DNA of 64,000 nt from the NCBI GenBank assembly GCA_902791165.1, contig CADAVB010000010.1, forward strand, positions 62,001 through 126,000. Reading direction: 5' to 3'. Each line of letters starts with the position of its first letter. The first letter of the stretch is position 1. A program made the translations under genes and the position numbers. The stretch comes from an uncultured Bacteroidia bacterium (GTDB taxonomy: Bacteria; Bacteroidota; Bacteroidia; Bacteroidales; F082). The notes under the pieces are model-generated. The model saw nothing but the letters and a program-made list of their open reading frames with translations. It made no database searches and had not been told where the DNA came from. This document shows, piece after piece, positions 1 to 64,000 of this stretch.

Positions 1-338
1 AAGCCGATGCTTCCGCCGTGGAGGTGGTGCTTGCCGTCTTTGTTTTGCTCCAGTTGATATTCCACGTCGTCAATCTTGAAGCGACCGTAGCCGATGCGGT
101 TAGAGAAACGTCCGGGTGTCTTGCCCGCGCAGGGACCGTCGTTGTAGTAATCCCACGGATGGGGATAACCGAGGGCGATGTCTTCCATGTGGCCGTAGCG
201 GTCGGGCGTGACAATGCTCACGATGCCCGCGCCGATGTCGCTCAACTGCACCTTGATGCCGTTGGCGTTGGTCAAAGTGTAGAGCTTGATGTCCTTGTTG
301 TCAGGGGTCTTGCCCCATGTTTTTACTTCGATGTTCAT
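1..338 (-). CDS. galM: Aldose 1-epimerase (mutarotase), 3' end outside window
   Basis: This is the N-terminal part of a galactose mutarotase, which interconverts alpha and beta anomers of galactose before GalK acts. The translation from ATG at 338 begins MNIEVKTWGK and contains the family landmarks SDIGAGIVSIVTPDR, ALGYPHPWDYYNDGP and KTPGRFSNRIG, followed by the substrate-binding HHLHGG. About 112 codons are visible and the rest lies beyond the left edge. It lies upstream of nothing visible on its strand, but it is in the same orientation as the nucleotidyltransferase at 429-1286 and galactokinase at 3242-4387, which fits a galactose/hexosamine salvage group. No signal peptide is seen, so the enzyme is probably cytoplasmic. 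Confidence 0.9.
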   Translation of the reverse strand, partial: MNIEVKTWGKTPDNKDIKLYTLTNANGIKVQLSDIGAGIVSIVTPDRYGHMEDIALGYPHPWDYYNDGPCAGKTPGRFSNRIGYGRFKIDDVEYQLEQNKDGKHHLHGGSIG

Positions 339-345
339 ATTTATT

Positions 346-417
346 TTGGAGTTTGGAGTTAGGAGTTAAGAGTTAGGAGTTGGCCGATAGTAAGCAACTC
401 CACACTCATCACTCCAC
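346..417. repeat. GAGTTAGGAGTT tandem/inverted repeat
   Basis: The 90-bp gap between galM and the nucleotidyltransferase stop codon is filled by iterated GAGTT(A/T)GGAGTT units and their inverse (CAACTCC, CACTCC). It is the first of several repeats in this window that lie directly 3' of a minus-strand gene. Confidence 0.55.
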
Positions 418-428
418 ATTCCTAAATA

Positions 429-1286
429 TTACCATAAATCATTCGGATAAACGCCTTCTTTGTAGGTCACGCCGAACCAGGAAGCGTTGCTTGAAAGCAC
501 TTTCAGTTTGGCTGAGCCATCGTGGATGCTCTGGTTCACCATCAGCGGGATGAAAAACTCCGCTTTGATGTTGGTCTGGGCCGGGCCTTTCAGGAACTCA
601 ACGAAGCCCTTTTCGGAATACTCAAAGAAGTCGGGCGTAAAGCCGAAGAAGTTCATCGAAACGAGCGAATCCATGTCAAGTGGATGCGAGCCCGTTTCGT
701 CAGTGTAGGCCGCGCCGCCGTCCTCGGTGTGCCCGATGGCCGTGCGCTCGACGATGGTCTGAAGGTTGCCTTCCGCGTCGGCGGTGCAGATGCCACGACT
801 CACCGTGCCGAAGTCCGACATGGTGTTGTGCAGTTTGTAGGCGACCATGCTGTAGGCACCCGTTTTTCCCTCACATTCCGTGAGATATTTGGCCAAAACC
901 TCGTAGGCTTCCTTGCCGTAGAAGTCGTCGGCGTTGATGGCGGCAAAGGGTTCGTGGATCACGTCCTTGGCCATCAAGACGGCGTGGCAAGTGCCCCACG
1001 GCTTTTCACGGCCTTCGGGAACAGTGAAGCCTTCCGGCAGCTTGTCAAGTGACTGATATACATACTCAACGGGGATGCCGAATTTCTCCGTGTTGTTGAC
1101 TTTCTTGAACGCCTCGGCGAAGTCCTCGCGGATAACGAAGACCACCTTGCCGAAGCCGGCGCGCTTGGCGTCGTAAATAGAATAGTCGAGGATGGCTTCG
1201 TTGTTCGGCCCGACGCCGTCCATCTGCTTCAGGGCACCGTAACGCGAGCCCATGCCAGCTGCTAAAACTAATAGGGTTGGTTTCAT
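429..1286 (-). CDS. Sugar-1-phosphate nucleotidyltransferase
   Basis: A 285-residue nucleotidyltransferase of the GT-A-like pyrophosphorylase fold. The N-terminal signature LAAGMGSRYGALKQ (residues 8-21) carries the phosphate-binding glycine loop, arginine and lysine, and AINADDFYG (about residue 116) has the metal-binding aspartate. Such enzymes transfer a nucleotide from NTP to a hexose 1-phosphate. The genes around it (mutarotase, galactokinase, and elsewhere in the window an N-acetylhexosamine-kinase-like pseudogene) suggest a galactose- or N-acetylhexosamine-1-phosphate substrate, but this is inference. The exact nucleotide and sugar cannot be read from the sequence. It is cytoplasmic, with no signal peptide, and starts at an ATG followed by a well-conserved beginning. 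Confidence 0.85.
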   Translation of the reverse strand: MKPTLLVLAAGMGSRYGALKQMDGVGPNNEAILDYSIYDAKRAGFGKVVFVIREDFAEAFKKVNNTEKFGIPVEYVYQSLDKLPEGFTVPEGREKPWGTCHAVLMAKDVIHEPFAAINADDFYGKEAYEVLAKYLTECEGKTGAYSMVAYKLHNTMSDFGTVSRGICTADAEGNLQTIVERTAIGHTEDGGAAYTDETGSHPLDMDSLVSMNFFGFTPDFFEYSEKGFVEFLKGPAQTNIKAEFFIPLMVNQSIHDGSAKLKVLSSNASWFGVTYKEGVYPNDLW

Positions 1287-1326
1287 TGTATGATTGTTTT
1301 AATTTCAAAATTTTAAGATTTAAAAA

Positions 1327-3096
1327 TTAGTGTTTTATCGCTTTATTGATAATGCTGTTTCCGGAATTGTCGAAGACTTTGATAATGTAAAGACCTTGCG
1401 GCAACCTGCCAAGGTCTAAGGTGGTTTGCTTGCTTTGTTTCAAAAGTCGGCCTGTGAGGTCATAGACTTCGGCATGGCTGAAATCCTCCATCGCAATCGT
1501 AAGGCTTCCCGTGGTGGGGTTGGGGCAAAGGATGGTTTCGTAAGTCAGAGTTTCCTCAACATGAACTGTCATGTCGAACTCAGCAAAAGCGCTTTCAACG
1601 GAGCCAGTTTGGAACACATTGTAGGCGTTGAGCTTATACACATAATTGGCGTTTGGAACGGTGTCCCAATACTCGAATGATTCATGGCTCTCGTCTTTAG
1701 CCACGACTCCGACCAATCTGAAATTGTTGTCGTCAGTGCATTTGCGGTAAATCTCGTAGAACGTCTTGATGTCTTCGCGTTGCGGGATGTCGTCTTCCTT
1801 GTCCCAAGTGAGATGGCACATTATTGTTTCCTCATCCAACGGTTGGGTGCTGACCACGATATTTCTTGGCGGATAGCAGGGACGCACGTCGATGGTTTTG
1901 GGACATGATTTGTTGGGACATTCCCACCAGTTAGGGTCGGAATATACGTTCACGATGCTGTAACTATGTACGCCGTGCGGTACATTGTGGTCAATGTAGC
2001 TCTCTTCGTATGGGTCTATGCCGTGGGCAATCAGTTCACCGTCGCGGTAGAGGTCGGTGTATCCGATGGGCAAAGCTCCGCCTGTGCCAGGACCAATCAT
2101 GCTGAACGACAATCCTTGCTGGGTTCCAGTTCCCGGGTCGATGAGGGGTGACCAACCTTTATCGGGATCGTAGATACGGGCTTCTCCGGTAGTGGTTTCG
2201 CCCAATACGGTGCGTGGAACGGCATACACGCCGCCTTTCAATCTTCCAGTGAAAGTGGCTATGAACCAATAGGTTCCAGGAAGGATGTCATCGAGATACA
2301 TTCCTGCCGTAATGCAAGCTACTGGACGATTCACTTCTGTAAAGTCGTTTTCACTGGTGCGGTAAACATGCTGCATATGGGTGCTTCCCATGATGTTCTC
2401 ATCCAAGTTGCCGTAGATGAGTTGTCCGCCATCCAAGGGGTCGCCGTCATAAATGGCCATATAGACTCCCGTGAGCGTCGAAACGGGTGTGGCATCCTGA
2501 TAGAGGTAGAATCGAAAGCCATAGATGCCGCCTTGCGACCAGCCTTCGGGCGTGTCGAATTTGTCCATGACCATGATGCCCTCATCGCGGTTCACGTTGA
2601 AGCCGTAAGCTGTCAAACCATCGTGCAAGGCGCTCACGTTCCAGCCGTTGTTGTAGCCAGCGCCTGGATGGGTGGTAAATTTATCACCATGTCCCCATGG
2701 CTCATTAACATAATTCCTCCACGTCAGCTCTACTGTGTTCTCGTCCACAAAGGAGCCTGCGAAATAGGATGGACCTGCATATTTAGAACAAGTTTCATAA
2801 AAGAAAGAGTGCGACACGGATTCGGAAACCTCGTCAGGATAGACGGCGGCCACCGAGAAGGTGTATTCTTGGTAGAGTTGCAATGTGTCGGTATCAATCT
2901 GATACTCGTTTGTGACGATGTCGCCCAATTCGATGTTGTCGAGCCACAGACGGTAGCCTTGTAGCCCGTTGGGGTTGGTTGGGGGCAGCCAAGAGGCAAA
3001 GCCCGTGTTGCCTACGCATAGCTCATGCGGCGGTTCTTGCGCCCAAAGACTCACAGTCAGTAGGGCAGAGAAGAGGAGGAAGATAGATTTTTTCAT
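1327..3096 (-). CDS. Secreted T9SS cargo protein with fibronectin-like domains
   Basis: A 589-residue exported protein. Residues 1-19 form a signal peptide ending in LWAQ. An Fn3-like stretch follows (residues 25-100), then a long beta-rich region with GY.LY..G.L and further Fn3-like segments (about 400-510). The last 70 residues are a type IX secretion sorting domain: CPNPTTGSLTIAM, AEVYDLTGRLL and LPQGLYIIKV are the usual Por secretion tail blocks. The protein should cross the outer membrane through T9SS and be surface-attached or released. No catalytic motif is recognised, so its function is unknown; adhesion or glycan binding is possible. It sits between the nucleotidyltransferase and galK on the same strand, but the spacing and repeat suggest separate transcription from galK. 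Confidence 0.85.
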   Translation of the reverse strand: MKKSIFLLFSALLTVSLWAQEPPHELCVGNTGFASWLPPTNPNGLQGYRLWLDNIELGDIVTNEYQIDTDTLQLYQEYTFSVAAVYPDEVSESVSHSFFYETCSKYAGPSYFAGSFVDENTVELTWRNYVNEPWGHGDKFTTHPGAGYNNGWNVSALHDGLTAYGFNVNRDEGIMVMDKFDTPEGWSQGGIYGFRFYLYQDATPVSTLTGVYMAIYDGDPLDGGQLIYGNLDENIMGSTHMQHVYRTSENDFTEVNRPVACITAGMYLDDILPGTYWFIATFTGRLKGGVYAVPRTVLGETTTGEARIYDPDKGWSPLIDPGTGTQQGLSFSMIGPGTGGALPIGYTDLYRDGELIAHGIDPYEESYIDHNVPHGVHSYSIVNVYSDPNWWECPNKSCPKTIDVRPCYPPRNIVVSTQPLDEETIMCHLTWDKEDDIPQREDIKTFYEIYRKCTDDNNFRLVGVVAKDESHESFEYWDTVPNANYVYKLNAYNVFQTGSVESAFAEFDMTVHVEETLTYETILCPNPTTGSLTIAMEDFSHAEVYDLTGRLLKQSKQTTLDLGRLPQGLYIIKVFDNSGNSIINKAIKH

Positions 3097-3118
3097 AGGT
3101 TTGAGTGTTTATCGATTC

Positions 3119-3240
3119 GTAGGGGCGGACCCGCGTGTCCGCCCTCCCTGTATCAATTCATTTGAAACGGGCGGACACATGGATTCACCCATTTGATATT
3201 TTGTTTGTTTTTGGGCGGACACATGGGTCCGCCCCTACAG
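3119..3240. repeat. Palindromic intergenic repeat with GGGCGGAC cores
   Basis: GTAGGGGCGGAC at 3119 is the inverse of GTCCGCCCCTAC near 3227-3238. Inside, GGGCGGACACATGG occurs twice (3169 and 3213), and GGGCGGACC..GTCCGCCC forms a smaller palindrome. The element ends a few bases from the galK stop codon, so in the transcript it would form a strong 3' hairpin. Confidence 0.75.
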
Positions 3241-3241
3241 G

Positions 3242-4387
3242 TTAAATTCTCCTTGCGCCGTCCGAAATCACCACATCATAAACCTTCGGCTCATGCCCGA
3301 ATTTGGCGGCAAATTTTTCCTTTGCTGTTGCGATAAATACTTCATACAGAGCTTCTTTCACCAAATTGATGGTGCAACCGCCGAAGCCGCCGCCCATCAC
3401 GCGAGAGCCGGTCACGCCGCATTCCTTGGCGATGTCGTTGAGGTAGTCCAATTCATCGCAACTCACTTCATAGAGCTTGCTCATGCCGTAGTGCGTGCCG
3501 TACATGCGCTCGCCAACGGTCTCATAATCACCTTTTTCCAAGGCATCGCACACGTCGAGGACGCGCTGCTTTTCACCTATTACATATTCCGCGCGCATGT
3601 AGTCCTCTGCTGGAATCTCGTTTTTCACCTCGTTGAGCATTTCCATCGTTGCATCGCTCAAATATTTCACTTCGGGATGCTTGGCAGCAATATGAGCGCA
3701 AGCGTTCTCGCACGACTCGCGGCGCTTGTTGTAGGCCGACGAAGCCAGATTATGCTTTACGACGGTGTCTAAAAGCACCATCTTGTAGCCCTTGGGGTTG
3801 AAGGGGAAATACTCAAACTCCATCGTGGCGCAGTTGAGGCGCATCAGGTGACCGGCCTTGCCGAAGAGCGAGGCGAACTGGTCCATGATGCCACACTTCA
3901 CGCCAACATAGTTATGCTCCGTGGCCTGACCAATCCGTGCCAACTCGAACTTGTTGATGCCGAGGTTCAGCAAATCGTTGAGTGCGAAGGCGAAAGTGCT
4001 TTCCAAGGCTGCCGACGACGACATTCCCGCGCCGAGTGGCACATTGCCGTAAAACACTGTGTCGAAGCCTTCGAGTTTGTAGCCCCGCTTGATGATTTCG
4101 CGGCACACGCCGAAGATGTATTTGGCCCAGTGGATATTGGGGCAGTCGTCCTCGTTCATGCCGAACTCGCAGTAATCCTCCTTGTCGATGGAATAGGCGC
4201 GAACTTTTTCGGTGCCGTTGAGCTTTATCACAGCATAGATTCCCGAATCGATGGCTCCGGGGAAAACAAAGCCGCCGTTGTAGTCGGTGTGTTCGCCGAT
4301 GAGGTTGATTCGCCCTGGCGAAGTATAGACAACGCCCTCATTGCCAAAGCGTTGCTGGAACTGGGATTTCAATTGTTCTGTAGTCAT
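3242..4387 (-). CDS. galK: Galactokinase
   Basis: A 381-residue GHMP kinase that phosphorylates alpha-D-galactose at C1 in the Leloir pathway. The galactokinase signature is present at residues 25-40 (GRINLIGEHTDYNGG). The ATP-binding GHMP motif is PLGAGMSSSAALE at about residue 116, the catalytic-region motif is KCGIMDQFAS at about 165, and the C-terminal GHMP motif is MGGGFGGCTINL at about 330. The length matches the family. The start ATG at 4387 fits the usual N-terminus. It is divergent from the fucosidase gene at 4481, with which it shares an 90-bp intergenic region. Together with galM it would use galactose released from glycans. Confidence 0.95.
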   Translation of the reverse strand: MTTEQLKSQFQQRFGNEGVVYTSPGRINLIGEHTDYNGGFVFPGAIDSGIYAVIKLNGTEKVRAYSIDKEDYCEFGMNEDDCPNIHWAKYIFGVCREIIKRGYKLEGFDTVFYGNVPLGAGMSSSAALESTFAFALNDLLNLGINKFELARIGQATEHNYVGVKCGIMDQFASLFGKAGHLMRLNCATMEFEYFPFNPKGYKMVLLDTVVKHNLASSAYNKRRESCENACAHIAAKHPEVKYLSDATMEMLNEVKNEIPAEDYMRAEYVIGEKQRVLDVCDALEKGDYETVGERMYGTHYGMSKLYEVSCDELDYLNDIAKECGVTGSRVMGGGFGGCTINLVKEALYEVFIATAKEKFAAKFGHEPKVYDVVISDGARRI

Positions 4388-4455
4388 AGTCTGTTGTAGT
4401 TTCTCAATTTTGGGCGAAAATAGGAAAAAAATCGTTTATTAAGACCAATTTTTTA

Positions 4456-4463
4456 TATTTTTG
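4456..4463 (+). promoter_or_regulatory. Bacteroidetes -7 box for the fucosidase gene
   Basis: TATTTTTG matches the Bacteroidetes -7 consensus TAnnTTTG and lies 17 bp before the ATG at 4481. No convincing -33 TTTG is seen at the standard distance. Confidence 0.45.
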
Positions 4464-4480
4464 TCGAAAATTTGACTTTA

Positions 4481-5882
4481 ATGAGCAAAGCAAACCTTAT
4501 CACACTTTTGATGGTCGGAGGGCTTTTCGTTTCTTGCGTCCATCGCCCCGAGCGCAGCTATCCCATCCCGACAAGCCAACAATTGGAATGGCAACAGCTT
4601 GAAACTTATGCTTTTATCCATTTCGGCCTGAACACGTTCAACGACATGGAATGGGGCTACGGCAACGCAATGGGTTTTGACTCTGAAAGCCGCTGGCATG
4701 AAAGGCGTGATTTTCACTGCCAAGCACCACGACGGCTTCTGCCTTTGGCCGACCGCGACCACGGAGTATTCCATCAAGAACACCTATTATAAAAATGGGG
4801 AAGGCGATTTGGTGCGCGAACTTTGCGATGCTTGCAAGAAGCACGGCTTGAAGTTCGGGTTGTATCTTTCGCCTTGGGACCGCTACCAATCGGAATATGG
4901 CTATCAAGGCTATGTGGACATTTATCATCAACAGATTGAGGAACTTGTGAGCAACTATGGCCCGTTGTTCGAGTTCTGGTTTGATGGTGCCAACGGTGGC
5001 ACGGGCTGGTATGGCGGTGCCGACGAAATGCGCTCCATTGTGGCTGAGCAATATTACAATTATGAAAAAGCCCGCGACATCGTTTGGAAATACAGCCCCG
5101 AAGCGGCCATTTTTGGCGGCACGGTGCCCACCTTGCGCTGGATTGGCAACGAAAAAGGTGTAGCTGATGCCACGCAATGGTGTATGTATAAAACTGATTT
5201 CGAGTCGCTTAACAACGAAAAGACCCTTGTTCGCGGATTCCGCGACGGCGAGGCATGGCTGCCCGCCGAGGTGGACGTGTCGATTCGTCCGGGATGGTTC
5301 TACCACGCGAGCGAGGACAACCAAGTGAGAACCGTGGAGCAATTGATGGATTTGTATTTCAACAGCGTAGGCCATAATGCCAACCTGTTGCTCAATTTCC
5401 CTGTGAATCAAGAGGGTAGGATTCCTTCCATTGATTCCGCCAATGCCGTGAATTGGTATCAAAAGTTGCAAAAGGACTTTTCCAACAATCTCCTGAAAGG
5501 CAGCAAAGTGACCGCCAGCAACACCCGTTCAAGGCGTTTTGATCCGAAATATGTCACGGATGACGATTACACAACCTATTGGGCAACCGAAGACGGTGTG
5601 ACCCGTGCCGAACTCATCTTCGATTTCCCCCAAGCCACCGCTTTCAACCGCTTGCTTTTGCAGGAGTATGTCCCTTTAGGTCAGAATGTTGAGGCCTTCT
5701 ATTTGGACTATTACTTTAATGGCAAGTGGCTTCCGATTGAAATAAACGAGCCAACCTCATCCATCGGCTACAAGCGACTGCTTCGTTTTCAGACGGTTAA
5801 GGCAGATAAGTTGAGAATTAGGTTTAAGGTGTTTAAGGGCACTTTGTGTATCAATCGCGTCGGGGCGTTTTTGGCCGAATAA
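4481..5882 (+). pseudogene. GH29 alpha-L-fucosidase, disrupted by a small deletion
   Basis: GH29 exo-fucosidase with a lipoprotein signal peptide (LLMVGGLFVSC, cysteine about residue 20), so an outer or periplasmic enzyme. The reading frame from ATG 4481 runs to WGYGNA near 4670 and then goes out of frame. The other frame resumes at once with QWVLTLKAAGMKG and continues to 5882. The family normally has about 15-20 residues between these blocks, so a short out-of-frame deletion at about 4668-4672 explains both the frame change and the gap. The rest is well conserved: TAKHHDGFCLWP, WFDGANG with the nucleophile aspartate, and a C-terminal F5/8-type-C-like domain. A truncated product from TTG at 4677 would lack the start of the barrel. 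An assembly error is the alternative. Confidence 0.85.
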
Positions 5883-5891
5883 CGCACTTAA

Positions 5892-6644
5892 TCACCGTGT
5901 CATCAAAGCATCAATCGCGGGCAGAATCTCACCAGACTTGCCTTCGAGGTAGATGTCCGTGATGTAGTTCGTATAAGTCGAAGGCTCCATGTTGATTTCG
6001 ATGATCTTAGCGCCGCTTCGTTTGGCGATGCCTGGAATCATGTTGGCTGGGCTGACCTGTCCCGAGGTGCCAATGATGACGAAAGCGTCACAATTTTCGG
6101 CAGCTTTCACTGAACCATAATATGCATCCTCCGGAATACCTTCGCCGAAGAAGATGAAGTCGGGCTTCATCAGTCCGCCGCATTGGGCGCAACGGGGTGG
6201 TTCCTCGGTGAGTGTCAGGCTTTTGGCATCGACCTTGTGGCCGCATTTGGTGCAGACGAAGCGTGACATGTTACCGTGGAACTCATACACCACGCTGTTG
6301 CCCGCCACGGTGTGCAGGTCGTCGATGTTTTGTGTGATGACGCTGCTCAGGCGGCCTTCCTTCTCCCATTTAGCTAAGACGAGATGTCCTGGATTAGGCT
6401 TGATGTCCTTATTGCTGAAGAAGTTATAAAACACTTCTCGGATAATCTTCCACGACTCCTTGGTGTGGCGGTAATAGAAGTCGATGTTCAAGGAATTGGG
6501 GTCGTACTGGTTCCAGATGCCGCCCTCGCCACGGAAAGGCGGAATGCCGCTCTCGGCGGAAGTGCCAGCGCCGGTGAAGCCCACGATGTTCTTCGCCTTG
6601 GAGAGGATTTCGGCGGCTTGCTTGATTTTTTCTTCGTTGTTCAT
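5892..6644 (-). CDS. cobB: NAD-dependent protein deacylase, sirtuin
   Basis: A 250-residue Sir2-family enzyme that removes acyl groups from lysines using NAD+. The NAD-binding motif GFTGAGTSAESGIPPFR is at about residues 19-35, the conserved TQNIDDLH at about 104, and the catalytic histidine is in EFHGN at about 122. Two zinc-binding pairs, CTKC and CAQC, lie at about residues 131 and 152. The length is normal for a bacterial class III or U sirtuin. It is cytoplasmic. Its stop codon is 10 bp from the convergent fucosidase gene. Physiological targets cannot be inferred from context. Confidence 0.93.
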   Translation of the reverse strand: MNNEEKIKQAAEILSKAKNIVGFTGAGTSAESGIPPFRGEGGIWNQYDPNSLNIDFYYRHTKESWKIIREVFYNFFSNKDIKPNPGHLVLAKWEKEGRLSSVITQNIDDLHTVAGNSVVYEFHGNMSRFVCTKCGHKVDAKSLTLTEEPPRCAQCGGLMKPDFIFFGEGIPEDAYYGSVKAAENCDAFVIIGTSGQVSPANMIPGIAKRSGAKIIEINMEPSTYTNYITDIYLEGKSGEILPAIDALMTR

Positions 6645-6720
6645 GTTGGTATTATATTGATTGTTAGTTTCTTATTGGCGTGAGGCACGAGAATGAGGTT
6701 CACTACGCTAACGCCTTTTA

Positions 6721-6810
6721 CCGTCATGGCGGAGGCACATCCGCCATCTCCCAAGCGCTAAGACTTATCCTTATCGCTCGGGAGATTGCGGGTCAAGCCC
6801 GCAATGACGG
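6721..6810. repeat. Palindromic repeat element (CCGTCAT...ATGACGG)
   Basis: The outer inverted ends are CCGTCATGGCGG and CCCGCAATGACGG. Two inner hairpins are clear: ATGGCGGA/TCCGCCAT and ATTGCGGG/CCCGCAAT. It fills most of the 268-bp gap between the sirtuin and the antirepressor genes. It resembles a REP- or MITE-like element and no protein is encoded. Confidence 0.7.
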
Positions 6811-6855
6811 TTTCGGGCTAATGGATTTTATGATGCAAAGTTATACAAAAAAACC

Positions 6856-6887
6856 TTGCAGAATTACCCGAAAAATGCGTATATTTG
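6856..6887 (+). promoter_or_regulatory. Promoter of the antirepressor gene
   Basis: TATATTTG at 6880-6887 is a full match to the -7 consensus TAnnTTTG, and TTG at 6856-6858 is 21 bp upstream as a partial -33 box. Transcription would begin near 6894, which supports translation from ATG 6913 rather than the upstream in-frame codon at 6856. Confidence 0.6.
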
Positions 6888-6912
6888 CAATCTAGATGAA
6901 TATCAAATCGCT

Positions 6913-7797
6913 ATGACACAAAAGCAAGCCATACAACTGTTTGAGCAAAAGAAAGTTCGTACTGTTTGGGATACTGAAAAGGAGAAGTGGTATTTTTCGG
7001 TGGTTGATGTGGTGGAGGTGCTGACTGATAGCACCAATCCGCAAACCTATTGGAGGGTATTGAAAAACCGCTTAAAGAAAGAAGGAAATGAAACCGTTAC
7101 AAATTGTAACGCTTTCAAATTACGTGCGCCTGACGGCAAAATGCGCCTGACGGATGTAGCTGATACAGAGCAACTTTTCCGTCTCATCCAATCCATTCCT
7201 TCACCGAAGGCAGAGCCTTTCAAACAGTGGATGGCGCAGGTGGCGGCCAAACGCATTGACCAGATGCAGGATCCCGAGTTGTCCTTTGAGCAGGCGGTGG
7301 CCGACTACCGCAGGCTAGGCTATTCGGAGGCATGGATTAACCAGCGGATGAGGTCGATAGAGGTTAGGAAGCACCTGACCGACGAGTGGAAGCGTGCCGG
7401 ATTGGAGGAAGGACAGCAGTTTGCCTCACTCACCGACATTATCTATCGACAGTGGAGCGGCCTCTCCGCCAAGGAATACAAGCAGTTGAAGGGCTTGAAG
7501 AAAGAGAACCTGCGCGACAACATGACCGACCTTGAGATCGCCATCAACATGCTTGCGGAGGCCACCACGACACAAATCTCAAAGAACGAAAACCCGAAAG
7601 GCATGGCTGAAAGTGCCGGCATTGCCCGACGCGGTGGCGCCGTGGCCAACGATGCCCGCAAGGCCGTTGAGAAAGAAACCGGCCAGCCTGTGGTCTCAAC
7701 GATGAACGCCAAACAGATTGCACAGGGAGAAGGGGATTTGGATTTGAAAGGAGAGAGAATTAAAAAAGTTGTATATTTGCCAATTGAATCTATATAA
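6913..7797 (+). CDS. Phage-type antirepressor, BRO-N domain protein
   Basis: A 294-residue protein from ATG 6913. The N-terminus has the BRO/antirepressor pattern VRTVWDTEKEKWYFSVVDVV followed by VLTDSTNPQTYWRVLKNRL, LRAPDGKMRLTDVAD and QWMAQVAAKRIDQMQDP. The remainder is helical and ends with a basic segment (IKKVVYLPIESI). This family is abundant in Bacteroidales both in prophages and as stand-alone accessory genes, and is thought to bind DNA or antagonise repressors. It is followed after 20 bp by three AT-rich genes of unknown or protease type on the same strand, with no phage structural genes nearby. It therefore looks like a small mobile or defence-associated cassette rather than a prophage. 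Confidence 0.8.
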   Translation: MTQKQAIQLFEQKKVRTVWDTEKEKWYFSVVDVVEVLTDSTNPQTYWRVLKNRLKKEGNETVTNCNAFKLRAPDGKMRLTDVADTEQLFRLIQSIPSPKAEPFKQWMAQVAAKRIDQMQDPELSFEQAVADYRRLGYSEAWINQRMRSIEVRKHLTDEWKRAGLEEGQQFASLTDIIYRQWSGLSAKEYKQLKGLKKENLRDNMTDLEIAINMLAEATTTQISKNENPKGMAESAGIARRGGAVANDARKAVEKETGQPVVSTMNAKQIAQGEGDLDLKGERIKKVVYLPIESI

Positions 7798-7817
7798 TGA
7801 TTTTCTAATCATCTATA

Positions 7818-8732
7818 ATGGCATACATAACAAAACATAATTTCGACAAGATATTTAACGACAGGTTTCATTATGATTCTACGAAAAAAGTAGAAGGTAC
7901 AATAGAAATAATGGAGCCTATCGGTTGTTATTATAGTGAGAGAGAAATGCAGGTGCTCTTGGCGTATCGTGAATTTGTAAAAGACCCTGTTAGATTTTTT
8001 GGTATGTATAAAATACCATTTAGGGATACTTATACATATGTGTGGGAAAACCCACCTGCATATCATAATAACTGTAATTGTGAGTTACTTCGTAGCGATT
8101 ACTCTGGAAAGGGCGCAAAAATACCTGATGAGATTAGAAGACTAGGACGCGATAAAATTGAGGAATACAGGCGTTTTTATAAAAGCAATAGAGCTTTGCA
8201 TGACATAGATCCATATGCATTCTTTAGAAAGGTAAACTCGCATTTTCATACAAGCATTTCAAGAGAAGAAATAGATTCTGACCATGCTCCTAATTCTGGA
8301 GCGAAACGGATTCCTAATGTGCCATTAGAAAAGATGATAGAAGTGTTTAATCGTAACATTGAAGTACTGTTAAAGTATTGGAATAACCATATTGTTATTT
8401 GCAATAATTTTGCGAAACGCTCTTATTATATTACAAATTATATCAGAAAACATGGATTAAATGTGTTTTATACTAGCACTGATAACATGTCCAATACTAT
8501 AGGGAAAGTATTTAATGGAACAGAGTTTAGTAATGAATTGGTAATCAAAAAAGTAAAGGAAATCCAATTTATGAAAACCACAATGAGCAACCAAGTAAAA
8601 GATATAATACTCAAACAGCATAATCCTGCCGTTTCGATGGATATGACATTGTTGGACGCATTAGGTTTTAAACGCTGTAGTAAATGCATGTCAAATATTG
8701 TCAAAACAATGGGCACGGATTTATTAAATTAA
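7818..8732 (+). CDS. Hypothetical protein, AT-rich accessory gene
   Basis: A 304-residue protein I do not recognise. It has no signal peptide or membrane segment. Cysteines cluster at NNCNCELL (about residue 77) and CSKCMSN (about residue 288), which might bind a metal. Many aromatic and basic residues occur, for example in DKIEEYRRFYKSN. Base use is clearly more AT-rich than in the flanking housekeeping genes. It follows the antirepressor gene by 20 bp and precedes the retropepsin-like gene by 6 bp, so the genes are probably co-transcribed. No function is proposed. Confidence 0.65.
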   Translation: MAYITKHNFDKIFNDRFHYDSTKKVEGTIEIMEPIGCYYSEREMQVLLAYREFVKDPVRFFGMYKIPFRDTYTYVWENPPAYHNNCNCELLRSDYSGKGAKIPDEIRRLGRDKIEEYRRFYKSNRALHDIDPYAFFRKVNSHFHTSISREEIDSDHAPNSGAKRIPNVPLEKMIEVFNRNIEVLLKYWNNHIVICNNFAKRSYYITNYIRKHGLNVFYTSTDNMSNTIGKVFNGTEFSNELVIKKVKEIQFMKTTMSNQVKDIILKQHNPAVSMDMTLLDALGFKRCSKCMSNIVKTMGTDLLN

Positions 8733-8738
8733 GCAATT

Positions 8739-9146
8739 ATGGAATACTCATTAAAAGACACTATTGAAAGGGTCGGGATGACTTTGATAGATGTTAAAGT
8801 TAAGGACTTTAAACTGACTTTTGACATAGATACTGGCTCCACGGAGAACATCGTGTTTGATTTTGTTTCTAATCAATTGAGCGATGTTTTTAAACCTATA
8901 GATGGCAGTACAAAGGTGTTTGGGATAGATGGAAATTATAAGGAAAATCCTTGTGTAGAGGCTGAATTGACCATAGGTGACAAGAGTTTCTGGGTTCAGT
9001 TTAATGCAGTCAATGCAAACCAAACCGTTATTAATCTTCAAAATGATTTTGGGTTTCAATTGCATGGCATACTCGGTATCCCTTTTTTAGTAGAGAATGG
9101 TTGTATTATTGATTTTAAGAACAAACTATTAATAATTGGAGAGTGA
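8739..9146 (+). CDS. Retropepsin-like aspartic protease
   Basis: A 135-residue single-lobe aspartic protease-like protein. The catalytic motif FDIDTGSTENIVF is at about residues 28-40 and matches the DTG(S/A)T signature of clan AA peptidases. The second hydrophobic-glycine block is LHGILGIPFLVENG at about residues 107-120, followed by a terminal strand IDFKNKLLIIG. Such proteins work as homodimers, each lobe giving one Asp. There is no signal peptide, so it is probably intracellular. It is 6 bp after the unknown gene at 7818-8732 and 3 bp before the next one, forming a tight unit. A peptidase in an antirepressor-led cassette could cleave a partner protein, but this is inference. Confidence 0.78.
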   Translation: MEYSLKDTIERVGMTLIDVKVKDFKLTFDIDTGSTENIVFDFVSNQLSDVFKPIDGSTKVFGIDGNYKENPCVEAELTIGDKSFWVQFNAVNANQTVINLQNDFGFQLHGILGIPFLVENGCIIDFKNKLLIIGE

Positions 9147-9149
9147 TTC

Positions 9150-9560
9150 ATGTCAAACATCGAAGAATTACTGAAAGACCTGACGCCATGTGACATGCAA
9201 ATGTCGCAAACAATTGACAGTTTGCTTGAACGTGGACTTTGGCAAAGAGCTTTTCTCCAGGCTAGTAAGAATTTGGACGATAGCCTAAAGGAAATGCATA
9301 GTTTCCTAATAAAGCATTACGATGTTTATGAGAATCATCGTGATGAAGACCCTGAAATTGATGATACTGCGGGACTTTGGTACGATGCTTTTGTCAATAG
9401 TAGCACGGGGAAGTTTCTGCCGTCTATCAATAACCTTTTGAAAGTATTCGGTAAGGCAATCAATGAAATAGATTCCATGAACGCTGTCGTTAACTATGAT
9501 GTTGAACTTGAAGAAATACGGGATACTATTGATTCCATACTTCAACAAGAAGAATCCTAA
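9150..9560 (+). CDS. Hypothetical acidic protein
   Basis: A 136-residue, acidic, apparently all-helical protein with no recognised family. It has no signal peptide or membrane segment. It begins 3 bp after the retropepsin-like gene, so it is likely co-translated and may be its partner or substrate; this is inference from spacing only. It is convergent with proX, whose stop codon is 5 bp away. Base use is AT-rich like the preceding two genes. Confidence 0.65.
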   Translation: MSNIEELLKDLTPCDMQMSQTIDSLLERGLWQRAFLQASKNLDDSLKEMHSFLIKHYDVYENHRDEDPEIDDTAGLWYDAFVNSSTGKFLPSINNLLKVFGKAINEIDSMNAVVNYDVELEEIRDTIDSILQQEES

Positions 9561-9565
9561 ACTCT

Positions 9566-10090
9566 TCAATCATACAACTCCACAAACTCATAACTATTCC
9601 CCATCGCCTCCAAAAACTTGATAAAATCCTCCTGACTAATGATAATCGTCCCCGTATTGTCATTGGGATGGAAGCTCAGGCGAGGGGCATTCAAGAGGTT
9701 TTTGTCGATGAAGAGGTGCACCTCGTGGTTTTCGTCGTTGATGAGGCCGAAGGGGGAGACGCTGCCGGGCTTCAGGCCGAGGTATTTCTCCATGCGGGCC
9801 TCCGAGGCGAAGGTTAGCTTGCCTTGGTGCAGACGCTGCTCGAGGTCGTGGATGTCCATCTGGTGCATGCACTCGAAGATGACGAGGTAGTGCTTGTTGC
9901 CCTTGTGGTTCCTGAAAAACAGGTTCTTGCAGTGTGTGGCCTCGAACTTGCCCCAGTAGGCCAACGACTCCTCGATGGAGCCCAACGGCGGGTGGAACTT
10001 GATGTCGAAGTCGATGCCGAGGCCTAGCAGGGTATCCACTACTTTCTGCTGCCGCTCACTCAAGGGTTGGTTGATCTCTGATGGTTTCAT
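9566..10090 (-). CDS. proX: Prolyl-tRNA editing deacylase (ProX/YbaK domain)
   Basis: A 174-residue stand-alone YbaK/ProRS editing-domain protein that hydrolyses mischarged aminoacyl-tRNA(Pro). Family landmarks are FDIKFHPPLGSIEESLAYW (residues 28-46), CKNLFFRN at about 54, KHYLVIF at about 66 and the conserved LGLKPGSVSPFGLIND at about 104. Length and motifs are close to family norms. It is cytoplasmic. It lies 3' to 3' with the accessory cassette ending at 9560 and upstream of a palindromic repeat that separates it from uvrA. Confidence 0.88.
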   Translation of the reverse strand: MKPSEINQPLSERQQKVVDTLLGLGIDFDIKFHPPLGSIEESLAYWGKFEATHCKNLFFRNHKGNKHYLVIFECMHQMDIHDLEQRLHQGKLTFASEARMEKYLGLKPGSVSPFGLINDENHEVHLFIDKNLLNAPRLSFHPNDNTGTIIISQEDFIKFLEAMGNSYEFVELYD

Positions 10091-10128
10091 ATTGTTGTCA
10101 GTTTTTCTTCTAATTCGGTCTTTTTCTG

Positions 10129-10206
10129 ACTATGGCTTATGGCCGATGACTATGGCCGCTTTCACGACCGTTGAGGCGGCCATAGTCATAAGCCATTGGC
10201 CATAGT
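10129..10206. repeat. Palindromic repeat, GGCCATA/TATGGCC family
   Basis: ACTATGGCTTATGGCC and GACTATGGCCGC are mirrored by GCGGCCATAGTC and GCCATTGGCCATAGT. The arm ends one base from the uvrA stop codon at 10208-10210. Related sequence occurs at 27655-27730 and, more diverged, at 40916-41015, each again directly 3' of a minus-strand gene. Confidence 0.75.
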
Positions 10207-10207
10207 A

Positions 10208-13015
10208 CTACAACTTGCTTTTCAACGCTTTACCCGTATATGATGTCTTGCACTTCACCAAGTCCTCGGGTGTGCCTTCAAAAACAATCTCGCCGCCCTT
10301 GTTGCCTCTCTCAGGACCGAGGTCGATGACCCAGTCCGCCGACTTGATGACATCCATGTTGTGCTCGATGATGATAACACTATGGCCGTTGGAAATCAAG
10401 GCGTTGAACGACTCAAGCAGCTTGTTTACATCGTGGAAATGCAGACCCGTGGTCGGCTCGTCGAAGATGAAGAGCGTAGGCTTCTCCACCTGGCCCTTGA
10501 TGAGGAAATAGGCCAACTTCACGCGCTGGGCCTCGCCGCCCGAGAGCGAACTCGACGACTGCCCGAGTTTCAGATAACCCAAACCGACCTCCTGCAAAGG
10601 CTTCAAGCGGTTGATGATGCGCCCGACGATAGGTGTCTGCCGCTCCGACGAGTGCTCGAAGAAGTCGATGGCCTCCTCGATGCTCATATTGAGGATGTCG
10701 GAGATGTGCTTGCCGTCGTATTTGATCTCCAAGACCTCTTCCTTGAAGCGCGTGCCGTGGCAGGCCTCGCAAGGCAGATAGACATCGGCCATAAACTGCA
10801 TCTCGATCTTTTGTACGCCCTCGCCCTCACATTCCTCGCAGCGACCGCCCGGCACATTGAACGAGAAGAAGGCGGGCTTGATGCCGCGCAGTTTGGCCAA
10901 TTTCTGTTCCGAGAAAAGCGTTCGTATTTCGTCGTATGCCTTCAGGTAAGTGGCCGGATTGGAGCGCGATGACTTGCCGATAGGGTTCTGGTCGATGAAC
11001 TCGACGGCTTGGATGAGGCGCAGGTCGCCTTCCAAGGCACCGTAACTACCACATTTCTCGGCGTTTTCGCCCAGCTGCCGTTTCATGGCGGGGTAGAGCA
11101 CATCCTTCACCAAGGTCGATTTGCCCGAGCCGCTCACTCCCGTGATGACGGTCATCATGTTGAGCGGGAAGCGTACGGTGAGGTTCTTGAGGTTGTTCTG
11201 CGTCGCGCCCTTGATGACGATGGCGTTGGCGCTCTTGCGTCGGCGGGTGGGGACGGGAATGCTCATCTTGCCCGTGAGGTATTGCGTGGTGAGGCTCTTC
11301 TCGCAATGGACGAGGTCCTTGATCTCGCCCTCAAACACGACTTCGCCGCCAAAGGCACCTGCCATTGGCCCGATGTCGATGATATAGTCGGCAGCACGGA
11401 TGATTTCCTCGTCGTGTTCCACCACGATGACGGTGTTGCCGATGTCGCGAAGGCGTTTCAGTACCTTAATGAGTTGCTCGGTGTCGCGTGAATGCAAGCC
11501 GATGCTGGGCTCATCCAAGATATAGGTGGAGCCGACAAGACTGCTGCCCAACGAAGTCGCGAGGTTGATACGCTGCGACTCGCCGCCCGAGAGCGTGTTG
11601 GAGAGACGGTTCAGGGTCAGGTAACCCAAGCCCACCTCGATGATGAAATCCAGGCGGTTATTGATTTCCACGAGTAGGCGAGAGGCGATTTTGCTGTCGG
11701 TCTCGTCGAGTTTGAGGTGGTCGAAGAAGGCCTTCAGCTCGTCCAAGGGCATCAGTACGAGGTCGGTGATGCTCTTGCCGCCCACCTTCACATATTGTGC
11801 CTGTCGGCGCAGGCGTGTGCCGTGGCATTCGGGGCAGACCGTCTTGCCGCGGTAGCGCGACAACATCACGCGGTATTGTATCTTATTTGACTGTGTCTCA
11901 ACATAGTTGAAGAAGTCCACGATGCCTTCGAAGTACTGGTTGCCGGTCCAGAGGAGGCTCACCTGTTCGTCGGTGAGTTCGTAGAACGGCTTGAAGATGG
12001 GGATGCCCACCTTGTCGGCCACGCGGATGAGGGCGTCTTTCCACTCGCTCATCTTCTCGCCGCGCCAGCATGCGATGGCGTTTTCGTAGATCGACAGGCT
12101 CTTGTTGGGCACCACCAGGTCGGGGTCGATGCCGATGACGCTACCGAAGCCTTGACAGGTGGGACAGGCGCCGTAAGGGTTGTTGAAGGCGAACATATTG
12201 GCCGTAGGCGGCTCGAAGGTGATGCCGTCGGCCTCGAAACGCGACGAGAAGTCGGCTTCCTTACGCTCGCCGTCGAGTTCGCTGATCACCTGGCAGGTCT
12301 CCTTGCCCTCGTAGAAGGCGGTCTGCACCGAGTCGGAGATGCGCCCGATGGCGTCGTCCATGTTCTCGCTGACCTTGATGCGGTCGATGAGTAGCTTCAC
12401 CTTCTTCTCGCTGACCTTTTTCTTCTGGTCGAGGAAATCTTCGATTTTGATGATCTCGCCGTTATATAATATACGGTAGAAGCCCTGCTGCATGAGGATA
12501 TTGAGGTGTTCTTCGAGGCTGCGGCCTTCGGGCAGGATGAGGGACGCGACGATGTAGGCCGTGCTTCCCGTCGGCAGGCCGAGGATATGGTTCACCACAT
12601 CCATCACCTGGTGCTTCTTGACCAACTTGCCCGAGGCAGGGGAGTAGGTCTTGCCGATGCGGGCGTAGAGCAGCTTCAGGTATTCGTAGATCTCGGTGCT
12701 TGTGCCCACCGTGGAACGAGGGTTGTGCGAGTTCACCTTCTGTTCAATGGCGATGGCGGGCGAGAGGCCGGTGATGCTCTCCACGTCGGGCTTGTTGAGT
12801 CGGCCCATGAACTGTCGTGCGTAGGAACTCAAGCTCTCCACATAGCGGCGTTGCCCTTCAGCATAAAGCGTGTCGAACGCCAAGGACGACTTACCCGAGC
12901 CCGAAAGGCCGGTGATGACCACCAGCTTGTTCTTCGGAATCTGCAAACTGATGCTTTTCAGGTTGTTGACCTTCGCATTGCGGATGGTGATATAGGATGG
13001 TTTGTTTTCTTTCAT
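10208..13015 (-). CDS. uvrA: Excinuclease ABC subunit A
   Basis: A 935-residue UvrA, the damage-recognition ATPase of nucleotide excision repair. Two ABC modules are present: Walker A GLSGSGKSSLAF at about residue 34 and GVSGSGKSTLVK at about 625, with signature motifs LSGGESQRINLA and LSGGEAQRVKLA. Zinc-type CxxC pairs occur at ACPTC, VCPEC, RCEEC and PCEAC. The first CxxC of the insertion-domain zinc module is absent: the region reads FSSRFEADGITFEPP where many UvrAs have a CPxC pair. I believe this is usual in Bacteroidetes and not damage. The start codon is 3 bp beyond the stop of the decayed DUF1016 gene, which suggests a former operon. Confidence 0.95.
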   Translation of the reverse strand: MKENKPSYITIRNAKVNNLKSISLQIPKNKLVVITGLSGSGKSSLAFDTLYAEGQRRYVESLSSYARQFMGRLNKPDVESITGLSPAIAIEQKVNSHNPRSTVGTSTEIYEYLKLLYARIGKTYSPASGKLVKKHQVMDVVNHILGLPTGSTAYIVASLILPEGRSLEEHLNILMQQGFYRILYNGEIIKIEDFLDQKKKVSEKKVKLLIDRIKVSENMDDAIGRISDSVQTAFYEGKETCQVISELDGERKEADFSSRFEADGITFEPPTANMFAFNNPYGACPTCQGFGSVIGIDPDLVVPNKSLSIYENAIACWRGEKMSEWKDALIRVADKVGIPIFKPFYELTDEQVSLLWTGNQYFEGIVDFFNYVETQSNKIQYRVMLSRYRGKTVCPECHGTRLRRQAQYVKVGGKSITDLVLMPLDELKAFFDHLKLDETDSKIASRLLVEINNRLDFIIEVGLGYLTLNRLSNTLSGGESQRINLATSLGSSLVGSTYILDEPSIGLHSRDTEQLIKVLKRLRDIGNTVIVVEHDEEIIRAADYIIDIGPMAGAFGGEVVFEGEIKDLVHCEKSLTTQYLTGKMSIPVPTRRRKSANAIVIKGATQNNLKNLTVRFPLNMMTVITGVSGSGKSTLVKDVLYPAMKRQLGENAEKCGSYGALEGDLRLIQAVEFIDQNPIGKSSRSNPATYLKAYDEIRTLFSEQKLAKLRGIKPAFFSFNVPGGRCEECEGEGVQKIEMQFMADVYLPCEACHGTRFKEEVLEIKYDGKHISDILNMSIEEAIDFFEHSSERQTPIVGRIINRLKPLQEVGLGYLKLGQSSSSLSGGEAQRVKLAYFLIKGQVEKPTLFIFDEPTTGLHFHDVNKLLESFNALISNGHSVIIIEHNMDVIKSADWVIDLGPERGNKGGEIVFEGTPEDLVKCKTSYTGKALKSKL

Positions 13016-13018
13016 ACC

Positions 13019-13794
13019 TTAGTTCTCCGATAACAGGTTTCTTAATTGTTCCACATCTGGCAATGCTTTTCGCAGGTTTTCAGGCATTTCGGCAGAGGTT
13101 TTGTAGGTGGCCACGCCCATCGGCTTGTGGTAATCTTGAATGACATATTCCACAAGTTCCTTGTTGCTTGATTTTCAAAGGCTTTTTGCTTGATGAGTTT
13201 TTCGAGGGCTTCAACGGAAAGGTGTTCTTCGGCGGTACGATGGATGTAATAATAGCGGGCGTCTGTTCCTTTTTGCAACGTGATAATCCTTGAATGGTGA
13301 GAGAAAGGAACTTTAAAGAAATCTTCGACAGGGAATTCGGCTATGTTTGGAATAGCGATCGTATTGTATATATCTATATGATAATCTGATGTTTGTAATT
13401 TTCCTGACGCAACTGGAAAATTTGATTGTTCTTGAGGCTCACCAATCAGAATCGAATTATTGGTAGAATTATTGATTTCTCCAGACGCGACTGGAAAATC
13501 AGAATCCAACATAATCCATGCTTCGTAGAATTTCCGCATTTCATAAAGATTAGAAGAGGAAAAACCACGCAACCCTGGAAGTTCCTTGCGAAGTTGCACG
13601 CTTATTTTATCCATCACACCGGAGCCCCAAGCAAATCGTTTTGTATTCTTCGACAAGTATTTCCCAATGGCAAAATAAACAGCAAGTTGTACACGATTGA
13701 CATCTTTCAAAGCCTCATATTGGCCTTGCAGAATGGCAGTTTTGATGGCCTCGACAGCTTGAGAAAGGGATATGGGAGAATTGGCGTTTTCCAT
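13019..13794 (-). pseudogene. DUF1016/YhcG-type PDDEXK nuclease with internal deletion
   Basis: The N-terminal DUF1016 domain is well preserved (residues 1-200: KYLSKNTKRFAWGSGVMDKI, SSSNLYEMRKFYEAW, HHSRIITLQK, LSVEALEKLI). After AFENQ near 13170 the frame changes. The other frame then gives SSNKELVEYVIQDYHKPMG, which is the normal C-terminal end of the family, and stops at 13019-13021. Intact members have roughly 120 residues between these points, including the PD-(D/E)XK catalytic core. So the nuclease centre was deleted, with a frameshift, leaving a 250-residue open frame with an aberrant tail. It lies between mnmE and uvrA on the same strand. The product, if made, cannot be a nuclease. 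Confidence 0.85.
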
Positions 13795-13815
13795 AACAAC
13801 TATTTTTTTGTCATC

Positions 13816-15222
13816 CTACTTTCCGATGCAGAATCGGGAGAAAATCGTTCCCAGCACCTCGTCGGTGGTGATTTCGCCCGTGATGCTTCCAAGATGATAT
13901 AAGGCTTGACGTAAGTCTTGGGAAATCAGGTCGGTGGGAAGATTTGTTTCAAGTCCATGCTGCACTGAATTGAGGCTTTCCGAAGCACGAAGCAGGGCTT
14001 CGTAGTGTCGCACATTGGTCACCAAAGTGGCATCGGAGTGGGTGAGGGGCTGACTATTTTTTAGGGTGTCAATCAAATCGTTTAAGCCGATTTTGTGCTT
14101 TGCAGATAGGCGGATGAGCGTAATTTTGTCATTGTCCAAATCCTGACGGATTTTTTCTAACAAGGTTTCGCCTTGGTCGGGCAAAACATCCACTTTGTTG
14201 AGGCATAAGAGCGTTTGTTGGTGGCCGAAATCGACTTTTTCAATCATTTCCTTCGCCGACAAAAGCATTGATTCATAGTCGATTGACGAATCCAACATTC
14301 CAATGATGAGGGTAGCTTCCTTGATTTTTTTGTAAGAGCGATCAATGCCTATTTTCTCTATGGTTTCGTCGGTTTGGCGCAGTCCGGCCGTGTCGATGAA
14401 GCGGAACAAAATGCCGTCAATATTCAGCGTTTCCTCGATGGTGTCGCGGGTGGTGCCTGCAATGTCGCTCACAATGGCGCGGTCTTCGCCCAAAAGGGTG
14501 TTCAGTAGAGTGCTTTTTCCAGTGTTGGTTTGTCCCACAATGGCCACGGGTACGCCATTTTTGATGGCGTTGCCCAAACGGAACGAGTCTTTCAAACGGT
14601 TCACGTGCGACAGCGTTTCCTGCAACAACGCCAAGAGTTGGCTGCGGTCGGCAAACTCGACATCTTCTTCGCTAAAGTCTAATTCCAGCTCCATCAATGC
14701 GGTCATTTCCAGTAGTTTGGAGCGCATTACTTGAAGTTCTTTTGAAAATCCGCCTTTCAGTTGGTTGATGGCCACACGATGGGCGGCTTCGCTTTCCGAA
14801 CCAATCAGGTCGGCGATGGCCTCGGCTTGGGCAAGGTCGAATTTACGGTTTACGAAAGCCCGTCGCGTGAACTCGCCAGCTTCGGCCATGCGGCAACCGC
14901 ACTCAACCAGCACTTGCAGTAGTTTCTGTTGGATATACACCGATCCGTGCACACTAATTTCGGCCGAGTCTTCACCCGTGAAAGAGTGGGGGGCACGGAA
15001 AAACGTCGTCACAACTTCGTCCAGAAGGTCGCCATTAATATTAATAAGGTGTCCGTAATAGGCTTTGTGCGAAACAATATCCTCAACAGCAAGTCTTTTT
15101 CCATTGCGTTGGAACAATCCAGCCACAACGGAAAATGTCTTGTTTCCAGAAACTCTTATCGTTGCAATGGCGCCCATACCATGCGGAGTGGCGATGGCGC
15201 AGATGGTGTCGCTATTTAACAT
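13816..15222 (-). CDS. mnmE: tRNA modification GTPase MnmE
   Basis: A 468-residue protein from ATG 15222; an upstream TTG would add 15 residues that do not match the family. MnmE with MnmG modifies the wobble uridine of tRNAs (cmnm5U). The N-terminus DTICAIATPHGMGAIATIRV is typical. The G domain carries GQTNTGKSTLLN (G1), GTTRDTIEE (G2), DTAGLR (G3) and NKVD (G4). The protein ends in FCIGK, giving the conserved C-terminal cysteine motif used in catalysis. The start is 4 bp from the stop of the DUF3127 gene, so the two are probably co-transcribed. Confidence 0.95.
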   Translation of the reverse strand: MLNSDTICAIATPHGMGAIATIRVSGNKTFSVVAGLFQRNGKRLAVEDIVSHKAYYGHLININGDLLDEVVTTFFRAPHSFTGEDSAEISVHGSVYIQQKLLQVLVECGCRMAEAGEFTRRAFVNRKFDLAQAEAIADLIGSESEAAHRVAINQLKGGFSKELQVMRSKLLEMTALMELELDFSEEDVEFADRSQLLALLQETLSHVNRLKDSFRLGNAIKNGVPVAIVGQTNTGKSTLLNTLLGEDRAIVSDIAGTTRDTIEETLNIDGILFRFIDTAGLRQTDETIEKIGIDRSYKKIKEATLIIGMLDSSIDYESMLLSAKEMIEKVDFGHQQTLLCLNKVDVLPDQGETLLEKIRQDLDNDKITLIRLSAKHKIGLNDLIDTLKNSQPLTHSDATLVTNVRHYEALLRASESLNSVQHGLETNLPTDLISQDLRQALYHLGSITGEITTDEVLGTIFSRFCIGK

Positions 15223-15226
15223 AATA

Positions 15227-15631
15227 TTAGAACGGCAGATCGTCTGTACTGTCCTCCGAGGGAGCATAATACTCGGGCGACGGAGCGGCTTGAGACGGCG
15301 TCTGGTGCGTCATGGGTTGTGCAGGCTGTGCTTGTGGAGCGGAAGTGGTCGTGGCGGGTTGTGCGCCAACGGGGTCGAAACGCCACACGCGCACATCGGT
15401 GTACCATTTTCCATTGAACTCGCGCGATGAGATTTCAATCTGTGCCTTGATGCTCTGTCCAGGCACGAATTTCTGAATTTCGTCAATTTGATTTGTCCAG
15501 CAGATTAGACAAACCGTGCGCGGATATTGTTCCTCGGTTTCAATGATGAGTTCTTGTTTGCGCCACGGACCGCGTGCGCTGGTGCCTTCAGTAAGGGTTC
15601 CAAGTCTGACGACTTTTCCTGTAATTTCCAT
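15227..15631 (-). CDS. DUF3127 OB-fold protein with SSB-like acidic tail
   Basis: A 134-residue protein conserved in Bacteroidetes. Residues 1-85 match DUF3127 (MEITGKVVRLGTLTEGTSARG, KQELIIETEEQYPR, REFNGKWYTDVRVWRFD) and look like an OB-fold beta-barrel. A proline/glutamine-rich linker follows, then an acidic end DSTDDLPF. That ending is almost the same as the C-terminal tip of single-stranded-DNA-binding protein, which recruits DNA repair enzymes. The architecture (OB-fold, flexible linker, acidic tip) is that of SSB, so a nucleic-acid-binding role is likely but unproven. It precedes mnmE by 4 bp. Confidence 0.82.
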   Translation of the reverse strand: MEITGKVVRLGTLTEGTSARGPWRKQELIIETEEQYPRTVCLICWTNQIDEIQKFVPGQSIKAQIEISSREFNGKWYTDVRVWRFDPVGAQPATTTSAPQAQPAQPMTHQTPSQAAPSPEYYAPSEDSTDDLPF

Positions 15632-15827
15632 AGTATCTGTGATTTAAAATTAATAATCAAGTTGAAGAATGGGCTGTTTCCAACACTATCTATACATTTG
15701 CAAAGGTAAGCATCATTTTGGTTTTGGCAATAAATTTTCTTCCTTTTTTATTCAGTTTTTCTACATGCAATTTTTCAATATAATCAACATTATGTTAAAT
15801 AGCACATTTCGGAAACGATGATAAAAC

Positions 15828-15854
15828 AAAAAGCCCCGCTTTTGCGAGGCTTTT
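15828..15854. terminator. Intrinsic terminator after the TPR gene
   Basis: GCCCCGC/GCGAGGC form a 7-bp stem (one mismatch) around TTTT, flanked by A-run and T-run. On the minus strand it follows the stop of 15876-17036 by about 22 bp. The same hairpin could work in both directions. Confidence 0.75.
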
Positions 15855-15875
15855 ACGTTTTCAGTGTTGTTGGCT

Positions 15876-17036
15876 TTATTCTGCATCCAAAGCCTTGGCT
15901 TCATCATTCATCTTGAGTTGCACATACATGGTCTTCAAGACTTGTTTCACTTCAGGCGTGGGTTGTGCTTCGTAGGCTTGCTTCACATACGGCAGACCCG
16001 TGCGGATGAGTTCTTCGGCCTGCTCCACCAATTCGTTGTATTCCTTCACTTTGTTCAAGGGCAACTCGTTGGCTTCGGTCTTCACCTTGTTCGACAGCGT
16101 GATGTACATGGCGCCAAGGTTATAAACGGCATCGTAATAGTTGGGATTGACTTTGATGGCTTCCTCGTAGTATTCGATGGCCTTGTCGCTGTTATAAACA
16201 TCGTTGTTCTCGTCGCCGTAAATCGTGCCAAGGATGAACAGAATTGAAGCGTTGTTCGGGTCGAGTTTGTTCAGCTCCATCAGGTCGCTGATGGCTTCTT
16301 CGCCCTTGCCTTGCTTCAGATAGACGTTCACCTTTTCGATGATCATGGCAGCGTCGCCAGGATATTTGGCCAAACCATCGTTAATCATCTCGAAAGCCTT
16401 CTCCTCGTTGCCCATGCCATGGTAGGCAGCAGCCAAGTGTTTGTAGATTTCGACATCATCAACACCGTTGTTCTTCAACTCGGTGAAATACTCCAAAGCC
16501 GTGGCGTAGTCTTCGGCGCGGAGGCTCGAAGTGGCAGCAAAGTTAAGCATGTCATTGGCATCGGCACTGCCAAGGCTCTTGGCAATGTCGTAAGCCTTTT
16601 TGAAAGCTGGTGCAGCTTCGGCAAACTTGCTCGAGTTGTAATCGTCGGCTCCCATGGTATAATAGGAGTTCATAACGGAAGCAACACGCTGGTAAATCTC
16701 TTGTTTGTTGTCGTCAAGATAGGCTTTGTTTTCCATGCACTTCATCAGCGATTCATAAACGATCTCCGTGGCATTGGGGGCCTTGGCCATCAGGGCTTCG
16801 TCACCCGATTGAAGGATGTTCTGGTAAATAGCGGCGCGATACAGCCAGGCTTGCGATTGGTCATTGGGCTTCATACCCGCAAACTGTTCGTGGTTGATGC
16901 ACTTCTCAATGGAAGCCATCGCTTTTTCGTACTGACCGTTCTTGTTGTACATAAAAGCATCGGTTCTGTCTTTCTTCTGGGCCATCATCACGTTGGCGGT
17001 GAGCACGACGGCCAGCAAAATCATTACTTTTTTCAT
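15876..17036 (-). CDS. Exported tetratricopeptide-repeat protein
   Basis: A 386-residue protein with a signal peptide (residues 1-19, ending in MMAQ) and multiple TPRs. TPR-like units are seen at DAFMYNKNGQYEKAMASIEK (about 26), AAPAFKKAYDIAKSLG (about 146), ATALEYFTELKNNG (about 175), EVYKHLAAAYHGMGNEEKAF (about 195) and KAIEYYEEAIKVNPNYYDAVYNLGAMY (about 285). It is probably periplasmic and acts as a scaffold or assembly factor, as is common in Bacteroidales, but no specific partner can be inferred. It is downstream of gyrA on the same strand with a 54-bp gap and ends at a hairpin terminator. Confidence 0.8.
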   Translation of the reverse strand: MKKVMILLAVVLTANVMMAQKKDRTDAFMYNKNGQYEKAMASIEKCINHEQFAGMKPNDQSQAWLYRAAIYQNILQSGDEALMAKAPNATEIVYESLMKCMENKAYLDDNKQEIYQRVASVMNSYYTMGADDYNSSKFAEAAPAFKKAYDIAKSLGSADANDMLNFAATSSLRAEDYATALEYFTELKNNGVDDVEIYKHLAAAYHGMGNEEKAFEMINDGLAKYPGDAAMIIEKVNVYLKQGKGEEAISDLMELNKLDPNNASILFILGTIYGDENNDVYNSDKAIEYYEEAIKVNPNYYDAVYNLGAMYITLSNKVKTEANELPLNKVKEYNELVEQAEELIRTGLPYVKQAYEAQPTPEVKQVLKTMYVQLKMNDEAKALDAE

Positions 17037-17090
17037 TTTTTCAATTATTTAAAGTTTGACAATTTTGTTTGTTTGGTTTTCTCTCTGCAA

Positions 17091-19574
17091 TTATTGTTCC
17101 AAAGTGTTTTCGGCGGGATTCTCCGCGTCAGGTGTGGACGTTGTCGAGTCTGTCGAAACGGCTTCTTCTATCGTCGCTTCGGCTCCTTCAATGACCTCGG
17201 TTTCGGTCATTTCTTCTTCGTCCTCATGCTCGGTCTTGGTGACGGCGGCGATTTCGTCGTTGCCGCGCAAGTCGATGAGTTTCACGCCTTGTGTGGCACG
17301 ACCCATCACGCGCAACTTGCTGACTTCCATTCTGATAACGATACCCGATTTGTTGATAATCATCAGGTCGTCGTCGTCTGTCACGCCCTTGATGGCGATG
17401 AGGTCGCCGGTCTTTTCGGTGATGTTCAAGGTCTTCACGCCCTTCGCTCCACGGTTGGTGATGCGGTAGTCGTCGATGTCGGAGCGCTTGCCGAAGCCCT
17501 TTTCGGAAACGACGAGCACGGTTTGTTGCGGGTCGTTGATGCACACCATGCCGATGACTTCATCCTCAGGTGAGCCTAACGTGATGGCTTTCACGCCCGT
17601 TGCGATGCCGTTTTGGCGGATGTTCTTATATGCGGCCAAATTGGTCTTCTTGATGATGCCCTTCTTGGTGCAAAGGATGATGTAGTTGTTTTCGAGGTAT
17701 TCCTCGTCGCTCATGCTCTTCACATTGAGGTAAGCCATCACCTTATTATCTTTGTCAATCGGAATCAGGTTTTGGATGGCGCGACCCTTGCTGTTTTTGC
17801 CCTCTTCGGGAATCTCGAAGGCCCTGAGTTTGTAGCACTTACCTTGTTCGGTGAAGAAGAGCAAGTGGTTGTGATTGGTGGCCGTGAAGATGTGCTCGAT
17901 GAAGTCGGTGTCGCGGGTGGCGGAGCCTTTCGAGCCCTTGCCTCCCCTACTCTGCACGCGGTATTCGCTCAGCGGGGTGCGCTTCACATAGCCGAGGTGC
18001 GAGATGGTGATGACCACGGCGTCGTCGGCGATGATGTCTTCCATGCGGAATTCGCCGGCGGCGGGCACGATTTGGGTGCGGCGGGCGTCGCCATATTTTT
18101 CCTTGATGACCAAGAGTTCGTCCTTGATGATTTGGAACTGCAATTCCACATTTTGTAGAATATCGTGGAAATGTTTGATGCGCTCGCGGATTTCGTCCAA
18201 CTCATCCAAGATTTTCTTGATTTCGAGGCCGGCCAACTGACCGAGGCGGTAGGCCACGATGGCGCTGGCTTGCGGGTCGTCGAAGCCGAAGCGTTCCATG
18301 ATGGCTTGCTTGGCCTCAGGTGTGCCGCCTTTACAGGCGCGGATGGTGGCGATGATTTCATCGACGATGTCGATGGCGCGTGCCAAGCCTTCCAGGATAT
18401 GGGCACGGTCTTCGGCTTTCTTCAGCTCGAAGCGGGTGCGGCGCATGATAATCTCGTGGCGATGTTCCACGAAATGCTCAATCAATTGCTTGAGGTTCAG
18501 TGTATAAGGACGACCGTGCACCAGAGCCACGTTGTTCACGTTGAACGAGCTTTGCAGCGGGGTCATCATGAAAAGCTTGTTCAAAACCACGTCGGGGTTG
18601 GCGTCGCGCTTCAGTTCATACACCACGCGGATGCCTTTGCGGTCTGATTCGTCGCGGATGTCGGCGAGGCCTTCCAATTTCTTGTCGCTCACGAGGTCGG
18701 CGGTCTTCTTGATCATCTCAGCCTTGTTCACTTGGTAAGGTAACGAGGTGGCGATGATGCGCTCGTGTCCGTTGTGCTCCTCAAAGTGGGTTTCGCCGCG
18801 CAACACGATGCGTCCCCTACCCGTCTCAAAGGCCTCACGCACGCCTTCGTAGCCGTAGATGATGCCGGCGGTCGGGAAATCGGGTGCCTTGATGTGCTGC
18901 ATGAGTTCCTGCACGGTGATGTCGCGGTTGTCGATATAGGCAATGATACCATCGACACATTCGCTGAGGTTGTGCGGGGCCATGTTGGTCGCCATACCCA
19001 CGGCGATGCCGTTGGTTCCATTTACTAATAAGGTGGGGATTTGCGTTGGCAGCACGGTAGGCTCTTGCAGAGAGTCGTCGAAGTTGTTCTGGAAATCGAC
19101 GGTGTCTTTGTCGAGGTCGTCGAGCATTTCCTCAGAAATTTTCTGCAAACGCGCCTCGGTATAACGCATGGCGGCGGGGCTGTCGCCATCGACGGAGCCG
19201 AAGTTACCTTGGCCATCGACCAAGGGATAGCGCAACGACCAACTTTGGGCCATGCGCACCATGGCGTCATACACCGACGAGTCGCCGTGCGGGTGGTACT
19301 TACCGAGCACTTCACCGACGATACGGGCCGACTTCTTGTAGCCACTGCGTGAGCTTACGCCGAGTTCCTTCATGCCATAAAGCACACGACGGTGCACGGG
19401 TTTGAGGCCGTCGCGCACGTCGGGCAAGGCGCGTGAGATGATGACCGACATCGAATAGTCGATGTAAGCCGTCTTCATTTGGTTCTCAAGATTGACCTTG
19501 ATAATCTTTTCCCCAGAGAGTTCTTCGGGGGTTTCTTCCTGATTTTCAGGGTTGATGATATTGTTTTCGTCCAT
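17091..19574 (-). CDS. gyrA: DNA gyrase subunit A
   Basis: An 827-residue type II topoisomerase subunit that cuts and rejoins DNA. The catalytic tyrosine is in [12 protein letters not shown] (about residue 133). The quinolone-determining region reads [12 protein letters not shown], with Ser and Asp at the two key positions, so no classical resistance change is present. The C-terminal beta-pinwheel starts with the GyrA box SRGGKGSKG (about residue 540), which separates it from ParC-type proteins. The last 60 residues are acidic and low-complexity ([20 protein letters not shown]). A -7 box TAATTTTG is at 19612-19619. It is divergent from clpC. Confidence 0.96.
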
Positions 19575-19611
19575 TTTTTGGAGTTTATTTTCGCTTTTTC
19601 TAATAAAGGTG

Positions 19612-19619
19612 CAAAATTA
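19612..19619 (-). promoter_or_regulatory. -7 promoter box of gyrA
   Basis: On the minus strand the sequence reads TAATTTTG, matching TAnnTTTG, 38 bp before the gyrA ATG. A TTTG on the same strand lies 22 bp further upstream (19642-19645), one base beyond the usual spacing. Confidence 0.5.
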
Positions 19620-19645
19620 CAAAATTATCTGATTGGTTTTGCAAA

Positions 19646-19707
19646 ACCTACATTTTTTCTGACGACTTTTGACCCAAAACTTACACTTTTTCTGACGAGT
19701 TTCGTCC
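19646..19707. repeat. Two-copy 33-bp direct repeat between gyrA and clpC
   Basis: TTTTTCTGACGA occurs twice with a period of exactly 33 bp (TCTGACGA at 19658 and 19691). On the minus strand both copies read GAAAAA..TGTA..TTTTG. That core and the 33-bp period are shared with the longer array at 41962-42080, so the two arrays look like one repeat family. Confidence 0.65.
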
Positions 19708-19756
19708 AATAATCTTGAAAAGATGTAAAATTATGGCGCGGCTCAATTTTTGTTCG

Positions 19757-19764
19757 TACCTTTG
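19757..19764 (+). promoter_or_regulatory. -7 promoter box of clpC
   Basis: TACCTTTG is a full match to TAnnTTTG, 75 bp before the clpC ATG. No clear -33 TTTG is seen. Confidence 0.5.
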
Positions 19765-19838
19765 CACTCCGTTTTGAAAAGAGTGCAAGAGAACGAAGTC
19801 TTGTTTTTAGTAATTGATTATCAAGAAAGTAGAGAAAT

Positions 19839-22415
19839 ATGGACGCAAAATTTTCACCCCGTGTTCGTGACATTTTGTCACTCAGTCACGAGGAAGCGAA
19901 ACGACTTGGCAACGCATACGTGGGCTTGGAGCACCTTTTTTTGGGCATGTTGAAGGAAGGCGGCAGCATCTCCATCAAGATGCTTGAAAACCTCAACCTC
20001 AACATGGAGGTTTTCACGAAAAAGCTCGAAGCCTCGGTGCGAACCGCCAACCCCTACCCTAACACCAACCTCGCCCTGCCGCTCACCAAGCAGGCCGAGC
20101 GTGTGCTGAAGTTCACCTACATCATCGCTAAAGAGTTCCGCTCGGAAATCGTCCGCTCGGAGCACCTGATGTTGGCCATCCTGCACGAAAAGAATAATAT
20201 CATATCACAGAACCTTGAATTTGAAGGAATTAACTACGACAATTTCAAGAACGAACTGATTCGCTACAACGCCTCGACGGGCAAAGACAACCCCGTGCAG
20301 CAAGAGGAAACCGCAAAGCCGCAAAACGTTTACGAAGAGGAAAACGATGAGCTTGACGACTTGCTGAACGAGATGAAGCCGCAACCGGAAAAGTCGAAGA
20401 AAACCAGCAACATAAAGAGCAAAACGCCCGTGTTGGACAACTTTGGCCGCGACCTCACCAAGGCCGCCGAGGAAAACCGCCTCGACCCCATCGTGGGCCG
20501 CGAGCGCGAGCTGGAACGCATCGCCCAAATCCTCAGCCGCCGAAAGAAAAACAACCCGATCCTGATTGGCGAACCAGGCGTGGGCAAGTCGGCCATAGCG
20601 GAAGGTCTGGCCATCCGCATCATCCAGCACCGCGTGCCACGCACCTTATTTAATAAGCGCGTCGTCATGCTCGACATCGGCGCCATCGTGGCCGGCACCA
20701 AATATCGCGGCCAGTTTGAGGAACGCATCAAGGCCATCCTCAACGAGCTGACCGCCAACCGCGACATCATCCTCTTCATGGACGAAATCCACACGATGGT
20801 GGGCGCGGGCAATGCCAACGGTTCACTCGATGCCAGCAACATGTTCAAACCGGCTTTGGCGCGAGGCGAACTACAGTGCATCGGCTCCACCACTTTGGAC
20901 GAATACCGCCAATACATCGAGAAAGACGGCGCTTTGGAACGCCGCTTCCAGAAGATTCTCGTCGAGCCGACCACACCCGAGGAAACCGTTGAAATCCTGA
21001 ACAATATCCGTCCTCGCTATGAGGACCATCACCTTGTGCGCTACACTCCCGAGGCCATCGAGGCTTGCGTGAAGCTCACTGACCGTTACCTCACCGACCG
21101 CCACCTGCCCGACAAGGCTATCGACGCCTTGGATGAAGCCGGTGCAAGGGTTCATATCAAGAACATTGACGTGCCTGCCGAAATCACCGAACTGGAAGGC
21201 CGACTTGAAGAGGTGCGCAAGGACAAGAAAGCCGCCGTCGCGGAACAAAAGTTTGAGGAAGCCGGAATGTACCGCAACGAGGAAGTGAAGCTCATCGACC
21301 AACTCGATAGAGCCAAGAAAGAATGGGACGAAAACGCCGTTTCGCACCGCCAAAAGGTTACAGAACAGAACGTTGCGGAAGTCGTGGCCATGATGACGGG
21401 CGTGCCCGTGCAGCGTATCGCCAAGAACGAAGGTGACCGACTGATGAACATGGCTGACGAATTGGCCGGCAGCGTCATCGGACAGGACGAGGCCATCAAG
21501 AAGGTGACCAAAGCCATACGCCGCAACCGCGCCGGACTGAAAGACCCCACCAAGCCCATCGGATCGTTCATCTTCCTCGGCCCGACGGGTGTCGGAAAGA
21601 CCTACTTGGCCAAAGTTTTGGCAAAGTATCTCTTTGATTCTGAGGATGCTCTAATCCGTATCGACATGAGCGAATATATGGAGAAGTTTGCCGTTTCGCG
21701 CCTCGTCGGTGCGCCTCCCGGATACGTCGGCTACGAAGAAGGCGGCCAACTCACCGAGAAAGTGCGCCGCAAGCCCTACTCCATCGTCCTCCTTGACGAA
21801 ATCGAGAAAGCCCACCCCGATGTGTTCAACCTGCTACTGCAAGTGCTTGACGACGGACAACTTACTGACTCTCTGGGGCGTAAGGTCGATTTCAAGAACA
21901 CCATCATCATTATGACTTCCAACATCGGCTCGCGGCAGCTGAAAGACTTTGGTCAAGGCGTGGGCTTCGGCACACAGGCCAAACTGAACGCCAAGAACGA
22001 GTATTCGCAAAGCGTCATCGAGAACGCCTTGAAGCGCACCTTCGCCCCCGAGTTCCTCAACCGCGTGGATGATGTGGTGATGTTCAACTCGTTGGAAAAG
22101 AAAGATATACACAAGATTATCGGCATCGAGATTCGCCATGTGGTGAAGCGTGTCGAAGAGATGGGCTACAAGATCGAACTCACCGAAAAGGCCTTGGATT
22201 TCATCGCCGAAAAGGGCTGGGACGAGCAATATGGCGCCCGTCCGCTGAAACGCGCCGTACAGAAATATGTGGAAGACGTGTTGGCCGACGCCATCATTTC
22301 CTCAAATCTTCACATCGGCGACCTGATTTCCATCGACTTGGCCGAAAACGGCGAGGAAACCGCAGTGAACATCGTCCCAAAAAACGAAAGAATACTTGAA
22401 GAAGCTGTTGTGTGA
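19839..22415 (+). CDS. clpC: ATP-dependent Clp protease ATPase subunit ClpC
   Basis: An 858-residue AAA+ unfoldase that feeds substrates to ClpP. It contains a double Clp N domain (residues 1-150), a first AAA module with Walker [14 protein letters not shown] (about 247) and Walker B LFMDEIH, and a middle region with an UVR-type coiled segment ([20 protein letters not shown], about 467). A second AAA module has [12 protein letters not shown] (about 583) and [20 protein letters not shown] Walker B. The C-terminal D2-small domain is complete. It starts at ATG 19839 following TATGGACGC. The cca gene starts 2 bp after its stop, so they are co-transcribed. Confidence 0.95.
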
Positions 22416-22417
22416 CA

Positions 22418-23893
22418 ATGAATTACGACTTCAAGAAACATATTAGCAGCCCGATTTTCAAGGTCATCGCCTATTCCAGCATGGAGTTGGGCTACAAGAG
22501 CTATGTCATCGGCGGCTATGTGCGCGACATTCTTTTGCGCCGCCCGTCAAACGACATCGACGTAGTGACGGTGGGCAGCGGCATCGCCCTTGCAAAAAAG
22601 GTGGCCTCTCACCTGCCCGGCCACAAGGAAGTCAAATACTACGGTGCGTTTGGCACGGCCATGATTCATTACGACGGCATGGAGGTTGAGTTTGTGGGCG
22701 CGAGAAAGGAATCCTACGACCGCAACAGCCGCAAGCCAGTGGTGGAAAATGGCACCTTGGAAGACGACATCAGTCGCCGCGACTTCACCATTAACGCACT
22801 GGCTATCAGCCTCAACAAGGAAGATTTCGGCACCCTCATCGACCGCTACAACGGCATGGCCGACATGGAAGAACTCACCCTGCGCACTCCCCTCGACCCC
22901 GACATCACCTACAGCGACGACCCGCTCCGAATGATGCGCGCCATCAGGTTTGCCTCGCAGTTGAGGTTTTACATTGAGCCAGAGTCGTTTGCGTCCATCA
23001 AGCGCAACGCCGAGCGCATCAAAATCGTGTCGATGGAGCGCGTCACCGAGGAACTGAACAAAATCATCCTCTCGCCACGGCCTTCCATTGGCTTCAAACT
23101 GCTTGACCAAAGCGGACTTTTGAAGTTGATTCTGCCCCAAGTTTCACTTCTCAAAGGAGTTGAAGTAGTGCAAGGCAAAGGACATAAAGACAATTTCTTA
23201 CATACGCTTCAAGTCCTCGACCAAGTGTCCGAAAAGAGCGACGATCTTTGGCTGCGTTGGGCGGCCCTGTTGCACGACATCGCCAAACCCCAAACCAAAC
23301 GTTGGGAAGACGGCACCGGCTGGACCTTCCACGGGCACGAGTTCAAAGGCTCCAAGATGGTGCCTAAAATATTTGCCGCCATGAAGTTGCCCCTCAACGA
23401 GAAGATGAAATACGTGCAGAAACTAGTGCAATTGCACATGCGCCCCATCGTGCTCGCAGAGGACATCGTCACAGATTCCGCCGTGCGCCGCCTCCTTTTC
23501 GATGCTGGCGACGACATCGACGACCTAATGCTGCTCTGCCACGCCGACATCACCTCGAAAAATGAAGAAAAGGTGAAGAAATTTCACCACAATTTCGAGA
23601 TTGTGCAGGAAAAACTGAAGGAAATCGAGGCCAAGGATCACCTGCGCAACTGGCAACCGCCTATTGATGGCATTGCCATCATGGAAACGTTTGGGATTCC
23701 AGAAGGGCGCGAGGTCGGGGTCATCAAGAACGCCATTCGCGAGGCCATCTTGGACGGGGTCATCGGGAACAACTTCGCCGAGGCTTACGCCTTTATGATC
23801 GAGGAAGGCAGAAAGCTGAATCTCAGCGTGGTAAAGGAAATCCAAGAGCCAATTATTGTTGCTAACAATGGACCAGTACCAAGCAAAATATAA
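22418..23893 (+). CDS. cca: tRNA CCA-adding nucleotidyltransferase with HD domain
   Basis: A 491-residue class II CCA-adding enzyme from ATG 22418. A GTG at 22412 would overlap clpC and add two residues. The nucleotidyltransferase core has GGYVRDILLRRPSNDIDVV (about residue 30), with the catalytic DxD, and RRDFTINALAI (about 118). The RNA- and primer-binding domain contains DPLRMMRAIRFASQL. An HD phosphohydrolase domain follows with LLHDIAKPQTKRW (about 283) and HMRPIVLAED. It builds or repairs the 3' CCA of tRNAs. It overlaps the same operon as clpC and miaA. Confidence 0.93.
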   Translation: MNYDFKKHISSPIFKVIAYSSMELGYKSYVIGGYVRDILLRRPSNDIDVVTVGSGIALAKKVASHLPGHKEVKYYGAFGTAMIHYDGMEVEFVGARKESYDRNSRKPVVENGTLEDDISRRDFTINALAISLNKEDFGTLIDRYNGMADMEELTLRTPLDPDITYSDDPLRMMRAIRFASQLRFYIEPESFASIKRNAERIKIVSMERVTEELNKIILSPRPSIGFKLLDQSGLLKLILPQVSLLKGVEVVQGKGHKDNFLHTLQVLDQVSEKSDDLWLRWAALLHDIAKPQTKRWEDGTGWTFHGHEFKGSKMVPKIFAAMKLPLNEKMKYVQKLVQLHMRPIVLAEDIVTDSAVRRLLFDAGDDIDDLMLLCHADITSKNEEKVKKFHHNFEIVQEKLKEIEAKDHLRNWQPPIDGIAIMETFGIPEGREVGVIKNAIREAILDGVIGNNFAEAYAFMIEEGRKLNLSVVKEIQEPIIVANNGPVPSKI

Positions 23894-23894
23894 A

Positions 23895-24884
<990 letters not shown>

Positions 24885-25721
24885 CCGTTCCAAAAATAAG
24901 GTTTTGGTCTGAAAGGATTTCTTTTAAGAGACCCTGGAAATGGTAGGCCACTGACCCAACAAAACTGATTTTCAATGTTTTGAAATGCTCGTATCGTAGA
25001 ATAAAAGCCTCGATGAACGCCTTGAAGCAATCTTTCACCAAAGCGCGGATATATGGATGCGCCTGGTTTTCGCCTGCAAACTTGGCAAATGAAGCCAAAT
25101 ACTTGGAAGGCTGTGTTTTATGATAAAGTGTCTGGACGAAATCGGGCAATTCCAAGTGAAAAGTTTCGGCAAACTTCTGCCTCAAATCCTCGGGCATAAA
25201 GCCGTAAAAATAGGCTCTCACCACTTCCCTGCCGATGTGCATCCCGCTGCCCTCGTCACCTACAATATAACCCAAAGAAACGGCCTTTTCCGTGATATTC
25301 TCGCCATCGTAAACACTTGAGTTTGAACCTGTTCCGAGAATACAAGCGATTCCTTTTTCATGTCCCAAAACAGCGTGGCAGACGGCCATAAGGTCGTGGG
25401 TAACGTGGATTTCGGCTTTCGGGAAACGGTCTTGGAACACCATATTTATTAATAGGCGGTTTTGCTCGTTGCCGCAGCCCGTTCCGTAATAATGGACGGA
25501 TTGGATTTCGTCAGGCAAGGATACGTTGTTACAAGTTTTAGCAAGAATCTGAATATCAGTATAATTCGGGTTAAAACCTTCGGTTTGGAAACGATTTGTC
25601 ACCGCGTTTCCGTCCATCAGAATCCATTCAATTTTGGTCGAACCAGCATCGAGGATTAGTTTCATTGAAGTATAATTTTGGCAAAAATAAGAAAAACTTC
25701 AGTAAACAAACACTTTTTTTA

Positions 25722-25729
25722 TAGTTTTG
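25722..25729 (+). promoter_or_regulatory. -7 promoter box of speA
   Basis: TAGTTTTG matches TAnnTTTG and ends 24 bp before ATG 25754, giving a short leader and supporting that start. Confidence 0.5.
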
Positions 25730-25753
25730 CAGCCCAAATTAAAACCGATAGAC

Positions 25754-27640
25754 ATGAGAAAATGGCGCATTGAAGACTCCGAGGACCTTTACAACGTGAA
25801 AGGCTGGGGCGGCAATTACTTTTCCATCAACGAGAAAGGCCACATGGTGGTGACTCCCAAAGAAGGCTGTGCCTCCATCGACCTGCCGGAATTGGTTGAT
25901 GAACTGTCACTTAGGGACGTTTCAGCTCCCATGCTGCTGCGTTTCCCCGACATTCTCGACGACCGCATCAACAAGATTGACTCCTGCTTCAAGGAGGCGG
26001 CCAAAGAATATGAGTTCCACGGACAGAATTTCGTGGTCATGCCTATTAAGGTGAACCAAATGCGCCCCGTGGTCGAGGAAATCGTGAGTCACGGCAAAAA
26101 GTGCAATATTGGTTTGGAAGCCGGCTCGAAGCCTGAACTCCACGCCATTATCGCGCTCGGCACCGACTCGGATTCCTTAATTGTTTGTAACGGCTACAAG
26201 GACGAGGAATTTATCGAACTGGCTTTGCTCGCCCAAAAGATGGGTCGCAAAATCATCATCGTCATTGAGAAGCTGAACGAACTGAAGACGACGGCAAAAA
26301 TCGCTAAACGCTTGAAAGTCACGCCCAACCTTGGCGTGCGCATCAAGTTGGCCAGCTCAGGATCGGGCAAATGGGAGGAATCGGGCGGCGACGGCAGCAA
26401 GTTCGGCCTCACCTCGTCGGAACTCCTCGAAGCCCTCGACTTCCTTGAGGAACACAGCATGAAAGACTGCCTGAAACTCGTTCATTACCACATCGGTAGC
26501 CAAGTCAGCAAAATCAAGAAAATCAACGTGGCCCTTCGCGAAGCGGCACAGTTCTATGTGCAGCTCTACAAGATGGGCTTCCACATCGAATATGTCGATA
26601 TGGGCGGCGGCCTCGGCGTCGATTACGACGGTACCCGCTCAAGCAGCGCAAGCTCAGTGAATTATAGCATCCAAGAATACGCCAACAACGCGATTTATAC
26701 CATCGTGGATGCCTGCGACAAGAACGAACTGCCCCACCCCAACGTCATCTGCGAGTCGGGGCGCGCCCTCACCGCGCACCATTCCGTGCTGATTTTCGAG
26801 GTGCTGGAAAAGACCTCGCTACCCGAATGGGACGACAACGAAGAGCCCGAGGAAGACGACCACGAACTCATCAAGGAGCTTTACGATTCGTGGGACGAAC
26901 TCACCAAAAACTCATCGCTCGAGATCTGGCACGACGCGCAGGAAATCCGCGAAGAGGCTCTCAACCTGTTCAGCCTCGGACTGTTAGACCTCAAGTCGAG
27001 GGCCAAGATAGAGCGTCTTTTCTGGAGCATCGCTCGCGAGGTGAACCACATCGCCAACAGCCTGAAACGTGTGCCCGAAGACTTCACTTCGCTTCCTAAA
27101 CTCTTGGCCGACAAATACTTCTGCAACTTCTCACTGTTCCAGTCCCTGCCCGACCTTTGGGCCATCGACCAACTCTTCCCCATCATTCCCATCCAAAGGC
27201 TTGACGAAAACCCAACCCATTTGGCCACCTTGCAGGACATCACCTGCGACAGCGACGGCAAAATCACCAGCTTCGTGGGCAAGGCTACGCCGCACACCAT
27301 TCCGCTGCACAACTTCACCGACAAGGAGCATTACTATATCGGCGTGTTCCTCGTGGGCGCGTATCAGGAAATCCTCGGCGACTTGCACAACCTGTTTGGC
27401 GACACCAACGCGGTGCACGTTTCCGTTGATGAGAAAGGCTATTACATCGACCAAGTCATTGACGGCGAGACCGTTGCCGACGTGCTCGAATACGTCCAAT
27501 ACAGCCCAAAGAAACTCGTCCGCACCGTGGAGACTTGGGTTACCAAGTGCGTCAAGGAAGGCAAGATTTCGGTCGAAGAAGGCAAGGAATTCCTGTCCAA
27601 CTATCGGTCGGGGCTTTACGGTTATACCTATTTGGAGTAA
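25754..27640 (+). CDS. speA: Biosynthetic arginine decarboxylase
   Basis: A 628-residue PLP-dependent decarboxylase making agmatine from arginine, the first step of polyamine synthesis. It starts at ATG 25754 (MRKWRIEDSEDLYNVKGWGG, the usual opening); an upstream frame would add nine residues. The PLP lysine is in VMPIKVNQMRPVVEEI (about residue 97). Other landmarks are GLEAGSKPEL, LGVRIKL, SKFGLTSSEL, HYHIGSQ, VDMGGGLGVDYDG and the C-terminal CESGRALTAHH. Length is normal for SpeA (about 630). It is cytoplasmic and apparently monocistronic, ending in a palindromic repeat. Confidence 0.95.
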   Translation: MRKWRIEDSEDLYNVKGWGGNYFSINEKGHMVVTPKEGCASIDLPELVDELSLRDVSAPMLLRFPDILDDRINKIDSCFKEAAKEYEFHGQNFVVMPIKVNQMRPVVEEIVSHGKKCNIGLEAGSKPELHAIIALGTDSDSLIVCNGYKDEEFIELALLAQKMGRKIIIVIEKLNELKTTAKIAKRLKVTPNLGVRIKLASSGSGKWEESGGDGSKFGLTSSELLEALDFLEEHSMKDCLKLVHYHIGSQVSKIKKINVALREAAQFYVQLYKMGFHIEYVDMGGGLGVDYDGTRSSSASSVNYSIQEYANNAIYTIVDACDKNELPHPNVICESGRALTAHHSVLIFEVLEKTSLPEWDDNEEPEEDDHELIKELYDSWDELTKNSSLEIWHDAQEIREEALNLFSLGLLDLKSRAKIERLFWSIAREVNHIANSLKRVPEDFTSLPKLLADKYFCNFSLFQSLPDLWAIDQLFPIIPIQRLDENPTHLATLQDITCDSDGKITSFVGKATPHTIPLHNFTDKEHYYIGVFLVGAYQEILGDLHNLFGDTNAVHVSVDEKGYYIDQVIDGETVADVLEYVQYSPKKLVRTVETWVTKCVKEGKISVEEGKEFLSNYRSGLYGYTYLE

Positions 27641-27654
27641 TCAGTTTTTGCCTT

Positions 27655-27730
27655 CGGCTTACGACTATGACAATGGCCGCTCCTACCTTATTGTAGAGGC
27701 GGCCATTGCCATAAGCCATAGGCCATAATA
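27655..27730. repeat. Palindromic repeat, GGCCATA family (second copy)
   Basis: AATGGCCGC and GCGGCCATT are inverted arms around an AT-rich loop, and the right end reads ATAAGCCATAGGCCATA, closely matching the copy at 10129-10206. The arm ends one base from the stop codon of the acyl-CoA ligase gene at 27732. Confidence 0.75.
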
Positions 27731-27731
27731 T

Positions 27732-29501
27732 TCAAGCAAACATCTTCTCAATCACATCCTTATACTTCGCCGTGATGACTTTGCGCTTGGCTTTCAGCGT
27801 GGGCGTGAGCAAGCCGTTGGCGATGCTCCACTCGTCGGCAAGGAGAACATGTTTCTTGATTTTTTCGGTTTCGCCCAAACTTTTGTTCAAGGTGTTCACT
27901 TCCTTGGCGTAATGCTTCAGCACTTCGGGATTCTTGATCATCTCCTCATTAGAGGTATAAGGGATTTTCTCGTGAGCGCACCATGCCTTCAGGTCGGCGA
28001 AGCTCGGTATGATGAGCGCACCGGCGAATTTCTGGTTCTCGCCCACCACAAGAATTTGCTCAATCAGCTTGGAGGCGCAGAACTTGGCCTCGATGACGTC
28101 GGGGTTGATGTACTTGCCGCCCGAGGTCTTGAACAGGCTCTTGATGCGTCCCGTGATGCGCAGACGATTGTATTGATCGATTTCGCCCATGTCGCCCGTG
28201 TGGAACCATCCGTCCTCATCGATGACTTCCTTGGTGAGTTCAGGCTGTTTGTAGTAGCCCATCATCACATTGTGTCCACGGCAAAGGATTTCGCCGTTGT
28301 CGGCAATCTTCACCTCCGTTCCGGGTAGCGGCTGCCCCACATAGCCCACCTCGCGCCCATGCGGGTTGCGGGTGCTTACGGCAATGACGGGTGAGGTTTC
28401 AGTGAGGCCATAGCCTTCGAAGACCGGCATCTTGATGGCCGAGAAGAAGCCCGCTATCTTTTGCGAAATGGCGGCGGCACCCGACACGATGATGTCGAAG
28501 TTCTCGGCTCCGATGTTGGCGCGTATCTTGCTGTAAACCAGCTTGTCGGCAATGCCTAACTTGATGTCGTAGAACCAATGGCGGCTGTCGGACGGAATCT
28601 TGTAGCGTTCGCCGAGGTGCAAGGCCCAGAAGAAAATCATCCTCGCGATGCCTTTTTGTTTCTTTCCGGATTGGTAAATCGCGTCGTAGAAACGCTCAAG
28701 CACACGTGGCACGGCGCACATCATCGTGGGATGGATTTCGCGCATGTCGGCAGCGATGGTGGCCAAACTTTCGGCGTAATAGATTGACATTCCGCGATAT
28801 TGGTAGCAATAGTTCAGTGCGCGCTCGTAGGCATGACACACTGGCAAGAAGCTGAAGGCCTTGTCGGAGTGGTCGCTGATGGTGTAATGGAAGTTCTTGA
28901 ACTGGTTCATCAGGTTGTGGTGCGAGAGCATCACGCCCTTGGGTGTGCCCGTAGTGCCCGAGGTGTAGATGATGGTGGCACATTCCATTTCATCGACGGC
29001 GGCTTTGCGGGCTTCAAGTTCCTCGGGGTGAGGGTGTTCTTTTCCTAATTCAAGCAGTTGGTCGAAATAAGGATATTTCTCGCGGTCGATCATGGTATAG
29101 ACCAATTTCACATTGGGTGCGTCGGGCAGGATGTTGGTCACTTTGTTCATCACGGACAGGCCGTCGATGACGACCATCTTGGCGTCGCAGTCGGCAAGGA
29201 TGTAGCGATAGTCTTCCTCGCTGATGGTGGGATAAATCGGCACGGTGACGGCACCCACTTGGCTGATGGCCATGTCGAGCATGTTCCATTCGGGGCGGTT
29301 GGTCAAAATCATGGCCACTTTGTCGTCCTTCTCGATGCCCAATTCAATGAGGGCGTAACTCAACAAATTAGCATACTCTTGATAAGATTGGGCGCTGTAT
29401 TTCACCCATTCCCCGTTCTTTTTGCCGGCAAGGGCTGCTTGCTGGTTGGGGTACTTCTCCACGTAATTTTGGAGAAGGTCAAAAACTCTTTTGATTTCCA
29501 T
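27732..29501 (-). CDS. Long-chain fatty acid-CoA ligase (AMP-binding)
   Basis: A 589-residue adenylate-forming enzyme, starting at ATG 29501 (MEIKRVFDLLQNYVEKYP). The open frame extends 33 codons upstream without family similarity. The AMP-binding motif is ATIIYTSGTTGTPKGVMLSH (about residue 176). Other blocks are VFEGYGLTETSPV, HTGDMGEID and RIKSLFKTSGGKYINP, which are usual in FAA1-type ligases. It activates fatty acids to acyl-CoA, probably at the inner membrane face. Its substrate chain length is not shown by the sequence. It ends one base from a palindromic repeat. Confidence 0.9.
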   Translation of the reverse strand: MEIKRVFDLLQNYVEKYPNQQAALAGKKNGEWVKYSAQSYQEYANLLSYALIELGIEKDDKVAMILTNRPEWNMLDMAISQVGAVTVPIYPTISEEDYRYILADCDAKMVVIDGLSVMNKVTNILPDAPNVKLVYTMIDREKYPYFDQLLELGKEHPHPEELEARKAAVDEMECATIIYTSGTTGTPKGVMLSHHNLMNQFKNFHYTISDHSDKAFSFLPVCHAYERALNYCYQYRGMSIYYAESLATIAADMREIHPTMMCAVPRVLERFYDAIYQSGKKQKGIARMIFFWALHLGERYKIPSDSRHWFYDIKLGIADKLVYSKIRANIGAENFDIIVSGAAAISQKIAGFFSAIKMPVFEGYGLTETSPVIAVSTRNPHGREVGYVGQPLPGTEVKIADNGEILCRGHNVMMGYYKQPELTKEVIDEDGWFHTGDMGEIDQYNRLRITGRIKSLFKTSGGKYINPDVIEAKFCASKLIEQILVVGENQKFAGALIIPSFADLKAWCAHEKIPYTSNEEMIKNPEVLKHYAKEVNTLNKSLGETEKIKKHVLLADEWSIANGLLTPTLKAKRKVITAKYKDVIEKMFA

Positions 29502-29638
29502 ATCGTTCAATCTGAGTTGGTTTCTTAACATAAGAAGGCGCAAATATAGACATTTTCCAAATTCGCTCCGATTTTTAAGCAAAAACTCGGTTTTTTTCAA
29601 TCAAACGCAAAGGCTGTCTATTACCACAACCCCAATCC

Positions 29639-30268
29639 TTACAATAAACCTTTCTGAAATGCTATTTTCAACAAATCGGAGGATGTTTTTGCTCCCAACT
29701 TGTTGTATAAGTTCAATTTATGGTGTTCTACTGTGCGCGGGCTGATGAAAAGTTCGAGGGCAATTTGCTTGGATGTTTTGCCCTTGATGCAGAGCTTCAA
29801 AATCTCCATTTCGCGCTTCGTTAGGCCGAAGTCATCGTTGGACGGGGCGATTGTCCTGTTAGGATTGCTGCTGTCGAAACGGTTTTCGCCTTTCAAGATG
29901 GATTTGACGATGCCCGACACTTCCTCGGCCTGCACATCCTTGCTGATGACACCGCTGATGCCTTCGTTCCATAGCTCAACGACTTCGGGCGCATCCACCG
30001 CGCTGGTCACCACGAGCACCTTTACTGCGGGACAACGCTCCTTGATGAACTTGATGACATCAAGCCCGCTGCCATCGGGAAGGAAAAAGTCGAGCAGCAC
30101 CAAATCAAGCTCGTTGGGATGGCTATCGATATATTCGACAGCCTCTTTCATGTTGGTTAATGCCGCCTTTACTGTGCATTTCAGTTCGGAAAACGACAAG
30201 GCCAGTTTCATTCCCTCACGGTAAATCGGATGGTCTTCAACGATGAGTATTCTTATCGGTTTTTCCAT
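29639..30268 (-). CDS. LuxR/NarL-type response regulator
   Basis: A 209-residue regulator from ATG 30268. The receiver domain has acidic VEDHPIYREG (residues 8-17), phospho-acceptor D in LDFFLPDGSG (about 58) and K in ISKDVQ (about 108). The C-terminal DNA-binding helix-turn-helix is LTKREMEILKLCIKGKTSKQ to SPRTVEHHKLNLYNKLG (about 145-190). It begins 5 bp after the stop of the histidine kinase, so the two form one two-component unit. Its target genes are unknown. Confidence 0.9.
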   Translation of the reverse strand: MEKPIRILIVEDHPIYREGMKLALSFSELKCTVKAALTNMKEAVEYIDSHPNELDLVLLDFFLPDGSGLDVIKFIKERCPAVKVLVVTSAVDAPEVVELWNEGISGVISKDVQAEEVSGIVKSILKGENRFDSSNPNRTIAPSNDDFGLTKREMEILKLCIKGKTSKQIALELFISPRTVEHHKLNLYNKLGAKTSSDLLKIAFQKGLL

Positions 30269-30273
30269 AACGC

Positions 30274-32139
30274 TCAATGTTTGTTAATGGTGAATCTGAC
30301 CGTTGCCCCCTCGCCTTCCCTGCTTTCGACGATGATTTCGCCGCCGTTGCGCTCGATTACCTGCTTGCACAGCATGAGACCGATTCCCGACCCCGATTCG
30401 CCCGATGCCTTGATGACACCATTGTCGAAGGCTTCGCGGCTTGCCGCGTCGAAGCCCGTGCCGTGGTCGGTCACGGCGAGCCAAACGCGCTTGCCGTCTT
30501 CACGCGCTGTTATTTCTATCGTGCCTCCTGGCTGTGAGTATTTCACCGCGTTGCTGAGCAGGTTGCGCAGCACGAGTTTTACCAAATTCTCGTTGTCGCG
30601 GGCTTTCAGGTACTCGTTCACGCGGTTGTCCAAAGTCAATTGTTTCTTGGTCGCATCGGTTTTCTGTGTGCGCATACATTCCTCCACGACTTTGCGCAGG
30701 CCGAAAGTATCATAGTTTTCCTCGCCGCTGTTCAGCTCGGTCTTCATCCACTCGATAAGGTTGAACATGTCTTCTTTCAGCAAATCTGACGAGGTTTTCA
30801 ACTGGCTCACGTTTTCCTTGATGTCGGCTTGGCTCATGTTGTCGAAATGGTCGTTCATCACGCCGAGCATGAGGTTTTGCGACAGCAAAGAGGTCTTGAA
30901 GTCGTGCGAAACGATGGAGAATAAGTGGTTTTTGGCCATGTTAAGCCTTCCCTCGATTTCGTGGTTGCGCTTGCGAATGGCCCCGATGTGCATCACGAGG
31001 ACAATCACGGCGAGCAACATCACGGCGAGAATGCCGAGGATGAGGATAATAAAGCGATGGCGGCTGTTTTTGGCGGCTTCAAGCTCAAGTTGGTATTCCT
31101 TTTCGGCGAGGTCGTATTTCACTTGGTATTCGCGGACGATTTGCTGTTGCTGCTCGTTGAACACTGAGTCGCGGAGCGCGGCATACTGCTCGAAATAGTC
31201 CAAGGCCAAGACCTTGTCGAAGTGCTTGGAGGATGTGTAGGCTCCTTCGATAGCCAACAACTGAAGCTCACTAAAGTGGTTCTCCTTGGCGATGGCGAGG
31301 GCTTGGGCGAAATGCCTTTCGGCGGAGGGATGGCGGTTCATGCCAGCCTCGCAGTTGCCATACACAGCATGGGCTTCAGCTTCCAGGTAAGGATCGTTGT
31401 TGGCCTCTTCCGAGTCAAGCACTTCCTTTGCCAAGCGAAGCGATTCGTTCAGGCGGCCTGCGGCGTGGTAGGCCTGGGCCAAAGTAACTTTTTTGTTTAT
31501 CCGCTTGGAAGGCTGGTTCTCGTATTGCTCGGCCAGCTCCACCGACTGTTCGGCCAGCTCCACTGAGGTTTTCAGGAAAGCTTCGCGCTCCGTGCCCTTC
31601 ATGCCGAGAGCTTGCTTCGTGTAAACCTCTGAGAGGTTCTGCTTGTAGGTGGCAAGGTCGCGGAAATCCAAAGTGTCGGAAGGCTCGCCGAGCATCTCTA
31701 TGCAGTTGAGGTAGATGGACTCGGCATGACCCAATTCACCGATTTGTATAAAGATTTCGGCCATATTGTTGCGCGTGTAGCGTATGTTGCGGTCATACAT
31801 CTTCGTCGCCCTTGCATGATCCTTGTTGTTTTCGCTGTTTTTCAGTTTCTCCAACGCCTTGGTGCATTGTTCGTAGCTCTCGATGGCATCCTTGAAACGG
31901 CCCATGCGCTGGTAGGCGTTGCCGAGCAAATTGTAGCAGCCAGCCATGTCGTAAAGGTTGTTATCGGCCTCATACAAAGCAAGGGCTTCGTTGCCAAGAC
32001 GCACCACTTCTTCAAACTCCGACTTGTCGTAATGATGGAAAATGCGGTTCTTTAGGTCGTTAATATTGTCGTTGTCTTGAGCATGACAATACAGTGCAAT
32101 CAAACCGAGCAACAAACATACGAATAGTCGCTTCAACAT
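30274..32139 (-). CDS. TPR-containing sensor histidine kinase
   Basis: A 621-residue membrane kinase. It has a signal peptide (residues 1-20, ALYCHAQ), about six TPR units up to residue 330, a coiled-coil segment (EYQVKYDLAEKEYQLELEAAKN), a single membrane helix (FIILILGILAVMLLAVIVLVM, about 365) and a cytoplasmic kinase. The H-box is SIVSHDFKTSLLSQ (about 415) and the ATP-binding region has RNLLSNAVKYSQPG, TDHGTGFD and GSGIGLMLCKQV. The periplasmic TPRs probably sense a peptide or protein ligand. This is a common Bacteroidetes architecture. The partner regulator follows directly. A -7 box is at 32170-32177. Confidence 0.9.
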   Translation of the reverse strand: MLKRLFVCLLLGLIALYCHAQDNDNINDLKNRIFHHYDKSEFEEVVRLGNEALALYEADNNLYDMAGCYNLLGNAYQRMGRFKDAIESYEQCTKALEKLKNSENNKDHARATKMYDRNIRYTRNNMAEIFIQIGELGHAESIYLNCIEMLGEPSDTLDFRDLATYKQNLSEVYTKQALGMKGTEREAFLKTSVELAEQSVELAEQYENQPSKRINKKVTLAQAYHAAGRLNESLRLAKEVLDSEEANNDPYLEAEAHAVYGNCEAGMNRHPSAERHFAQALAIAKENHFSELQLLAIEGAYTSSKHFDKVLALDYFEQYAALRDSVFNEQQQQIVREYQVKYDLAEKEYQLELEAAKNSRHRFIILILGILAVMLLAVIVLVMHIGAIRKRNHEIEGRLNMAKNHLFSIVSHDFKTSLLSQNLMLGVMNDHFDNMSQADIKENVSQLKTSSDLLKEDMFNLIEWMKTELNSGEENYDTFGLRKVVEECMRTQKTDATKKQLTLDNRVNEYLKARDNENLVKLVLRNLLSNAVKYSQPGGTIEITAREDGKRVWLAVTDHGTGFDAASREAFDNGVIKASGESGSGIGLMLCKQVIERNGGEIIVESREGEGATVRFTINKH

Positions 32140-32169
32140 TGTTTAAAGAGTTTTTCAGGTTTTTCGCTG

Positions 32170-32177
32170 CAAATATA
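32170..32177 (-). promoter_or_regulatory. -7 promoter box of the histidine kinase operon
   Basis: On the minus strand TATATTTG matches TAnnTTTG, 31 bp before the start codon at 32139. A -33 TTTG is not evident. Confidence 0.5.
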
Positions 32178-32201
32178 CTCTTTTTTTTCTAATAGCATGA
32201 G

Positions 32202-32235
32202 AAAAAAGTCTTACGACAAGAGCTTGTCGTAAGAC
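32202..32235 (-). terminator. Intrinsic terminator of the 32284-32643 gene
   Basis: GTCTTACGACAAG and CTTGTCGTAAGAC form a perfect 13-bp stem with a 2-base loop at 32208-32235. On the minus strand it is followed by TTTTTT. It lies about 50 bp after the stop of the upstream minus-strand gene. Confidence 0.85.
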
Positions 32236-32283
32236 TATGACATAACAAATAATACAATTATAGTAGCCGTTCAGAAAAGGCTT

Positions 32284-32643
32284 TTAGTTTTTGCGTTCTT
32301 CAATGGCTTCTGCGATGCTCTTTCGGGTCTTGCGAAAGACATTGGTGAAGCGCACTTGCTTGCCGTCGGCTAAAATGAACATATAGCCTCCAAGGCCATA
32401 CTTGCGATGATTGGCGATTTCGGCGATGTCGATGCACCACGACTTGGGTGCTCCGGAGAAATCGAAAGGATGCCTTTCGTTGGGATCAGGCGGCGCAACA
32501 AGGAAATACACCTTGTCGCGGGTGAAAACCATTTCTCCGTTGTAGGATGAAACGCGTGTCTTGTTGTACTGGATGCCTTCGATAACATCCTTGGCTTCGT
32601 TGGCGAGGTCATGCAGACCAAAATTGTCGTCTAATTCAATCAT
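32284..32643 (-). CDS. Small conserved protein, possibly PH/GRAM-like
   Basis: A 119-residue soluble protein with alternating beta-strand pattern and a C-terminal helix. Segments such as SYNGEMVFTRDKVYFLVAPP and YMFILADGKQVRFTNVFRK resemble the PH/GRAM-like fold used for binding ligands, but there is no definite family match. No signal peptide or membrane segment is seen. It is a single gene with its own hairpin terminator at 32202-32235. Function unknown. Confidence 0.6.
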   Translation of the reverse strand: MIELDDNFGLHDLANEAKDVIEGIQYNKTRVSSYNGEMVFTRDKVYFLVAPPDPNERHPFDFSGAPKSWCIDIAEIANHRKYGLGGYMFILADGKQVRFTNVFRKTRKSIAEAIEERKN

Positions 32644-32767
32644 AGTTTTGTGTTTTAGGGGTTCAACTCCGCAAAATTATAAAGAAAAAACGGTCTGAAA
32701 ATGCGTAAATCTACCCATTTTTCACCTGAATTGTGTTTTTTTTCGCAAAACAATTGTGATTTTTACC

Positions 32768-33836
32768 TCAAACCCTCATTTCCGAAACACATTTTTCCGC
32801 TTCCTCAAATAGTTTCCACTGCGCCCGTGTACGTACCAGATTATGCGTGGCATAATCTATTTTATAATAGGTGTTGCCGTTGATGTAATCGGTGAGGAAA
32901 CGTACGGCTTGCATGTATGGGAACAGTGTGGCAGCGTAAGGCAGGTTCTCCCGCTCGATGGGCAACAGAAAGGATTTCGTGCCTTCGAGATAGCCTTCGG
33001 TGAAAGCGCGATACACCTCCATATTGAAGTGGATGTTGCCGAGGTCGGGGTCGTCTTCCGCGCCGGTGTTGGCCGCCGAACGCAAAAAGTCGCCGAAGTC
33101 GGAGAAGACAAAACTCGGCATGACGGTGTCCAAGTCGATGACACACAAAACGTTGCCGTCCTTGTCGAAAAGCATGTTGTTCACTTTCGTGTCACAGTGA
33201 CAAATGCGTTTCGGTAGCTTACCCTCGCGATAGAGCCGCTCGCCGAGGCACATTTGCTCGGCCTTTTCCCTGATTTTATCGACAAACTTCTTCACCTCGA
33301 CCTCGCGCATTTGGCCAATCCGATCTTCTGCCACGGCCTCGTCCAACTGTTTCAGGCGGAATTCAATGTTGTGGAAATCAGGGATAATCTCCCCTATCGG
33401 TGCCTCCAAATCGCTCAACAATGCTTCAAAATCGCCGAATGAGCGCCCCGCATAGTAAGCGTATTCCGGCGTGACGGCCTCGTACGTAAGTGTAGCTGTT
33501 GGCGATGAAGTCCATCACGCGCCAATACTGGCTTTCCTCCTCCACGTAGCTCTTGCCTGTTTCGGCCTTCAGGAAGTGCAAAACGCGACGATTAACATTC
33601 TTAATTCCTTGGTTTTCATACTTTTTCCGAATGTGGCTTGTTACGGCTTCGATGTTGTTTTGCAGCATTTCCACATCAGTGAAAATGGCGTTGTTGATGC
33701 GCTGGAGCACATATTTCGGTGCGCCATCCACTATTATCTTATAGGTGTCGTTGATGAGGCCGTTGCCCAAAGGCGCAATGTCTTGGATGGTTTTCGGGTC
33801 GATAAAGTGGCCCGCGATGGTGGTGAGATTATTCAT
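32768..33836 (-). pseudogene. N-acetylhexosamine-1-kinase-like phosphotransferase, frameshifted
   Basis: An aminoglycoside-phosphotransferase-fold kinase of the NahK type. Residues 1-117 in frame one end at NSYTYV. The next frame supplies EAVTPEYAYYAGRSFGDFEA and the rest, including the catalytic HCDTKVNN (about residue 240 of the joined protein) and metal-binding VIDLDT. At the junction (33481-33488) the sequence contains TACG twice in tandem (read on the minus strand TACGTACG). One copy fits the frame, so a 4-bp duplication broke the gene. It is divergent from the GH109 enzyme gene 21 bp away, which would supply N-acetylgalactosamine. The intact protein would phosphorylate GalNAc or GlcNAc at C1. 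Confidence 0.85.
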
Positions 33837-33857
33837 GAGGATAAATTTTTCGCGAAG

Positions 33858-35270
33858 ATGAAAAACAAGTTCTTACACCTCATCATTGGCCTCGTATTGT
33901 TGGCCTTCGCCACTTCATGCGGCGAGAAAAAGGAAACCGAAGCACGCAACTACCGCATCATTGACAACACCATTGTCTTCGATGAACCGCAACGCATTGA
34001 GGGGCAGAAATCTGTGCTTCAGTTCGCCGTCGATCCGATTGAAAACGTGCGCATCGGCTTCATCGGCCTCGGTATGCGCGGCCCGGATGCCGTCGACCGC
34101 ATGACCTACATCGACGGCGTGACGGTCGTTGCCTTGTGCGACATCGAGCCTGACCGCGTTGAAAAGGTGCAAACCAACATTCTGGAAGCCAAAGGCTTGC
34201 CACGAGCCGCTGCCTACACAGGCCGCGAAGGCTGGCGCGAACTCGTCGCCCGCGACGACATCGACCTCGTCTATATTTGCACCGACTGGAAGACCCACGT
34301 CCCGATGGCGGTTTATGCCATGCAATGCGGCAAACACGTGGCTGTTGAGGTGCCCGCCGCCACTTCCATCGAGGAATGTTGGCAGCTTGTCGATGTGGCC
34401 GAGCAGACCCAACGCCACTGCATGATGCTCGAAAACTGCTGCTACGACTTCTTCGAGCTGACCGCGCTCAATATGGCGCAAAAAGGCATGTTCGGCGAAC
34501 TCATTCATGGCGAGGGTGCCTACATCCACAACTTGGAGCCTTTCTGGCACGAGTATTACGAAAACTGGCGTTTGGAATTTAACCAAAGCCACGCTGGCGA
34601 CGTGTATCCAACACATGGCTTGGGACCTCTCTGTCAAGCCTTTGACATACACCGTGGCGACCGCATGAAGACCTTGGTCAGCATGAGCACGCCATCCTAC
34701 AACGGCAAGAAAATCGCCAAGGAAATGATGGGCAAAGACGACTTCGCCAATGGCGACATGACCACCACGATGATTCAGACCGAAAAGGGGAAAACCCTGC
34801 TCATTGAGCATGACGTTTACACCTATCGACCCTACAACCGACTCTACCAACTTACTGGAACTGAAGGTTTTGCCAACAAATATCCGAGCGCAGGCTTCAC
34901 CCTTTTGGATGAAAAGCTTCCCTCCGGATTCCTCGCCGAAGGCCAAATGCTTGACCCGCATAGTTTTGTGCCCGCCGAGGTTCGCGACAAGATTCTGAAG
35001 GACTACCTTCACCCTATCGCGGTCGAGATCGAGGAAAAAGCCAAGGAAGTGGGTGGCCACGGCGGCATGGACTTCATCATGGACTATCGCCTGATTTACT
35101 GCCTGCACAATGGCCTTCCGTTAGACCAAGACGTTTACGATGCCGCAGAATGGTCGTGCCTCGGCGAGCTGACCGCCGCGAGCATCGCCAACGGTGGAAT
35201 GCCAGTGAAAATGCCCGACTTCACACGCGGAGATTGGGATAAGGTGAAGGGATATAGGCACGCGCAATAA
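33858..35270 (+). CDS. GH109 glycosidase, probable alpha-N-acetylgalactosaminidase
   Basis: A 470-residue exported lipoprotein (signal LVLLAFATSC, Cys about residue 18), starting at ATG 33858; the longer open frame upstream is antisense to the kinase gene. The NAD-binding Rossmann motif is GFIGLGMRGPDAVDR (about residue 59). GH109 blocks follow: VALCDIEPDRVEK, YICTDWKTHVPMAVYAMQ, HCMMLENCCYDFFEL, GEGAYIHNLEPFWHEYYENW and GDVYPTHGLGP. GH109 enzymes remove terminal GalNAc using an NAD-dependent mechanism. This suits mucin or blood-group A glycan breakdown. It is next to the broken N-acetylhexosamine kinase. Confidence 0.9.
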   Translation: MKNKFLHLIIGLVLLAFATSCGEKKETEARNYRIIDNTIVFDEPQRIEGQKSVLQFAVDPIENVRIGFIGLGMRGPDAVDRMTYIDGVTVVALCDIEPDRVEKVQTNILEAKGLPRAAAYTGREGWRELVARDDIDLVYICTDWKTHVPMAVYAMQCGKHVAVEVPAATSIEECWQLVDVAEQTQRHCMMLENCCYDFFELTALNMAQKGMFGELIHGEGAYIHNLEPFWHEYYENWRLEFNQSHAGDVYPTHGLGPLCQAFDIHRGDRMKTLVSMSTPSYNGKKIAKEMMGKDDFANGDMTTTMIQTEKGKTLLIEHDVYTYRPYNRLYQLTGTEGFANKYPSAGFTLLDEKLPSGFLAEGQMLDPHSFVPAEVRDKILKDYLHPIAVEIEEKAKEVGGHGGMDFIMDYRLIYCLHNGLPLDQDVYDAAEWSCLGELTAASIANGGMPVKMPDFTRGDWDKVKGYRHAQ

Positions 35271-35304
35271 CAAAGCAAACATAATAAACTAAATACACAT
35301 TATT

Positions 35305-36669
35305 ATGAAAAAAGCAAGACTTCTTATCGTGGCATTTCTGGCTATGGCTTTGTTAGGTTTTTCGCAGGAAAAACTGACAGACAAAGAATTGGTGAACGTT
35401 ATCTACGCCATGGGGCAAATGTTCCCTGACGGATTCACCCTTGACCTCAACACCATGAGGCAACCCAATGAAGGGATTTTTGTTTCCTACAAGGCGACGC
35501 AAAACAGTTTCGACCGCAAGAGTCTGCCTGCCGTTATCAAGCACGCCCGTGCCCATCAAAATATAGTGGGCGGTTGGTATAATGTTGAGGAAGACAAGTA
35601 TTATTTCGACAGCAACCGCAAGTTTCCGGAAGACAGCCTTGCCGCTGCCCTCGCTTTTGCCCGCGAAAACGACCAGCACACCGTTTATGTGGCCTCGAAA
35701 GGCATCAACATTTTGTCGAACTACGAACAGCGCGACATCCGTATCATCCTCGACTGCGACATGGGTAGCTCGACTGACGACCTTTTCGCCTTGATGATGC
35801 TCTATCGCTATATGGACATGAAACGTTGCAACCTGCTCGGTGTCATCGTTGACCGCATGGGAAAAGCCAACGCCGACATCGTCGATGTGATGAACAACTT
35901 CTACGGCTATCCTGATATTCCCATCGGCCTTGAAACTGAAGGACAGAAGGACACCCATGTGTGGATTACCTACCACAACCTCCCCTACGCCCGCTCCACG
36001 GAGGGCGTGCCGATGTTCAAGCGCAGCGTGGGCGACAACGGTACCTATATGGAAGGCTACAAGCTTTACCGCAAAATCCTCGCCCAACAGCCCGACCATA
36101 GTGTTACCATTGCCTCCATCGGATTTGTTACGACTTTGGCCCGTCTGTTAGAATCCGGTCCCGACGAGTACTCGCCTCTCAACGGCGTGGAGCTGGTTAG
36201 AGCCAAGGTGAAAGACATCTACGCCATGGGCGGAGTTTTCGGCAAAGCCGTCGAACCTGACTACAATTTCAAGCAGGCCATCAACTTCTCGCTCAAGTTC
36301 TTCGAACTGTTGCCTGATGAAGTCGATATTGTCTTCTCGCCCGGCGAAGTGGGCGATCCGCTCGACTATCGTCCCGAAACCGTCATCGCAGATATGGACT
36401 GGACCGACCTGCACCCTATCAAATGGACCTACCAGTTCTTGAACTGCAACACGGGCCAAAAAATGTGGGACCCGCAGGCCATCATTCATGCCGTGGAAGG
36501 CAACGATTTTTACAAACTCTCTGAACGTGGATGGGTTACACTAACTCCCAATGCCGAGACAATCTTCACCCCTGACCCCAAAGGCAACGCCCGCTATCAA
36601 TTCCCAGGTGATGCTGTGTGGTGCGACATGGTGCTCAAATATATCCGTTTGATGGCCATTCAACATTGA
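35305..36669 (+). CDS. Nucleoside hydrolase-like protein with extra N-terminal domain
   Basis: A 454-residue exported protein (signal LAMALLGFSQ). Residues 150-454 match inosine/uridine-preferring nucleoside hydrolases: DCDMGSSTDDLFALMML carries the calcium-binding aspartates in a slightly altered form (the usual DxDxGxDD becomes DCDMGSSTDD). Further blocks are IASIGFVTTLARLLES and IYAMGGVF. Residues 20-140 are a separate domain (VSYKATQNSFDRK, VGGWYNVEEDKYYFDSNRKF) that I do not recognise. It may split nucleosides in the periplasm or act on another substrate. It starts 35 bp after GH109 and ends at a strong terminator. Confidence 0.8.
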   Translation: MKKARLLIVAFLAMALLGFSQEKLTDKELVNVIYAMGQMFPDGFTLDLNTMRQPNEGIFVSYKATQNSFDRKSLPAVIKHARAHQNIVGGWYNVEEDKYYFDSNRKFPEDSLAAALAFARENDQHTVYVASKGINILSNYEQRDIRIILDCDMGSSTDDLFALMMLYRYMDMKRCNLLGVIVDRMGKANADIVDVMNNFYGYPDIPIGLETEGQKDTHVWITYHNLPYARSTEGVPMFKRSVGDNGTYMEGYKLYRKILAQQPDHSVTIASIGFVTTLARLLESGPDEYSPLNGVELVRAKVKDIYAMGGVFGKAVEPDYNFKQAINFSLKFFELLPDEVDIVFSPGEVGDPLDYRPETVIADMDWTDLHPIKWTYQFLNCNTGQKMWDPQAIIHAVEGNDFYKLSERGWVTLTPNAETIFTPDPKGNARYQFPGDAVWCDMVLKYIRLMAIQH

Positions 36670-36718
36670 TCAGTCAAGAGATATCCAAAGGGTTTACCTT
36701 GGAAACGACACTAAACAC

Positions 36719-36752
36719 GAAAAAAGCCTCGACCAACATCGAGGCTTTTTCA
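36719..36752. terminator. Bidirectional intrinsic terminator
   Basis: AAAAAGCCTCGA and TCGAGGCTTTTT form a perfect 12-bp stem around CCAACA. It lies between the convergent ends of the nucleoside hydrolase gene (36669) and the glycosyltransferase gene (36755). Confidence 0.9.
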
Positions 36753-36754
36753 AT

Positions 36755-38704
36755 TCATCCTGCCGCCACTGACCGGAAAAATATCTCCGCGTCTTTCCAA
36801 ACGGTATAGTCGCGGGCATAAAGCAAATTCATTTGGTTAAGGACATCAGTTTCGACACCCTTTTCCATGTACGAAGCGGGATTGTAAACGCCTCGGCGGA
36901 TTTTGGGCAACTTCTGCGTTTCGTCGGCGGGCGAACAATAACCCACCCAGGTTTTCCTGCCAAACAAAACAAGGACGGCGTTTTTCAGGAACCGCACGGG
37001 CTGCTTCACCACCAAGGCCAAAGGCAGCCAAAACACGATGCTGAACACACTCATCACCACGTCGAAAAGGCGTTTGTTGCGACGGTTGGAAACGGTATCA
37101 ATCGCCTTAATATCAACAGTATAGAGGTCGCCGCGCGTGTTGATGCTGTTGCTGCCGATGATGGACAGGCTGTCCTCGGGTGCAATCTTGTAATCGACGT
37201 TGGTGGCGTGCCAGTCCACCATCTTGTCGATGATGACCTGATGCGGCACGTCCTTCGAGCAGAAAATGACCTCAGTAATCTTGTAAATCTCAATGATGTC
37301 GGGCACTTGCGCGAGGTTGCCTATGAAGCCCTCTGGGGCCTCGCCTGCCGCTTCCGAACTCACCAAACCGATGAAATCCGGCTTGATGGATGTGCTCTCC
37401 AAAATGGAATTGACACGCAGCGTTTCCTCTGGACTGCCGATGACCAAGAAGCGTTTCTTCTCCGTCCGTTTCGACTGAAAATCCTCGTTGCCCAACAGGA
37501 TCCCGATGAATCGAGTGAGGCTCATCTCCAATGCGAGCCAAATCATGCCAAACAAGATCAATGCCCTCGAAAAACGAAGGCTTTCAGGCAACAGAGCGTA
37601 CAAAACCAAAATCGCGGCGCTGCCGAAGGCCACGCCGAGGATGGCTTTCGCGATGCTGTATGGCTTGTCGTAACCACCTGAGAAATAGGTCGATAAAAGC
37701 CAAATCAGGATATAAACAGGCAAAACGACCGCAAACAGCACCGTCGGATATGCGCCATCGGCACCGAACAAATAGCGTCCCCAAAGATGGCTGATGGCCG
37801 CCAGGCCTACGTAGCCCAAAAGGGCATCGAGGAACGGAATGGCCGCCTTGCGGAAAAACTGCGACACCAGCGCGAAAAACGCCTTGATGTAGATGGCCAT
37901 ATTAATAAGGAATGAGAACGACTTGGCCCACGAGGTGCCGAAGTGTTTCTTGGCGAAAATCTCCATGGCGCAATAGAAGACGAAAACGTAGTTCACGCTG
38001 GTTTTCTTCGTGCTCTCGCCCTTGTAGTGGATGATGCGCGTTTCGGGGAAATAGTAGTTTTTGTAGCCGCCTTGCGTGATGCGATACGACAGGTCGATGT
38101 CCTCGCCGTACATGAAAAAGGTCTCGTCGAGCAGCCCGATTTTGTCGAGCGTTTCCTTACGCATAAGCATGAAAGCACCGGCGAGAATCTCCACTTCGTT
38201 GGTCTCGTCGTTGGAAAGATGACCCATATAATACCTCGCAAAACGCTTGCTGTGCGGGAAAACCTTGCAGAGGCCGAACATCTTGTAGAACGACGTTGCG
38301 GGCGTGGGCAACCCGCGCTTCGACTCGGGCAAGAACCGTCCTTTCCCATCGACCATCTTCACGCCGAGGCCGCCCGCGTCGGGGTGGCTGTCCATGAAGG
38401 CGAGGCACTTGCTGAAAGTGTCGTCCTCAACCACCGTGTCGGGGTTCAACAAAAGCACGTACTCCCCAGAAGAAACGCGGATGGCTTGGTTGTTGGCGCG
38501 GCTGAAGCCCACATTCTCCTTGTTGGCGATGACTTTCACCTCAGGAAACTTCTGCGCCACCATCTTCAGTGAGCCATCGACGGAGTTGTTGTCCACGACA
38601 AACACCTCGCCCTCAATGCCTTGCATGGCGCGACGCACCGAATAGAGGCACTGCTCGAGGAAGTACTCGACGTTGTAATTGACGATGACGACAGACAGCT
38701 TCAT
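36755..38704 (-). CDS. GT2 glycosyltransferase fused to degenerate sugar transferase
   Basis: A 649-residue membrane protein. Residues 1-240 are a family 2 glycosyltransferase (VVIVNYNVEYFLEQC, VDNNSVDGS, NVGFSRANNQA, LLLNPDTVVED, GEDIDLSYRI). Residues 280-420 have about four to five membrane helices. Residues 425-530 form a Rossmann-like region (RFLVIGSPEETLRVN) and the end has RNKRLFDVVMSVFSIVFWLP, like the start of a bacterial polyprenyl-phosphate sugar transferase. The catalytic region of that second enzyme (the usual KRPG/DELPQ block) is not visible, so the C-terminal part is probably a non-catalytic anchor. This type makes surface polysaccharide or O-antigen-like glycans. Confidence 0.85.
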   Translation of the reverse strand: MKLSVVIVNYNVEYFLEQCLYSVRRAMQGIEGEVFVVDNNSVDGSLKMVAQKFPEVKVIANKENVGFSRANNQAIRVSSGEYVLLLNPDTVVEDDTFSKCLAFMDSHPDAGGLGVKMVDGKGRFLPESKRGLPTPATSFYKMFGLCKVFPHSKRFARYYMGHLSNDETNEVEILAGAFMLMRKETLDKIGLLDETFFMYGEDIDLSYRITQGGYKNYYFPETRIIHYKGESTKKTSVNYVFVFYCAMEIFAKKHFGTSWAKSFSFLINMAIYIKAFFALVSQFFRKAAIPFLDALLGYVGLAAISHLWGRYLFGADGAYPTVLFAVVLPVYILIWLLSTYFSGGYDKPYSIAKAILGVAFGSAAILVLYALLPESLRFSRALILFGMIWLALEMSLTRFIGILLGNEDFQSKRTEKKRFLVIGSPEETLRVNSILESTSIKPDFIGLVSSEAAGEAPEGFIGNLAQVPDIIEIYKITEVIFCSKDVPHQVIIDKMVDWHATNVDYKIAPEDSLSIIGSNSINTRGDLYTVDIKAIDTVSNRRNKRLFDVVMSVFSIVFWLPLALVVKQPVRFLKNAVLVLFGRKTWVGYCSPADETQKLPKIRRGVYNPASYMEKGVETDVLNQMNLLYARDYTVWKDAEIFFRSVAAG

Positions 38705-38715
38705 GCGCTAATGAA

Positions 38716-39891
38716 TCATTTTGGAGAAGGATGCGAGTCGTGATTGATTCTCACAGGCTGGATTTTCTTGCCTGGGTTTTCTTGCAGTGTGTCGCTAATG
38801 TTCTCCAAACCGCAGGCATTCAATATTTTGCCTTTCAAATCCCGGTTCTGCATCCAGCCCGTGAACCTTTCAGCTCCTGGGCCGTAGGCAAACACCATCA
38901 CGGGCAAGGCGGAGTGGCTGCCAGTGGAATAGTCGAAGGAAACGTTGGTGTATTTGCCTTGGCGGTCGATCAAGGTCAGGCCGCCGGTTTCGTGGTCGGC
39001 AGTGACCACGACAAGCGTGTTGCCTTTCTCCTTGGCGTAGTCCAGCGCCACCTTGACGGCATAGTCGAAGTCCATCATCTCATCCATCATCCAAGTGGAG
39101 TCGTTGGCATGGCAGGCGAAGTCGATCTGCGAGCCTTCCACCATGAGGAAGAAGCCGTTTTCGGCACCGTCCAGCGACTTCAAGGCGGTCTTCACGGCAC
39201 GAGGCAGGAAGTCGCCACGCTCGGCAGCATGGGGCATGTGGTCTTCGTTGGCCATCACCGCGTATTTCTTGCAGGTTACATCAATGTCGGCCAGGGTGTC
39301 ATAAACCTTCCATCCGAGTTCGTTTTCCATTCTTTCGACGAGATTCACGCTGTCCTTGCGCTGGTTGAAATGCTTCATACCGCCGCCGATAATGAGGTTA
39401 AGGTTTTCTGTTTCAGCCATTTGTAGGGCAATATTCTCATAATTTGAGCGTTTCGGCTCTTTGGCGTAAAACACGGCGGGCGTGGCGTGGGTGACGTAAC
39501 TCGTTACGACGATGCCTGTTTCTTTGCCTTGCTCCTTCATCACTTCCAAGACCGTTTTCACCGGAATCGTGTCGGGGTTCATGCCGACCATGCCGTTCTT
39601 GGTCTTGTGGTCGGAAGCGAGCGCCGTGCCACCCGCCGACGAGTCGGTGATGTCGTTGCTCGAAGAATGTGTATCCACCACACCGATGTACGGGAACTGC
39701 GAAAAAGTCATCTCCTCCTTCGAAGCAAACATGGCGGCATACACCTGCGGCAGTGCCATACCGTCGCCAATCAAATAAATGACATTCAAGGCTTTGGCTG
39801 GTTCTTCAACTTTTTCTTTCTTGTTGCCGCAACCTGGCAACATGCCCATCATAATGAGGGCTGTCAATGATAATATGGCTAGTTTTTTCAT
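38716..39891 (-). CDS. phoA: Alkaline phosphatase lipoprotein
   Basis: A 391-residue alkaline-phosphatase-superfamily enzyme. The signal is lipoprotein type (LIMMGMLPGCGN, Cys about residue 21). Metal-binding YLIGDGMA (about 40), nucleophile Ser in ITDSSAGGTALA (about 83), MVEGSQIDFACHAND (about 250) and VVVTADHETGGL (about 300) are all present. It removes phosphate from monoesters in the periplasm or on the surface. It is followed 12 bp later on the same strand by the glycosyltransferase gene. It is smaller than E. coli PhoA, which is common in Bacteroidetes. Confidence 0.92.
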   Translation of the reverse strand: MKKLAILSLTALIMMGMLPGCGNKKEKVEEPAKALNVIYLIGDGMALPQVYAAMFASKEEMTFSQFPYIGVVDTHSSSNDITDSSAGGTALASDHKTKNGMVGMNPDTIPVKTVLEVMKEQGKETGIVVTSYVTHATPAVFYAKEPKRSNYENIALQMAETENLNLIIGGGMKHFNQRKDSVNLVERMENELGWKVYDTLADIDVTCKKYAVMANEDHMPHAAERGDFLPRAVKTALKSLDGAENGFFLMVEGSQIDFACHANDSTWMMDEMMDFDYAVKVALDYAKEKGNTLVVVTADHETGGLTLIDRQGKYTNVSFDYSTGSHSALPVMVFAYGPGAERFTGWMQNRDLKGKILNACGLENISDTLQENPGKKIQPVRINHDSHPSPK

Positions 39892-39918
39892 ATAGACATA
39901 AATTGTATTTTCAACGTT

Positions 39919-40872
39919 TTATTGTTTGCGAGTCACAACTTTTTTCACGGCTTCCACGATGTCGGGCGTGTCCAAATGGAAGAACTTTAGCAGTTCCTCT
40001 GGCGTGCCGCTTTGACCAAACTCGTCATTGACGGCCACCATCTCCATCGGGCAAGGCGCGTTCATGGCAAGGACTTGCGCAATGCTGTCGCCCAAGCCGC
40101 CGTTGCGCTGGTGCTCTTCCGCCGTGACTACACAGCGGGTCTTGCGCACGGATTTTAGCACAGCTTCCACATCCAACGGCTTGATGGTGTGGATGTTAAT
40201 CAACTCCGCGTTGATGCCCATCTCCTTCAGAATCGGCAGGGCCTGGACGGCTTTCCAAACGAGATGGCCGCAAGCGAAGATGCTCACGTCGGTGCCTTCT
40301 TGCAGCATTTGCGCCTTCCCGATGACGAACTTTTCGTCCACGGGGGTGAAGTTCGGCACTTTCGGGCGACCGAAGCGCAGATACACGGGTCCGTCATGTT
40401 CGGCAGCGGCAAGGGTGGCGTTCTTGGTCTGATTGAAGTCGCAAGGCACGATGACGGTCATGTTGGGCAACATCTTCATCAGGCCGATGTCTTCAAGGAT
40501 TTGGTGCGTGGCGCCGTCTTCGCCGAGCGTAACGCCGGCATGGGAAGCCGCGATTTTCACGTTTTTGTTGGAATAAGCCACGCATTGGCGGATTTGGTCA
40601 TAGACGCGCCCTGTGGCGAAGGCCGCGAAGGTGCCCGTAAAAGGCACGAAGCCGCTCAAGGCCATGCCAGCGGCCATGTTAATCATGTTAGACTCGGCGA
40701 TGCCCGTTTGGAAGAAACGGTTCGGAAACTCCTTGGCGAAGTCGCCCATTTTCAGCGAGGGCGTGAGGTCGGCGCAAAAAGCCACCACCTTGGGGTTGCG
40801 ACGACCTGCCTCGAGCAAGCCTTCACCGAACCCTGATCTTGTATCTTTCTGGTTTTGAATTGTAAAGTCCAT
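39919..40872 (-). CDS. Transketolase, C-terminal subunit
   Basis: A 317-residue subunit of a split transketolase, from ATG 40872 (MDFTIQNQKDTRSGFG). The upstream frame is a short AATTTCTAATTTCAAGATT repeat and is not used. It contains the pyrimidine-binding domain (GIAESNMINMAAGMALSGFVPF, about residue 60) and the transketolase C-terminal domain (RKTRCVVTAEEHQRNGGLGD, about 245). It works with the N-terminal subunit in the pentose phosphate pathway. The N-terminal gene (41018) lies on the same strand and upstream, 145 bp away, separated by a palindromic repeat. Confidence 0.92.
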   Translation of the reverse strand: MDFTIQNQKDTRSGFGEGLLEAGRRNPKVVAFCADLTPSLKMGDFAKEFPNRFFQTGIAESNMINMAAGMALSGFVPFTGTFAAFATGRVYDQIRQCVAYSNKNVKIAASHAGVTLGEDGATHQILEDIGLMKMLPNMTVIVPCDFNQTKNATLAAAEHDGPVYLRFGRPKVPNFTPVDEKFVIGKAQMLQEGTDVSIFACGHLVWKAVQALPILKEMGINAELINIHTIKPLDVEAVLKSVRKTRCVVTAEEHQRNGGLGDSIAQVLAMNAPCPMEMVAVNDEFGQSGTPEELLKFFHLDTPDIVEAVKKVVTRKQ

Positions 40873-40915
40873 GTTTTCCTTAATTTCTAATTTCAAGATT
40901 TCTAATTTCAAAATT

Positions 40916-41015
40916 GGCTGATGACTTATGTCTTATGATCATGGCAACTTGAACCTAATGATTAAGTTTGCTCATTTTCAACAAGTTGCCATAAGCCATT
41001 GTCATTAGACATAGG
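40916..41015. repeat. Palindromic repeat (ATGGCAACTTG.../CAAGTTGCCAT)
   Basis: The inner arms ATGGCAACTTG and CAAGTTGCCAT enclose a 40-bp loop; the outer arms GATGACTTATGTCTTATG and ATTAGACATAGGCC are imperfect. It ends two bases from the stop codon of the N-terminal transketolase gene. It resembles the copies at 10129 and 27655 by containing ATAAGCCATTG and by its position. Confidence 0.7.
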
Positions 41016-41017
41016 CC

Positions 41018-41860
41018 CTAATAATCTCCTAATGTTTCGGTGAGTTGCGCCAGTGCGTTGGCGGCCTGTTCGTCGTTGGGCGGTGTGCCGTGCCATTTGT
41101 GGGTGCCCATCATAAAGTCCACGCCCATGCCCATCTCGGTGTGCGCGAGGATGACTTGCGGCTTGCCCTGACAGGCGTTCTTTCGCGCAAGGTTAAGCGT
41201 ATCAACAACTTCCTGCATGTTATTGCCGTTCATTTCGAGGACGTTCCATCCGAAGGCTTCGTATTTGGCGCGGAGGTCGCCGAGATTGAGCACGTCGTCG
41301 GTGGAGCCGTCGATTTGCTTTTTGTTGTAGTCGATGATGGCGATGAGGTTATCCACGCCTTTGGCGGGCGCATACATGGCGGCTTCCCAAATCTGGCCTT
41401 CTTCCTGCTCGCCGTCGCCCATGAGGACGAATACGAGGTTCGGGTCGCCGTTTAGTTTCTTGGCTTGTGCCGCACCGACGGCCACCGAAAGACCTTGTCC
41501 GAGCGACCCCGAGGCGATGCGGATGCCTGGCAGCCCTTCAGCCGTGGTGGGATGTCCTTGCAGGCGCGTTCCGAGGCGGCGGAAGGTAGCCAACTCGCTC
41601 ACGGGAAAATAGCCGCGACGCGCCATGATGCTATACAGCATCGGGCTGATGTGGCCGTTGGAGAGGAAGAACATGTCCTCGCCGTTGCCGTCCATGCGGA
41701 ACTGCGCGGGGTCGATGTGCATTTGGTCGAAATAAAGGGCTGTGACGATGTCGGTTGCGCCCAACGAGCCGCCCGGATGCCCCGACTGGCAGCCATGCAC
41801 CATGCGGATGATGTCGCGGCGCACCTGTGTGGCGGTTCTCTCTAGTTCATTGATGGTCAT
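41018..41860 (-). CDS. Transketolase, N-terminal (TPP-binding) subunit
   Basis: A 280-residue thiamine-diphosphate-binding subunit. Markers are GHPGGSLGATDIVTALYF (about residue 28), SNGHISPMLYSIMA (about 67), the TPP-binding GDGEQEEGQIWEAAM (about 147 onward), IIDYNKKQIDGS and HTEMGMGVDFM. The C-terminal subunit lies downstream on the same strand, so both make one transketolase. A -7 box TAGCTTTG is at 41895-41902. Length is normal for the split type. Confidence 0.93.
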   Translation of the reverse strand: MTINELERTATQVRRDIIRMVHGCQSGHPGGSLGATDIVTALYFDQMHIDPAQFRMDGNGEDMFFLSNGHISPMLYSIMARRGYFPVSELATFRRLGTRLQGHPTTAEGLPGIRIASGSLGQGLSVAVGAAQAKKLNGDPNLVFVLMGDGEQEEGQIWEAAMYAPAKGVDNLIAIIDYNKKQIDGSTDDVLNLGDLRAKYEAFGWNVLEMNGNNMQEVVDTLNLARKNACQGKPQVILAHTEMGMGVDFMMGTHKWHGTPPNDEQAANALAQLTETLGDY

Positions 41861-41894
41861 AATGAAAGCGTTTTATTGTGATATTTTCCGACTG

Positions 41895-41902
41895 CAAAGC
41901 TA
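41895..41902 (-). promoter_or_regulatory. -7 promoter box for the transketolase pair
   Basis: On the minus strand TAGCTTTG matches TAnnTTTG, 35 bp before the start codon at 41860. No standard -33 box is visible. Confidence 0.45.
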
Positions 41903-41961
41903 CGGAAAAAATCCATTCCACCCCATTTTCTGAGATTTTGTTGCGTTTTAGTTTGAAACCC

Positions 41962-42080
41962 TTGCCGAAAAACGGACATTTTTTGTAATTTTGTTGCCGA
42001 AAAGCGGACAATTTTATGTAATTTTGTTGCCGAAAAATGTACAATTTTATGTAATTTTGTTGCCGAAAAGCGGACAATTT
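41962..42080. repeat. 33-bp tandem repeat upstream of DUF4143 ATPase
   Basis: The unit GTAATTTTGTTGCCGAAAA.. starts at 41985, 42018 and 42051, an exact 33-bp period, with a degenerate unit before at 41962. Each contains TAATTTTG, a match to the -7 promoter box, at 41986, 42019 and 42052. The last copy ends 13 bp before the ATPase start codon. The core resembles the two-copy repeat at 19646-19707. Confidence 0.8.
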
Positions 42081-42093
42081 AATAATTAAAATA

Positions 42094-43440
42094 ATGATTT
42101 ATAGAAAGTTATGTGATTTTATAAGGAATTGGATAAGTTCTTCCACAAAAAAGGCCTTGCTGATTACGGGTGCTCGACAGGTAGGAAAGACCTATTCCAT
42201 CAGGAAAACCTTGAAGGAACATGCCGCTTCATTTGTGGAAATCAACTTCTTGGAAAACGAAGCCGCCATGCAACTTTTCCAAAAGACCACCAACGCCCAA
42301 AACCTCTTGCGAGGCCTTTCGGTGCTTGTCGGGAAGCCTTTGGTGAAAGGGAGAACCATCATTTTCTTCGATGAGGTGCAATGTTGCAAAGAAATCGTCA
42401 CCGCGATAAAATTCCTTGTGGATGAAGGCAGCTACAAGTACATCATGAGCGGCTCGCTGTTGGGTGTTGAACTGAAAGACATCCGATCTTTCCCCGTCGG
42501 TTATCTTGACATCAAAACCATGTATCCACTTGATTTTGAGGAGTTCATGATAGCCAACAACTTCTCTGACGAAGTCATCGGACATCTGAGAAACGGTTAT
42601 GAGAGCCTTTCCCCTGTTGACGATTTCATCCATCAGCAAACGATGAAGCTTTTCCACCTCTACCTCATCGTCGGAGGAATGCCCGCCGCCGTTGACATCT
42701 ATCTGAAAACCAACAATATCGCCAAGGTCATAGAAGTCCAAAAATCCATCATCGACCTGTACAAAAAGGACATCGCGCAATACGACCCCAAGGAAAAACT
42801 CTACCTGAACGAGATCCTGACGCTGATTCCCTCGGAAATCAACAGCAAGAACAAGCGCTTCGTGCTGAAAAACCTGAATGAGAACCAGCGGTTCAGCCGT
42901 TACGAAAACCGATTCCTTTGGCTGCGTGATGCCGGCGTTGCCTTGCCCACCTACTGCGCCAACGAACCTGCCCTTCCGCTGATGCTTTCCAAGTCGCGCA
43001 ACCTCTTCAAGCTGTTCTTGAACGACATAGGACTGCTTTGTGCCATGTATGCCAACGGACTGCAACTGAAGATTTTGCAAGGCGAAATCAACATCAACCA
43101 CGGGGCGATTTATGAGAATTTTGTCGCCCAAGAACTGACTGCGCACCAGTTCGACCTGTATTATTACAACAGCAAGAAAAACGGCGAGATTGACTTCATG
43201 ATTGAGCATAACGGGGCTTTGCTTCCGGTTGAGGTCAAGTCGGGGAAAGACTACATCCGCCACGTTTCCATGACGCATCTGCTGACCAACGAGCATTACG
43301 GCATCGCCAAGGGCATCATCCTTCAAAACGAGAACATTGCCGTCAAGGACAAAGCCGTCTATCTGCCCGTTTACATGACCATGTTCATTGAGAACCAGCA
43401 AGTTCCTGAGGACTTGATTTACCGCGTGGAGGCGATATGA
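42094..43440 (+). CDS. AAA ATPase with DUF4143 domain
   Basis: A 448-residue ATPase widespread as an accessory protein in Bacteroidales. Walker A is LLITGARQVGKTYSIRK (about residue 23), Walker B is TIIFFDEVQCCKEIV (about 88) and the sensor-like IMSGSLLGVEL is at about 128. The C-terminal DUF4143 region contains FENFVAQEL, YYNSKKNGEIDFMIEHNG and LLPVEVKSGKDY, a pattern with PD-(D/E)XK-like residues (E.D...EVK). The function is unproven; these genes are often linked to defence or mobile elements. It is preceded by an unusual 33-bp repeat array and lies next to the island start at 43641. Confidence 0.88.
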   Translation: MIYRKLCDFIRNWISSSTKKALLITGARQVGKTYSIRKTLKEHAASFVEINFLENEAAMQLFQKTTNAQNLLRGLSVLVGKPLVKGRTIIFFDEVQCCKEIVTAIKFLVDEGSYKYIMSGSLLGVELKDIRSFPVGYLDIKTMYPLDFEEFMIANNFSDEVIGHLRNGYESLSPVDDFIHQQTMKLFHLYLIVGGMPAAVDIYLKTNNIAKVIEVQKSIIDLYKKDIAQYDPKEKLYLNEILTLIPSEINSKNKRFVLKNLNENQRFSRYENRFLWLRDAGVALPTYCANEPALPLMLSKSRNLFKLFLNDIGLLCAMYANGLQLKILQGEININHGAIYENFVAQELTAHQFDLYYYNSKKNGEIDFMIEHNGALLPVEVKSGKDYIRHVSMTHLLTNEHYGIAKGIILQNENIAVKDKAVYLPVYMTMFIENQQVPEDLIYRVEAI

Positions 43441-43640
43441 TTTCTTTAGTTAGCTCGTGCTGAAAGACTTGGTTTGCATTTTGAAAACTGCTGGAACAAG
43501 ATATAAAAAGTGCGTTTCAGCGGGTTTCGATTGATAAATATCCAGCTGATTTTGCATTTTCTCTTGCCGAATTTACGCAATTCTTTCCTTCTCTTCGCGC
43601 AGCCACTCCTCATCATATAGCTAGTTGAACTTAAATGCTA
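43441..43640. other. Intergenic 200 bp, possible gene remnant
   Basis: No intact gene, hairpin or promoter was found. Minus-strand translation with stop codons (for example DEEWLREEKERIA) looks like a decayed coding tail but cannot be assigned. It separates the DUF4143 ATPase from the last gene of the minus-strand cluster. Confidence 0.3.
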
Positions 43641-44051
43641 TTATTTCCTACTCTTGCTTAACTGAACATCGTACACACTAACTATTTGGAAATCATGGTT
43701 AAGCTCAAAATGCTTCTCCAAAACAAAAATAGAATACCTTGATAGGTCCTTTCTGTCAATAGTAAAATCCTCAATATACGTTAAATAGATTTTTTCATCT
43801 GATTGAGTATAAGACACAGTATTCCATCTCACACTTGAATGTTTTCCGTACACGGAAAATGTTTCGTCATATCTTTCAAAGCACCCTGCGACATATTCTG
43901 AATCAGTATCATATGCGTTAAAATAACGCTTCACCTGAGGAGCAAACAATTCAGATACTAATAATTCAATTAACTGTTTATCGGAAGTTTCTGTCAATCT
44001 TGAATAACTTTCAATGAAAGATTGTATTCTGTAATCAATAACATCATTGAT
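43641..44051 (-). pseudogene. C-terminal half of zinc-ribbon protein after in-frame TAG
   Basis: This region continues the frame of the 44052-44525 gene straight through its TAG at 44052-44054, from INDVIDYRIQSFIESYSRL to KSRK at 43641. The segment ELFAPQVKRYFNAYDTDSEY and RYDETFSVYGKHSSVRWNTV looks like a normal folded C-terminal domain without further damage. Either a recent nonsense mutation truncates the protein or the stop is read through. Internal translation from TTG 43997 would give 118 residues without the zinc ribbon and membrane helix. Confidence 0.7.
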
Positions 44052-44525
44052 CTAAGGTTGCAACGACTTTATACTATCTTGAACGAACTGCTCTAGTTTT
44101 ATTATAACTGCACTAACATGACTGCCATTTGGAAATTCTTTCAAGTATTGGCGACATAATTGGGCAGTAGAACAGTTGTTAAAGGCAGTTTGTTCAACTT
44201 CCCTATAATGAACCTCAGCTTTGTGAATACTATCTGCTCTCAATTTTTGGATATTTTCAGAGGCTTGTAGAACAAACATTTCATCAGGATACCTGCTCAA
44301 ATACTCCATGTAATCAGTTGTAGTTGAACAACTTTGAAAAAAAGCCTCTTCTTTTGCAACTTCTTTTTTGCTTCTATTAAAAAGCACAATTGAAGTTGCT
44401 CCGATAAGCAGTATTCCAAACACTAAGAACAAAGGCCAAATAGCTCTTTTTACCTTGTTACCACAATACTCGCAAAAAACGCTATTGCTCTCAATTTCTC
44501 GATTACATTTTGGACATCTTTTCAT
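44052..44525 (-). CDS. Zinc-ribbon membrane protein, truncated by TAG
   Basis: A 157-residue protein from ATG 44525. The zinc ribbon CPKC-x12-CEYC (residues 4-22) is followed by a membrane helix (IWPLFLVFGILLIGATSIVLF) and repeated helical units ending in DYMEYLSRYPDE and CRQYLKEFPNG, each of TPR-like FxxCxT(x)nYLxxFPNG type. The same layout occurs in 45452-46201. It stops at a TAG and its C-terminal domain is read in the same frame after that codon. It is the last gene of the cluster. The N-terminal ribbon probably lies in the cytoplasm and binds a partner; function unknown. Confidence 0.75.
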   Translation of the reverse strand: MKRCPKCNREIESNSVFCEYCGNKVKRAIWPLFLVFGILLIGATSIVLFNRSKKEVAKEEAFFQSCSTTTDYMEYLSRYPDEMFVLQASENIQKLRADSIHKAEVHYREVEQTAFNNCSTAQLCRQYLKEFPNGSHVSAVIIKLEQFVQDSIKSLQP

Positions 44526-44551
44526 ATACAATAAACAACCTTGGTGTTTTG

Positions 44552-45430
44552 TTATTCACAATCCATAGCCAATCGGAATCCCAGAAAATCATTCCTTTGT
44601 CCGTGAGGAGTATAATATCTATATGTAATGCGGCTATAGTTCGCTCTGTTAAGCCATCCTCCTCCTCTACGAACACGTCCTTTTTCCGATGTTGATGGCC
44701 CTTGGGGGTTATACTCACTTTCTTCTGTATATCGAGCATACAAATCAGAGCAAATCTCCCATGCGTTACCCGTCATGTCATACAGCCCAAGCTCATTAGG
44801 CTGCTTCTGTTTTACAGGATGCGAAATACTATCACTCACTTCTAGACTCCATGCAACATCTTCTATTAAATTACTCCCAGAGAATTTATAACCTTTGCTC
44901 AAATTGCCTCCGCGAGCCGCATATTCCCATTCTGCTTCAGTTGGTAGCCTAAAACGGCAACCTGTCTTTTGGCTTAGTCTTTGACAGAACTCAACACAAT
45001 CGTTCCAACTAACACATTCGACTGGATAGTTGTTGCCGATATGCTGACTTGGATTGTAACCCATTACCTGTTTCCATAACTCTTGTGTAACCTCTGTCTC
45101 CCCGATGTAATAACTATCAAGCGAGACTCGATGCGCAGGTTTTTCCCATGCTTTGGATTCATAGTCGAATTCATTGGCACCCATTATGAAACTGCCTCCC
45201 TCAACCTTTTTCATCGTGAATGAAGCATCTCCAATCGAAAAAACGCGGCTGTGATCATCTTTAGCCCTGCTTTCTGGTGAAATGGAAACAATTAAGACAA
45301 TCAGAATAATTATTGCAGCACCAATTAACGCACCTATCAAAGGCCATTTTGATTTTTTTATTTTTTGGCCGCAATACTCACAATAGATGCTATTATCTTC
45401 TATTAATCTTTTACATTTAGGACAATACAT
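44552..45430 (-). CDS. Zinc-ribbon, membrane helix and SUMF1/FGE-like domain protein
   Basis: A 292-residue protein. Residues 1-22 are the zinc ribbon CPKC...CEYCG. A membrane helix follows (WPLIGALIGAAIIILIVLIV, about 30). Residues 65-290 are a formylglycine-generating-enzyme-like (SUMF1) domain: GGSFIMGANEFD, YYIGETEVTQELWKQVMG, PVECVSWNDCVEFCQRLS, RFRLPTEAEWEYAARGG, YDMTGNAWEICSD and FLGFRLA. The paired catalytic cysteines of true FGE near the C-terminus are not obvious, so it may bind rather than oxidise. Its N-terminus is paralogous to the two neighbours. Confidence 0.85.
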   Translation of the reverse strand: MYCPKCKRLIEDNSIYCEYCGQKIKKSKWPLIGALIGAAIIILIVLIVSISPESRAKDDHSRVFSIGDASFTMKKVEGGSFIMGANEFDYESKAWEKPAHRVSLDSYYIGETEVTQELWKQVMGYNPSQHIGNNYPVECVSWNDCVEFCQRLSQKTGCRFRLPTEAEWEYAARGGNLSKGYKFSGSNLIEDVAWSLEVSDSISHPVKQKQPNELGLYDMTGNAWEICSDLYARYTEESEYNPQGPSTSEKGRVRRGGGWLNRANYSRITYRYYTPHGQRNDFLGFRLAMDCE

Positions 45431-45451
45431 AAACTTTCTATTGTTTCAAAA

Positions 45452-46201
45452 CTATCGATATTCGATGTGGGTATAAAGTTTTGATACCCATAATTGTGTG
45501 CCTTTGAAATCTATTTTGTAAAAGTCACCAGATTCTCCCAAATAACGAAAAGCCTCTCCTACCTTTGGATGTCGGTTGGTTCCATCCTTCCATTTATAAG
45601 TATCAGCTGTTGTAGAAGGACCCAGTCGTAGGCGCAATTCTGAACCGTCTATGATAACATATCGGCTGGAACTGTTGTAATAATCATATTGTTGTTCCTG
45701 TTGGGGGTAATCATCATAATAATTCTGTTGATTCCTTTGAGCCGTTTCGATACTATCTTTGATAAAGTATTGAAGCTTTTCAATAACCTTTTTGGCATGT
45801 TCACCATTGGGGAATCCATTTAAATAATCTCGACATCCTTGTGCGTTTGTGCACTTGTTGAACGCGTTTTTTTCAGCTTCAGCTTGAAGTGCTTTTACTC
45901 TATTTATGCTGTCTTGAACTAGGTAGTTCAAGTTTCTTGTCGCATGTGAAATAAATTGCCCATTCGGGTATCGTGACAAGTATTTTCTGTAATCATCCGC
46001 ACTTCTGCATTGTTCAAAATACTGCTCTTCGCGTTCTTTTTTTGCATTATTTCCATGAATTAACAAAAATGTAACCAAGCCAATAACAGCAACCCCAAAT
46101 ACGAGAAACAGTGGCCACTTTGGCTTCTTTACTTTTTTGCCACAATATTCGCAATAGACACTTTCGTTTTCTATTTCTCTTTTACAATGAGGGCATTTCA
46201 T
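45452..46201 (-). CDS. Zinc-ribbon, membrane helix and SH3-like domain protein
   Basis: A 249-residue protein. The zinc ribbon CPHC...CEYCG is at residues 3-20 and the membrane helix WPLFLVFGVAVIGLVTFLLI at about 29. Two helical units with YRKYLSRYPNGQF and CRDYLNGFPNGEH follow (as in 44052-44525). The end (SSRYVIIDGSELRLRLGPST, DTYKWKDG, VGEAFRYLGESGDFYKIDF) has an SH3b-like pattern with LRLR..PS. SH3b domains often bind peptides or cell wall. It is 21 bp from the SUMF1-like gene and 11 bp from the TIR zinc-ribbon gene. Role unknown. Confidence 0.8.
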   Translation of the reverse strand: MKCPHCKREIENESVYCEYCGKKVKKPKWPLFLVFGVAVIGLVTFLLIHGNNAKKEREEQYFEQCRSADDYRKYLSRYPNGQFISHATRNLNYLVQDSINRVKALQAEAEKNAFNKCTNAQGCRDYLNGFPNGEHAKKVIEKLQYFIKDSIETAQRNQQNYYDDYPQQEQQYDYYNSSSRYVIIDGSELRLRLGPSTTADTYKWKDGTNRHPKVGEAFRYLGESGDFYKIDFKGTQLWVSKLYTHIEYR

Positions 46202-46212
46202 CTTTCAACAGT

Positions 46213-46731
46213 TTAATTATTGAATTTTTTTCCACACCACTTACAAAAAGCAGCATTTGTTTTTATTTTTTTACCGCATCGAGAACAAAACTTGACTTCA
46301 GACCAAGGATAAAACTTAACTAACCCTAACCATGAATGCAATTGCTCCATAAAAGCCATTTTTTCTGACCTTTCATTGAAATCAACTACAATGGCACGAA
46401 ATTCAAATTTCTTTAGTCTCAATCTTCCTTTTTCAATTTTCAAAGGAATTATACTCTTATTGATATTGCGGCAATAAGTTTGTACCCGGATTGCAAGTTC
46501 ATCAGCTTCAATGCTTTTTGAGAGCATAAATAATACAAAATCGGCCTGCTCAATAGCTGGTTCTACCACTTTTTCATAAAATACGTCTAAGTCACCAACT
46601 GTATGACGATCCCATAAGACATAGTTGGTTTCTAAAGTAGAATTGATTTCGTCCATTACAGACTTTGCCAAATCCTCCATGTCGCTCGCATAACAGACGA
46701 AAAACTTGTCCTGTACATTAACATTTTCCAT
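46213..46731 (-). CDS. TIR-domain protein with C-terminal zinc ribbon
   Basis: A 172-residue protein. Residues 1-130 have a TIR-like pattern: FFVCYASDMEDLAKSVMDEI (start), YVLWDRHTVGD (box 2 region), VVEPAIEQADFVLFMLSKSI and INKSIIPLKI. A short region later ends in a zinc ribbon FCSRCGKK...CKWCGKK (residues 148-168). TIR domains act as NADases or binding scaffolds; the catalytic glutamate cannot be assigned with confidence. The zinc ribbon resembles those of the following membrane proteins and may have a shared partner. It is 2 bp from the next TIR gene. Confidence 0.78.
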   Translation of the reverse strand: MENVNVQDKFFVCYASDMEDLAKSVMDEINSTLETNYVLWDRHTVGDLDVFYEKVVEPAIEQADFVLFMLSKSIEADELAIRVQTYCRNINKSIIPLKIEKGRLRLKKFEFRAIVVDFNERSEKMAFMEQLHSWLGLVKFYPWSEVKFCSRCGKKIKTNAAFCKWCGKKFNN

Positions 46732-46733
46732 CT

Positions 46734-47906
46734 TTATCGAATTTGTTTATATTCATAATGGACGGTGTCCAAATATCTAGACGGTGTGCCTAAATTACGC
46801 AAACTTGTATGAGACAGGCCATACAAATCCAATTCTTTGTTTAAGCGTTCATTAGCATCGTACCATGCAGACCTATTCCAATTATCGGTATCACTTATCA
46901 ATTGCTTTCTACGACGTTCATTTCGTCTTTCAACCATTTTATCTCTCCTACGTCTAATTATGTAATAACCTGCAATTATAAGTAATCCTGTACCTAATGC
47001 CACAAAACATAGTAGTATTGAAATGATCCAGAAAAAAATGCACAGTCCTTTACTATGTTCAATAGTCTCCGGATGGAACTCTGGATAAGGCTTCAACTTT
47101 GAACAATAATAGTTGTTGTATGAGTTGACGATAATATTTTGTTTCTTCTGGTCTTCTGAAGATGAAACTAGCATAAAATCTTTACGATTAGTCAAATCCC
47201 AACGCGGTATAGAATCGCTATCTGGATTGAACATGAAAGCCGAAGTGCCATATCTAGCCAATTGACGGACTCCATCAAGAGAAACTTCAAAATGAAGCTC
47301 ACTATCATTATCAGCAACTTGATACCGATATCGATTCCAACATCCATCTTTAGATTTTACAATAATGTCGCGACTTCCTTTAGCAAATACACATTTAAGT
47401 CCATCCCCTGTATCATTTCCCAAAACTTCATCGTTACGCATAATGACACTTGGTGTGTCAGCTTTTATAACAACCTTCGATCCATAAACATCGCCTACTT
47501 TGGTTAGGCCCAACCAACCATGCATTTGTTCAATAAGGCCAATTCGCTGACTTTCATCGTAAAAATCCACAACTTTGGTTCTAAATCCCCAATTTTTCTC
47601 TTTTATTCTTCCTGAACCTACTTTTATCGGAACCATGCTCTTGTTCAAGTTGCTGCACAATCGTATTGATTCATTTAACAAATAATCTTCTTCAGACTGC
47701 TTTCCAACAAATGCTAATACGAATTCCGCATCCTGAATAGCAGGTTCAACGACTTCCTGATAGTACTCAGTTTCGTCCTGTACATCAGCATACGACCATA
47801 GCTCATAATCGATGTTTAGACGTTTCTTGACAATGTTTAAGATTGCTTTTGTCTCGTCTTCACCATCCCTGGGATATGCAACAAAAAAATGATACTTTGA
47901 TTTCAT
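46734..47906 (-). CDS. TIR-domain membrane protein
   Basis: A 390-residue protein. The N-terminal TIR-like domain (residues 1-135) resembles that of the next gene: FFVAYPRDGEDETKAILNIV, YELWSYADVQDETEYYQE, VVEPAIQDAEFVLAFVGK and MHGWLGL. A central beta-rich region (about 145-260) has VIKADTPSVIMRNDEVLGND. A membrane helix is at about 288-316 (CIFFWIISILLCFVALGTGL), then a highly basic juxtamembrane stretch (RRRRDKMVERRNERRRK). The C-terminal tail (YDANERLNKELDLYGLS) is soluble. It is 20 bp from the GAP1-like gene and 2 bp from the second TIR gene. It may be the effector or the sensor. Confidence 0.78.
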   Translation of the reverse strand: MKSKYHFFVAYPRDGEDETKAILNIVKKRLNIDYELWSYADVQDETEYYQEVVEPAIQDAEFVLAFVGKQSEEDYLLNESIRLCSNLNKSMVPIKVGSGRIKEKNWGFRTKVVDFYDESQRIGLIEQMHGWLGLTKVGDVYGSKVVIKADTPSVIMRNDEVLGNDTGDGLKCVFAKGSRDIIVKSKDGCWNRYRYQVADNDSELHFEVSLDGVRQLARYGTSAFMFNPDSDSIPRWDLTNRKDFMLVSSSEDQKKQNIIVNSYNNYYCSKLKPYPEFHPETIEHSKGLCIFFWIISILLCFVALGTGLLIIAGYYIIRRRRDKMVERRNERRRKQLISDTDNWNRSAWYDANERLNKELDLYGLSHTSLRNLGTPSRYLDTVHYEYKQIR

Positions 47907-47926
47907 TTATTCTTGTCTTTTTAGAA

Positions 47927-50479
47927 TTATCCTACCTCTTCTGACTGTTGGAATTCCGGTGACGATTCTTCTTGACCGTCCTCTGTTTGTTGTAATTTAA
48001 GCTGTTGTCCTTCTGGTTTCAATGAGTCTGACACCTGCTCATCCAATTGTTCAGTGTTATCTATCATCTTCTCTTCAGTAACCACTTTGAAATAGGCGAT
48101 CCCTTCTTTTTCATTTACTGAATCAGCGTAAATGTCGCCAACATTGCTTCCTTTAGGTACTTCACTTTCAGGAGTAAGACCATTGATAAACCTTTTTACG
48201 ATTATATCTTCATCGGTTAGGGGAGAATAAACTTCAAGTTTGAGAAGAGTCTGGTCTTGTGTTTTAGGATGGCGCAGAAAAACGAAGTAACCAACTATTA
48301 GCAATGCGACCACAACAGGAACAATGAGACGCTTCAGCCAAACCATCATCTTATTGGGAGCTTCGTCAGAATCATTGCTTCCATCCGATTTTGAAGGCGA
48401 TGCCAATTTGTTCACCAAATCATCAAATTCGGCATCAGAAAGATTCAATTTTCCATCCTTGCGTAGTTTCTCAACAATTTTCTTGTTTTCACCGTTCTTT
48501 TTGAAATATGCAGCCAGCAGCTGCACTTTCAAAGGATGTCGATTTACTTTTTCATAGAACTCTATTCTTTCATGCTTCACATTGTTCACCAGTTGGTTCA
48601 CAAAAGTTTCAACATCCTTCTCTTTAATATATGGAAATCCTTTGTAGAAAAGCAATGAGGCCGATTGACCAGTATCAATCTTCAGTGCTCTTTCCACCAA
48701 TGCTGATGCGTTTTGTTCATTAAATTTACCACCCAAGAGTTGCATCAATTCATGGCAAGATTCAATACCATGCGGACGCTCTTGGTCTTTCATCAATGGA
48801 ACCAGTACATACTTGTCGATTTTTTCCGCCAAATCCGGATTTGGCAATTCAAGATGGTTTCGTTCCTGGTTGTCCAAGATATCCTTAATTCGCTTATATG
48901 GAATGTCGATTTCGGAAGCATCTCTTTTCGCCACTTCTGCAAAACAATCACAAAGTTGAATATCGCTGATGCCAAAGCCTTTGATGACTTCGTTCACAAC
49001 ACTTTCCGAAAGGTTGAGACTCAACATCTTTGACAGAATCTTCGCATAATCGTTTTGTTCAGAGTCGGGATAAAAATATTTATAGGTTTTAGGCCATTCC
49101 TTCTTAAGTTCATCCGTTTCAAGATAATCCTTTCTCCCTTCGAAGATTTCCTTAACAATATATTTGTCCAGACTCTTGATGCCGAGACTGTCGATGGCAT
49201 TTTTCAGAACTTCTGGACTCTCCAACAATTTGCAAGAAACACCCTTCTTTGCATTGGAAACAACCTCTTTAAGATTAAAACCTTTCGATTCCAATTTATC
49301 AACGAATTGCAACAAAGACAACCAGTTGTTCCCTTTAACCTGGTCATGAACCAAATTTACGCCCAAATGCTTGTCAAACAATTGTTGGTTATTACGGTCT
49401 TTAGCAAAATAATCACTTAACGATGTCAACAATTCGTCATCGCCATAGAACACTTGATTGAAATTGAACGATTTGGGATCAACCAAATAGTTATAAAACA
49501 CTTGTTTGGTCGAATCTTTCTTTCCCCTTACCCATTCATAGGCAGGACTCAACACCCACTTTAGGCTTTTCAAATACTCTTCACGATTGCCAGTGTCGAC
49601 GAACTTTTTCCATTCTTCACGGTAAGTTTTAGACTCATCTGTGATGACTTTGGCATTCTGCGTAACATCAAGCACATAATACTGTCCAGTGCTCTCATAA
49701 TCATATTTGTAATGCTCGTTGACGAAGAATACTTTGTAGCCTTCTTTCACACCTTCAAGTTGATAATTGGTATAGAAGAAAACTTCTTTCTTCATCTCAT
49801 CCGGCAGCAAACGAATCAAATCAGCCATCAATGAGGGGGCATCAGTTGCGGAGCACTTCACCAACAATGGAAGACGTTGACGGCATGACTCAATATAGGC
49901 GAAAAGCAATTCAAAAGCAAGCTCGGAGACCTGCTTGAGTCCTTGGCATGAGAAAGGCTTTTCTTCTTCCTCAAGCAATGCCATTTCTCCTAGTGAGAGC
50001 GAACGCATCTCTTCATTCTCGGGCGACGGCACCCTGTCACGAGGGATAAAGCTCACGCTACCCTGCCTTGGGTTTTCATAAAGAATCTCAAAAATTTCGG
50101 CAGTTGGTGGCTCCTCAAAGACATAGGCATCCGTGACGAAGTTGTCGACGCGTGCAGCCACGAATTTCACATAATACGGATAGTCAAATCCGACAGAAAC
50201 GGTGCGAGAAAGGACATAAATGACTTTACCTGTCTCCGCAGAATAGAGCTTGGCGAACCTATAGGTAGCTGGATAATTCAAAATGATTTTTCCATCCTCC
50301 ATTAATACTTTTGGCGAGGGCTGAAGCAGGTTGCCTGAAGTATAGTTGAAGAATTCATTGTCCTTCAACAAATTCATATAATCCTTGGGAGTTCCTTTTG
50401 TATAAGTACGGATTCCCAAACCTGCCGAACCGTCTTGTGTCCGTTGCGAAGAGTTGTATACAATGTGATAGTATTTCAT
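47927..50479 (-). CDS. GAP1-like (GTPase-associated protein 1) membrane protein
   Basis: An 850-residue protein. The N-terminus YHIVYNSSQRTQDGSAGLGI and following blocks (RFAKLYSAETGKVIYVLSRT, FVFEEPP-like) fit the GAP1-N domain known from GTPase-associated conflict systems. The middle is helical, with ADLIRLLPDEMKKEVFFYTN (about 220) typical of the family. A membrane helix is near residues 714-734 (LIVPVVVALLIVGYFVFL) with an acidic C-terminal tail. It lies 15 bp after the GTPase gene, which is the usual partner. Family assignment rests on motif memory, so a profile search should confirm it. No enzymatic motif is seen. Confidence 0.65.
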   Translation of the reverse strand: MKYYHIVYNSSQRTQDGSAGLGIRTYTKGTPKDYMNLLKDNEFFNYTSGNLLQPSPKVLMEDGKIILNYPATYRFAKLYSAETGKVIYVLSRTVSVGFDYPYYVKFVAARVDNFVTDAYVFEEPPTAEIFEILYENPRQGSVSFIPRDRVPSPENEEMRSLSLGEMALLEEEEKPFSCQGLKQVSELAFELLFAYIESCRQRLPLLVKCSATDAPSLMADLIRLLPDEMKKEVFFYTNYQLEGVKEGYKVFFVNEHYKYDYESTGQYYVLDVTQNAKVITDESKTYREEWKKFVDTGNREEYLKSLKWVLSPAYEWVRGKKDSTKQVFYNYLVDPKSFNFNQVFYGDDELLTSLSDYFAKDRNNQQLFDKHLGVNLVHDQVKGNNWLSLLQFVDKLESKGFNLKEVVSNAKKGVSCKLLESPEVLKNAIDSLGIKSLDKYIVKEIFEGRKDYLETDELKKEWPKTYKYFYPDSEQNDYAKILSKMLSLNLSESVVNEVIKGFGISDIQLCDCFAEVAKRDASEIDIPYKRIKDILDNQERNHLELPNPDLAEKIDKYVLVPLMKDQERPHGIESCHELMQLLGGKFNEQNASALVERALKIDTGQSASLLFYKGFPYIKEKDVETFVNQLVNNVKHERIEFYEKVNRHPLKVQLLAAYFKKNGENKKIVEKLRKDGKLNLSDAEFDDLVNKLASPSKSDGSNDSDEAPNKMMVWLKRLIVPVVVALLIVGYFVFLRHPKTQDQTLLKLEVYSPLTDEDIIVKRFINGLTPESEVPKGSNVGDIYADSVNEKEGIAYFKVVTEEKMIDNTEQLDEQVSDSLKPEGQQLKLQQTEDGQEESSPEFQQSEEVG

Positions 50480-50494
50480 GGCTGTTTTGTTTAA

Positions 50495-51769
50495 TTATTT
50501 ACATTTGATTCCAAAATCACCGAGTTTGATCAATATCCAAACCAATGGGTCGAGTACCCTAATGGGTTTAATTTCACCATCACCCTTGGTTTGGATTTCC
50601 ATGGCGCTGTCAGTCATCCCGCCCAATGCAGAAACTCCAAAGAATTGCCCGTTTTCGCCCCATTCGTTTTTAATATCAGTAACAAAGGCTTCTTCATCCC
50701 AAATATCAGAATCTTTCAAATAGCTCTCAATTGTATCGCTGTTTTCTTTCATCTCCTCTTTTGACACCAGTCCATCTCCATCGGTGATAAACTGACTGTT
50801 CTTAAAATTATCGTCTTTATCAAGAAAGTTGTCCACAGTGCAATTCAAGTCTTCGCAATTGTCAATGACAGCATCAAACTTGGTGAAGACAAAAGCATAC
50901 GGACGTTCATTCAACTTGTACGACTTGTGACCTTGACTAAAAGCTTTGATGGTATTCCACATTTCCGTGTAGTCGTACGCTTCTGTATAATTCTCTATTT
51001 CTTTCTTCTCCAGCACCTTCTTTATCTTTGGAATGGCAAGCGTGTCAAAGGCCACTATAACGGCCCTTGAATAACGGAAATACAAAGCATCGCGTTCCAT
51101 TTTCTCAGCATCTCTAAAAGATTCACCAGCTGTATCGTAGAATACGAGATAAACTGCCTTTTTTGTAATTCTACTTTCCAAACGTATTATCCACGGAATA
51201 GGATTTTTTGTTTCTTGCGTCTTTTGCAGCGCTTCCTTGTCTTCAAAGATCTTTTTCTTTGCAGCCTTATACATATTACTAGTCTTCTCCTCGTCGTTTC
51301 TCCCGACCTGTTGCAATGTCACGCTAAGCCCCAACTTATTCTGATATTTCATCAGCTGATGGATAAGTGCTACAATATAGTTTGACTTTCCGCTCGAGGG
51401 ACCACCTACCACCGAAATAATTTCAGACCCTTTTTCTATCATTTCAGCAGGCAGCCAATTATGGCAATGAGGGCAAACAAATTTTTGAGTCTCAATGTCA
51501 CAAATCGGGCATCTTTTGGCCTGGATCGGTTTCCAACCATGTCGCTCACCAAAAGTAAGATTGGCATCAAAAACACGCTTAATCTTAGTTTGCGTGCCCC
51601 AATGGTTATTGTATTTCTCATCATCAATTGGTGAACACTGCGGCACTCTCCTATAAATGCCTTGTTCGGTCATCTCTTGCTTTTCAGTTTTATTGACGCA
51701 TTGCATTTGCACCGCTCTCCTATCAAACGGAGTAAAACAATAAGGACAAAGAATGGTTACATTTGACAT
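50495..51769 (-). CDS. Zinc-ribbon GTPase (DO-GTPase-like)
   Basis: A 424-residue P-loop GTPase. Residues 1-105 hold zinc-binding pairs CPYC (8-11), CPIC (87-90) and CPHC (99-102). The G1 loop is GGPSSGKSNY (122-131), G3 is YDTAGESF (211-218) and G4 is FTKFD (295-299). The C-terminal portion is unrelated to ribosomal or cell-division GTPases. The architecture and location beside a GAP1-like gene fit the DO-GTPase group of GTPase-associated systems. It is cytoplasmic and could act as the molecular switch of the cluster. Neighbour spacing is 3 bp upstream and 15 bp downstream. Confidence 0.82.
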   Translation of the reverse strand: MSNVTILCPYCFTPFDRRAVQMQCVNKTEKQEMTEQGIYRRVPQCSPIDDEKYNNHWGTQTKIKRVFDANLTFGERHGWKPIQAKRCPICDIETQKFVCPHCHNWLPAEMIEKGSEIISVVGGPSSGKSNYIVALIHQLMKYQNKLGLSVTLQQVGRNDEEKTSNMYKAAKKKIFEDKEALQKTQETKNPIPWIIRLESRITKKAVYLVFYDTAGESFRDAEKMERDALYFRYSRAVIVAFDTLAIPKIKKVLEKKEIENYTEAYDYTEMWNTIKAFSQGHKSYKLNERPYAFVFTKFDAVIDNCEDLNCTVDNFLDKDDNFKNSQFITDGDGLVSKEEMKENSDTIESYLKDSDIWDEEAFVTDIKNEWGENGQFFGVSALGGMTDSAMEIQTKGDGEIKPIRVLDPLVWILIKLGDFGIKCK

Positions 51770-51772
51770 AGT

Positions 51773-53458
51773 TTATGACAATTTAATTTTTAGATGATTC
51801 TTTTTAAACACGTTTGGTGAAATGTTCTTGTCGGCAGGCCATATATGAGCAAATAACACATTTGCATCCTTAACGCCCGGGATCGGTATCTCGTGAGGTC
51901 CAAACTTCAACACACCTTTTTGTCCTTTTTCGCATTTTTCGCAAAAAGACTCATTAGGCTTGTATGACATGAAGTTTTCGGCATCAATAGTGAACATGCA
52001 ATCGAATGGGATGGCTTTACCATCAAGAACTTCAACCTCAACAGTAAGAAACTGTTTCCTTTTTTCGCTTGAGAGTGTATAACTCATATTGAATTTTCGC
52101 TTGCCGTCGTCATTAGGGTCTTCCAGTGGAGGCAGTTCTTTTTCCTCATCAATAGTGGGGGATTTCTCAAGACAGATTTCCACCTCATTACCATAGCCAA
52201 CCCCAATACTATTGACAGCATAGGCACGAACATAATAAGACTTTTTGACAGACAATCCTATCAAATCAACTGTAAACGTATCCCCTTCTACATCGCTTTT
52301 AACATGCGAATCCTTGACGGTCGGTTCATGATTGACGCTCCAGCACACGCCACGTTCAACCACTTTTGAGCCACCATCGTTCATCACGACTCCGCGCACA
52401 ATGGAATCACCCAATTCAGTATTCAAGACAGGTGTACCTCCGAGAAATTGTTTAAGAATATAGTTTCTGATACCAGCCCTGAATTCTTGTGTCTCATCTG
52501 AAACCGGATCAAATTGATTAAACGACTCACGGAAAAACTTATTCCCAGCAGCATAGCCTTGTAACACAATGCCTGTAGTTTCATATTTCAAGCCTGACTC
52601 ACCGACCACATCAGATATCAGCGAGGCAAACATATTGGCATCAGGCGGAGAATAAACGTTATACTGTTCTCTGTTCAAAAACACTTGATAATCCATTTTA
52701 TCAGGCAAACGCAATGAAGTCATTTCTGACTTCCCTTGGGTAAGAAATGCATCAAGTTGTTTTTCAATGTATGGGACACACTCCTCTTCTTCACAATAGG
52801 TATAAGACTGTACCTCCTTCCATAGTTTTCTAACCGCCCACTCAAATCTTGGGTCTCGGCCTCTGTAAGGATAGCGTCGTTCAAAGGTCAAATGGTAATC
52901 TGTGAGGTCGAAACACTTGATGGAGAGATCTTTGTTGTCGCTCAACACTACCATAGCATCGGTCTCACGCGACCAGTTGTAGCGCGGACTGCTTTGGAAG
53001 TACTTGACCGCTTCAACTGCTTGAATCAGGGAGTGCAATTCAGCAAAGCCGTCATTCCGCAAACCTTCATACACATTTTTTCTTTCTTCTGAACCAATAT
53101 CATTACCAAAAAGCAGCAACAAAGAAACTTGGTCGACCTTTGTTCTAAATTTGACGAAAAATTTATGGTCAAAGAGATCATCCAACATAATCCTAACGAC
53201 TTCGGGGATGAACTGTTTCGATTCAATATCGTTGCATTTCAATGGTTGACCTTGCACGTCGAATAAGTCAGCATAAGCTTCTTGTACGCCATTCTCCACA
53301 GCGTTGAGAGCTGCCTGTCCGATCTCGAACCGGCCATTCACCCAGGCTATGGCCAATGGGATAGGGTTATTGAAAGTCTCAAAAACCCTATTCCCATTAT
53401 CCAGATAGTAATACAGCCCAATTGTTCGTCTTGTAATATCGGCTAATACATAGTTCAT
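51773..53458 (-). CDS. Degenerate Hsp70-like (actin-fold) protein with Fn3-like domain
   Basis: A 561-residue protein. Residues 1-320 look like an actin/Hsp70 fold: MNYVLADITRRTIGLYYYLD, NPIPLAIAWVNGRFEIGQAA (compare Hsp70 tPSvva...vGqaA) and TGIVLQGYAAGNKFFRESF (compare the Hsp70 adenosine motif). The phosphate-1 glycines and threonines are missing, so it may not hydrolyse ATP. Residues 345-430 form an Fn3-like segment (VVERGVCWSVNHEP, YYVRAYAVNSIGVGYGNEV) and the C-terminus is an extra beta domain. It lies 8 bp from the large ATPase gene and 3 bp from the GTPase gene. It could be a pseudo-ATPase partner of the large protein. Confidence 0.65.
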   Translation of the reverse strand: MNYVLADITRRTIGLYYYLDNGNRVFETFNNPIPLAIAWVNGRFEIGQAALNAVENGVQEAYADLFDVQGQPLKCNDIESKQFIPEVVRIMLDDLFDHKFFVKFRTKVDQVSLLLLFGNDIGSEERKNVYEGLRNDGFAELHSLIQAVEAVKYFQSSPRYNWSRETDAMVVLSDNKDLSIKCFDLTDYHLTFERRYPYRGRDPRFEWAVRKLWKEVQSYTYCEEEECVPYIEKQLDAFLTQGKSEMTSLRLPDKMDYQVFLNREQYNVYSPPDANMFASLISDVVGESGLKYETTGIVLQGYAAGNKFFRESFNQFDPVSDETQEFRAGIRNYILKQFLGGTPVLNTELGDSIVRGVVMNDGGSKVVERGVCWSVNHEPTVKDSHVKSDVEGDTFTVDLIGLSVKKSYYVRAYAVNSIGVGYGNEVEICLEKSPTIDEEKELPPLEDPNDDGKRKFNMSYTLSSEKRKQFLTVEVEVLDGKAIPFDCMFTIDAENFMSYKPNESFCEKCEKGQKGVLKFGPHEIPIPGVKDANVLFAHIWPADKNISPNVFKKNHLKIKLS

Positions 53459-53466
53459 CTGTCATA

Positions 53467-56400
53467 TTATTTAAAACATTTCAACAGATGTTTCTCATAG
53501 AACTTCAAACCTTCAATGATGATAATTGGTGCAACATAGTCAAACGGCTTATTGTTGCGATAGCGTTCCATGGCATCCTTGAACCGGGGTAATTCTTGTG
53601 TGACATACTGTTCAATATTCATATTCGACAGGCCACGTTTGCATTCTTCCATATCCATGTTCAGTCCGAGGATATCTCCAACCGCCTTGTAATAGGTGCC
53701 AAGGAATTTAGTGAAACAATCGCAACTCGGAACATCTTGACGGATAAAACCACCGATCTCACGCATCCAGTCAGGTGTAATCATGGTAGTGAAATCATAC
53801 TCATGTACTCCACCTTCGGGATCGTGGCCTTTGAAACCGTTCTCGCCAAAGATTTCAAACGACTGCCCTTTTGCAGGTTCCTGTAACTCACCGTTCGGCG
53901 AAGCTACGCCCTTCGACACCTCAAACTTGACATCATCGTTTGGACGACCATTTTGGAGCCCTGAGAGATCAATAAAGCTCGAATCCATCTGTGGCAACTG
54001 CGCACCAGTCTTGAACATAGCCTTAAAGTAGGCATCGGCTTTGGGATAGTTCTTAATGCTTAGCCAGTCGAAGATACGAGCTCCCTTCCCTTCAAATATA
54101 GGCTGGAAACCACGCGGACGGGCCAAACCAGGAGCAATATTGGCATTGGTTGCCTCAATCAGTGGTCGAGCCAACTGGCCAGCATAAAACATTATCAAAC
54201 CTGTGACATACATATTCACAGCAAACAAGCGTGGGCAAAGTTCAGCAATCTTATTGTAGAAGAACTTCAGTTGGTCATTATTCAAAATGTCGACAATCTG
54301 CTCGTAATAATAGGGAGCAGTGCTGGAACTATAACGCGATTCACCGATATTGAAACCAATTAACTTGATGTTGAACTCGTTGCACACCCTGGTCAAGACG
54401 TGTCCAAACTCATCATGTAGTTCCCTTGTCGCTGCCGATACCCTTTGAGCAGCGAATCGGATGGAGTTTTGCTTAATCATGTGAGGTACACCATTCCTTA
54501 AGGCAAAGAGTGCCGAGATATCTGTTGTGCTGCCACCAACATCGAAACAATACACCAATTTGTTGCGGACATCTGCCGACTGGGCCGTATAGTTGGCAGA
54601 GGCACAGGCCTCGGTCATCGGGCTCTTTGTGCTGATTTGCTGGAAGATGAGTTCCTTCTTCGGGTCGTTTGGCATCAAGTCAAGTTTCTTGACCTTCTTT
54701 TGAACGACTGCTTTTTCACCAAACATATCATCGAAACTATCCTCCTTTATGCTTTGGCTCAAACCACTATCAGAAGACGATGACATATCAAACGGGTTGC
54801 TACTGTAAGAATCACCTAGATGCGGTTGACTTGAAAACTCACCGAAAACATCTCCATTCGTTTCCAAAGAACCTGTCTTTTGGTAAGCAATGTCCATGAC
54901 CTCAAGAGGAACCACATTGCCATTCTCAAGAATAGGCGACACGTTGGATCCGCCCAAATTCTGCCAAATGGTGTTATAATGGTTGCTGATCATGTTCCAT
55001 TCCATTGTGGAAGGATAAGACCAATTCAACTCGGTCGGTTTCAAGCCCTTTTCGAATAGTTCTGCATACACCATGAGCAATACGGTACGTAAGTAAGCCG
55101 TTTTATAGGCCTTCTCAACTGGCGAGTCACTCCACTTCATGCTGTTAATTAGCATAGCTTCTACATTGTCGCCAAAATCAAGGCTTATGGTATTCGAGGT
55201 CACCGATTTAATGGGTAGATTGCTCAAAAAGCATGGGATACCTCCCGCCACAGGCATTTCTTTGTAAGCAACGCTATCGGCTGGCATGCGCCTTTGATCA
55301 TGTAATGTAAGTACGCTCTTCATGGCATTTGAGCGGGTTTCTTTTTTCGAGAAGAAAAAGAAGTCCTTGGGCTGGTACTTGCCAGTGATGTTGTCGGCTC
55401 CAAACAGAGAGACTCTGCGGTTCTTGAACATCAGACCCTTGCCTTTGGTATTGTCATCATCGTTGGGGTCAGAATAGGCCACCGAACTGTTGGTACTGCC
55501 GAAGTCGAAACCTAATCGCACTCCTTTCGACTTGAAATTGACGTTGGTTTCCATCAAATTCTTGGGCAGTAATGAGCCATCGTTGCCTTGGGCGTAACGA
55601 ATCAAGAGGAAACCAGAGGATTTTTCTTTGCCATCCTTATCGATGCCGCTTGTCAGTTTCAAACCTGAAAAAGGCTTGTTCGACTGGTAAATTTCATATT
55701 TGTATGGATTCTCTGCCACACGGTGGTCGGAGGTAACCAAAAGCTTCGCATCGATATTGTGTCGCTTCAATTCTTTTTCTTCCTCGGTGAGGTAGATTGG
55801 GTTGCCTTCAGCATCCGAAATGGGTAGAAACTTGCCGTCGCGCTGTTCGCCAACGAAAGGCACAGCGTTAAAACCAATGGAGGTAACTCCATGAGGCAGT
55901 TCAGAATACATGAAATACTTGTTCCACTGACCAGAAATGAAATTGGGCCATAGAAGGACATCGACCTTTTTGATTATACGGTCGTTTTTCACTGTGTAGA
56001 CTGTAACAATGTTCTTTGACTTGCCGTCTTCAGTGTTGAGGGTCAAGTAAACCGTGAGGTTGTTGTCCTTAGCCGTAGGATCAAACTCGGCAGTCATTTT
56101 TGAGAGGATGACATCATTATTCTGTTGACCAACCAAAGCCGAGACACTTGAACCAAAAATCTTTAGTCCGATGACACTCAGTGGCAAAGCGAAATAAGCG
56201 CGAGACTTCAGTTCATCACCCTTCACACGTGCTTCAAGAAGTTGGATGGGCAATTGGGAATAATTCTCGACCGCTTGAGGTGCCAGCATGACACGAGCAA
56301 TCTCACTATTGCGAGGCAGTAGCAAATCTTCTGCCTTGAATGCTGTATAACCCGCCACGTAACGGCTGTTGATGGAACCGTTGGAACCATACATCTCGTC

Positions 56401-57273
56401 CGAATAATTGAATATGATGCTATAAGGAGAGGTAAAACCCGTCACTGGGTTGGCTGCGGCTTTCTCCACATCATCTTCAATTTCATGTCGGATATCTTCC
56501 AACCATATTTGCAAACGTTTTGCAATGAGTCCATAACCAGGTCTCAAGCCTTCATCTAGGTTCTGATAGTAGGCTGTGAAATCGCCTGTGAGGTTGTCAA
56601 TTAGGTTCTTGACATAAGCATACAAGGCTAACCAATCTTTGCCACCCACATTACCATACTTCACGGGATTGCGGAATTTACCCTCAGGTGCATAACGCGG
56701 ATCAGGAGTGATGCTGTAGGACGGAGCCGTAAACAACAGACATTCAGGCGAGGTGCCCCCAACCACTTGATTATTGTATTTGATTACGTTGATAAATGGC
56801 TTCTTAATGCCATTGTCTTTGGTCTGTTCGCACCAGAGCGGTTTGCGTTCGAACAACAAGTTGCCAAAAGCACCTTTAGCTTCATAGATATTACCCGTTT
56901 CAGACAACCCCTTGCCATCCGAATAATCAAGTTCAATACGCTTGATTTGCAGTTTTCCAGAATCAAGAGCGATGCAAGTAATCAAACCAAACCATTCGTC
57001 AACCAAGTCGTTGTAATACTCGATCATTCCAGCAGAGGCTGCATTCGACATGGAATCGCCAGAATAACTTAGAGCAAGTGAGAACATATTGGCTCTGGCA
57101 AAAACAGTTGGGATACCAGAAACAATCGCACTTTTGTCCGCGTTCTCATCAAGTTTTGGCGTCTCAATGTCACGAGTGAAGCCTTGCATATTACCGATGG
57201 TTTCCCATTTCTCGAGAACACCATTGAGCCTAGAACGCTCTTTTACATCAATTACTAATGCTTTATTTGCCAT
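53467..57273 (-). CDS. Large Hsp70/actin-superfamily ATPase
   Basis: A 1268-residue protein. Residues 1-585 are a long N-terminal region without a family I recognise. The ATPase part starts at 586: the phosphate-1 motif is LGFDFGSTNSSVAY (587-600) and phosphate-2 is VYCFDVGGSTTDISAL (907-922). The two are separated by an unusually long insertion with a serine/aspartate-rich stretch (around 828-850). C-terminal GLKFYEKHL-type helices follow. It resembles SrfB/Hsp70-like proteins more than DnaK. The ATG is preceded by AAGGAGG at a good distance, rare in Bacteroidetes. It follows the tubulin-like gene by 13 bp and probably forms a complex with its products. Confidence 0.8.
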   Translation of the reverse strand: MANKALVIDVKERSRLNGVLEKWETIGNMQGFTRDIETPKLDENADKSAIVSGIPTVFARANMFSLALSYSGDSMSNAASAGMIEYYNDLVDEWFGLITCIALDSGKLQIKRIELDYSDGKGLSETGNIYEAKGAFGNLLFERKPLWCEQTKDNGIKKPFINVIKYNNQVVGGTSPECLLFTAPSYSITPDPRYAPEGKFRNPVKYGNVGGKDWLALYAYVKNLIDNLTGDFTAYYQNLDEGLRPGYGLIAKRLQIWLEDIRHEIEDDVEKAAANPVTGFTSPYSIIFNYSDEMYGSNGSINSRYVAGYTAFKAEDLLLPRNSEIARVMLAPQAVENYSQLPIQLLEARVKGDELKSRAYFALPLSVIGLKIFGSSVSALVGQQNNDVILSKMTAEFDPTAKDNNLTVYLTLNTEDGKSKNIVTVYTVKNDRIIKKVDVLLWPNFISGQWNKYFMYSELPHGVTSIGFNAVPFVGEQRDGKFLPISDAEGNPIYLTEEEKELKRHNIDAKLLVTSDHRVAENPYKYEIYQSNKPFSGLKLTSGIDKDGKEKSSGFLLIRYAQGNDGSLLPKNLMETNVNFKSKGVRLGFDFGSTNSSVAYSDPNDDDNTKGKGLMFKNRRVSLFGADNITGKYQPKDFFFFSKKETRSNAMKSVLTLHDQRRMPADSVAYKEMPVAGGIPCFLSNLPIKSVTSNTISLDFGDNVEAMLINSMKWSDSPVEKAYKTAYLRTVLLMVYAELFEKGLKPTELNWSYPSTMEWNMISNHYNTIWQNLGGSNVSPILENGNVVPLEVMDIAYQKTGSLETNGDVFGEFSSQPHLGDSYSSNPFDMSSSSDSGLSQSIKEDSFDDMFGEKAVVQKKVKKLDLMPNDPKKELIFQQISTKSPMTEACASANYTAQSADVRNKLVYCFDVGGSTTDISALFALRNGVPHMIKQNSIRFAAQRVSAATRELHDEFGHVLTRVCNEFNIKLIGFNIGESRYSSSTAPYYYEQIVDILNNDQLKFFYNKIAELCPRLFAVNMYVTGLIMFYAGQLARPLIEATNANIAPGLARPRGFQPIFEGKGARIFDWLSIKNYPKADAYFKAMFKTGAQLPQMDSSFIDLSGLQNGRPNDDVKFEVSKGVASPNGELQEPAKGQSFEIFGENGFKGHDPEGGVHEYDFTTMITPDWMREIGGFIRQDVPSCDCFTKFLGTYYKAVGDILGLNMDMEECKRGLSNMNIEQYVTQELPRFKDAMERYRNNKPFDYVAPIIIIEGLKFYEKHLLKCFK

Positions 57274-57286
57274 AATTCAGTCCTCC

Positions 57287-58936
57287 TTACTTTGTGTCAT
57301 AGTTTTGAGCTTTTGCAATTCCCTTGTAAATATGAGCAAGGAATTTCTCCTTCACCGTATTCACGTGTTGTACCTCCTCTTTCGGCTTACAAGTAGGATC
57401 GTCGGAGATTATTTTAGCTAGAGTGTTATAGTTGGAACCAAAAACACCATGTTTCCATCTATGTTTTTCATCCATAAAGATGTTTCCTGGGTCAATGTTC
57501 TCAAGCCGTTTCGGGTCTTCCTCAAAGGCCGAACTCTTGAAAACGAACTGTCCCGAACCGATGGAACTATGGATTTGATAAATCCATCCCGGAACAAATT
57601 CGCGCTTGGCATTGATGTCATAAGCGAACATCTTCAAATACTTATCAATGTCTTTCGTCTGTTCATCGGTCAGTCCGTCGTAATCATGTGTATTCTGTTG
57701 TGCCAAGAATTTAATGAAAGCCTTGGTACCAAGCTCTCCTTGTTTGGTGGCGGCTCCATTCAGCGAAAGCACAATATGGGCAAAAGACAAGAACACGCCC
57801 AATTTGTTGGCGAGGAGATCGCTATCGTTGGCCACAAAGGTCTTCCCAGTAAAGATGAAGGCGTTGCTCTTCTCTTCCACGCTTCTGTAAACGTATTCAA
57901 CCTTTTCGTTGTTCAACGCATCTGCATTGAGAGTGAAGAAGTCGTATGCAGCACAAGCACACAACAGTTCGACAACATGGCAGTTATTGGTCTGCTCGGC
58001 TCCACCTGTCAAAGTTTTTCCCGATGTCGCATGAGACATACGCATGCTCTCTGGCCAACCGATATGATAAAAACGCTTATAATACTTCTTCACTGTAGGA
58101 TCTGACTGATAGAACTGAAGTGCAGCCTGACTATTAATGGCGAAGTTATCGGACGAGGCGATAATTTTCTCCGCATCCTTTTCCTTCTTGTCAGGCGGAT
58201 TGAAGGAGAAATATTGTGTCAATAGGGTGGAGCCGAACTTCACGTTATCCAAATCAAGCGTCAACGCACTGTCGAGTGACGAGGCGTCTTTCAATGCCTT
58301 AGGAATGATTGGGATGGACGAAGCTCCTGTGCCACCAAAAACCGAGCCAAAGACGAACACGCGTGCGTTTGGTTCTGTCACCAACGCTCTGATGAATTCG
58401 GCAAGCGACTTTTGGTGTGGCAAAGCTTGATCCTTGTTATCAACCACTCCCTTCATGGCTTCAACTATGCCATGATACATCAGCAAACTGCCCAAATGGG
58501 TTTGAGCACGATAACCATGTTCCAGATTAAATTCCTGCACTTTCGGGTCAAAGAAGAGGTCGGAAAGATCCTTGTCGTCCTTTTCAATCTCATCGCCATT
58601 GGCGATGCCCGCAGACAAAGGTGCTGAAAGCAGATTGAAGTTACGGCGATTCTGATTGCTGTAGTCAGTAAAGAACTTATACAACTTGATTTTGGCCGAA
58701 AAGAAGGTGTCTGTATTGGCGCCACCTTCGTTAGCGCCATCGCTCTTCACCTTATTATACAATTCAATCAAACCTTCCACACGACTCTTGTTGCCATTGG
58801 AATAATCAGTATCAAGGGTAAGGACATTGATCTCCCTTCCATCAAACATGCCGATAGCACACAAATGGACAAACGACTCAAGGCATCTCATGCCTGTGCC
58901 GCCAATGGCAATCACAAATAATTTACTGTTATCCAT
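57287..58936 (-). CDS. Tubulin/FtsZ-superfamily GTPase
   Basis: A 549-residue protein. The N-terminus FVIAIGGTGMRCLESFVHL (7-25) resembles the first nucleotide-contacting segment of tubulin-like proteins. The tubulin signature loop is VFGSVFGGTGASSIPIIP (195-212, compare GGGTG(T/S)G). It is much longer than FtsZ, with a C-terminal extension from about 400. The family matches a set of tubulin-like proteins found in bacterial conflict and gas-vesicle contexts (the Tubulin_2 type). It has no signal peptide. It precedes the Hsp70-like ATPase by 13 bp and follows the membrane protein gene by 27 bp. Polymer formation is inferred only from the fold. Confidence 0.8.
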   Translation of the reverse strand: MDNSKLFVIAIGGTGMRCLESFVHLCAIGMFDGREINVLTLDTDYSNGNKSRVEGLIELYNKVKSDGANEGGANTDTFFSAKIKLYKFFTDYSNQNRRNFNLLSAPLSAGIANGDEIEKDDKDLSDLFFDPKVQEFNLEHGYRAQTHLGSLLMYHGIVEAMKGVVDNKDQALPHQKSLAEFIRALVTEPNARVFVFGSVFGGTGASSIPIIPKALKDASSLDSALTLDLDNVKFGSTLLTQYFSFNPPDKKEKDAEKIIASSDNFAINSQAALQFYQSDPTVKKYYKRFYHIGWPESMRMSHATSGKTLTGGAEQTNNCHVVELLCACAAYDFFTLNADALNNEKVEYVYRSVEEKSNAFIFTGKTFVANDSDLLANKLGVFLSFAHIVLSLNGAATKQGELGTKAFIKFLAQQNTHDYDGLTDEQTKDIDKYLKMFAYDINAKREFVPGWIYQIHSSIGSGQFVFKSSAFEEDPKRLENIDPGNIFMDEKHRWKHGVFGSNYNTLAKIISDDPTCKPKEEVQHVNTVKEKFLAHIYKGIAKAQNYDTK

Positions 58937-58963
58937 ATTCAGTTCACATTTTTATATTGATGT

Positions 58964-59416
58964 TTAGAACCAGTTACCGATTTTCTTGGTCTTGAAAATC
59001 TTGCTTAAAACAAAACCTAAAAGCACATACAACACGAAAGTAATTCCAGCTGAGATGCCTGCCATCAACATGTAATGGTCATAAGCTTTTTTGAAAGCTG
59101 CCTTTTGGGCTGGTGTGACTTTGGAGAGGCTGTTGACCATAGTCGGTGTCATGTCAGGATTGAATACGAAGAAAAGTAACACAAATGTAAGCACCGTAGC
59201 CAAAATGCCAAACAACCAAAACCACAACCGACGTTTCTGTGGATCTCTTGGGTTGGCTCCTGGTTCAAACTTAATCATGTTGGCAACGAGCATAGCCAAC
59301 AAAAGGAACACTAAAGCGGATAGTACACCGACCAAAACTACTGTCATGTCGGGCTGAACGCTTGGGATGGTTGCGGTCTTTGACGCAACTCTAGCTGCTG
59401 CTTGTAATAACACCAT
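58964..59416 (-). CDS. Small membrane protein with three membrane helices
   Basis: A 150-residue protein with three hydrophobic helices: DMTVVLVGVLSALVFLLLAM (about 23-48), WFWLFGILATVLTFVLLFFV (about 65-85) and MLMAGISAGITFVLYVLLGF (about 116-138). The basic end IFKTKKIGNW suggests a cytoplasmic C-terminus. No family is recognised. It is 27 bp from the tubulin-like gene and 47 bp from the lipoprotein gene. It may anchor the complex to the inner membrane. Confidence 0.7.
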   Translation of the reverse strand: MVLLQAAARVASKTATIPSVQPDMTVVLVGVLSALVFLLLAMLVANMIKFEPGANPRDPQKRRLWFWLFGILATVLTFVLLFFVFNPDMTPTMVNSLSKVTPAQKAAFKKAYDHYMLMAGISAGITFVLYVLLGFVLSKIFKTKKIGNWF

Positions 59417-59463
59417 AATTTTTGAATTTAAGTGATTAATAATTTTAGTTGATTGATTTACTC

Positions 59464-61071
59464 TTATCCTTTAATAATGTAGGTATGTACCACTTCTCCG
59501 TCATAATCAAGTCCTTTGCTCTGTTGGAGAACATTGAGTATTGACCGAGAGATGCAGTCATTTGTTTTATTCAAATCCCTAACCATCTTGCTCCCGTCTT
59601 TATTCCAAATATTCGACTTGAAATCAAATAATTGGTTTAGCTTTGACGCATTGTCGAAACTAGTATAAGCCACGCAAACATCCACTTGAAGCACATGCCC
59701 ATCAAACCTGGATATCCTCTCAAATAATTCTTCATCGACGAGATTGCAACTGCCTATCTCGTTATCCTGAAACTCAGCATCAGAGTATATCTTGGCAAAA
59801 TCAATGATAATATGAGTCTTGCTTGGATCTTCGGCTCGACTCCTCTCAAAGGCTTCTTGATTGATTTCAAGCAATTCTTCGTTGACGACAGGCTTACTAA
59901 ATGGTTTGTACTCATATTCGGGAAGTAGATTCCCTTCTGCATCATAAAAACAAGCCTCTGGTGATTTTGGGTCAATCTGAATGATTTCACTACCATTTCC
60001 ATCGTCAACAGACTGAGGTTTGTAACGCATGGCAAATTGATGGTCTGAATATGCATAAAAGTCTTCGGTAATATCTGTTATTTTCAATTTCAGACTCTTG
60101 ATGTTGCGTGTTTCTTCATTCGACAAATCAATATAAAGCTTATAGAGCAAACCTTCGCATTTTTTGTCCATTTGCTTGGCCTGGTGCAACTCAGAAAGCA
60201 CAGTGCTCCATGGATTGGCCATGTCATAGAACTCTATTTGTCCGTCCGAATAACTTCCATATTCCTGAAGGATCATTGGGTCGGCATTATCTTCATAGTT
60301 TCCTCCCTTTCCAGGGCGATAGTCAGTAAATACACGGTAGGAATCTCTCCTCAAAACATATTCTTGGTAGTTGTGCGCCCCGCCAGTCATTGATTGGTCA
60401 ATTTTTTTCGACAATTCCATCTTCTTATTGTCAAAGACCACAAAGAAAAGTTTTTTGTTGAGGTTTCCGCTTCTTAGAGTCTCCACAAAATCCATAATGT
60501 AGAATTTGATGACTCCACCTTTTAGTAACCATGCTTCAAAGTCTTCAGTAGCGTAGGCTGTTTCCTCAATGATTTCCTTACCCATCACGTCCGACTTTTC
60601 ATATTCCTCGAAATCAGTTACTAGCAATGCAAGTTTGTCATCATTAACAATCTCACGTAAGGCAACATTAATGGGGGCTTTGATCGCAGTACAATTAGTA
60701 TTAATGATTTTTTGGTAGAGTTCGGTTTGAGATAGGTCTTCGCGTTTCACTTGGTCGTAAGCCAACGAATAAACCTCCCATTCGTCTTTGAATCCTGTGA
60801 TGAGTTTGGTGACACTCTCAAGATTCTTCCGATTTTCTGGCACGTTATAGGCATATCGCATTCCATTAGAGAAATCAAAGTAGGCCGAATAGCCAGAAGC
60901 AAATTGATGTTCTGCAACTTCAGTACTGCAATGATTGAGATAATCACGCACCTGTTCTTTCATTGGGGTGTCGTTTTCAGGGCATTCTTTAGGAGGACAT
61001 CCTGTCAAAGTCACAAGCAATACAGCAAGGACTACTATTGAAGCCAGTTTCGATAAATTTTCTTTTTTCAT
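59464..61071 (-). CDS. Lipoprotein with vWA-like domain
   Basis: A 535-residue lipoprotein (VVLAVLLVTLTGCPPKEC, Cys 25). From residue 58, SGYSAYFDFSNGMRYAYNVP gives a degenerate MIDAS-like DxSxxM pattern, and LALLVTDFEEYEKS (about 150) gives the following strand, as in von Willebrand factor A domains. The C-terminal region (DPSKTHIIIDFAKIYSD, RFDGHVLQVDVCVAYTSF) looks like further beta structure. The protein would be in the periplasm or outer leaflet facing the membrane partners of the operon. It is 32 bp from the first gene of the cluster and 47 bp from the membrane protein gene. The vWA assignment is tentative. Confidence 0.65.
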   Translation of the reverse strand: MKKENLSKLASIVVLAVLLVTLTGCPPKECPENDTPMKEQVRDYLNHCSTEVAEHQFASGYSAYFDFSNGMRYAYNVPENRKNLESVTKLITGFKDEWEVYSLAYDQVKREDLSQTELYQKIINTNCTAIKAPINVALREIVNDDKLALLVTDFEEYEKSDVMGKEIIEETAYATEDFEAWLLKGGVIKFYIMDFVETLRSGNLNKKLFFVVFDNKKMELSKKIDQSMTGGAHNYQEYVLRRDSYRVFTDYRPGKGGNYEDNADPMILQEYGSYSDGQIEFYDMANPWSTVLSELHQAKQMDKKCEGLLYKLYIDLSNEETRNIKSLKLKITDITEDFYAYSDHQFAMRYKPQSVDDGNGSEIIQIDPKSPEACFYDAEGNLLPEYEYKPFSKPVVNEELLEINQEAFERSRAEDPSKTHIIIDFAKIYSDAEFQDNEIGSCNLVDEELFERISRFDGHVLQVDVCVAYTSFDNASKLNQLFDFKSNIWNKDGSKMVRDLNKTNDCISRSILNVLQQSKGLDYDGEVVHTYIIKG

Positions 61072-61103
61072 AAGAGTATTAGTTTATTGTTGCAAATAAA
61101 AAT

Positions 61104-61529
61104 TCATTTTCTAATCAAGTTTAGGAAGTCTCTAATATCTTCAAAAACATTATTTAAATCATCACCAAACCTTTGCAACAAATCCAGTCCCTCCTCGCCA
61201 AAGAAACTAGAGATGTACGGTGTTAGATTCGATATTATATTTCCTGGCGCATGTGAAAGTGTACGTAAATACCTTTCCTCATATTCGGCAATTGCGGCAA
61301 TGTCATCACTCGACATTTTTTCCTGATAGGTTTCAAACTGCTCCTCGAAAGACTTAAACTTGTCAAAAGACCATTTCCAATCTTCCAAGGTGTAAGTGGT
61401 GTGATTTGACTCCACTTGCGAAACAAATTCTTCAAATGAATTCATGTATTGTCTTTTTGCACTATTACATGATGTCAAAGCCATCATGCTAACAAATAGA
61501 AGCAATACTCTCAAGATGTTTTTGTCCAT
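61104..61529 (-). CDS. Small helical lipoprotein, first gene of the cluster
   Basis: A 141-residue lipoprotein (VLLLFVSMMALTSCNS, Cys about 21). The rest is helical and acidic (FKSFEEQFETYQEKMSSDDI), with no family recognised. The start ATG at 61529 is preceded by AAAGGAG with 8-bp spacing, a Shine-Dalgarno sequence unusual for Bacteroidetes. It is the promoter-proximal gene of the operon, with a structured leader upstream (61604-61844). Confidence 0.7.
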   Translation of the reverse strand: MDKNILRVLLLFVSMMALTSCNSAKRQYMNSFEEFVSQVESNHTTYTLEDWKWSFDKFKSFEEQFETYQEKMSSDDIAAIAEYEERYLRTLSHAPGNIISNLTPYISSFFGEEGLDLLQRFGDDLNNVFEDIRDFLNLIRK

Positions 61530-61603
61530 GTTTTTTACTCCTTTCTTTTGTTATCGTTATCCTTGTTTCAAACTCTTCGTGTTATTCCACCTCATACATA
61601 AAC

Positions 61604-61634
61604 AAAAAAGCGTGAAGCTCGACTGCTTCCCGCT
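61604..61634 (-). terminator. Intrinsic terminator/attenuator in the operon leader
   Basis: On the minus strand AGCGGGAAGC pairs with GCTTCACGCT (one mismatch) around AGTCGA and is followed by TTTTTT. It lies 75 bp before the first ATG of the cluster, so it would end transcription before the operon unless it is bypassed. Confidence 0.75.
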
Positions 61635-61844
61635 ATCCAAGGTATTTGGCGTAACCTGTCTCACCCGGTGAAATAGTCTAGCCCACGCCATGCGTGAGCA
61701 TTTTGACTAAATCTTAGTGAGCACTTCTTCTTTAAAATCGCCAAATTTTAGGATAGAAGTATTTTCGTCTCTATGCTTTCTTATTTAATTAAGGTGTAAA
61801 TTCCCTTTCTTTAGTAACGTTTTGGTGATACAATCCTTTAATTC
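61604..61844 (-). ncRNA. Structured leader or small RNA upstream of the cluster
   Basis: This 240-bp region lies between a predicted start of transcription (about 61844) and the terminator at 61604. On the minus strand it can form several hairpins: TAGTC..GACTA enclosing GCTCACGC-ATG-GCGTGGGC at 61674-61709, TCAC-CGG-GTGA, and CCAA-ATACC-TTGG. There is no open frame of note. It does not match an RNA family I can name (not 6S, SRP, tmRNA or TPP). It may be a regulated leader or a free small RNA. Confidence 0.5.
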
Positions 61845-61850
61845 ATGCCG

Positions 61851-61881
61851 CAAAAATACAACAATTCCATTACAAAACAAA
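61851..61881 (-). promoter_or_regulatory. Promoter of the NTPase/TIR cluster
   Basis: On the minus strand TTTG at 61878-61881 is followed after exactly 19 bp by TATTTTTG at 61851-61858, matching the full TTTG-N19-TAnnTTTG Bacteroidetes promoter consensus. It is the best full match in the window and lies about 320 bp upstream of the first gene. Confidence 0.75.
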
Positions 61882-61939
61882 AATTCGGCATAAAAAAGTT
61901 CAAAAATTGATTCCTTTATATCTAAACATGGAAATCCTT

Positions 61940-62128
61940 TTATTCCAAATCACGCTCATCGACTTTGTTTTTCTTCCGGTCGTAGTCTTTTTTCGATTTG
62001 TGCACTTTTGAAGGCCTCATGCTGACCTGCTTGCCGTACTGCTCGATTTCCCGTTCGCGGTCGGCCTTGAGCAGCGCTTTCACGCTGCTGAACTGCTTCT
62101 TTTTGTCTTTTCTCTTCTTTGATTTCAT
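61940..62128 (-). CDS. Small highly basic protein
   Basis: A 62-residue lysine-rich protein (starting MKSKKRKDKKKQFSSVKALL, with EREIEQYGKQVSMRPSKVHK and ending KVDERDLE). There is no membrane segment. The conserved-looking middle and the short ORF between tRNAs and the cluster suggest a real gene, perhaps nucleic-acid- or ribosome-associated. The family is not identified, so this is an inference from composition and position. Confidence 0.55.
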   Translation of the reverse strand: MKSKKRKDKKKQFSSVKALLKADREREIEQYGKQVSMRPSKVHKSKKDYDRKKNKVDERDLE

Positions 62129-62186
62129 AACGATTGCAAAAATAAGTCTTTTTTCGGAAAAAAGACGATAGTAAATGCCGAAAAGT

Positions 62187-62232
62187 CAAAAAAACAATCC
62201 CCTAACTGGCTTGAAACTCCATTTAGGGGATT
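62187..62232 (-). terminator. Intrinsic terminator after the tRNA pair
   Basis: On the minus strand AATCCCCTAA pairs with TTAGGGGATT around an 18-base loop and is followed by a T run. It lies 4 bp after the 3' end of tRNA-Arg. Confidence 0.8.
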
Positions 62233-62236
62233 TGCG

Positions 62237-62310
62237 TGATCCGGTTGGGATTCGAACCCAAGACCCACAGCTTAGAAGGCTGTTGCTCTATCCAGCTGAG
62301 CTACCAGACC
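62237..62310 (-). tRNA. tRNA-Arg (anticodon TCT)
   Basis: A 74-base cloverleaf on the minus strand. The acceptor stem is GGTCTGG/CCGGATC, the anticodon loop CTTCTAA gives anticodon TCT, and the T-arm reads GGGTTCGAATCCC. CCA is not encoded. It is 25 bp downstream of tRNA-Tyr and shares the terminator at 62187-62232. Confidence 0.95.
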
Positions 62311-62335
62311 AACCTTGTTTGTGCTTTTGCTCTTG

Positions 62336-62417
62336 TGGGGGAGGGTGGACTCGAACCACCGAACGGATTCCCGGACAGATTTACAGTCTGTTGCAATTGC
62401 CACTATGCGACTCCCCC
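62336..62417 (-). tRNA. tRNA-Tyr (anticodon GTA)
   Basis: An 82-base tRNA on the minus strand with acceptor stem GGGGGAG/CTCCCCC, anticodon loop CTGTAAA (anticodon GTA) and a long variable arm (CCGGGAATCCGTTCGG), as expected for bacterial tRNA-Tyr. It is upstream of tRNA-Arg in one transcription unit. A -7 box is at 62442-62449. Confidence 0.95.
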
Positions 62418-62441
62418 TAAACAAAGAACGATTTTGCGCGG

Positions 62442-62449
62442 CAAAAGTA
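62442..62449 (-). promoter_or_regulatory. -7 promoter box of the tRNA pair
   Basis: On the minus strand TACTTTTG matches TAnnTTTG, 25 bp upstream of tRNA-Tyr. Confidence 0.5.
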
Positions 62450-62521
62450 CACATTTTTTCGTTACCATAGGCTATATCAGCGATTTTTTTTGCAACTTTG
62501 CGCCAAATAATCCAAAACACA

Positions 62522-63688
62522 ATGAAATACGATTTTGACAAGATAATCAACCGCGCCGATACCAACTGCATCAAATATGATTTGCGTGCTGCGGTTTTTG
62601 GCCGTCCCGATGTGCTCCCGATGTGGGTGGCTGATATGGATTTCGAGACCCCTGACTTCGTTCGTGAGGCCGTCATCAAGCGGGCCGAGCATCCAGTTTA
62701 TGGCTATCATTTTAAGGATGAGCCTTATTTTCAGTCGATTAAGGAGTGGCTGAAACGCCGCCACCAATGGGAGGTGCAAACGGAATGGTTATCGTTTACG
62801 CCTGGCGTGGTGTGCGGTTTTAATATGGCGGTGTTGGCTTTCACCAAACCTGGCGACGAAATCATTATTCAAACGCCCGTTTACCCGCCTTTCCATCATG
62901 CCGTTACGGAGCATGGGCGCAAACTGGTGTGCAATCCCCTTATTAATAAAGGTGTGGCTGGCTATGAGATGGATTTCGATTTGCTGGAACAGCAATTGAA
63001 GACAGCCAAAATGCTGATTCTCTGCAATCCTCACAATCCCGTTGGAAGGTGCTGGACCAAAGAGGAACTTCAACAGTTGGGCGAGATGTGTCTGAAAAAC
63101 AAGGTGTTGGTCATTTCCGACGAAATCCACTGCGACTTGGTTTTGCCAGGCCACAAACACACGCCGTTTGCCACTCTTGGCGAGGCATTTTCCCAAAACA
63201 GCATCACGTTTCATGCGGCTTCAAAGACCTTCAACTTGGCAGGATTAGCCACCTCGACGGCCATTATTCCCAATGCGGAGTTGCGCCAACGCTTCAATGC
63301 GTTTGTACACTCCCTGGAGGCCGAACTGGGCAATATCTTTGGTAAGGTGGCCACACAAACCGCTATGGAAAAAGGCGACGAATGGCTTGGGCAACTTCTT
63401 GAATATGTGCAGGGTAACATCGATTATGTCGCAGGTTTTCTGTCCGAACACTTGCCCAAAGTGGTATTCAGCAAACCCGAAGCCACCTACATGATGTGGC
63501 TCGATTTCAACGGTTACGGCCTCACCGAGGAAGCGCTTTGGCAAAAAATGACCCAGGAAACCATGTTGGGCTTAAATCGGGGCAAAGATTTTGGCACCGA
63601 CGGCAGCGGCTTTTTCCGTATCAATTTGGCCTGTCCTAAAACAACCGTGGAAGAGGCCATGCGACGACTAAAAGTGCATTGGGGCTAA
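62522..63688 (+). CDS. PatB/MalY-type PLP-dependent C-S lyase
   Basis: A 388-residue aminotransferase-like enzyme, from ATG 62522. It contains LPMWVADMDFETPDFV (residues 33-48), GVVCGFNMAVLAFTKPGDEI, LCNPHNPVGRCWTKEEL, SDEIHCDLVLPGHKH and the PLP-lysine motif FHAASKTFNLAGL (about residue 235). Such enzymes cleave cystathionine or cysteine to homocysteine or sulfide and can also act as regulators (MalY). It is a single gene, 104 bp from tRNA-Tyr in the divergent direction. Confidence 0.92.
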   Translation: MKYDFDKIINRADTNCIKYDLRAAVFGRPDVLPMWVADMDFETPDFVREAVIKRAEHPVYGYHFKDEPYFQSIKEWLKRRHQWEVQTEWLSFTPGVVCGFNMAVLAFTKPGDEIIIQTPVYPPFHHAVTEHGRKLVCNPLINKGVAGYEMDFDLLEQQLKTAKMLILCNPHNPVGRCWTKEELQQLGEMCLKNKVLVISDEIHCDLVLPGHKHTPFATLGEAFSQNSITFHAASKTFNLAGLATSTAIIPNAELRQRFNAFVHSLEAELGNIFGKVATQTAMEKGDEWLGQLLEYVQGNIDYVAGFLSEHLPKVVFSKPEATYMMWLDFNGYGLTEEALWQKMTQETMLGLNRGKDFGTDGSGFFRINLACPKTTVEEAMRRLKVHWG

Positions 63689-63737
63689 AAATCGTTTCGT
63701 TTTTCCAATTTCTTTTCCAACCTACTACTAAATTCGC

Positions 63738-63745
63738 TATTTTTG
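63738..63745 (+). promoter_or_regulatory. -7 promoter box of the DUF47 gene
   Basis: TATTTTTG matches TAnnTTTG, 25 bp before ATG 63771. No clear -33 box. Confidence 0.45.
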
Positions 63746-63770
63746 CCCACAAATTAAAACCATTCCGAAA

Positions 63771-64000
63771 ATGGCACTCAACAATCTTTTCACGAGAGGC
63801 GGAAGTCGAGAGAAGCACTTCTTCCCTACTTATTCAAAACAAGCTGAAACTGCGCAAATTGCATCAAAATACCTAAAGGAACTTGTTAAGAGCGACGACC
63901 CTGAAGAACGCAAGTTGCTCACTAGGATGATCAAGAAACAGGAAACCACAGGCGACGAGCTGTTGCGCGAGTTTTATGTGGAACTCAACGAGGCTTTCAT
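63771..64000 (+). CDS. DUF47 (PhoU-like) protein, 3' end outside window
   Basis: The first 76 codons of a DUF47 protein: MALNNLFTRGGSREKHFFPT, SKYLKELVKSDDPEERKLL and IKKQETTGDELLREFYVELN are typical of this helical PhoU-like family. Members often precede a PiT-type phosphate transporter gene and may regulate it; that gene would lie beyond the edge of the window. ATG 63771 is the natural start. Confidence 0.85.
   Translation, partial: MALNNLFTRGGSREKHFFPTYSKQAETAQIASKYLKELVKSDDPEERKLLTRMIKKQETTGDELLREFYVELNEAF

Follow-up and report, generated by a model that had tools for sequence, protein, structure and literature searches.

A Bacteroidota operon joining a tubulin-like/Hsp70-type core to a DO-GTPase–GAP1–TIR head, a candidate envelope-associated conflict system

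What kind of system is encoded by a minus-strand gene cluster in a Bacteroidota genome that brings together tubulin-like, Hsp70-type, GTPase and TIR proteins? The original prediction, made for a 64,000-nucleotide stretch of DNA (hereafter the window), described about thirteen tightly packed genes, AT-richer than their surroundings and served by one promoter. This layout was confirmed. Thirteen same-direction genes (A–M) and a fragment (N), with intergenic gaps of 2-47 bp, occupy positions 43641-61529 (Table 1), at a GC content of 40.8% vs 50.7% in bases 1-42000 of the window. Scanning positions 43000-62300 for TTTG-N17-23-TAnnTTTG, which we take to be a Bacteroidota-type promoter motif, gave a sole strict intergenic match on the minus strand, 5' of A. 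The operon genes had no match in eight same-genus stretches (one <3 kb), all of which kept the aminotransferase and tRNA-Arg (tRNA-Tyr in 4/8); the other flank (transketolase) is located elsewhere in same-genus genomes, so that an empty site is only a candidate. No integration scar was apparent, as the 3' end of tRNA-Arg is present once in the window. Rfam reported nothing above gathering score in 61000-64000 except two tRNAs. E was without relatives in viral contigs, plasmids or phage records, which gives no sign that phages or plasmids carry the core.

Table 1. Features of the operon, in order of transcription.
Feature	Position	Strand	Assignment	Basis
Promoter	61851..61881	-	Bacteroidota-type promoter match, 5' of A	regex TTTG-N17-23-TAnnTTTG
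A	61104..61529	-	Lipoprotein, DUF6565 family	Pfam DUF6565, 31.1 bits (cut-off 24.5); lipobox by eye
B	59464..61071	-	Lipoprotein, predicted extracytoplasmic vWA-like domain (~58-227)	Lipobox by eye; AF2 model; weak fold matches
C	58964..59416	-	Small protein, three predicted TM segments	Hydropathy
D	57287..58936	-	Tubulin/FtsZ-like protein	PF00091 and Tubulin_2 in family; invariant GGTGASS
E	53467..57273	-	1268 aa; N-terminal ~580 aa without assignment, predicted Hsp70/actin-like (ASKHA) C-terminal part	
F	51773..53458	-	Degenerate Hsp70 nucleotide-binding-domain (NBD) fold (1-343), variable C-terminal region	
G	50495..51769	-	Zinc-ribbon DO-GTPase	PF19975 36.1 bits, PF19993 30.5 bits (cut-offs 27)
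H	47927..50479	-	GAP1-N2-type GTPase-associated protein, predicted C-terminal TM (717-735)	Family profile matches; hydropathy
I	46734..47906	-	TIR-like domain, middle region, one or two predicted TM (282-317)	Alignment with TIR set; hydropathy
J	46213..46731	-	Soluble TIR domain, C-terminal zinc ribbon	TIR_2 28.5 bits (cut-off 28); Cys pairs from 149
K	45452..46201	-	Zinc ribbon, TM, SH3-like domain	SH3_3 21.8 bits, below cut-off 27; hydropathy
L	44552..45430	-	Zinc ribbon, TM, FGE-sulfatase (FGS) domain	FGE-sulfatase 155.9 bits; hydropathy
M	44052..44531	-	Zinc ribbon, TM, region resembling K; 5' portion of an interrupted frame	In-frame TAG
N	43641..43997	-	Rear part of the M-N frame, past TAG	

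The predicted parts (two lipoproteins, one of them vWA-like, a tubulin-like GTPase, two Hsp70/actin-fold proteins, a zinc-ribbon GTPase with a GAP1-like membrane protein, two TIR proteins and three zinc-ribbon membrane proteins) were largely borne out by Pfam, alignment, hydropathy and fold results. A vWA-like domain is predicted for B from weak fold matches, mostly to vWA chains, of its AF2 model (pLDDT 86, pTM 0.82); alignment invariants include MIDAS-like residues (D66xS68xG70 and D153xE155), and a sequence profile found two weak matches in the PDB. The D family matched PF00091 in 22 of 23 members and Tubulin_2 in 19 (E<=0.01), with window D itself at 24.1 bits, below the Pfam tubulin cut-off of 33. 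The C-terminal part of E is predicted to be of Hsp70 type (ASKHA) with its phosphate motifs kept: across 36 sequences DFGSTN (590-595) and GKGxR (1062-1066) are invariant and DVGGSTTD (911-918) nearly so, and 17 columns are 47% identical to a DnaK-like loop. PDB sequence profiles gave no match for D or E. F is modelled with the Hsp70 NBD fold lacking the phosphate motifs, and HMM-HMM comparison found no similarity between it and the C-terminal part of E. Residues 342-447 of F have pLDDT <50, of which 352-438 match an arabinosidase model over part of its length, with a score well short of the cut-off; FNIII had no Pfam match among the 14 operon proteins.

Profile searches also placed the operon in a class. 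The G family matched DO-GTPase2 in 14/14 members (E<=0.01) and DO-GTPase1 in 11/14, with invariant D212, A214, G215 and E216 (a Glu in Walker B) and invariant N-terminal zinc-ribbon cysteines (C8, C11, C24, C45, C87, C90, C99 and C102). The gene for H lies downstream of that for G, and its family matched GAP1-N2 in 12 of 15 members and GAP1-M in seven (E<=0.1); window H alone scored 13.6 bits, below the GAP1 cut-off of 24. Because G passes both DO-GTPase Pfam models and H belongs to a GAP1-N2/M family, we assign the operon to the DO-GTPase/GAP1 class, conflict systems whose existence Kaur et al. predicted in 2020 (eLife 9:e52696, PMC7159879).

Comparison with 80 Bacteroidota loci revealed a conserved core with alternative heads. 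D immediately precedes E in 79/80 loci, never on opposite strands; the C family precedes D-E in 73, B-C-D-E are in order in 70, E-F in 73, and an A-like gene lies immediately 5' of B-C in seven. After F, 15 loci carry a DO-GTPase and GAP1 (G-type) and 51 carry TerD, one intervening gene allowed (T-type). The two heads met in one locus only, with its TerD genes away from F, and TerD had no match in the window's own genome. In T-type loci, the position of the GTPase-GAP1-TIR head is taken by TerD proteins together with a third protein that has TM segments and TerD-like motifs. Among 47 such third proteins, picked by a profile seeded from three of this kind, a TM segment is predicted in 44 and an FDLSKG-like motif is present in 37; the motif occurs in 3/1144 other ORFs. 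Named Pedobacter, Chitinophaga and Flavobacterium strains carry the TerD form. Gene order conserved across loci agrees with the original view of one system near the membrane with GTPase/GAP1, TIR and vWA-like parts. The concern that these genes might rarely occur together fell away for the core and stood for the TIR form, which was found in the window and 4/80 loci (4/15 G-type), with homologues of I forming 14 protein clusters.

TIR domains raise the possibility of abortive infection, in which the core and GTPase would sense phage and the TIR proteins would kill by NAD+ destruction. The parts of Kaur et al. considered here list TIR among the effectors of both GAP1-N1 and MoxR-vWA systems (PMC7159879). 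In the operon, I had no Pfam match by itself and was recognized by alignment, and J passed TIR_2 just above its cut-off. At the catalytic position, placed via general TIR motifs and an outside TIR that has the residue (L041), Glu was found in none of ten TIR sequences of the system; I and one TIR of locus L080 have a Glu one column earlier. The best solved relatives of the TIR profile were MyD88 TIRs (E 7e-5), with a weak match to SPARTA TIR-APAZ (E 0.017). MyD88 is a scaffold. Because Glu is absent from the usual column and MyD88 is the best match, the TIR proteins are more likely scaffolds than NADases, judging by sequence. Moreover, TIR-like proteins occupy the position of a second GTPase, which stands there instead in 11/15 G-type loci; a search for DO-GTPases in the window's own genome gave one match, i.e. 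a second copy is absent. Taken together, killing through NAD+ loss appears quite improbable.

The remaining genes encode membrane proteins with a shared tag. Zinc-ribbon tags of seven proteins were on average 66.5% identical pairwise (minimum 57.7), and 2/21 pairs of their outer parts aligned clearly. M resembles K (45% identity over 95 aa beyond residue 60), and N aligns with the C-terminal end of L141's zinc-ribbon/SH3 sister protein (58% over 106 aa). The variable outer domains include OmpA, SH3-like and CW_7, and one sister protein matched GldM_1st (26.4 vs 25 bits), with GldM_2nd below cut-off. This last match, and the lipoproteins and membrane proteins, would suit a secretion- or polysaccharide-type apparatus in which tubulin/Hsp70-type parts power export. 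However, no operon protein exceeded the cut-off of a secretion, outer-membrane channel or polysaccharide family (Pfam for 14 proteins, NCBIfam for A-H), and we rejected this assignment as very improbable.

Heads are exchanged between cores. Loci L074 and L075 are 84.5% identical in D and 80.1% in E (58, 68 and 52% in B, C and F), vs 51.6% in G and 32.4% in H; L075 and the window share 58.9% in G and 36.6% in H, but 37.8% in E. AU tests, with groups named after the trees had been inspected, rejected the opposite groupings (p 0.0024 for E, 2e-72 for D, 3e-9 for G and 5e-5 for H). Mapping TerD onto the E tree takes seven changes, six of them forced by starred branches. The GTPase-GAP1 cassette thus moves independently of the core. 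Distribution is patchy, with E in the window's own genome alone among 100 genomes of the family and in 13/393 of the order. Both patterns speak against a constitutive, envelope-tethered machine for envelope maintenance or cell organisation, cytoskeleton-like and with no defence role. Such a machine would fit the outer domains listed above, the 19/80 loci titled Pedobacter and three of six more distant loci, whose stretches hold D paired with E and none of B, C, F or a head. Candidate defence genes near some G-type loci give no more than a weak hint in the other direction. A PADLOC scan of all 52 unassigned proteins of at least 100 aa in the 15 G-type loci (a few inside operons) gave matches to 51 models (E<=1e-10), a count inflated by related models matching the same protein; among the matches listed, 25 models, all were candidate PDC families or AbiEii, each matching one protein. 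Fifty-two drawn at random from 473 such proteins of other loci matched six models. We consider a maintenance role rather unlikely.

The operon is very likely a Bacteroidota member of the DO-GTPase/GAP1-N2 systems, and we hypothesize, with about even confidence, that its core and DO-GTPase-GAP1-TIR head form an envelope-spanning, nucleotide-switched assembly that detects envelope attack and triggers a protective membrane response. That most relatives carry the same core with an unrelated TerD head argues for a likely envelope-spanning, nucleotide-driven protective device, one that would register attack or envelope damage. Sampling of the envelope would fall to lipoprotein B together with the outer parts of K, L and M, which differ from one another (SH3-like, FGS), with the constant zinc-ribbon tags on the cytoplasmic side. 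DO-GTPase G, with GAP1 protein H anchored by its C-terminal TM, would act as the switch. TIR scaffolds I (membrane) and J (zinc ribbon) may couple this switch to K, L and M through TIR-TIR and zinc-ribbon contacts. The switch would then drive assembly or remodelling of a complex under the membrane, formed by tubulin-like D, a putatively active Hsp70-type ATPase (E) and its inactive Hsp70-type partner (F). By analogy, the TerD and TM proteins filling the head place in relatives point to protection of Ter type (phage, colicin, envelope stress), not suicide by NAD loss.

More tentatively, and at somewhat less than even confidence, the tubulin-like GTPase, Hsp70-type ATPase, pseudo-Hsp70 and vWA-like lipoprotein may be a general engine with interchangeable sensor heads, each recruited via its own membrane-protein tag (FDLSKG-like motif or zinc ribbon). 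The heads would be a TerD pair, DO-GTPase-GAP1-GTPase, DO-GTPase-GAP1-TIR and, perhaps, kinase-PP2C. This last is possibly a third head, with a single example: distant relative L147 has B-C-D-E followed by PP2C, with a protein kinase on the opposite strand, and neither G nor TerD was recognised in its stretch. If so, Ter stress and DO-GTPase conflict systems would both feed into a single envelope-defence machine, TIR proteins serving as MyD88-like scaffolds. One core serving either head would connect two classes of system that lack an explanation, opening both to experiment, and would place a bacterial MyD88-like TIR scaffold and a pseudo-Hsp70 within a single signalling machine.

How does the operon compare with known systems? 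The view that no described system fits did not hold for the class, since the parts of Kaur et al. considered here name tubulin, HSP70, vWA, zinc-ribbon, TM, SH3 and FGS components (PMC7159879); it held for the combination with TIR. The conflict role of the class is a prediction in that paper itself, and that of the operon is predicted by analogy with it; the literature searched contained no experiments on DO-GTPase/GAP1 systems. According to those parts, GAP1-N2 systems have a DO-GTPase with Glu in Walker B and, encoded downstream of it, a GAP1 with N2, M and C domains; the GTPase bears one or more N-terminal zinc ribbons in 60% and has a second copy in 38%, and the largest theme is tubulin plus vWA, an FNIII-repeat component also being described. 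GTPases, tubulin homologs and HSP70 are combined in some systems (section 6), and within GAP1-N2 tubulin and HSP70 are presented as non-overlapping themes (section 29). The operon shares the zinc-ribbon DO-GTPase with a GAP1 just downstream and the C-terminal TM of the GAP1, and its relatives share the second, TM-bearing GTPase. It differs in its Bacteroidota host, a phylum not named for GAP1-N2 in those parts, in joining tubulin-like and two Hsp70-type proteins in a fixed core, in TIR proteins (there GAP1-N1 parts) replacing the second GTPase, in having variable membrane proteins that share a constant zinc-ribbon tag, and in a core also coupled to TerD in relatives. Locus L147 recalls the kinase-PP2C-vWA theme, the third of GAP1-N2 (PMC7159879). 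Some psp operons, which serve envelope stress, include a DO-GTPase gene that is likewise predicted to act in membrane stress (PMC11237479). Ter stress and phage-resistance systems, described in the parts considered with vWA and TM components (PMC7824862, PMC8123226), resemble the relatives with TerD after F and differ from the window genome, which has the GTPase-GAP1-TIR head instead.

Thoeris and SPARTA are TIR-based defence systems and have TIR domains in common with the operon; I and J differ in lacking a PADLOC match, in their resemblance to MyD88 and in the Glu column. Ten operon proteins (B and D-L) gave only two PADLOC-DB matches at E<=1 (0.0063 and 0.06). What is new here is a fixed tubulin-like/Hsp70-type core with either a DO-GTPase plus GAP1 or a TerD head, and TIR proteins where relatives have the second GTPase.

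The original prediction of a compact, AT-rich gene cluster was borne out: 13 minus-strand genes (A to M) occupy 43641-61529 with a spacing of 2 to 47 bp and 40.8% GC (vs 50.7% in bases 1-42000), and the sole strict intergenic match to what we take to be the Bacteroidota-type promoter motif lies upstream of A. Fragment N, behind the zinc ribbon-transmembrane (TM) protein M, matches the end of a zinc-ribbon/SH3 protein from the sister locus (L003/L141) at 58% identity over 106 aa; the M-N frame would be either a gene of the membrane-protein array in decay or the product of an assembly error. In eight same-genus stretches with the operon absent, an aminotransferase gene neighbours tRNA-Arg in all eight and tRNA-Tyr in four. 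On another contig of the same genome (C67, L142), a protein's end is 65% identical to the SH3-like end of the zinc ribbon-TM protein K; its visible part, which begins at the contig edge, contains no zinc ribbon.

Coordinates and placement of features in the window and in related loci
Feature	Position	Strand	Remark
AAA_14/DUF4143 ATPase gene	42094-43440	+	convergent with the operon; excluded from operon count
M-N	43641-44531	-	one reading frame, N behind a single TAG
tRNA-Arg + tRNA-Tyr	62236-62417	-	immediately upstream of the operon
Gene of the protein with the K-like end, L142 (C67)	1-831
L147 locus	742-11565
L023 stretch with the apparent F fusion	13898-18803
P-type ATPase-like ORFs			downstream of TerD in L006, L007, L010, L024, L026, L045, L069, L073, L081

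A profile of E, the predicted Hsp70/actin-like protein, was built from 36 of 120 proteins among the matches listed (759 found) and yielded 109 confirmed places in genome contigs, the best 80 of which were fetched. By their titles these relatives are Bacteroidota, save L010, a metagenome-assembled genome (MAG) titled Saccharibacteria with an E identical to that of L026 and equal core gene lengths. Among these best 80 of 109 loci, the tubulin-like D directly precedes E in 79 and never lies on the opposite strand (0/80), the order B-C-D-E (B, a predicted vWA-like lipoprotein; C, a small TM protein) holds in 70, and E is followed by the degenerate Hsp70-fold protein F in 73. The system is real and well conserved. 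Within the window's family, E was found in its own genome only (100 genomes), and within the order in 13/393 genomes, own genome and two marginal matches included; none was detected in the viral contigs, plasmids or phages searched. Six loci were read from the ten clear further genomes of the order: three carry the D-E pair alone (L143, L145, L146), with B, C, F and the head (the genes after F) absent from the stretch read, two carry E without D, and in L147 the order B-C-D-E continues with PP2C and a protein of 472 aa, a protein kinase being encoded on the opposite strand. The isolated D-E pair is perhaps the ancestral engine, and the PP2C/kinase arrangement a possible third head type.

TerD follows F in 51/80 loci (one intervening gene tolerated) and the zinc-ribbon DO-GTPase G with the GAP1-N2-type TM protein H in 15/80; the stretch stops at E or F in nine, another gene follows F in four (L023, L034, L037, L082), and L078 has no F immediately behind E. 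Counted anywhere in the stretch, TerD occurs in 52 loci, the difference being L078. Only L066 has both G-H and TerD in its stretch, the two TerD genes lying 11 kb upstream on the opposite strand; the MAG that contains L066 has a near-identical G-type copy, L076, on another contig. A second, longer GTPase-family protein lies behind H in 11/15 G-type loci, and both sampled examples (L059, L042) score above the DO-GTPase2 cut-off. TIR-like proteins occur in 4/15 (L003, L074, L075, L080) and in the window; no second GTPase was seen in the window or the available stretches of these four, those of L003, L075 and L080 ending close to the last TIR-like or zinc-ribbon gene. In L023, F appears by eye to be fused to a DnaK-like domain and precedes a 731-aa protein in place of TerD/GTPase (no Pfam match at E-value ≤0.01). 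Nine TerD-type loci contain a P-type ATPase-like ORF (DKTGTLT) on the same strand, 5-11 genes past E. Jug phages, predicted to infect Bacteroides, likewise combine TerD genes with a calcium P-type ATPase (PMC12363816), and a possible common calcium link deserves attention.

On a tree of E with 75 rows, computed by a quick method and with some long branches flagged by the tool, the TIR forms split into a window+L003 group and an L074+L075+L080 group, both starred. The TerD label requires seven changes on this tree, six of them forced by starred branches, against a mean of 20.7 for shuffled labels (as low in 0/500). Between L074 and L075, identity is 84.5% for D, 80.1% for E, 68.1% for C, 57.9% for B, 51.9% for F, 51.6% for G and 32.4% for H. 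A higher rate of change in G and H is by itself an insufficient explanation, because L075 resembles the window in G (58.9%) and H (36.6%) despite an E identity of only 37.8%. With starred support, the G and H trees join L075 to window+L003 and L074 to L080. AU tests, on groups picked after the trees were inspected, rejected window+L003+L075 in the core, with a p value of 0.0024 for E and 2e-72 for D. They likewise rejected L074+L075 in the cassette, where p is 3e-9 for G and 5e-5 for H. The simplest reading is that the G-H(-TIR) cassette is passed from core to core.

Seven zinc-ribbon/TM proteins from the window and L003/L141, a set that leaves out further ribbon-like matches in the sister genome, share a 27-residue ribbon (mean identity 66.5%, minimum 57.7%) with four common Cys. 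Their outer parts (SH3-like, FGS, YARHG and GldM-like ones among them) align clearly for K-M and for K with the sister SH3 protein, and weakly for the other 19 of 21 pairs. An FDLSKG-like motif lies in the first 120 residues of 37/47 proteins directly after TerD, a partly selected count given that the profile which picked the 47 had three of these proteins as its seeds, and in 3/1144 other ORFs; only 43/101 TerD-profile matches have it in their first 45 residues. Hydropathy indicates a TM segment in 44/47, and two sampled proteins have CW_7 and OmpA outer domains. In both head types, a cytoplasmic protein seems to be matched with membrane proteins whose constant tag, which would dock, is joined to a variable outer region. 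The profile built from 11 TIR domains matched MyD88 best (E-value 7e-5) and SPARTA TIR-APAZ weakly (E-value 0.017). In the TIR alignment, 0/10 system TIRs have Glu in what we take to be the NADase column, L041 (the sole outside TIR) does, and the TIR-like I and one L080 protein have Glu one column earlier. For these domains scaffolding would be a likelier role than NAD cleavage. That the whole forms an envelope-spanning switch-and-assembly mechanism is roughly an even call.

The DO-GTPase/GAP1 systems predicted by Kaur et al. 2020 already count tubulin, HSP70, vWA and FGS among their components, besides zinc ribbons and TM parts, and section 6 joins GTPases, tubulin homologs and an HSP70 in one class (PMC7159879); the combination itself is thus not new, and the original claim that no described system contains it is only partly right. 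The main text of that paper names TerD once, as a nucleotide-binding domain, and there neither the Bacteroidota form nor the TerD link was found. In the literature searched, which took in few subscription papers, we found no other paper joining TerD, tubulin and DO-GTPase/GAP1 systems, and no experiments on the latter. The DO-GTPase of some gammaproteobacterial psp operons has a predicted role in membrane-related stress (PMC11237479), and Ter systems are described as conferring resistance to phages and xenobiotics (PMC7824862) and implicated in colicin resistance and phage inhibition (PMC8123226). Far more confidence attaches to membership of the DO-GTPase/GAP1-N2 class than to any function. 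The class is already known, by prediction; the Bacteroidota core with a TIR head and the swap of TerD and GTPase heads appear to be new.
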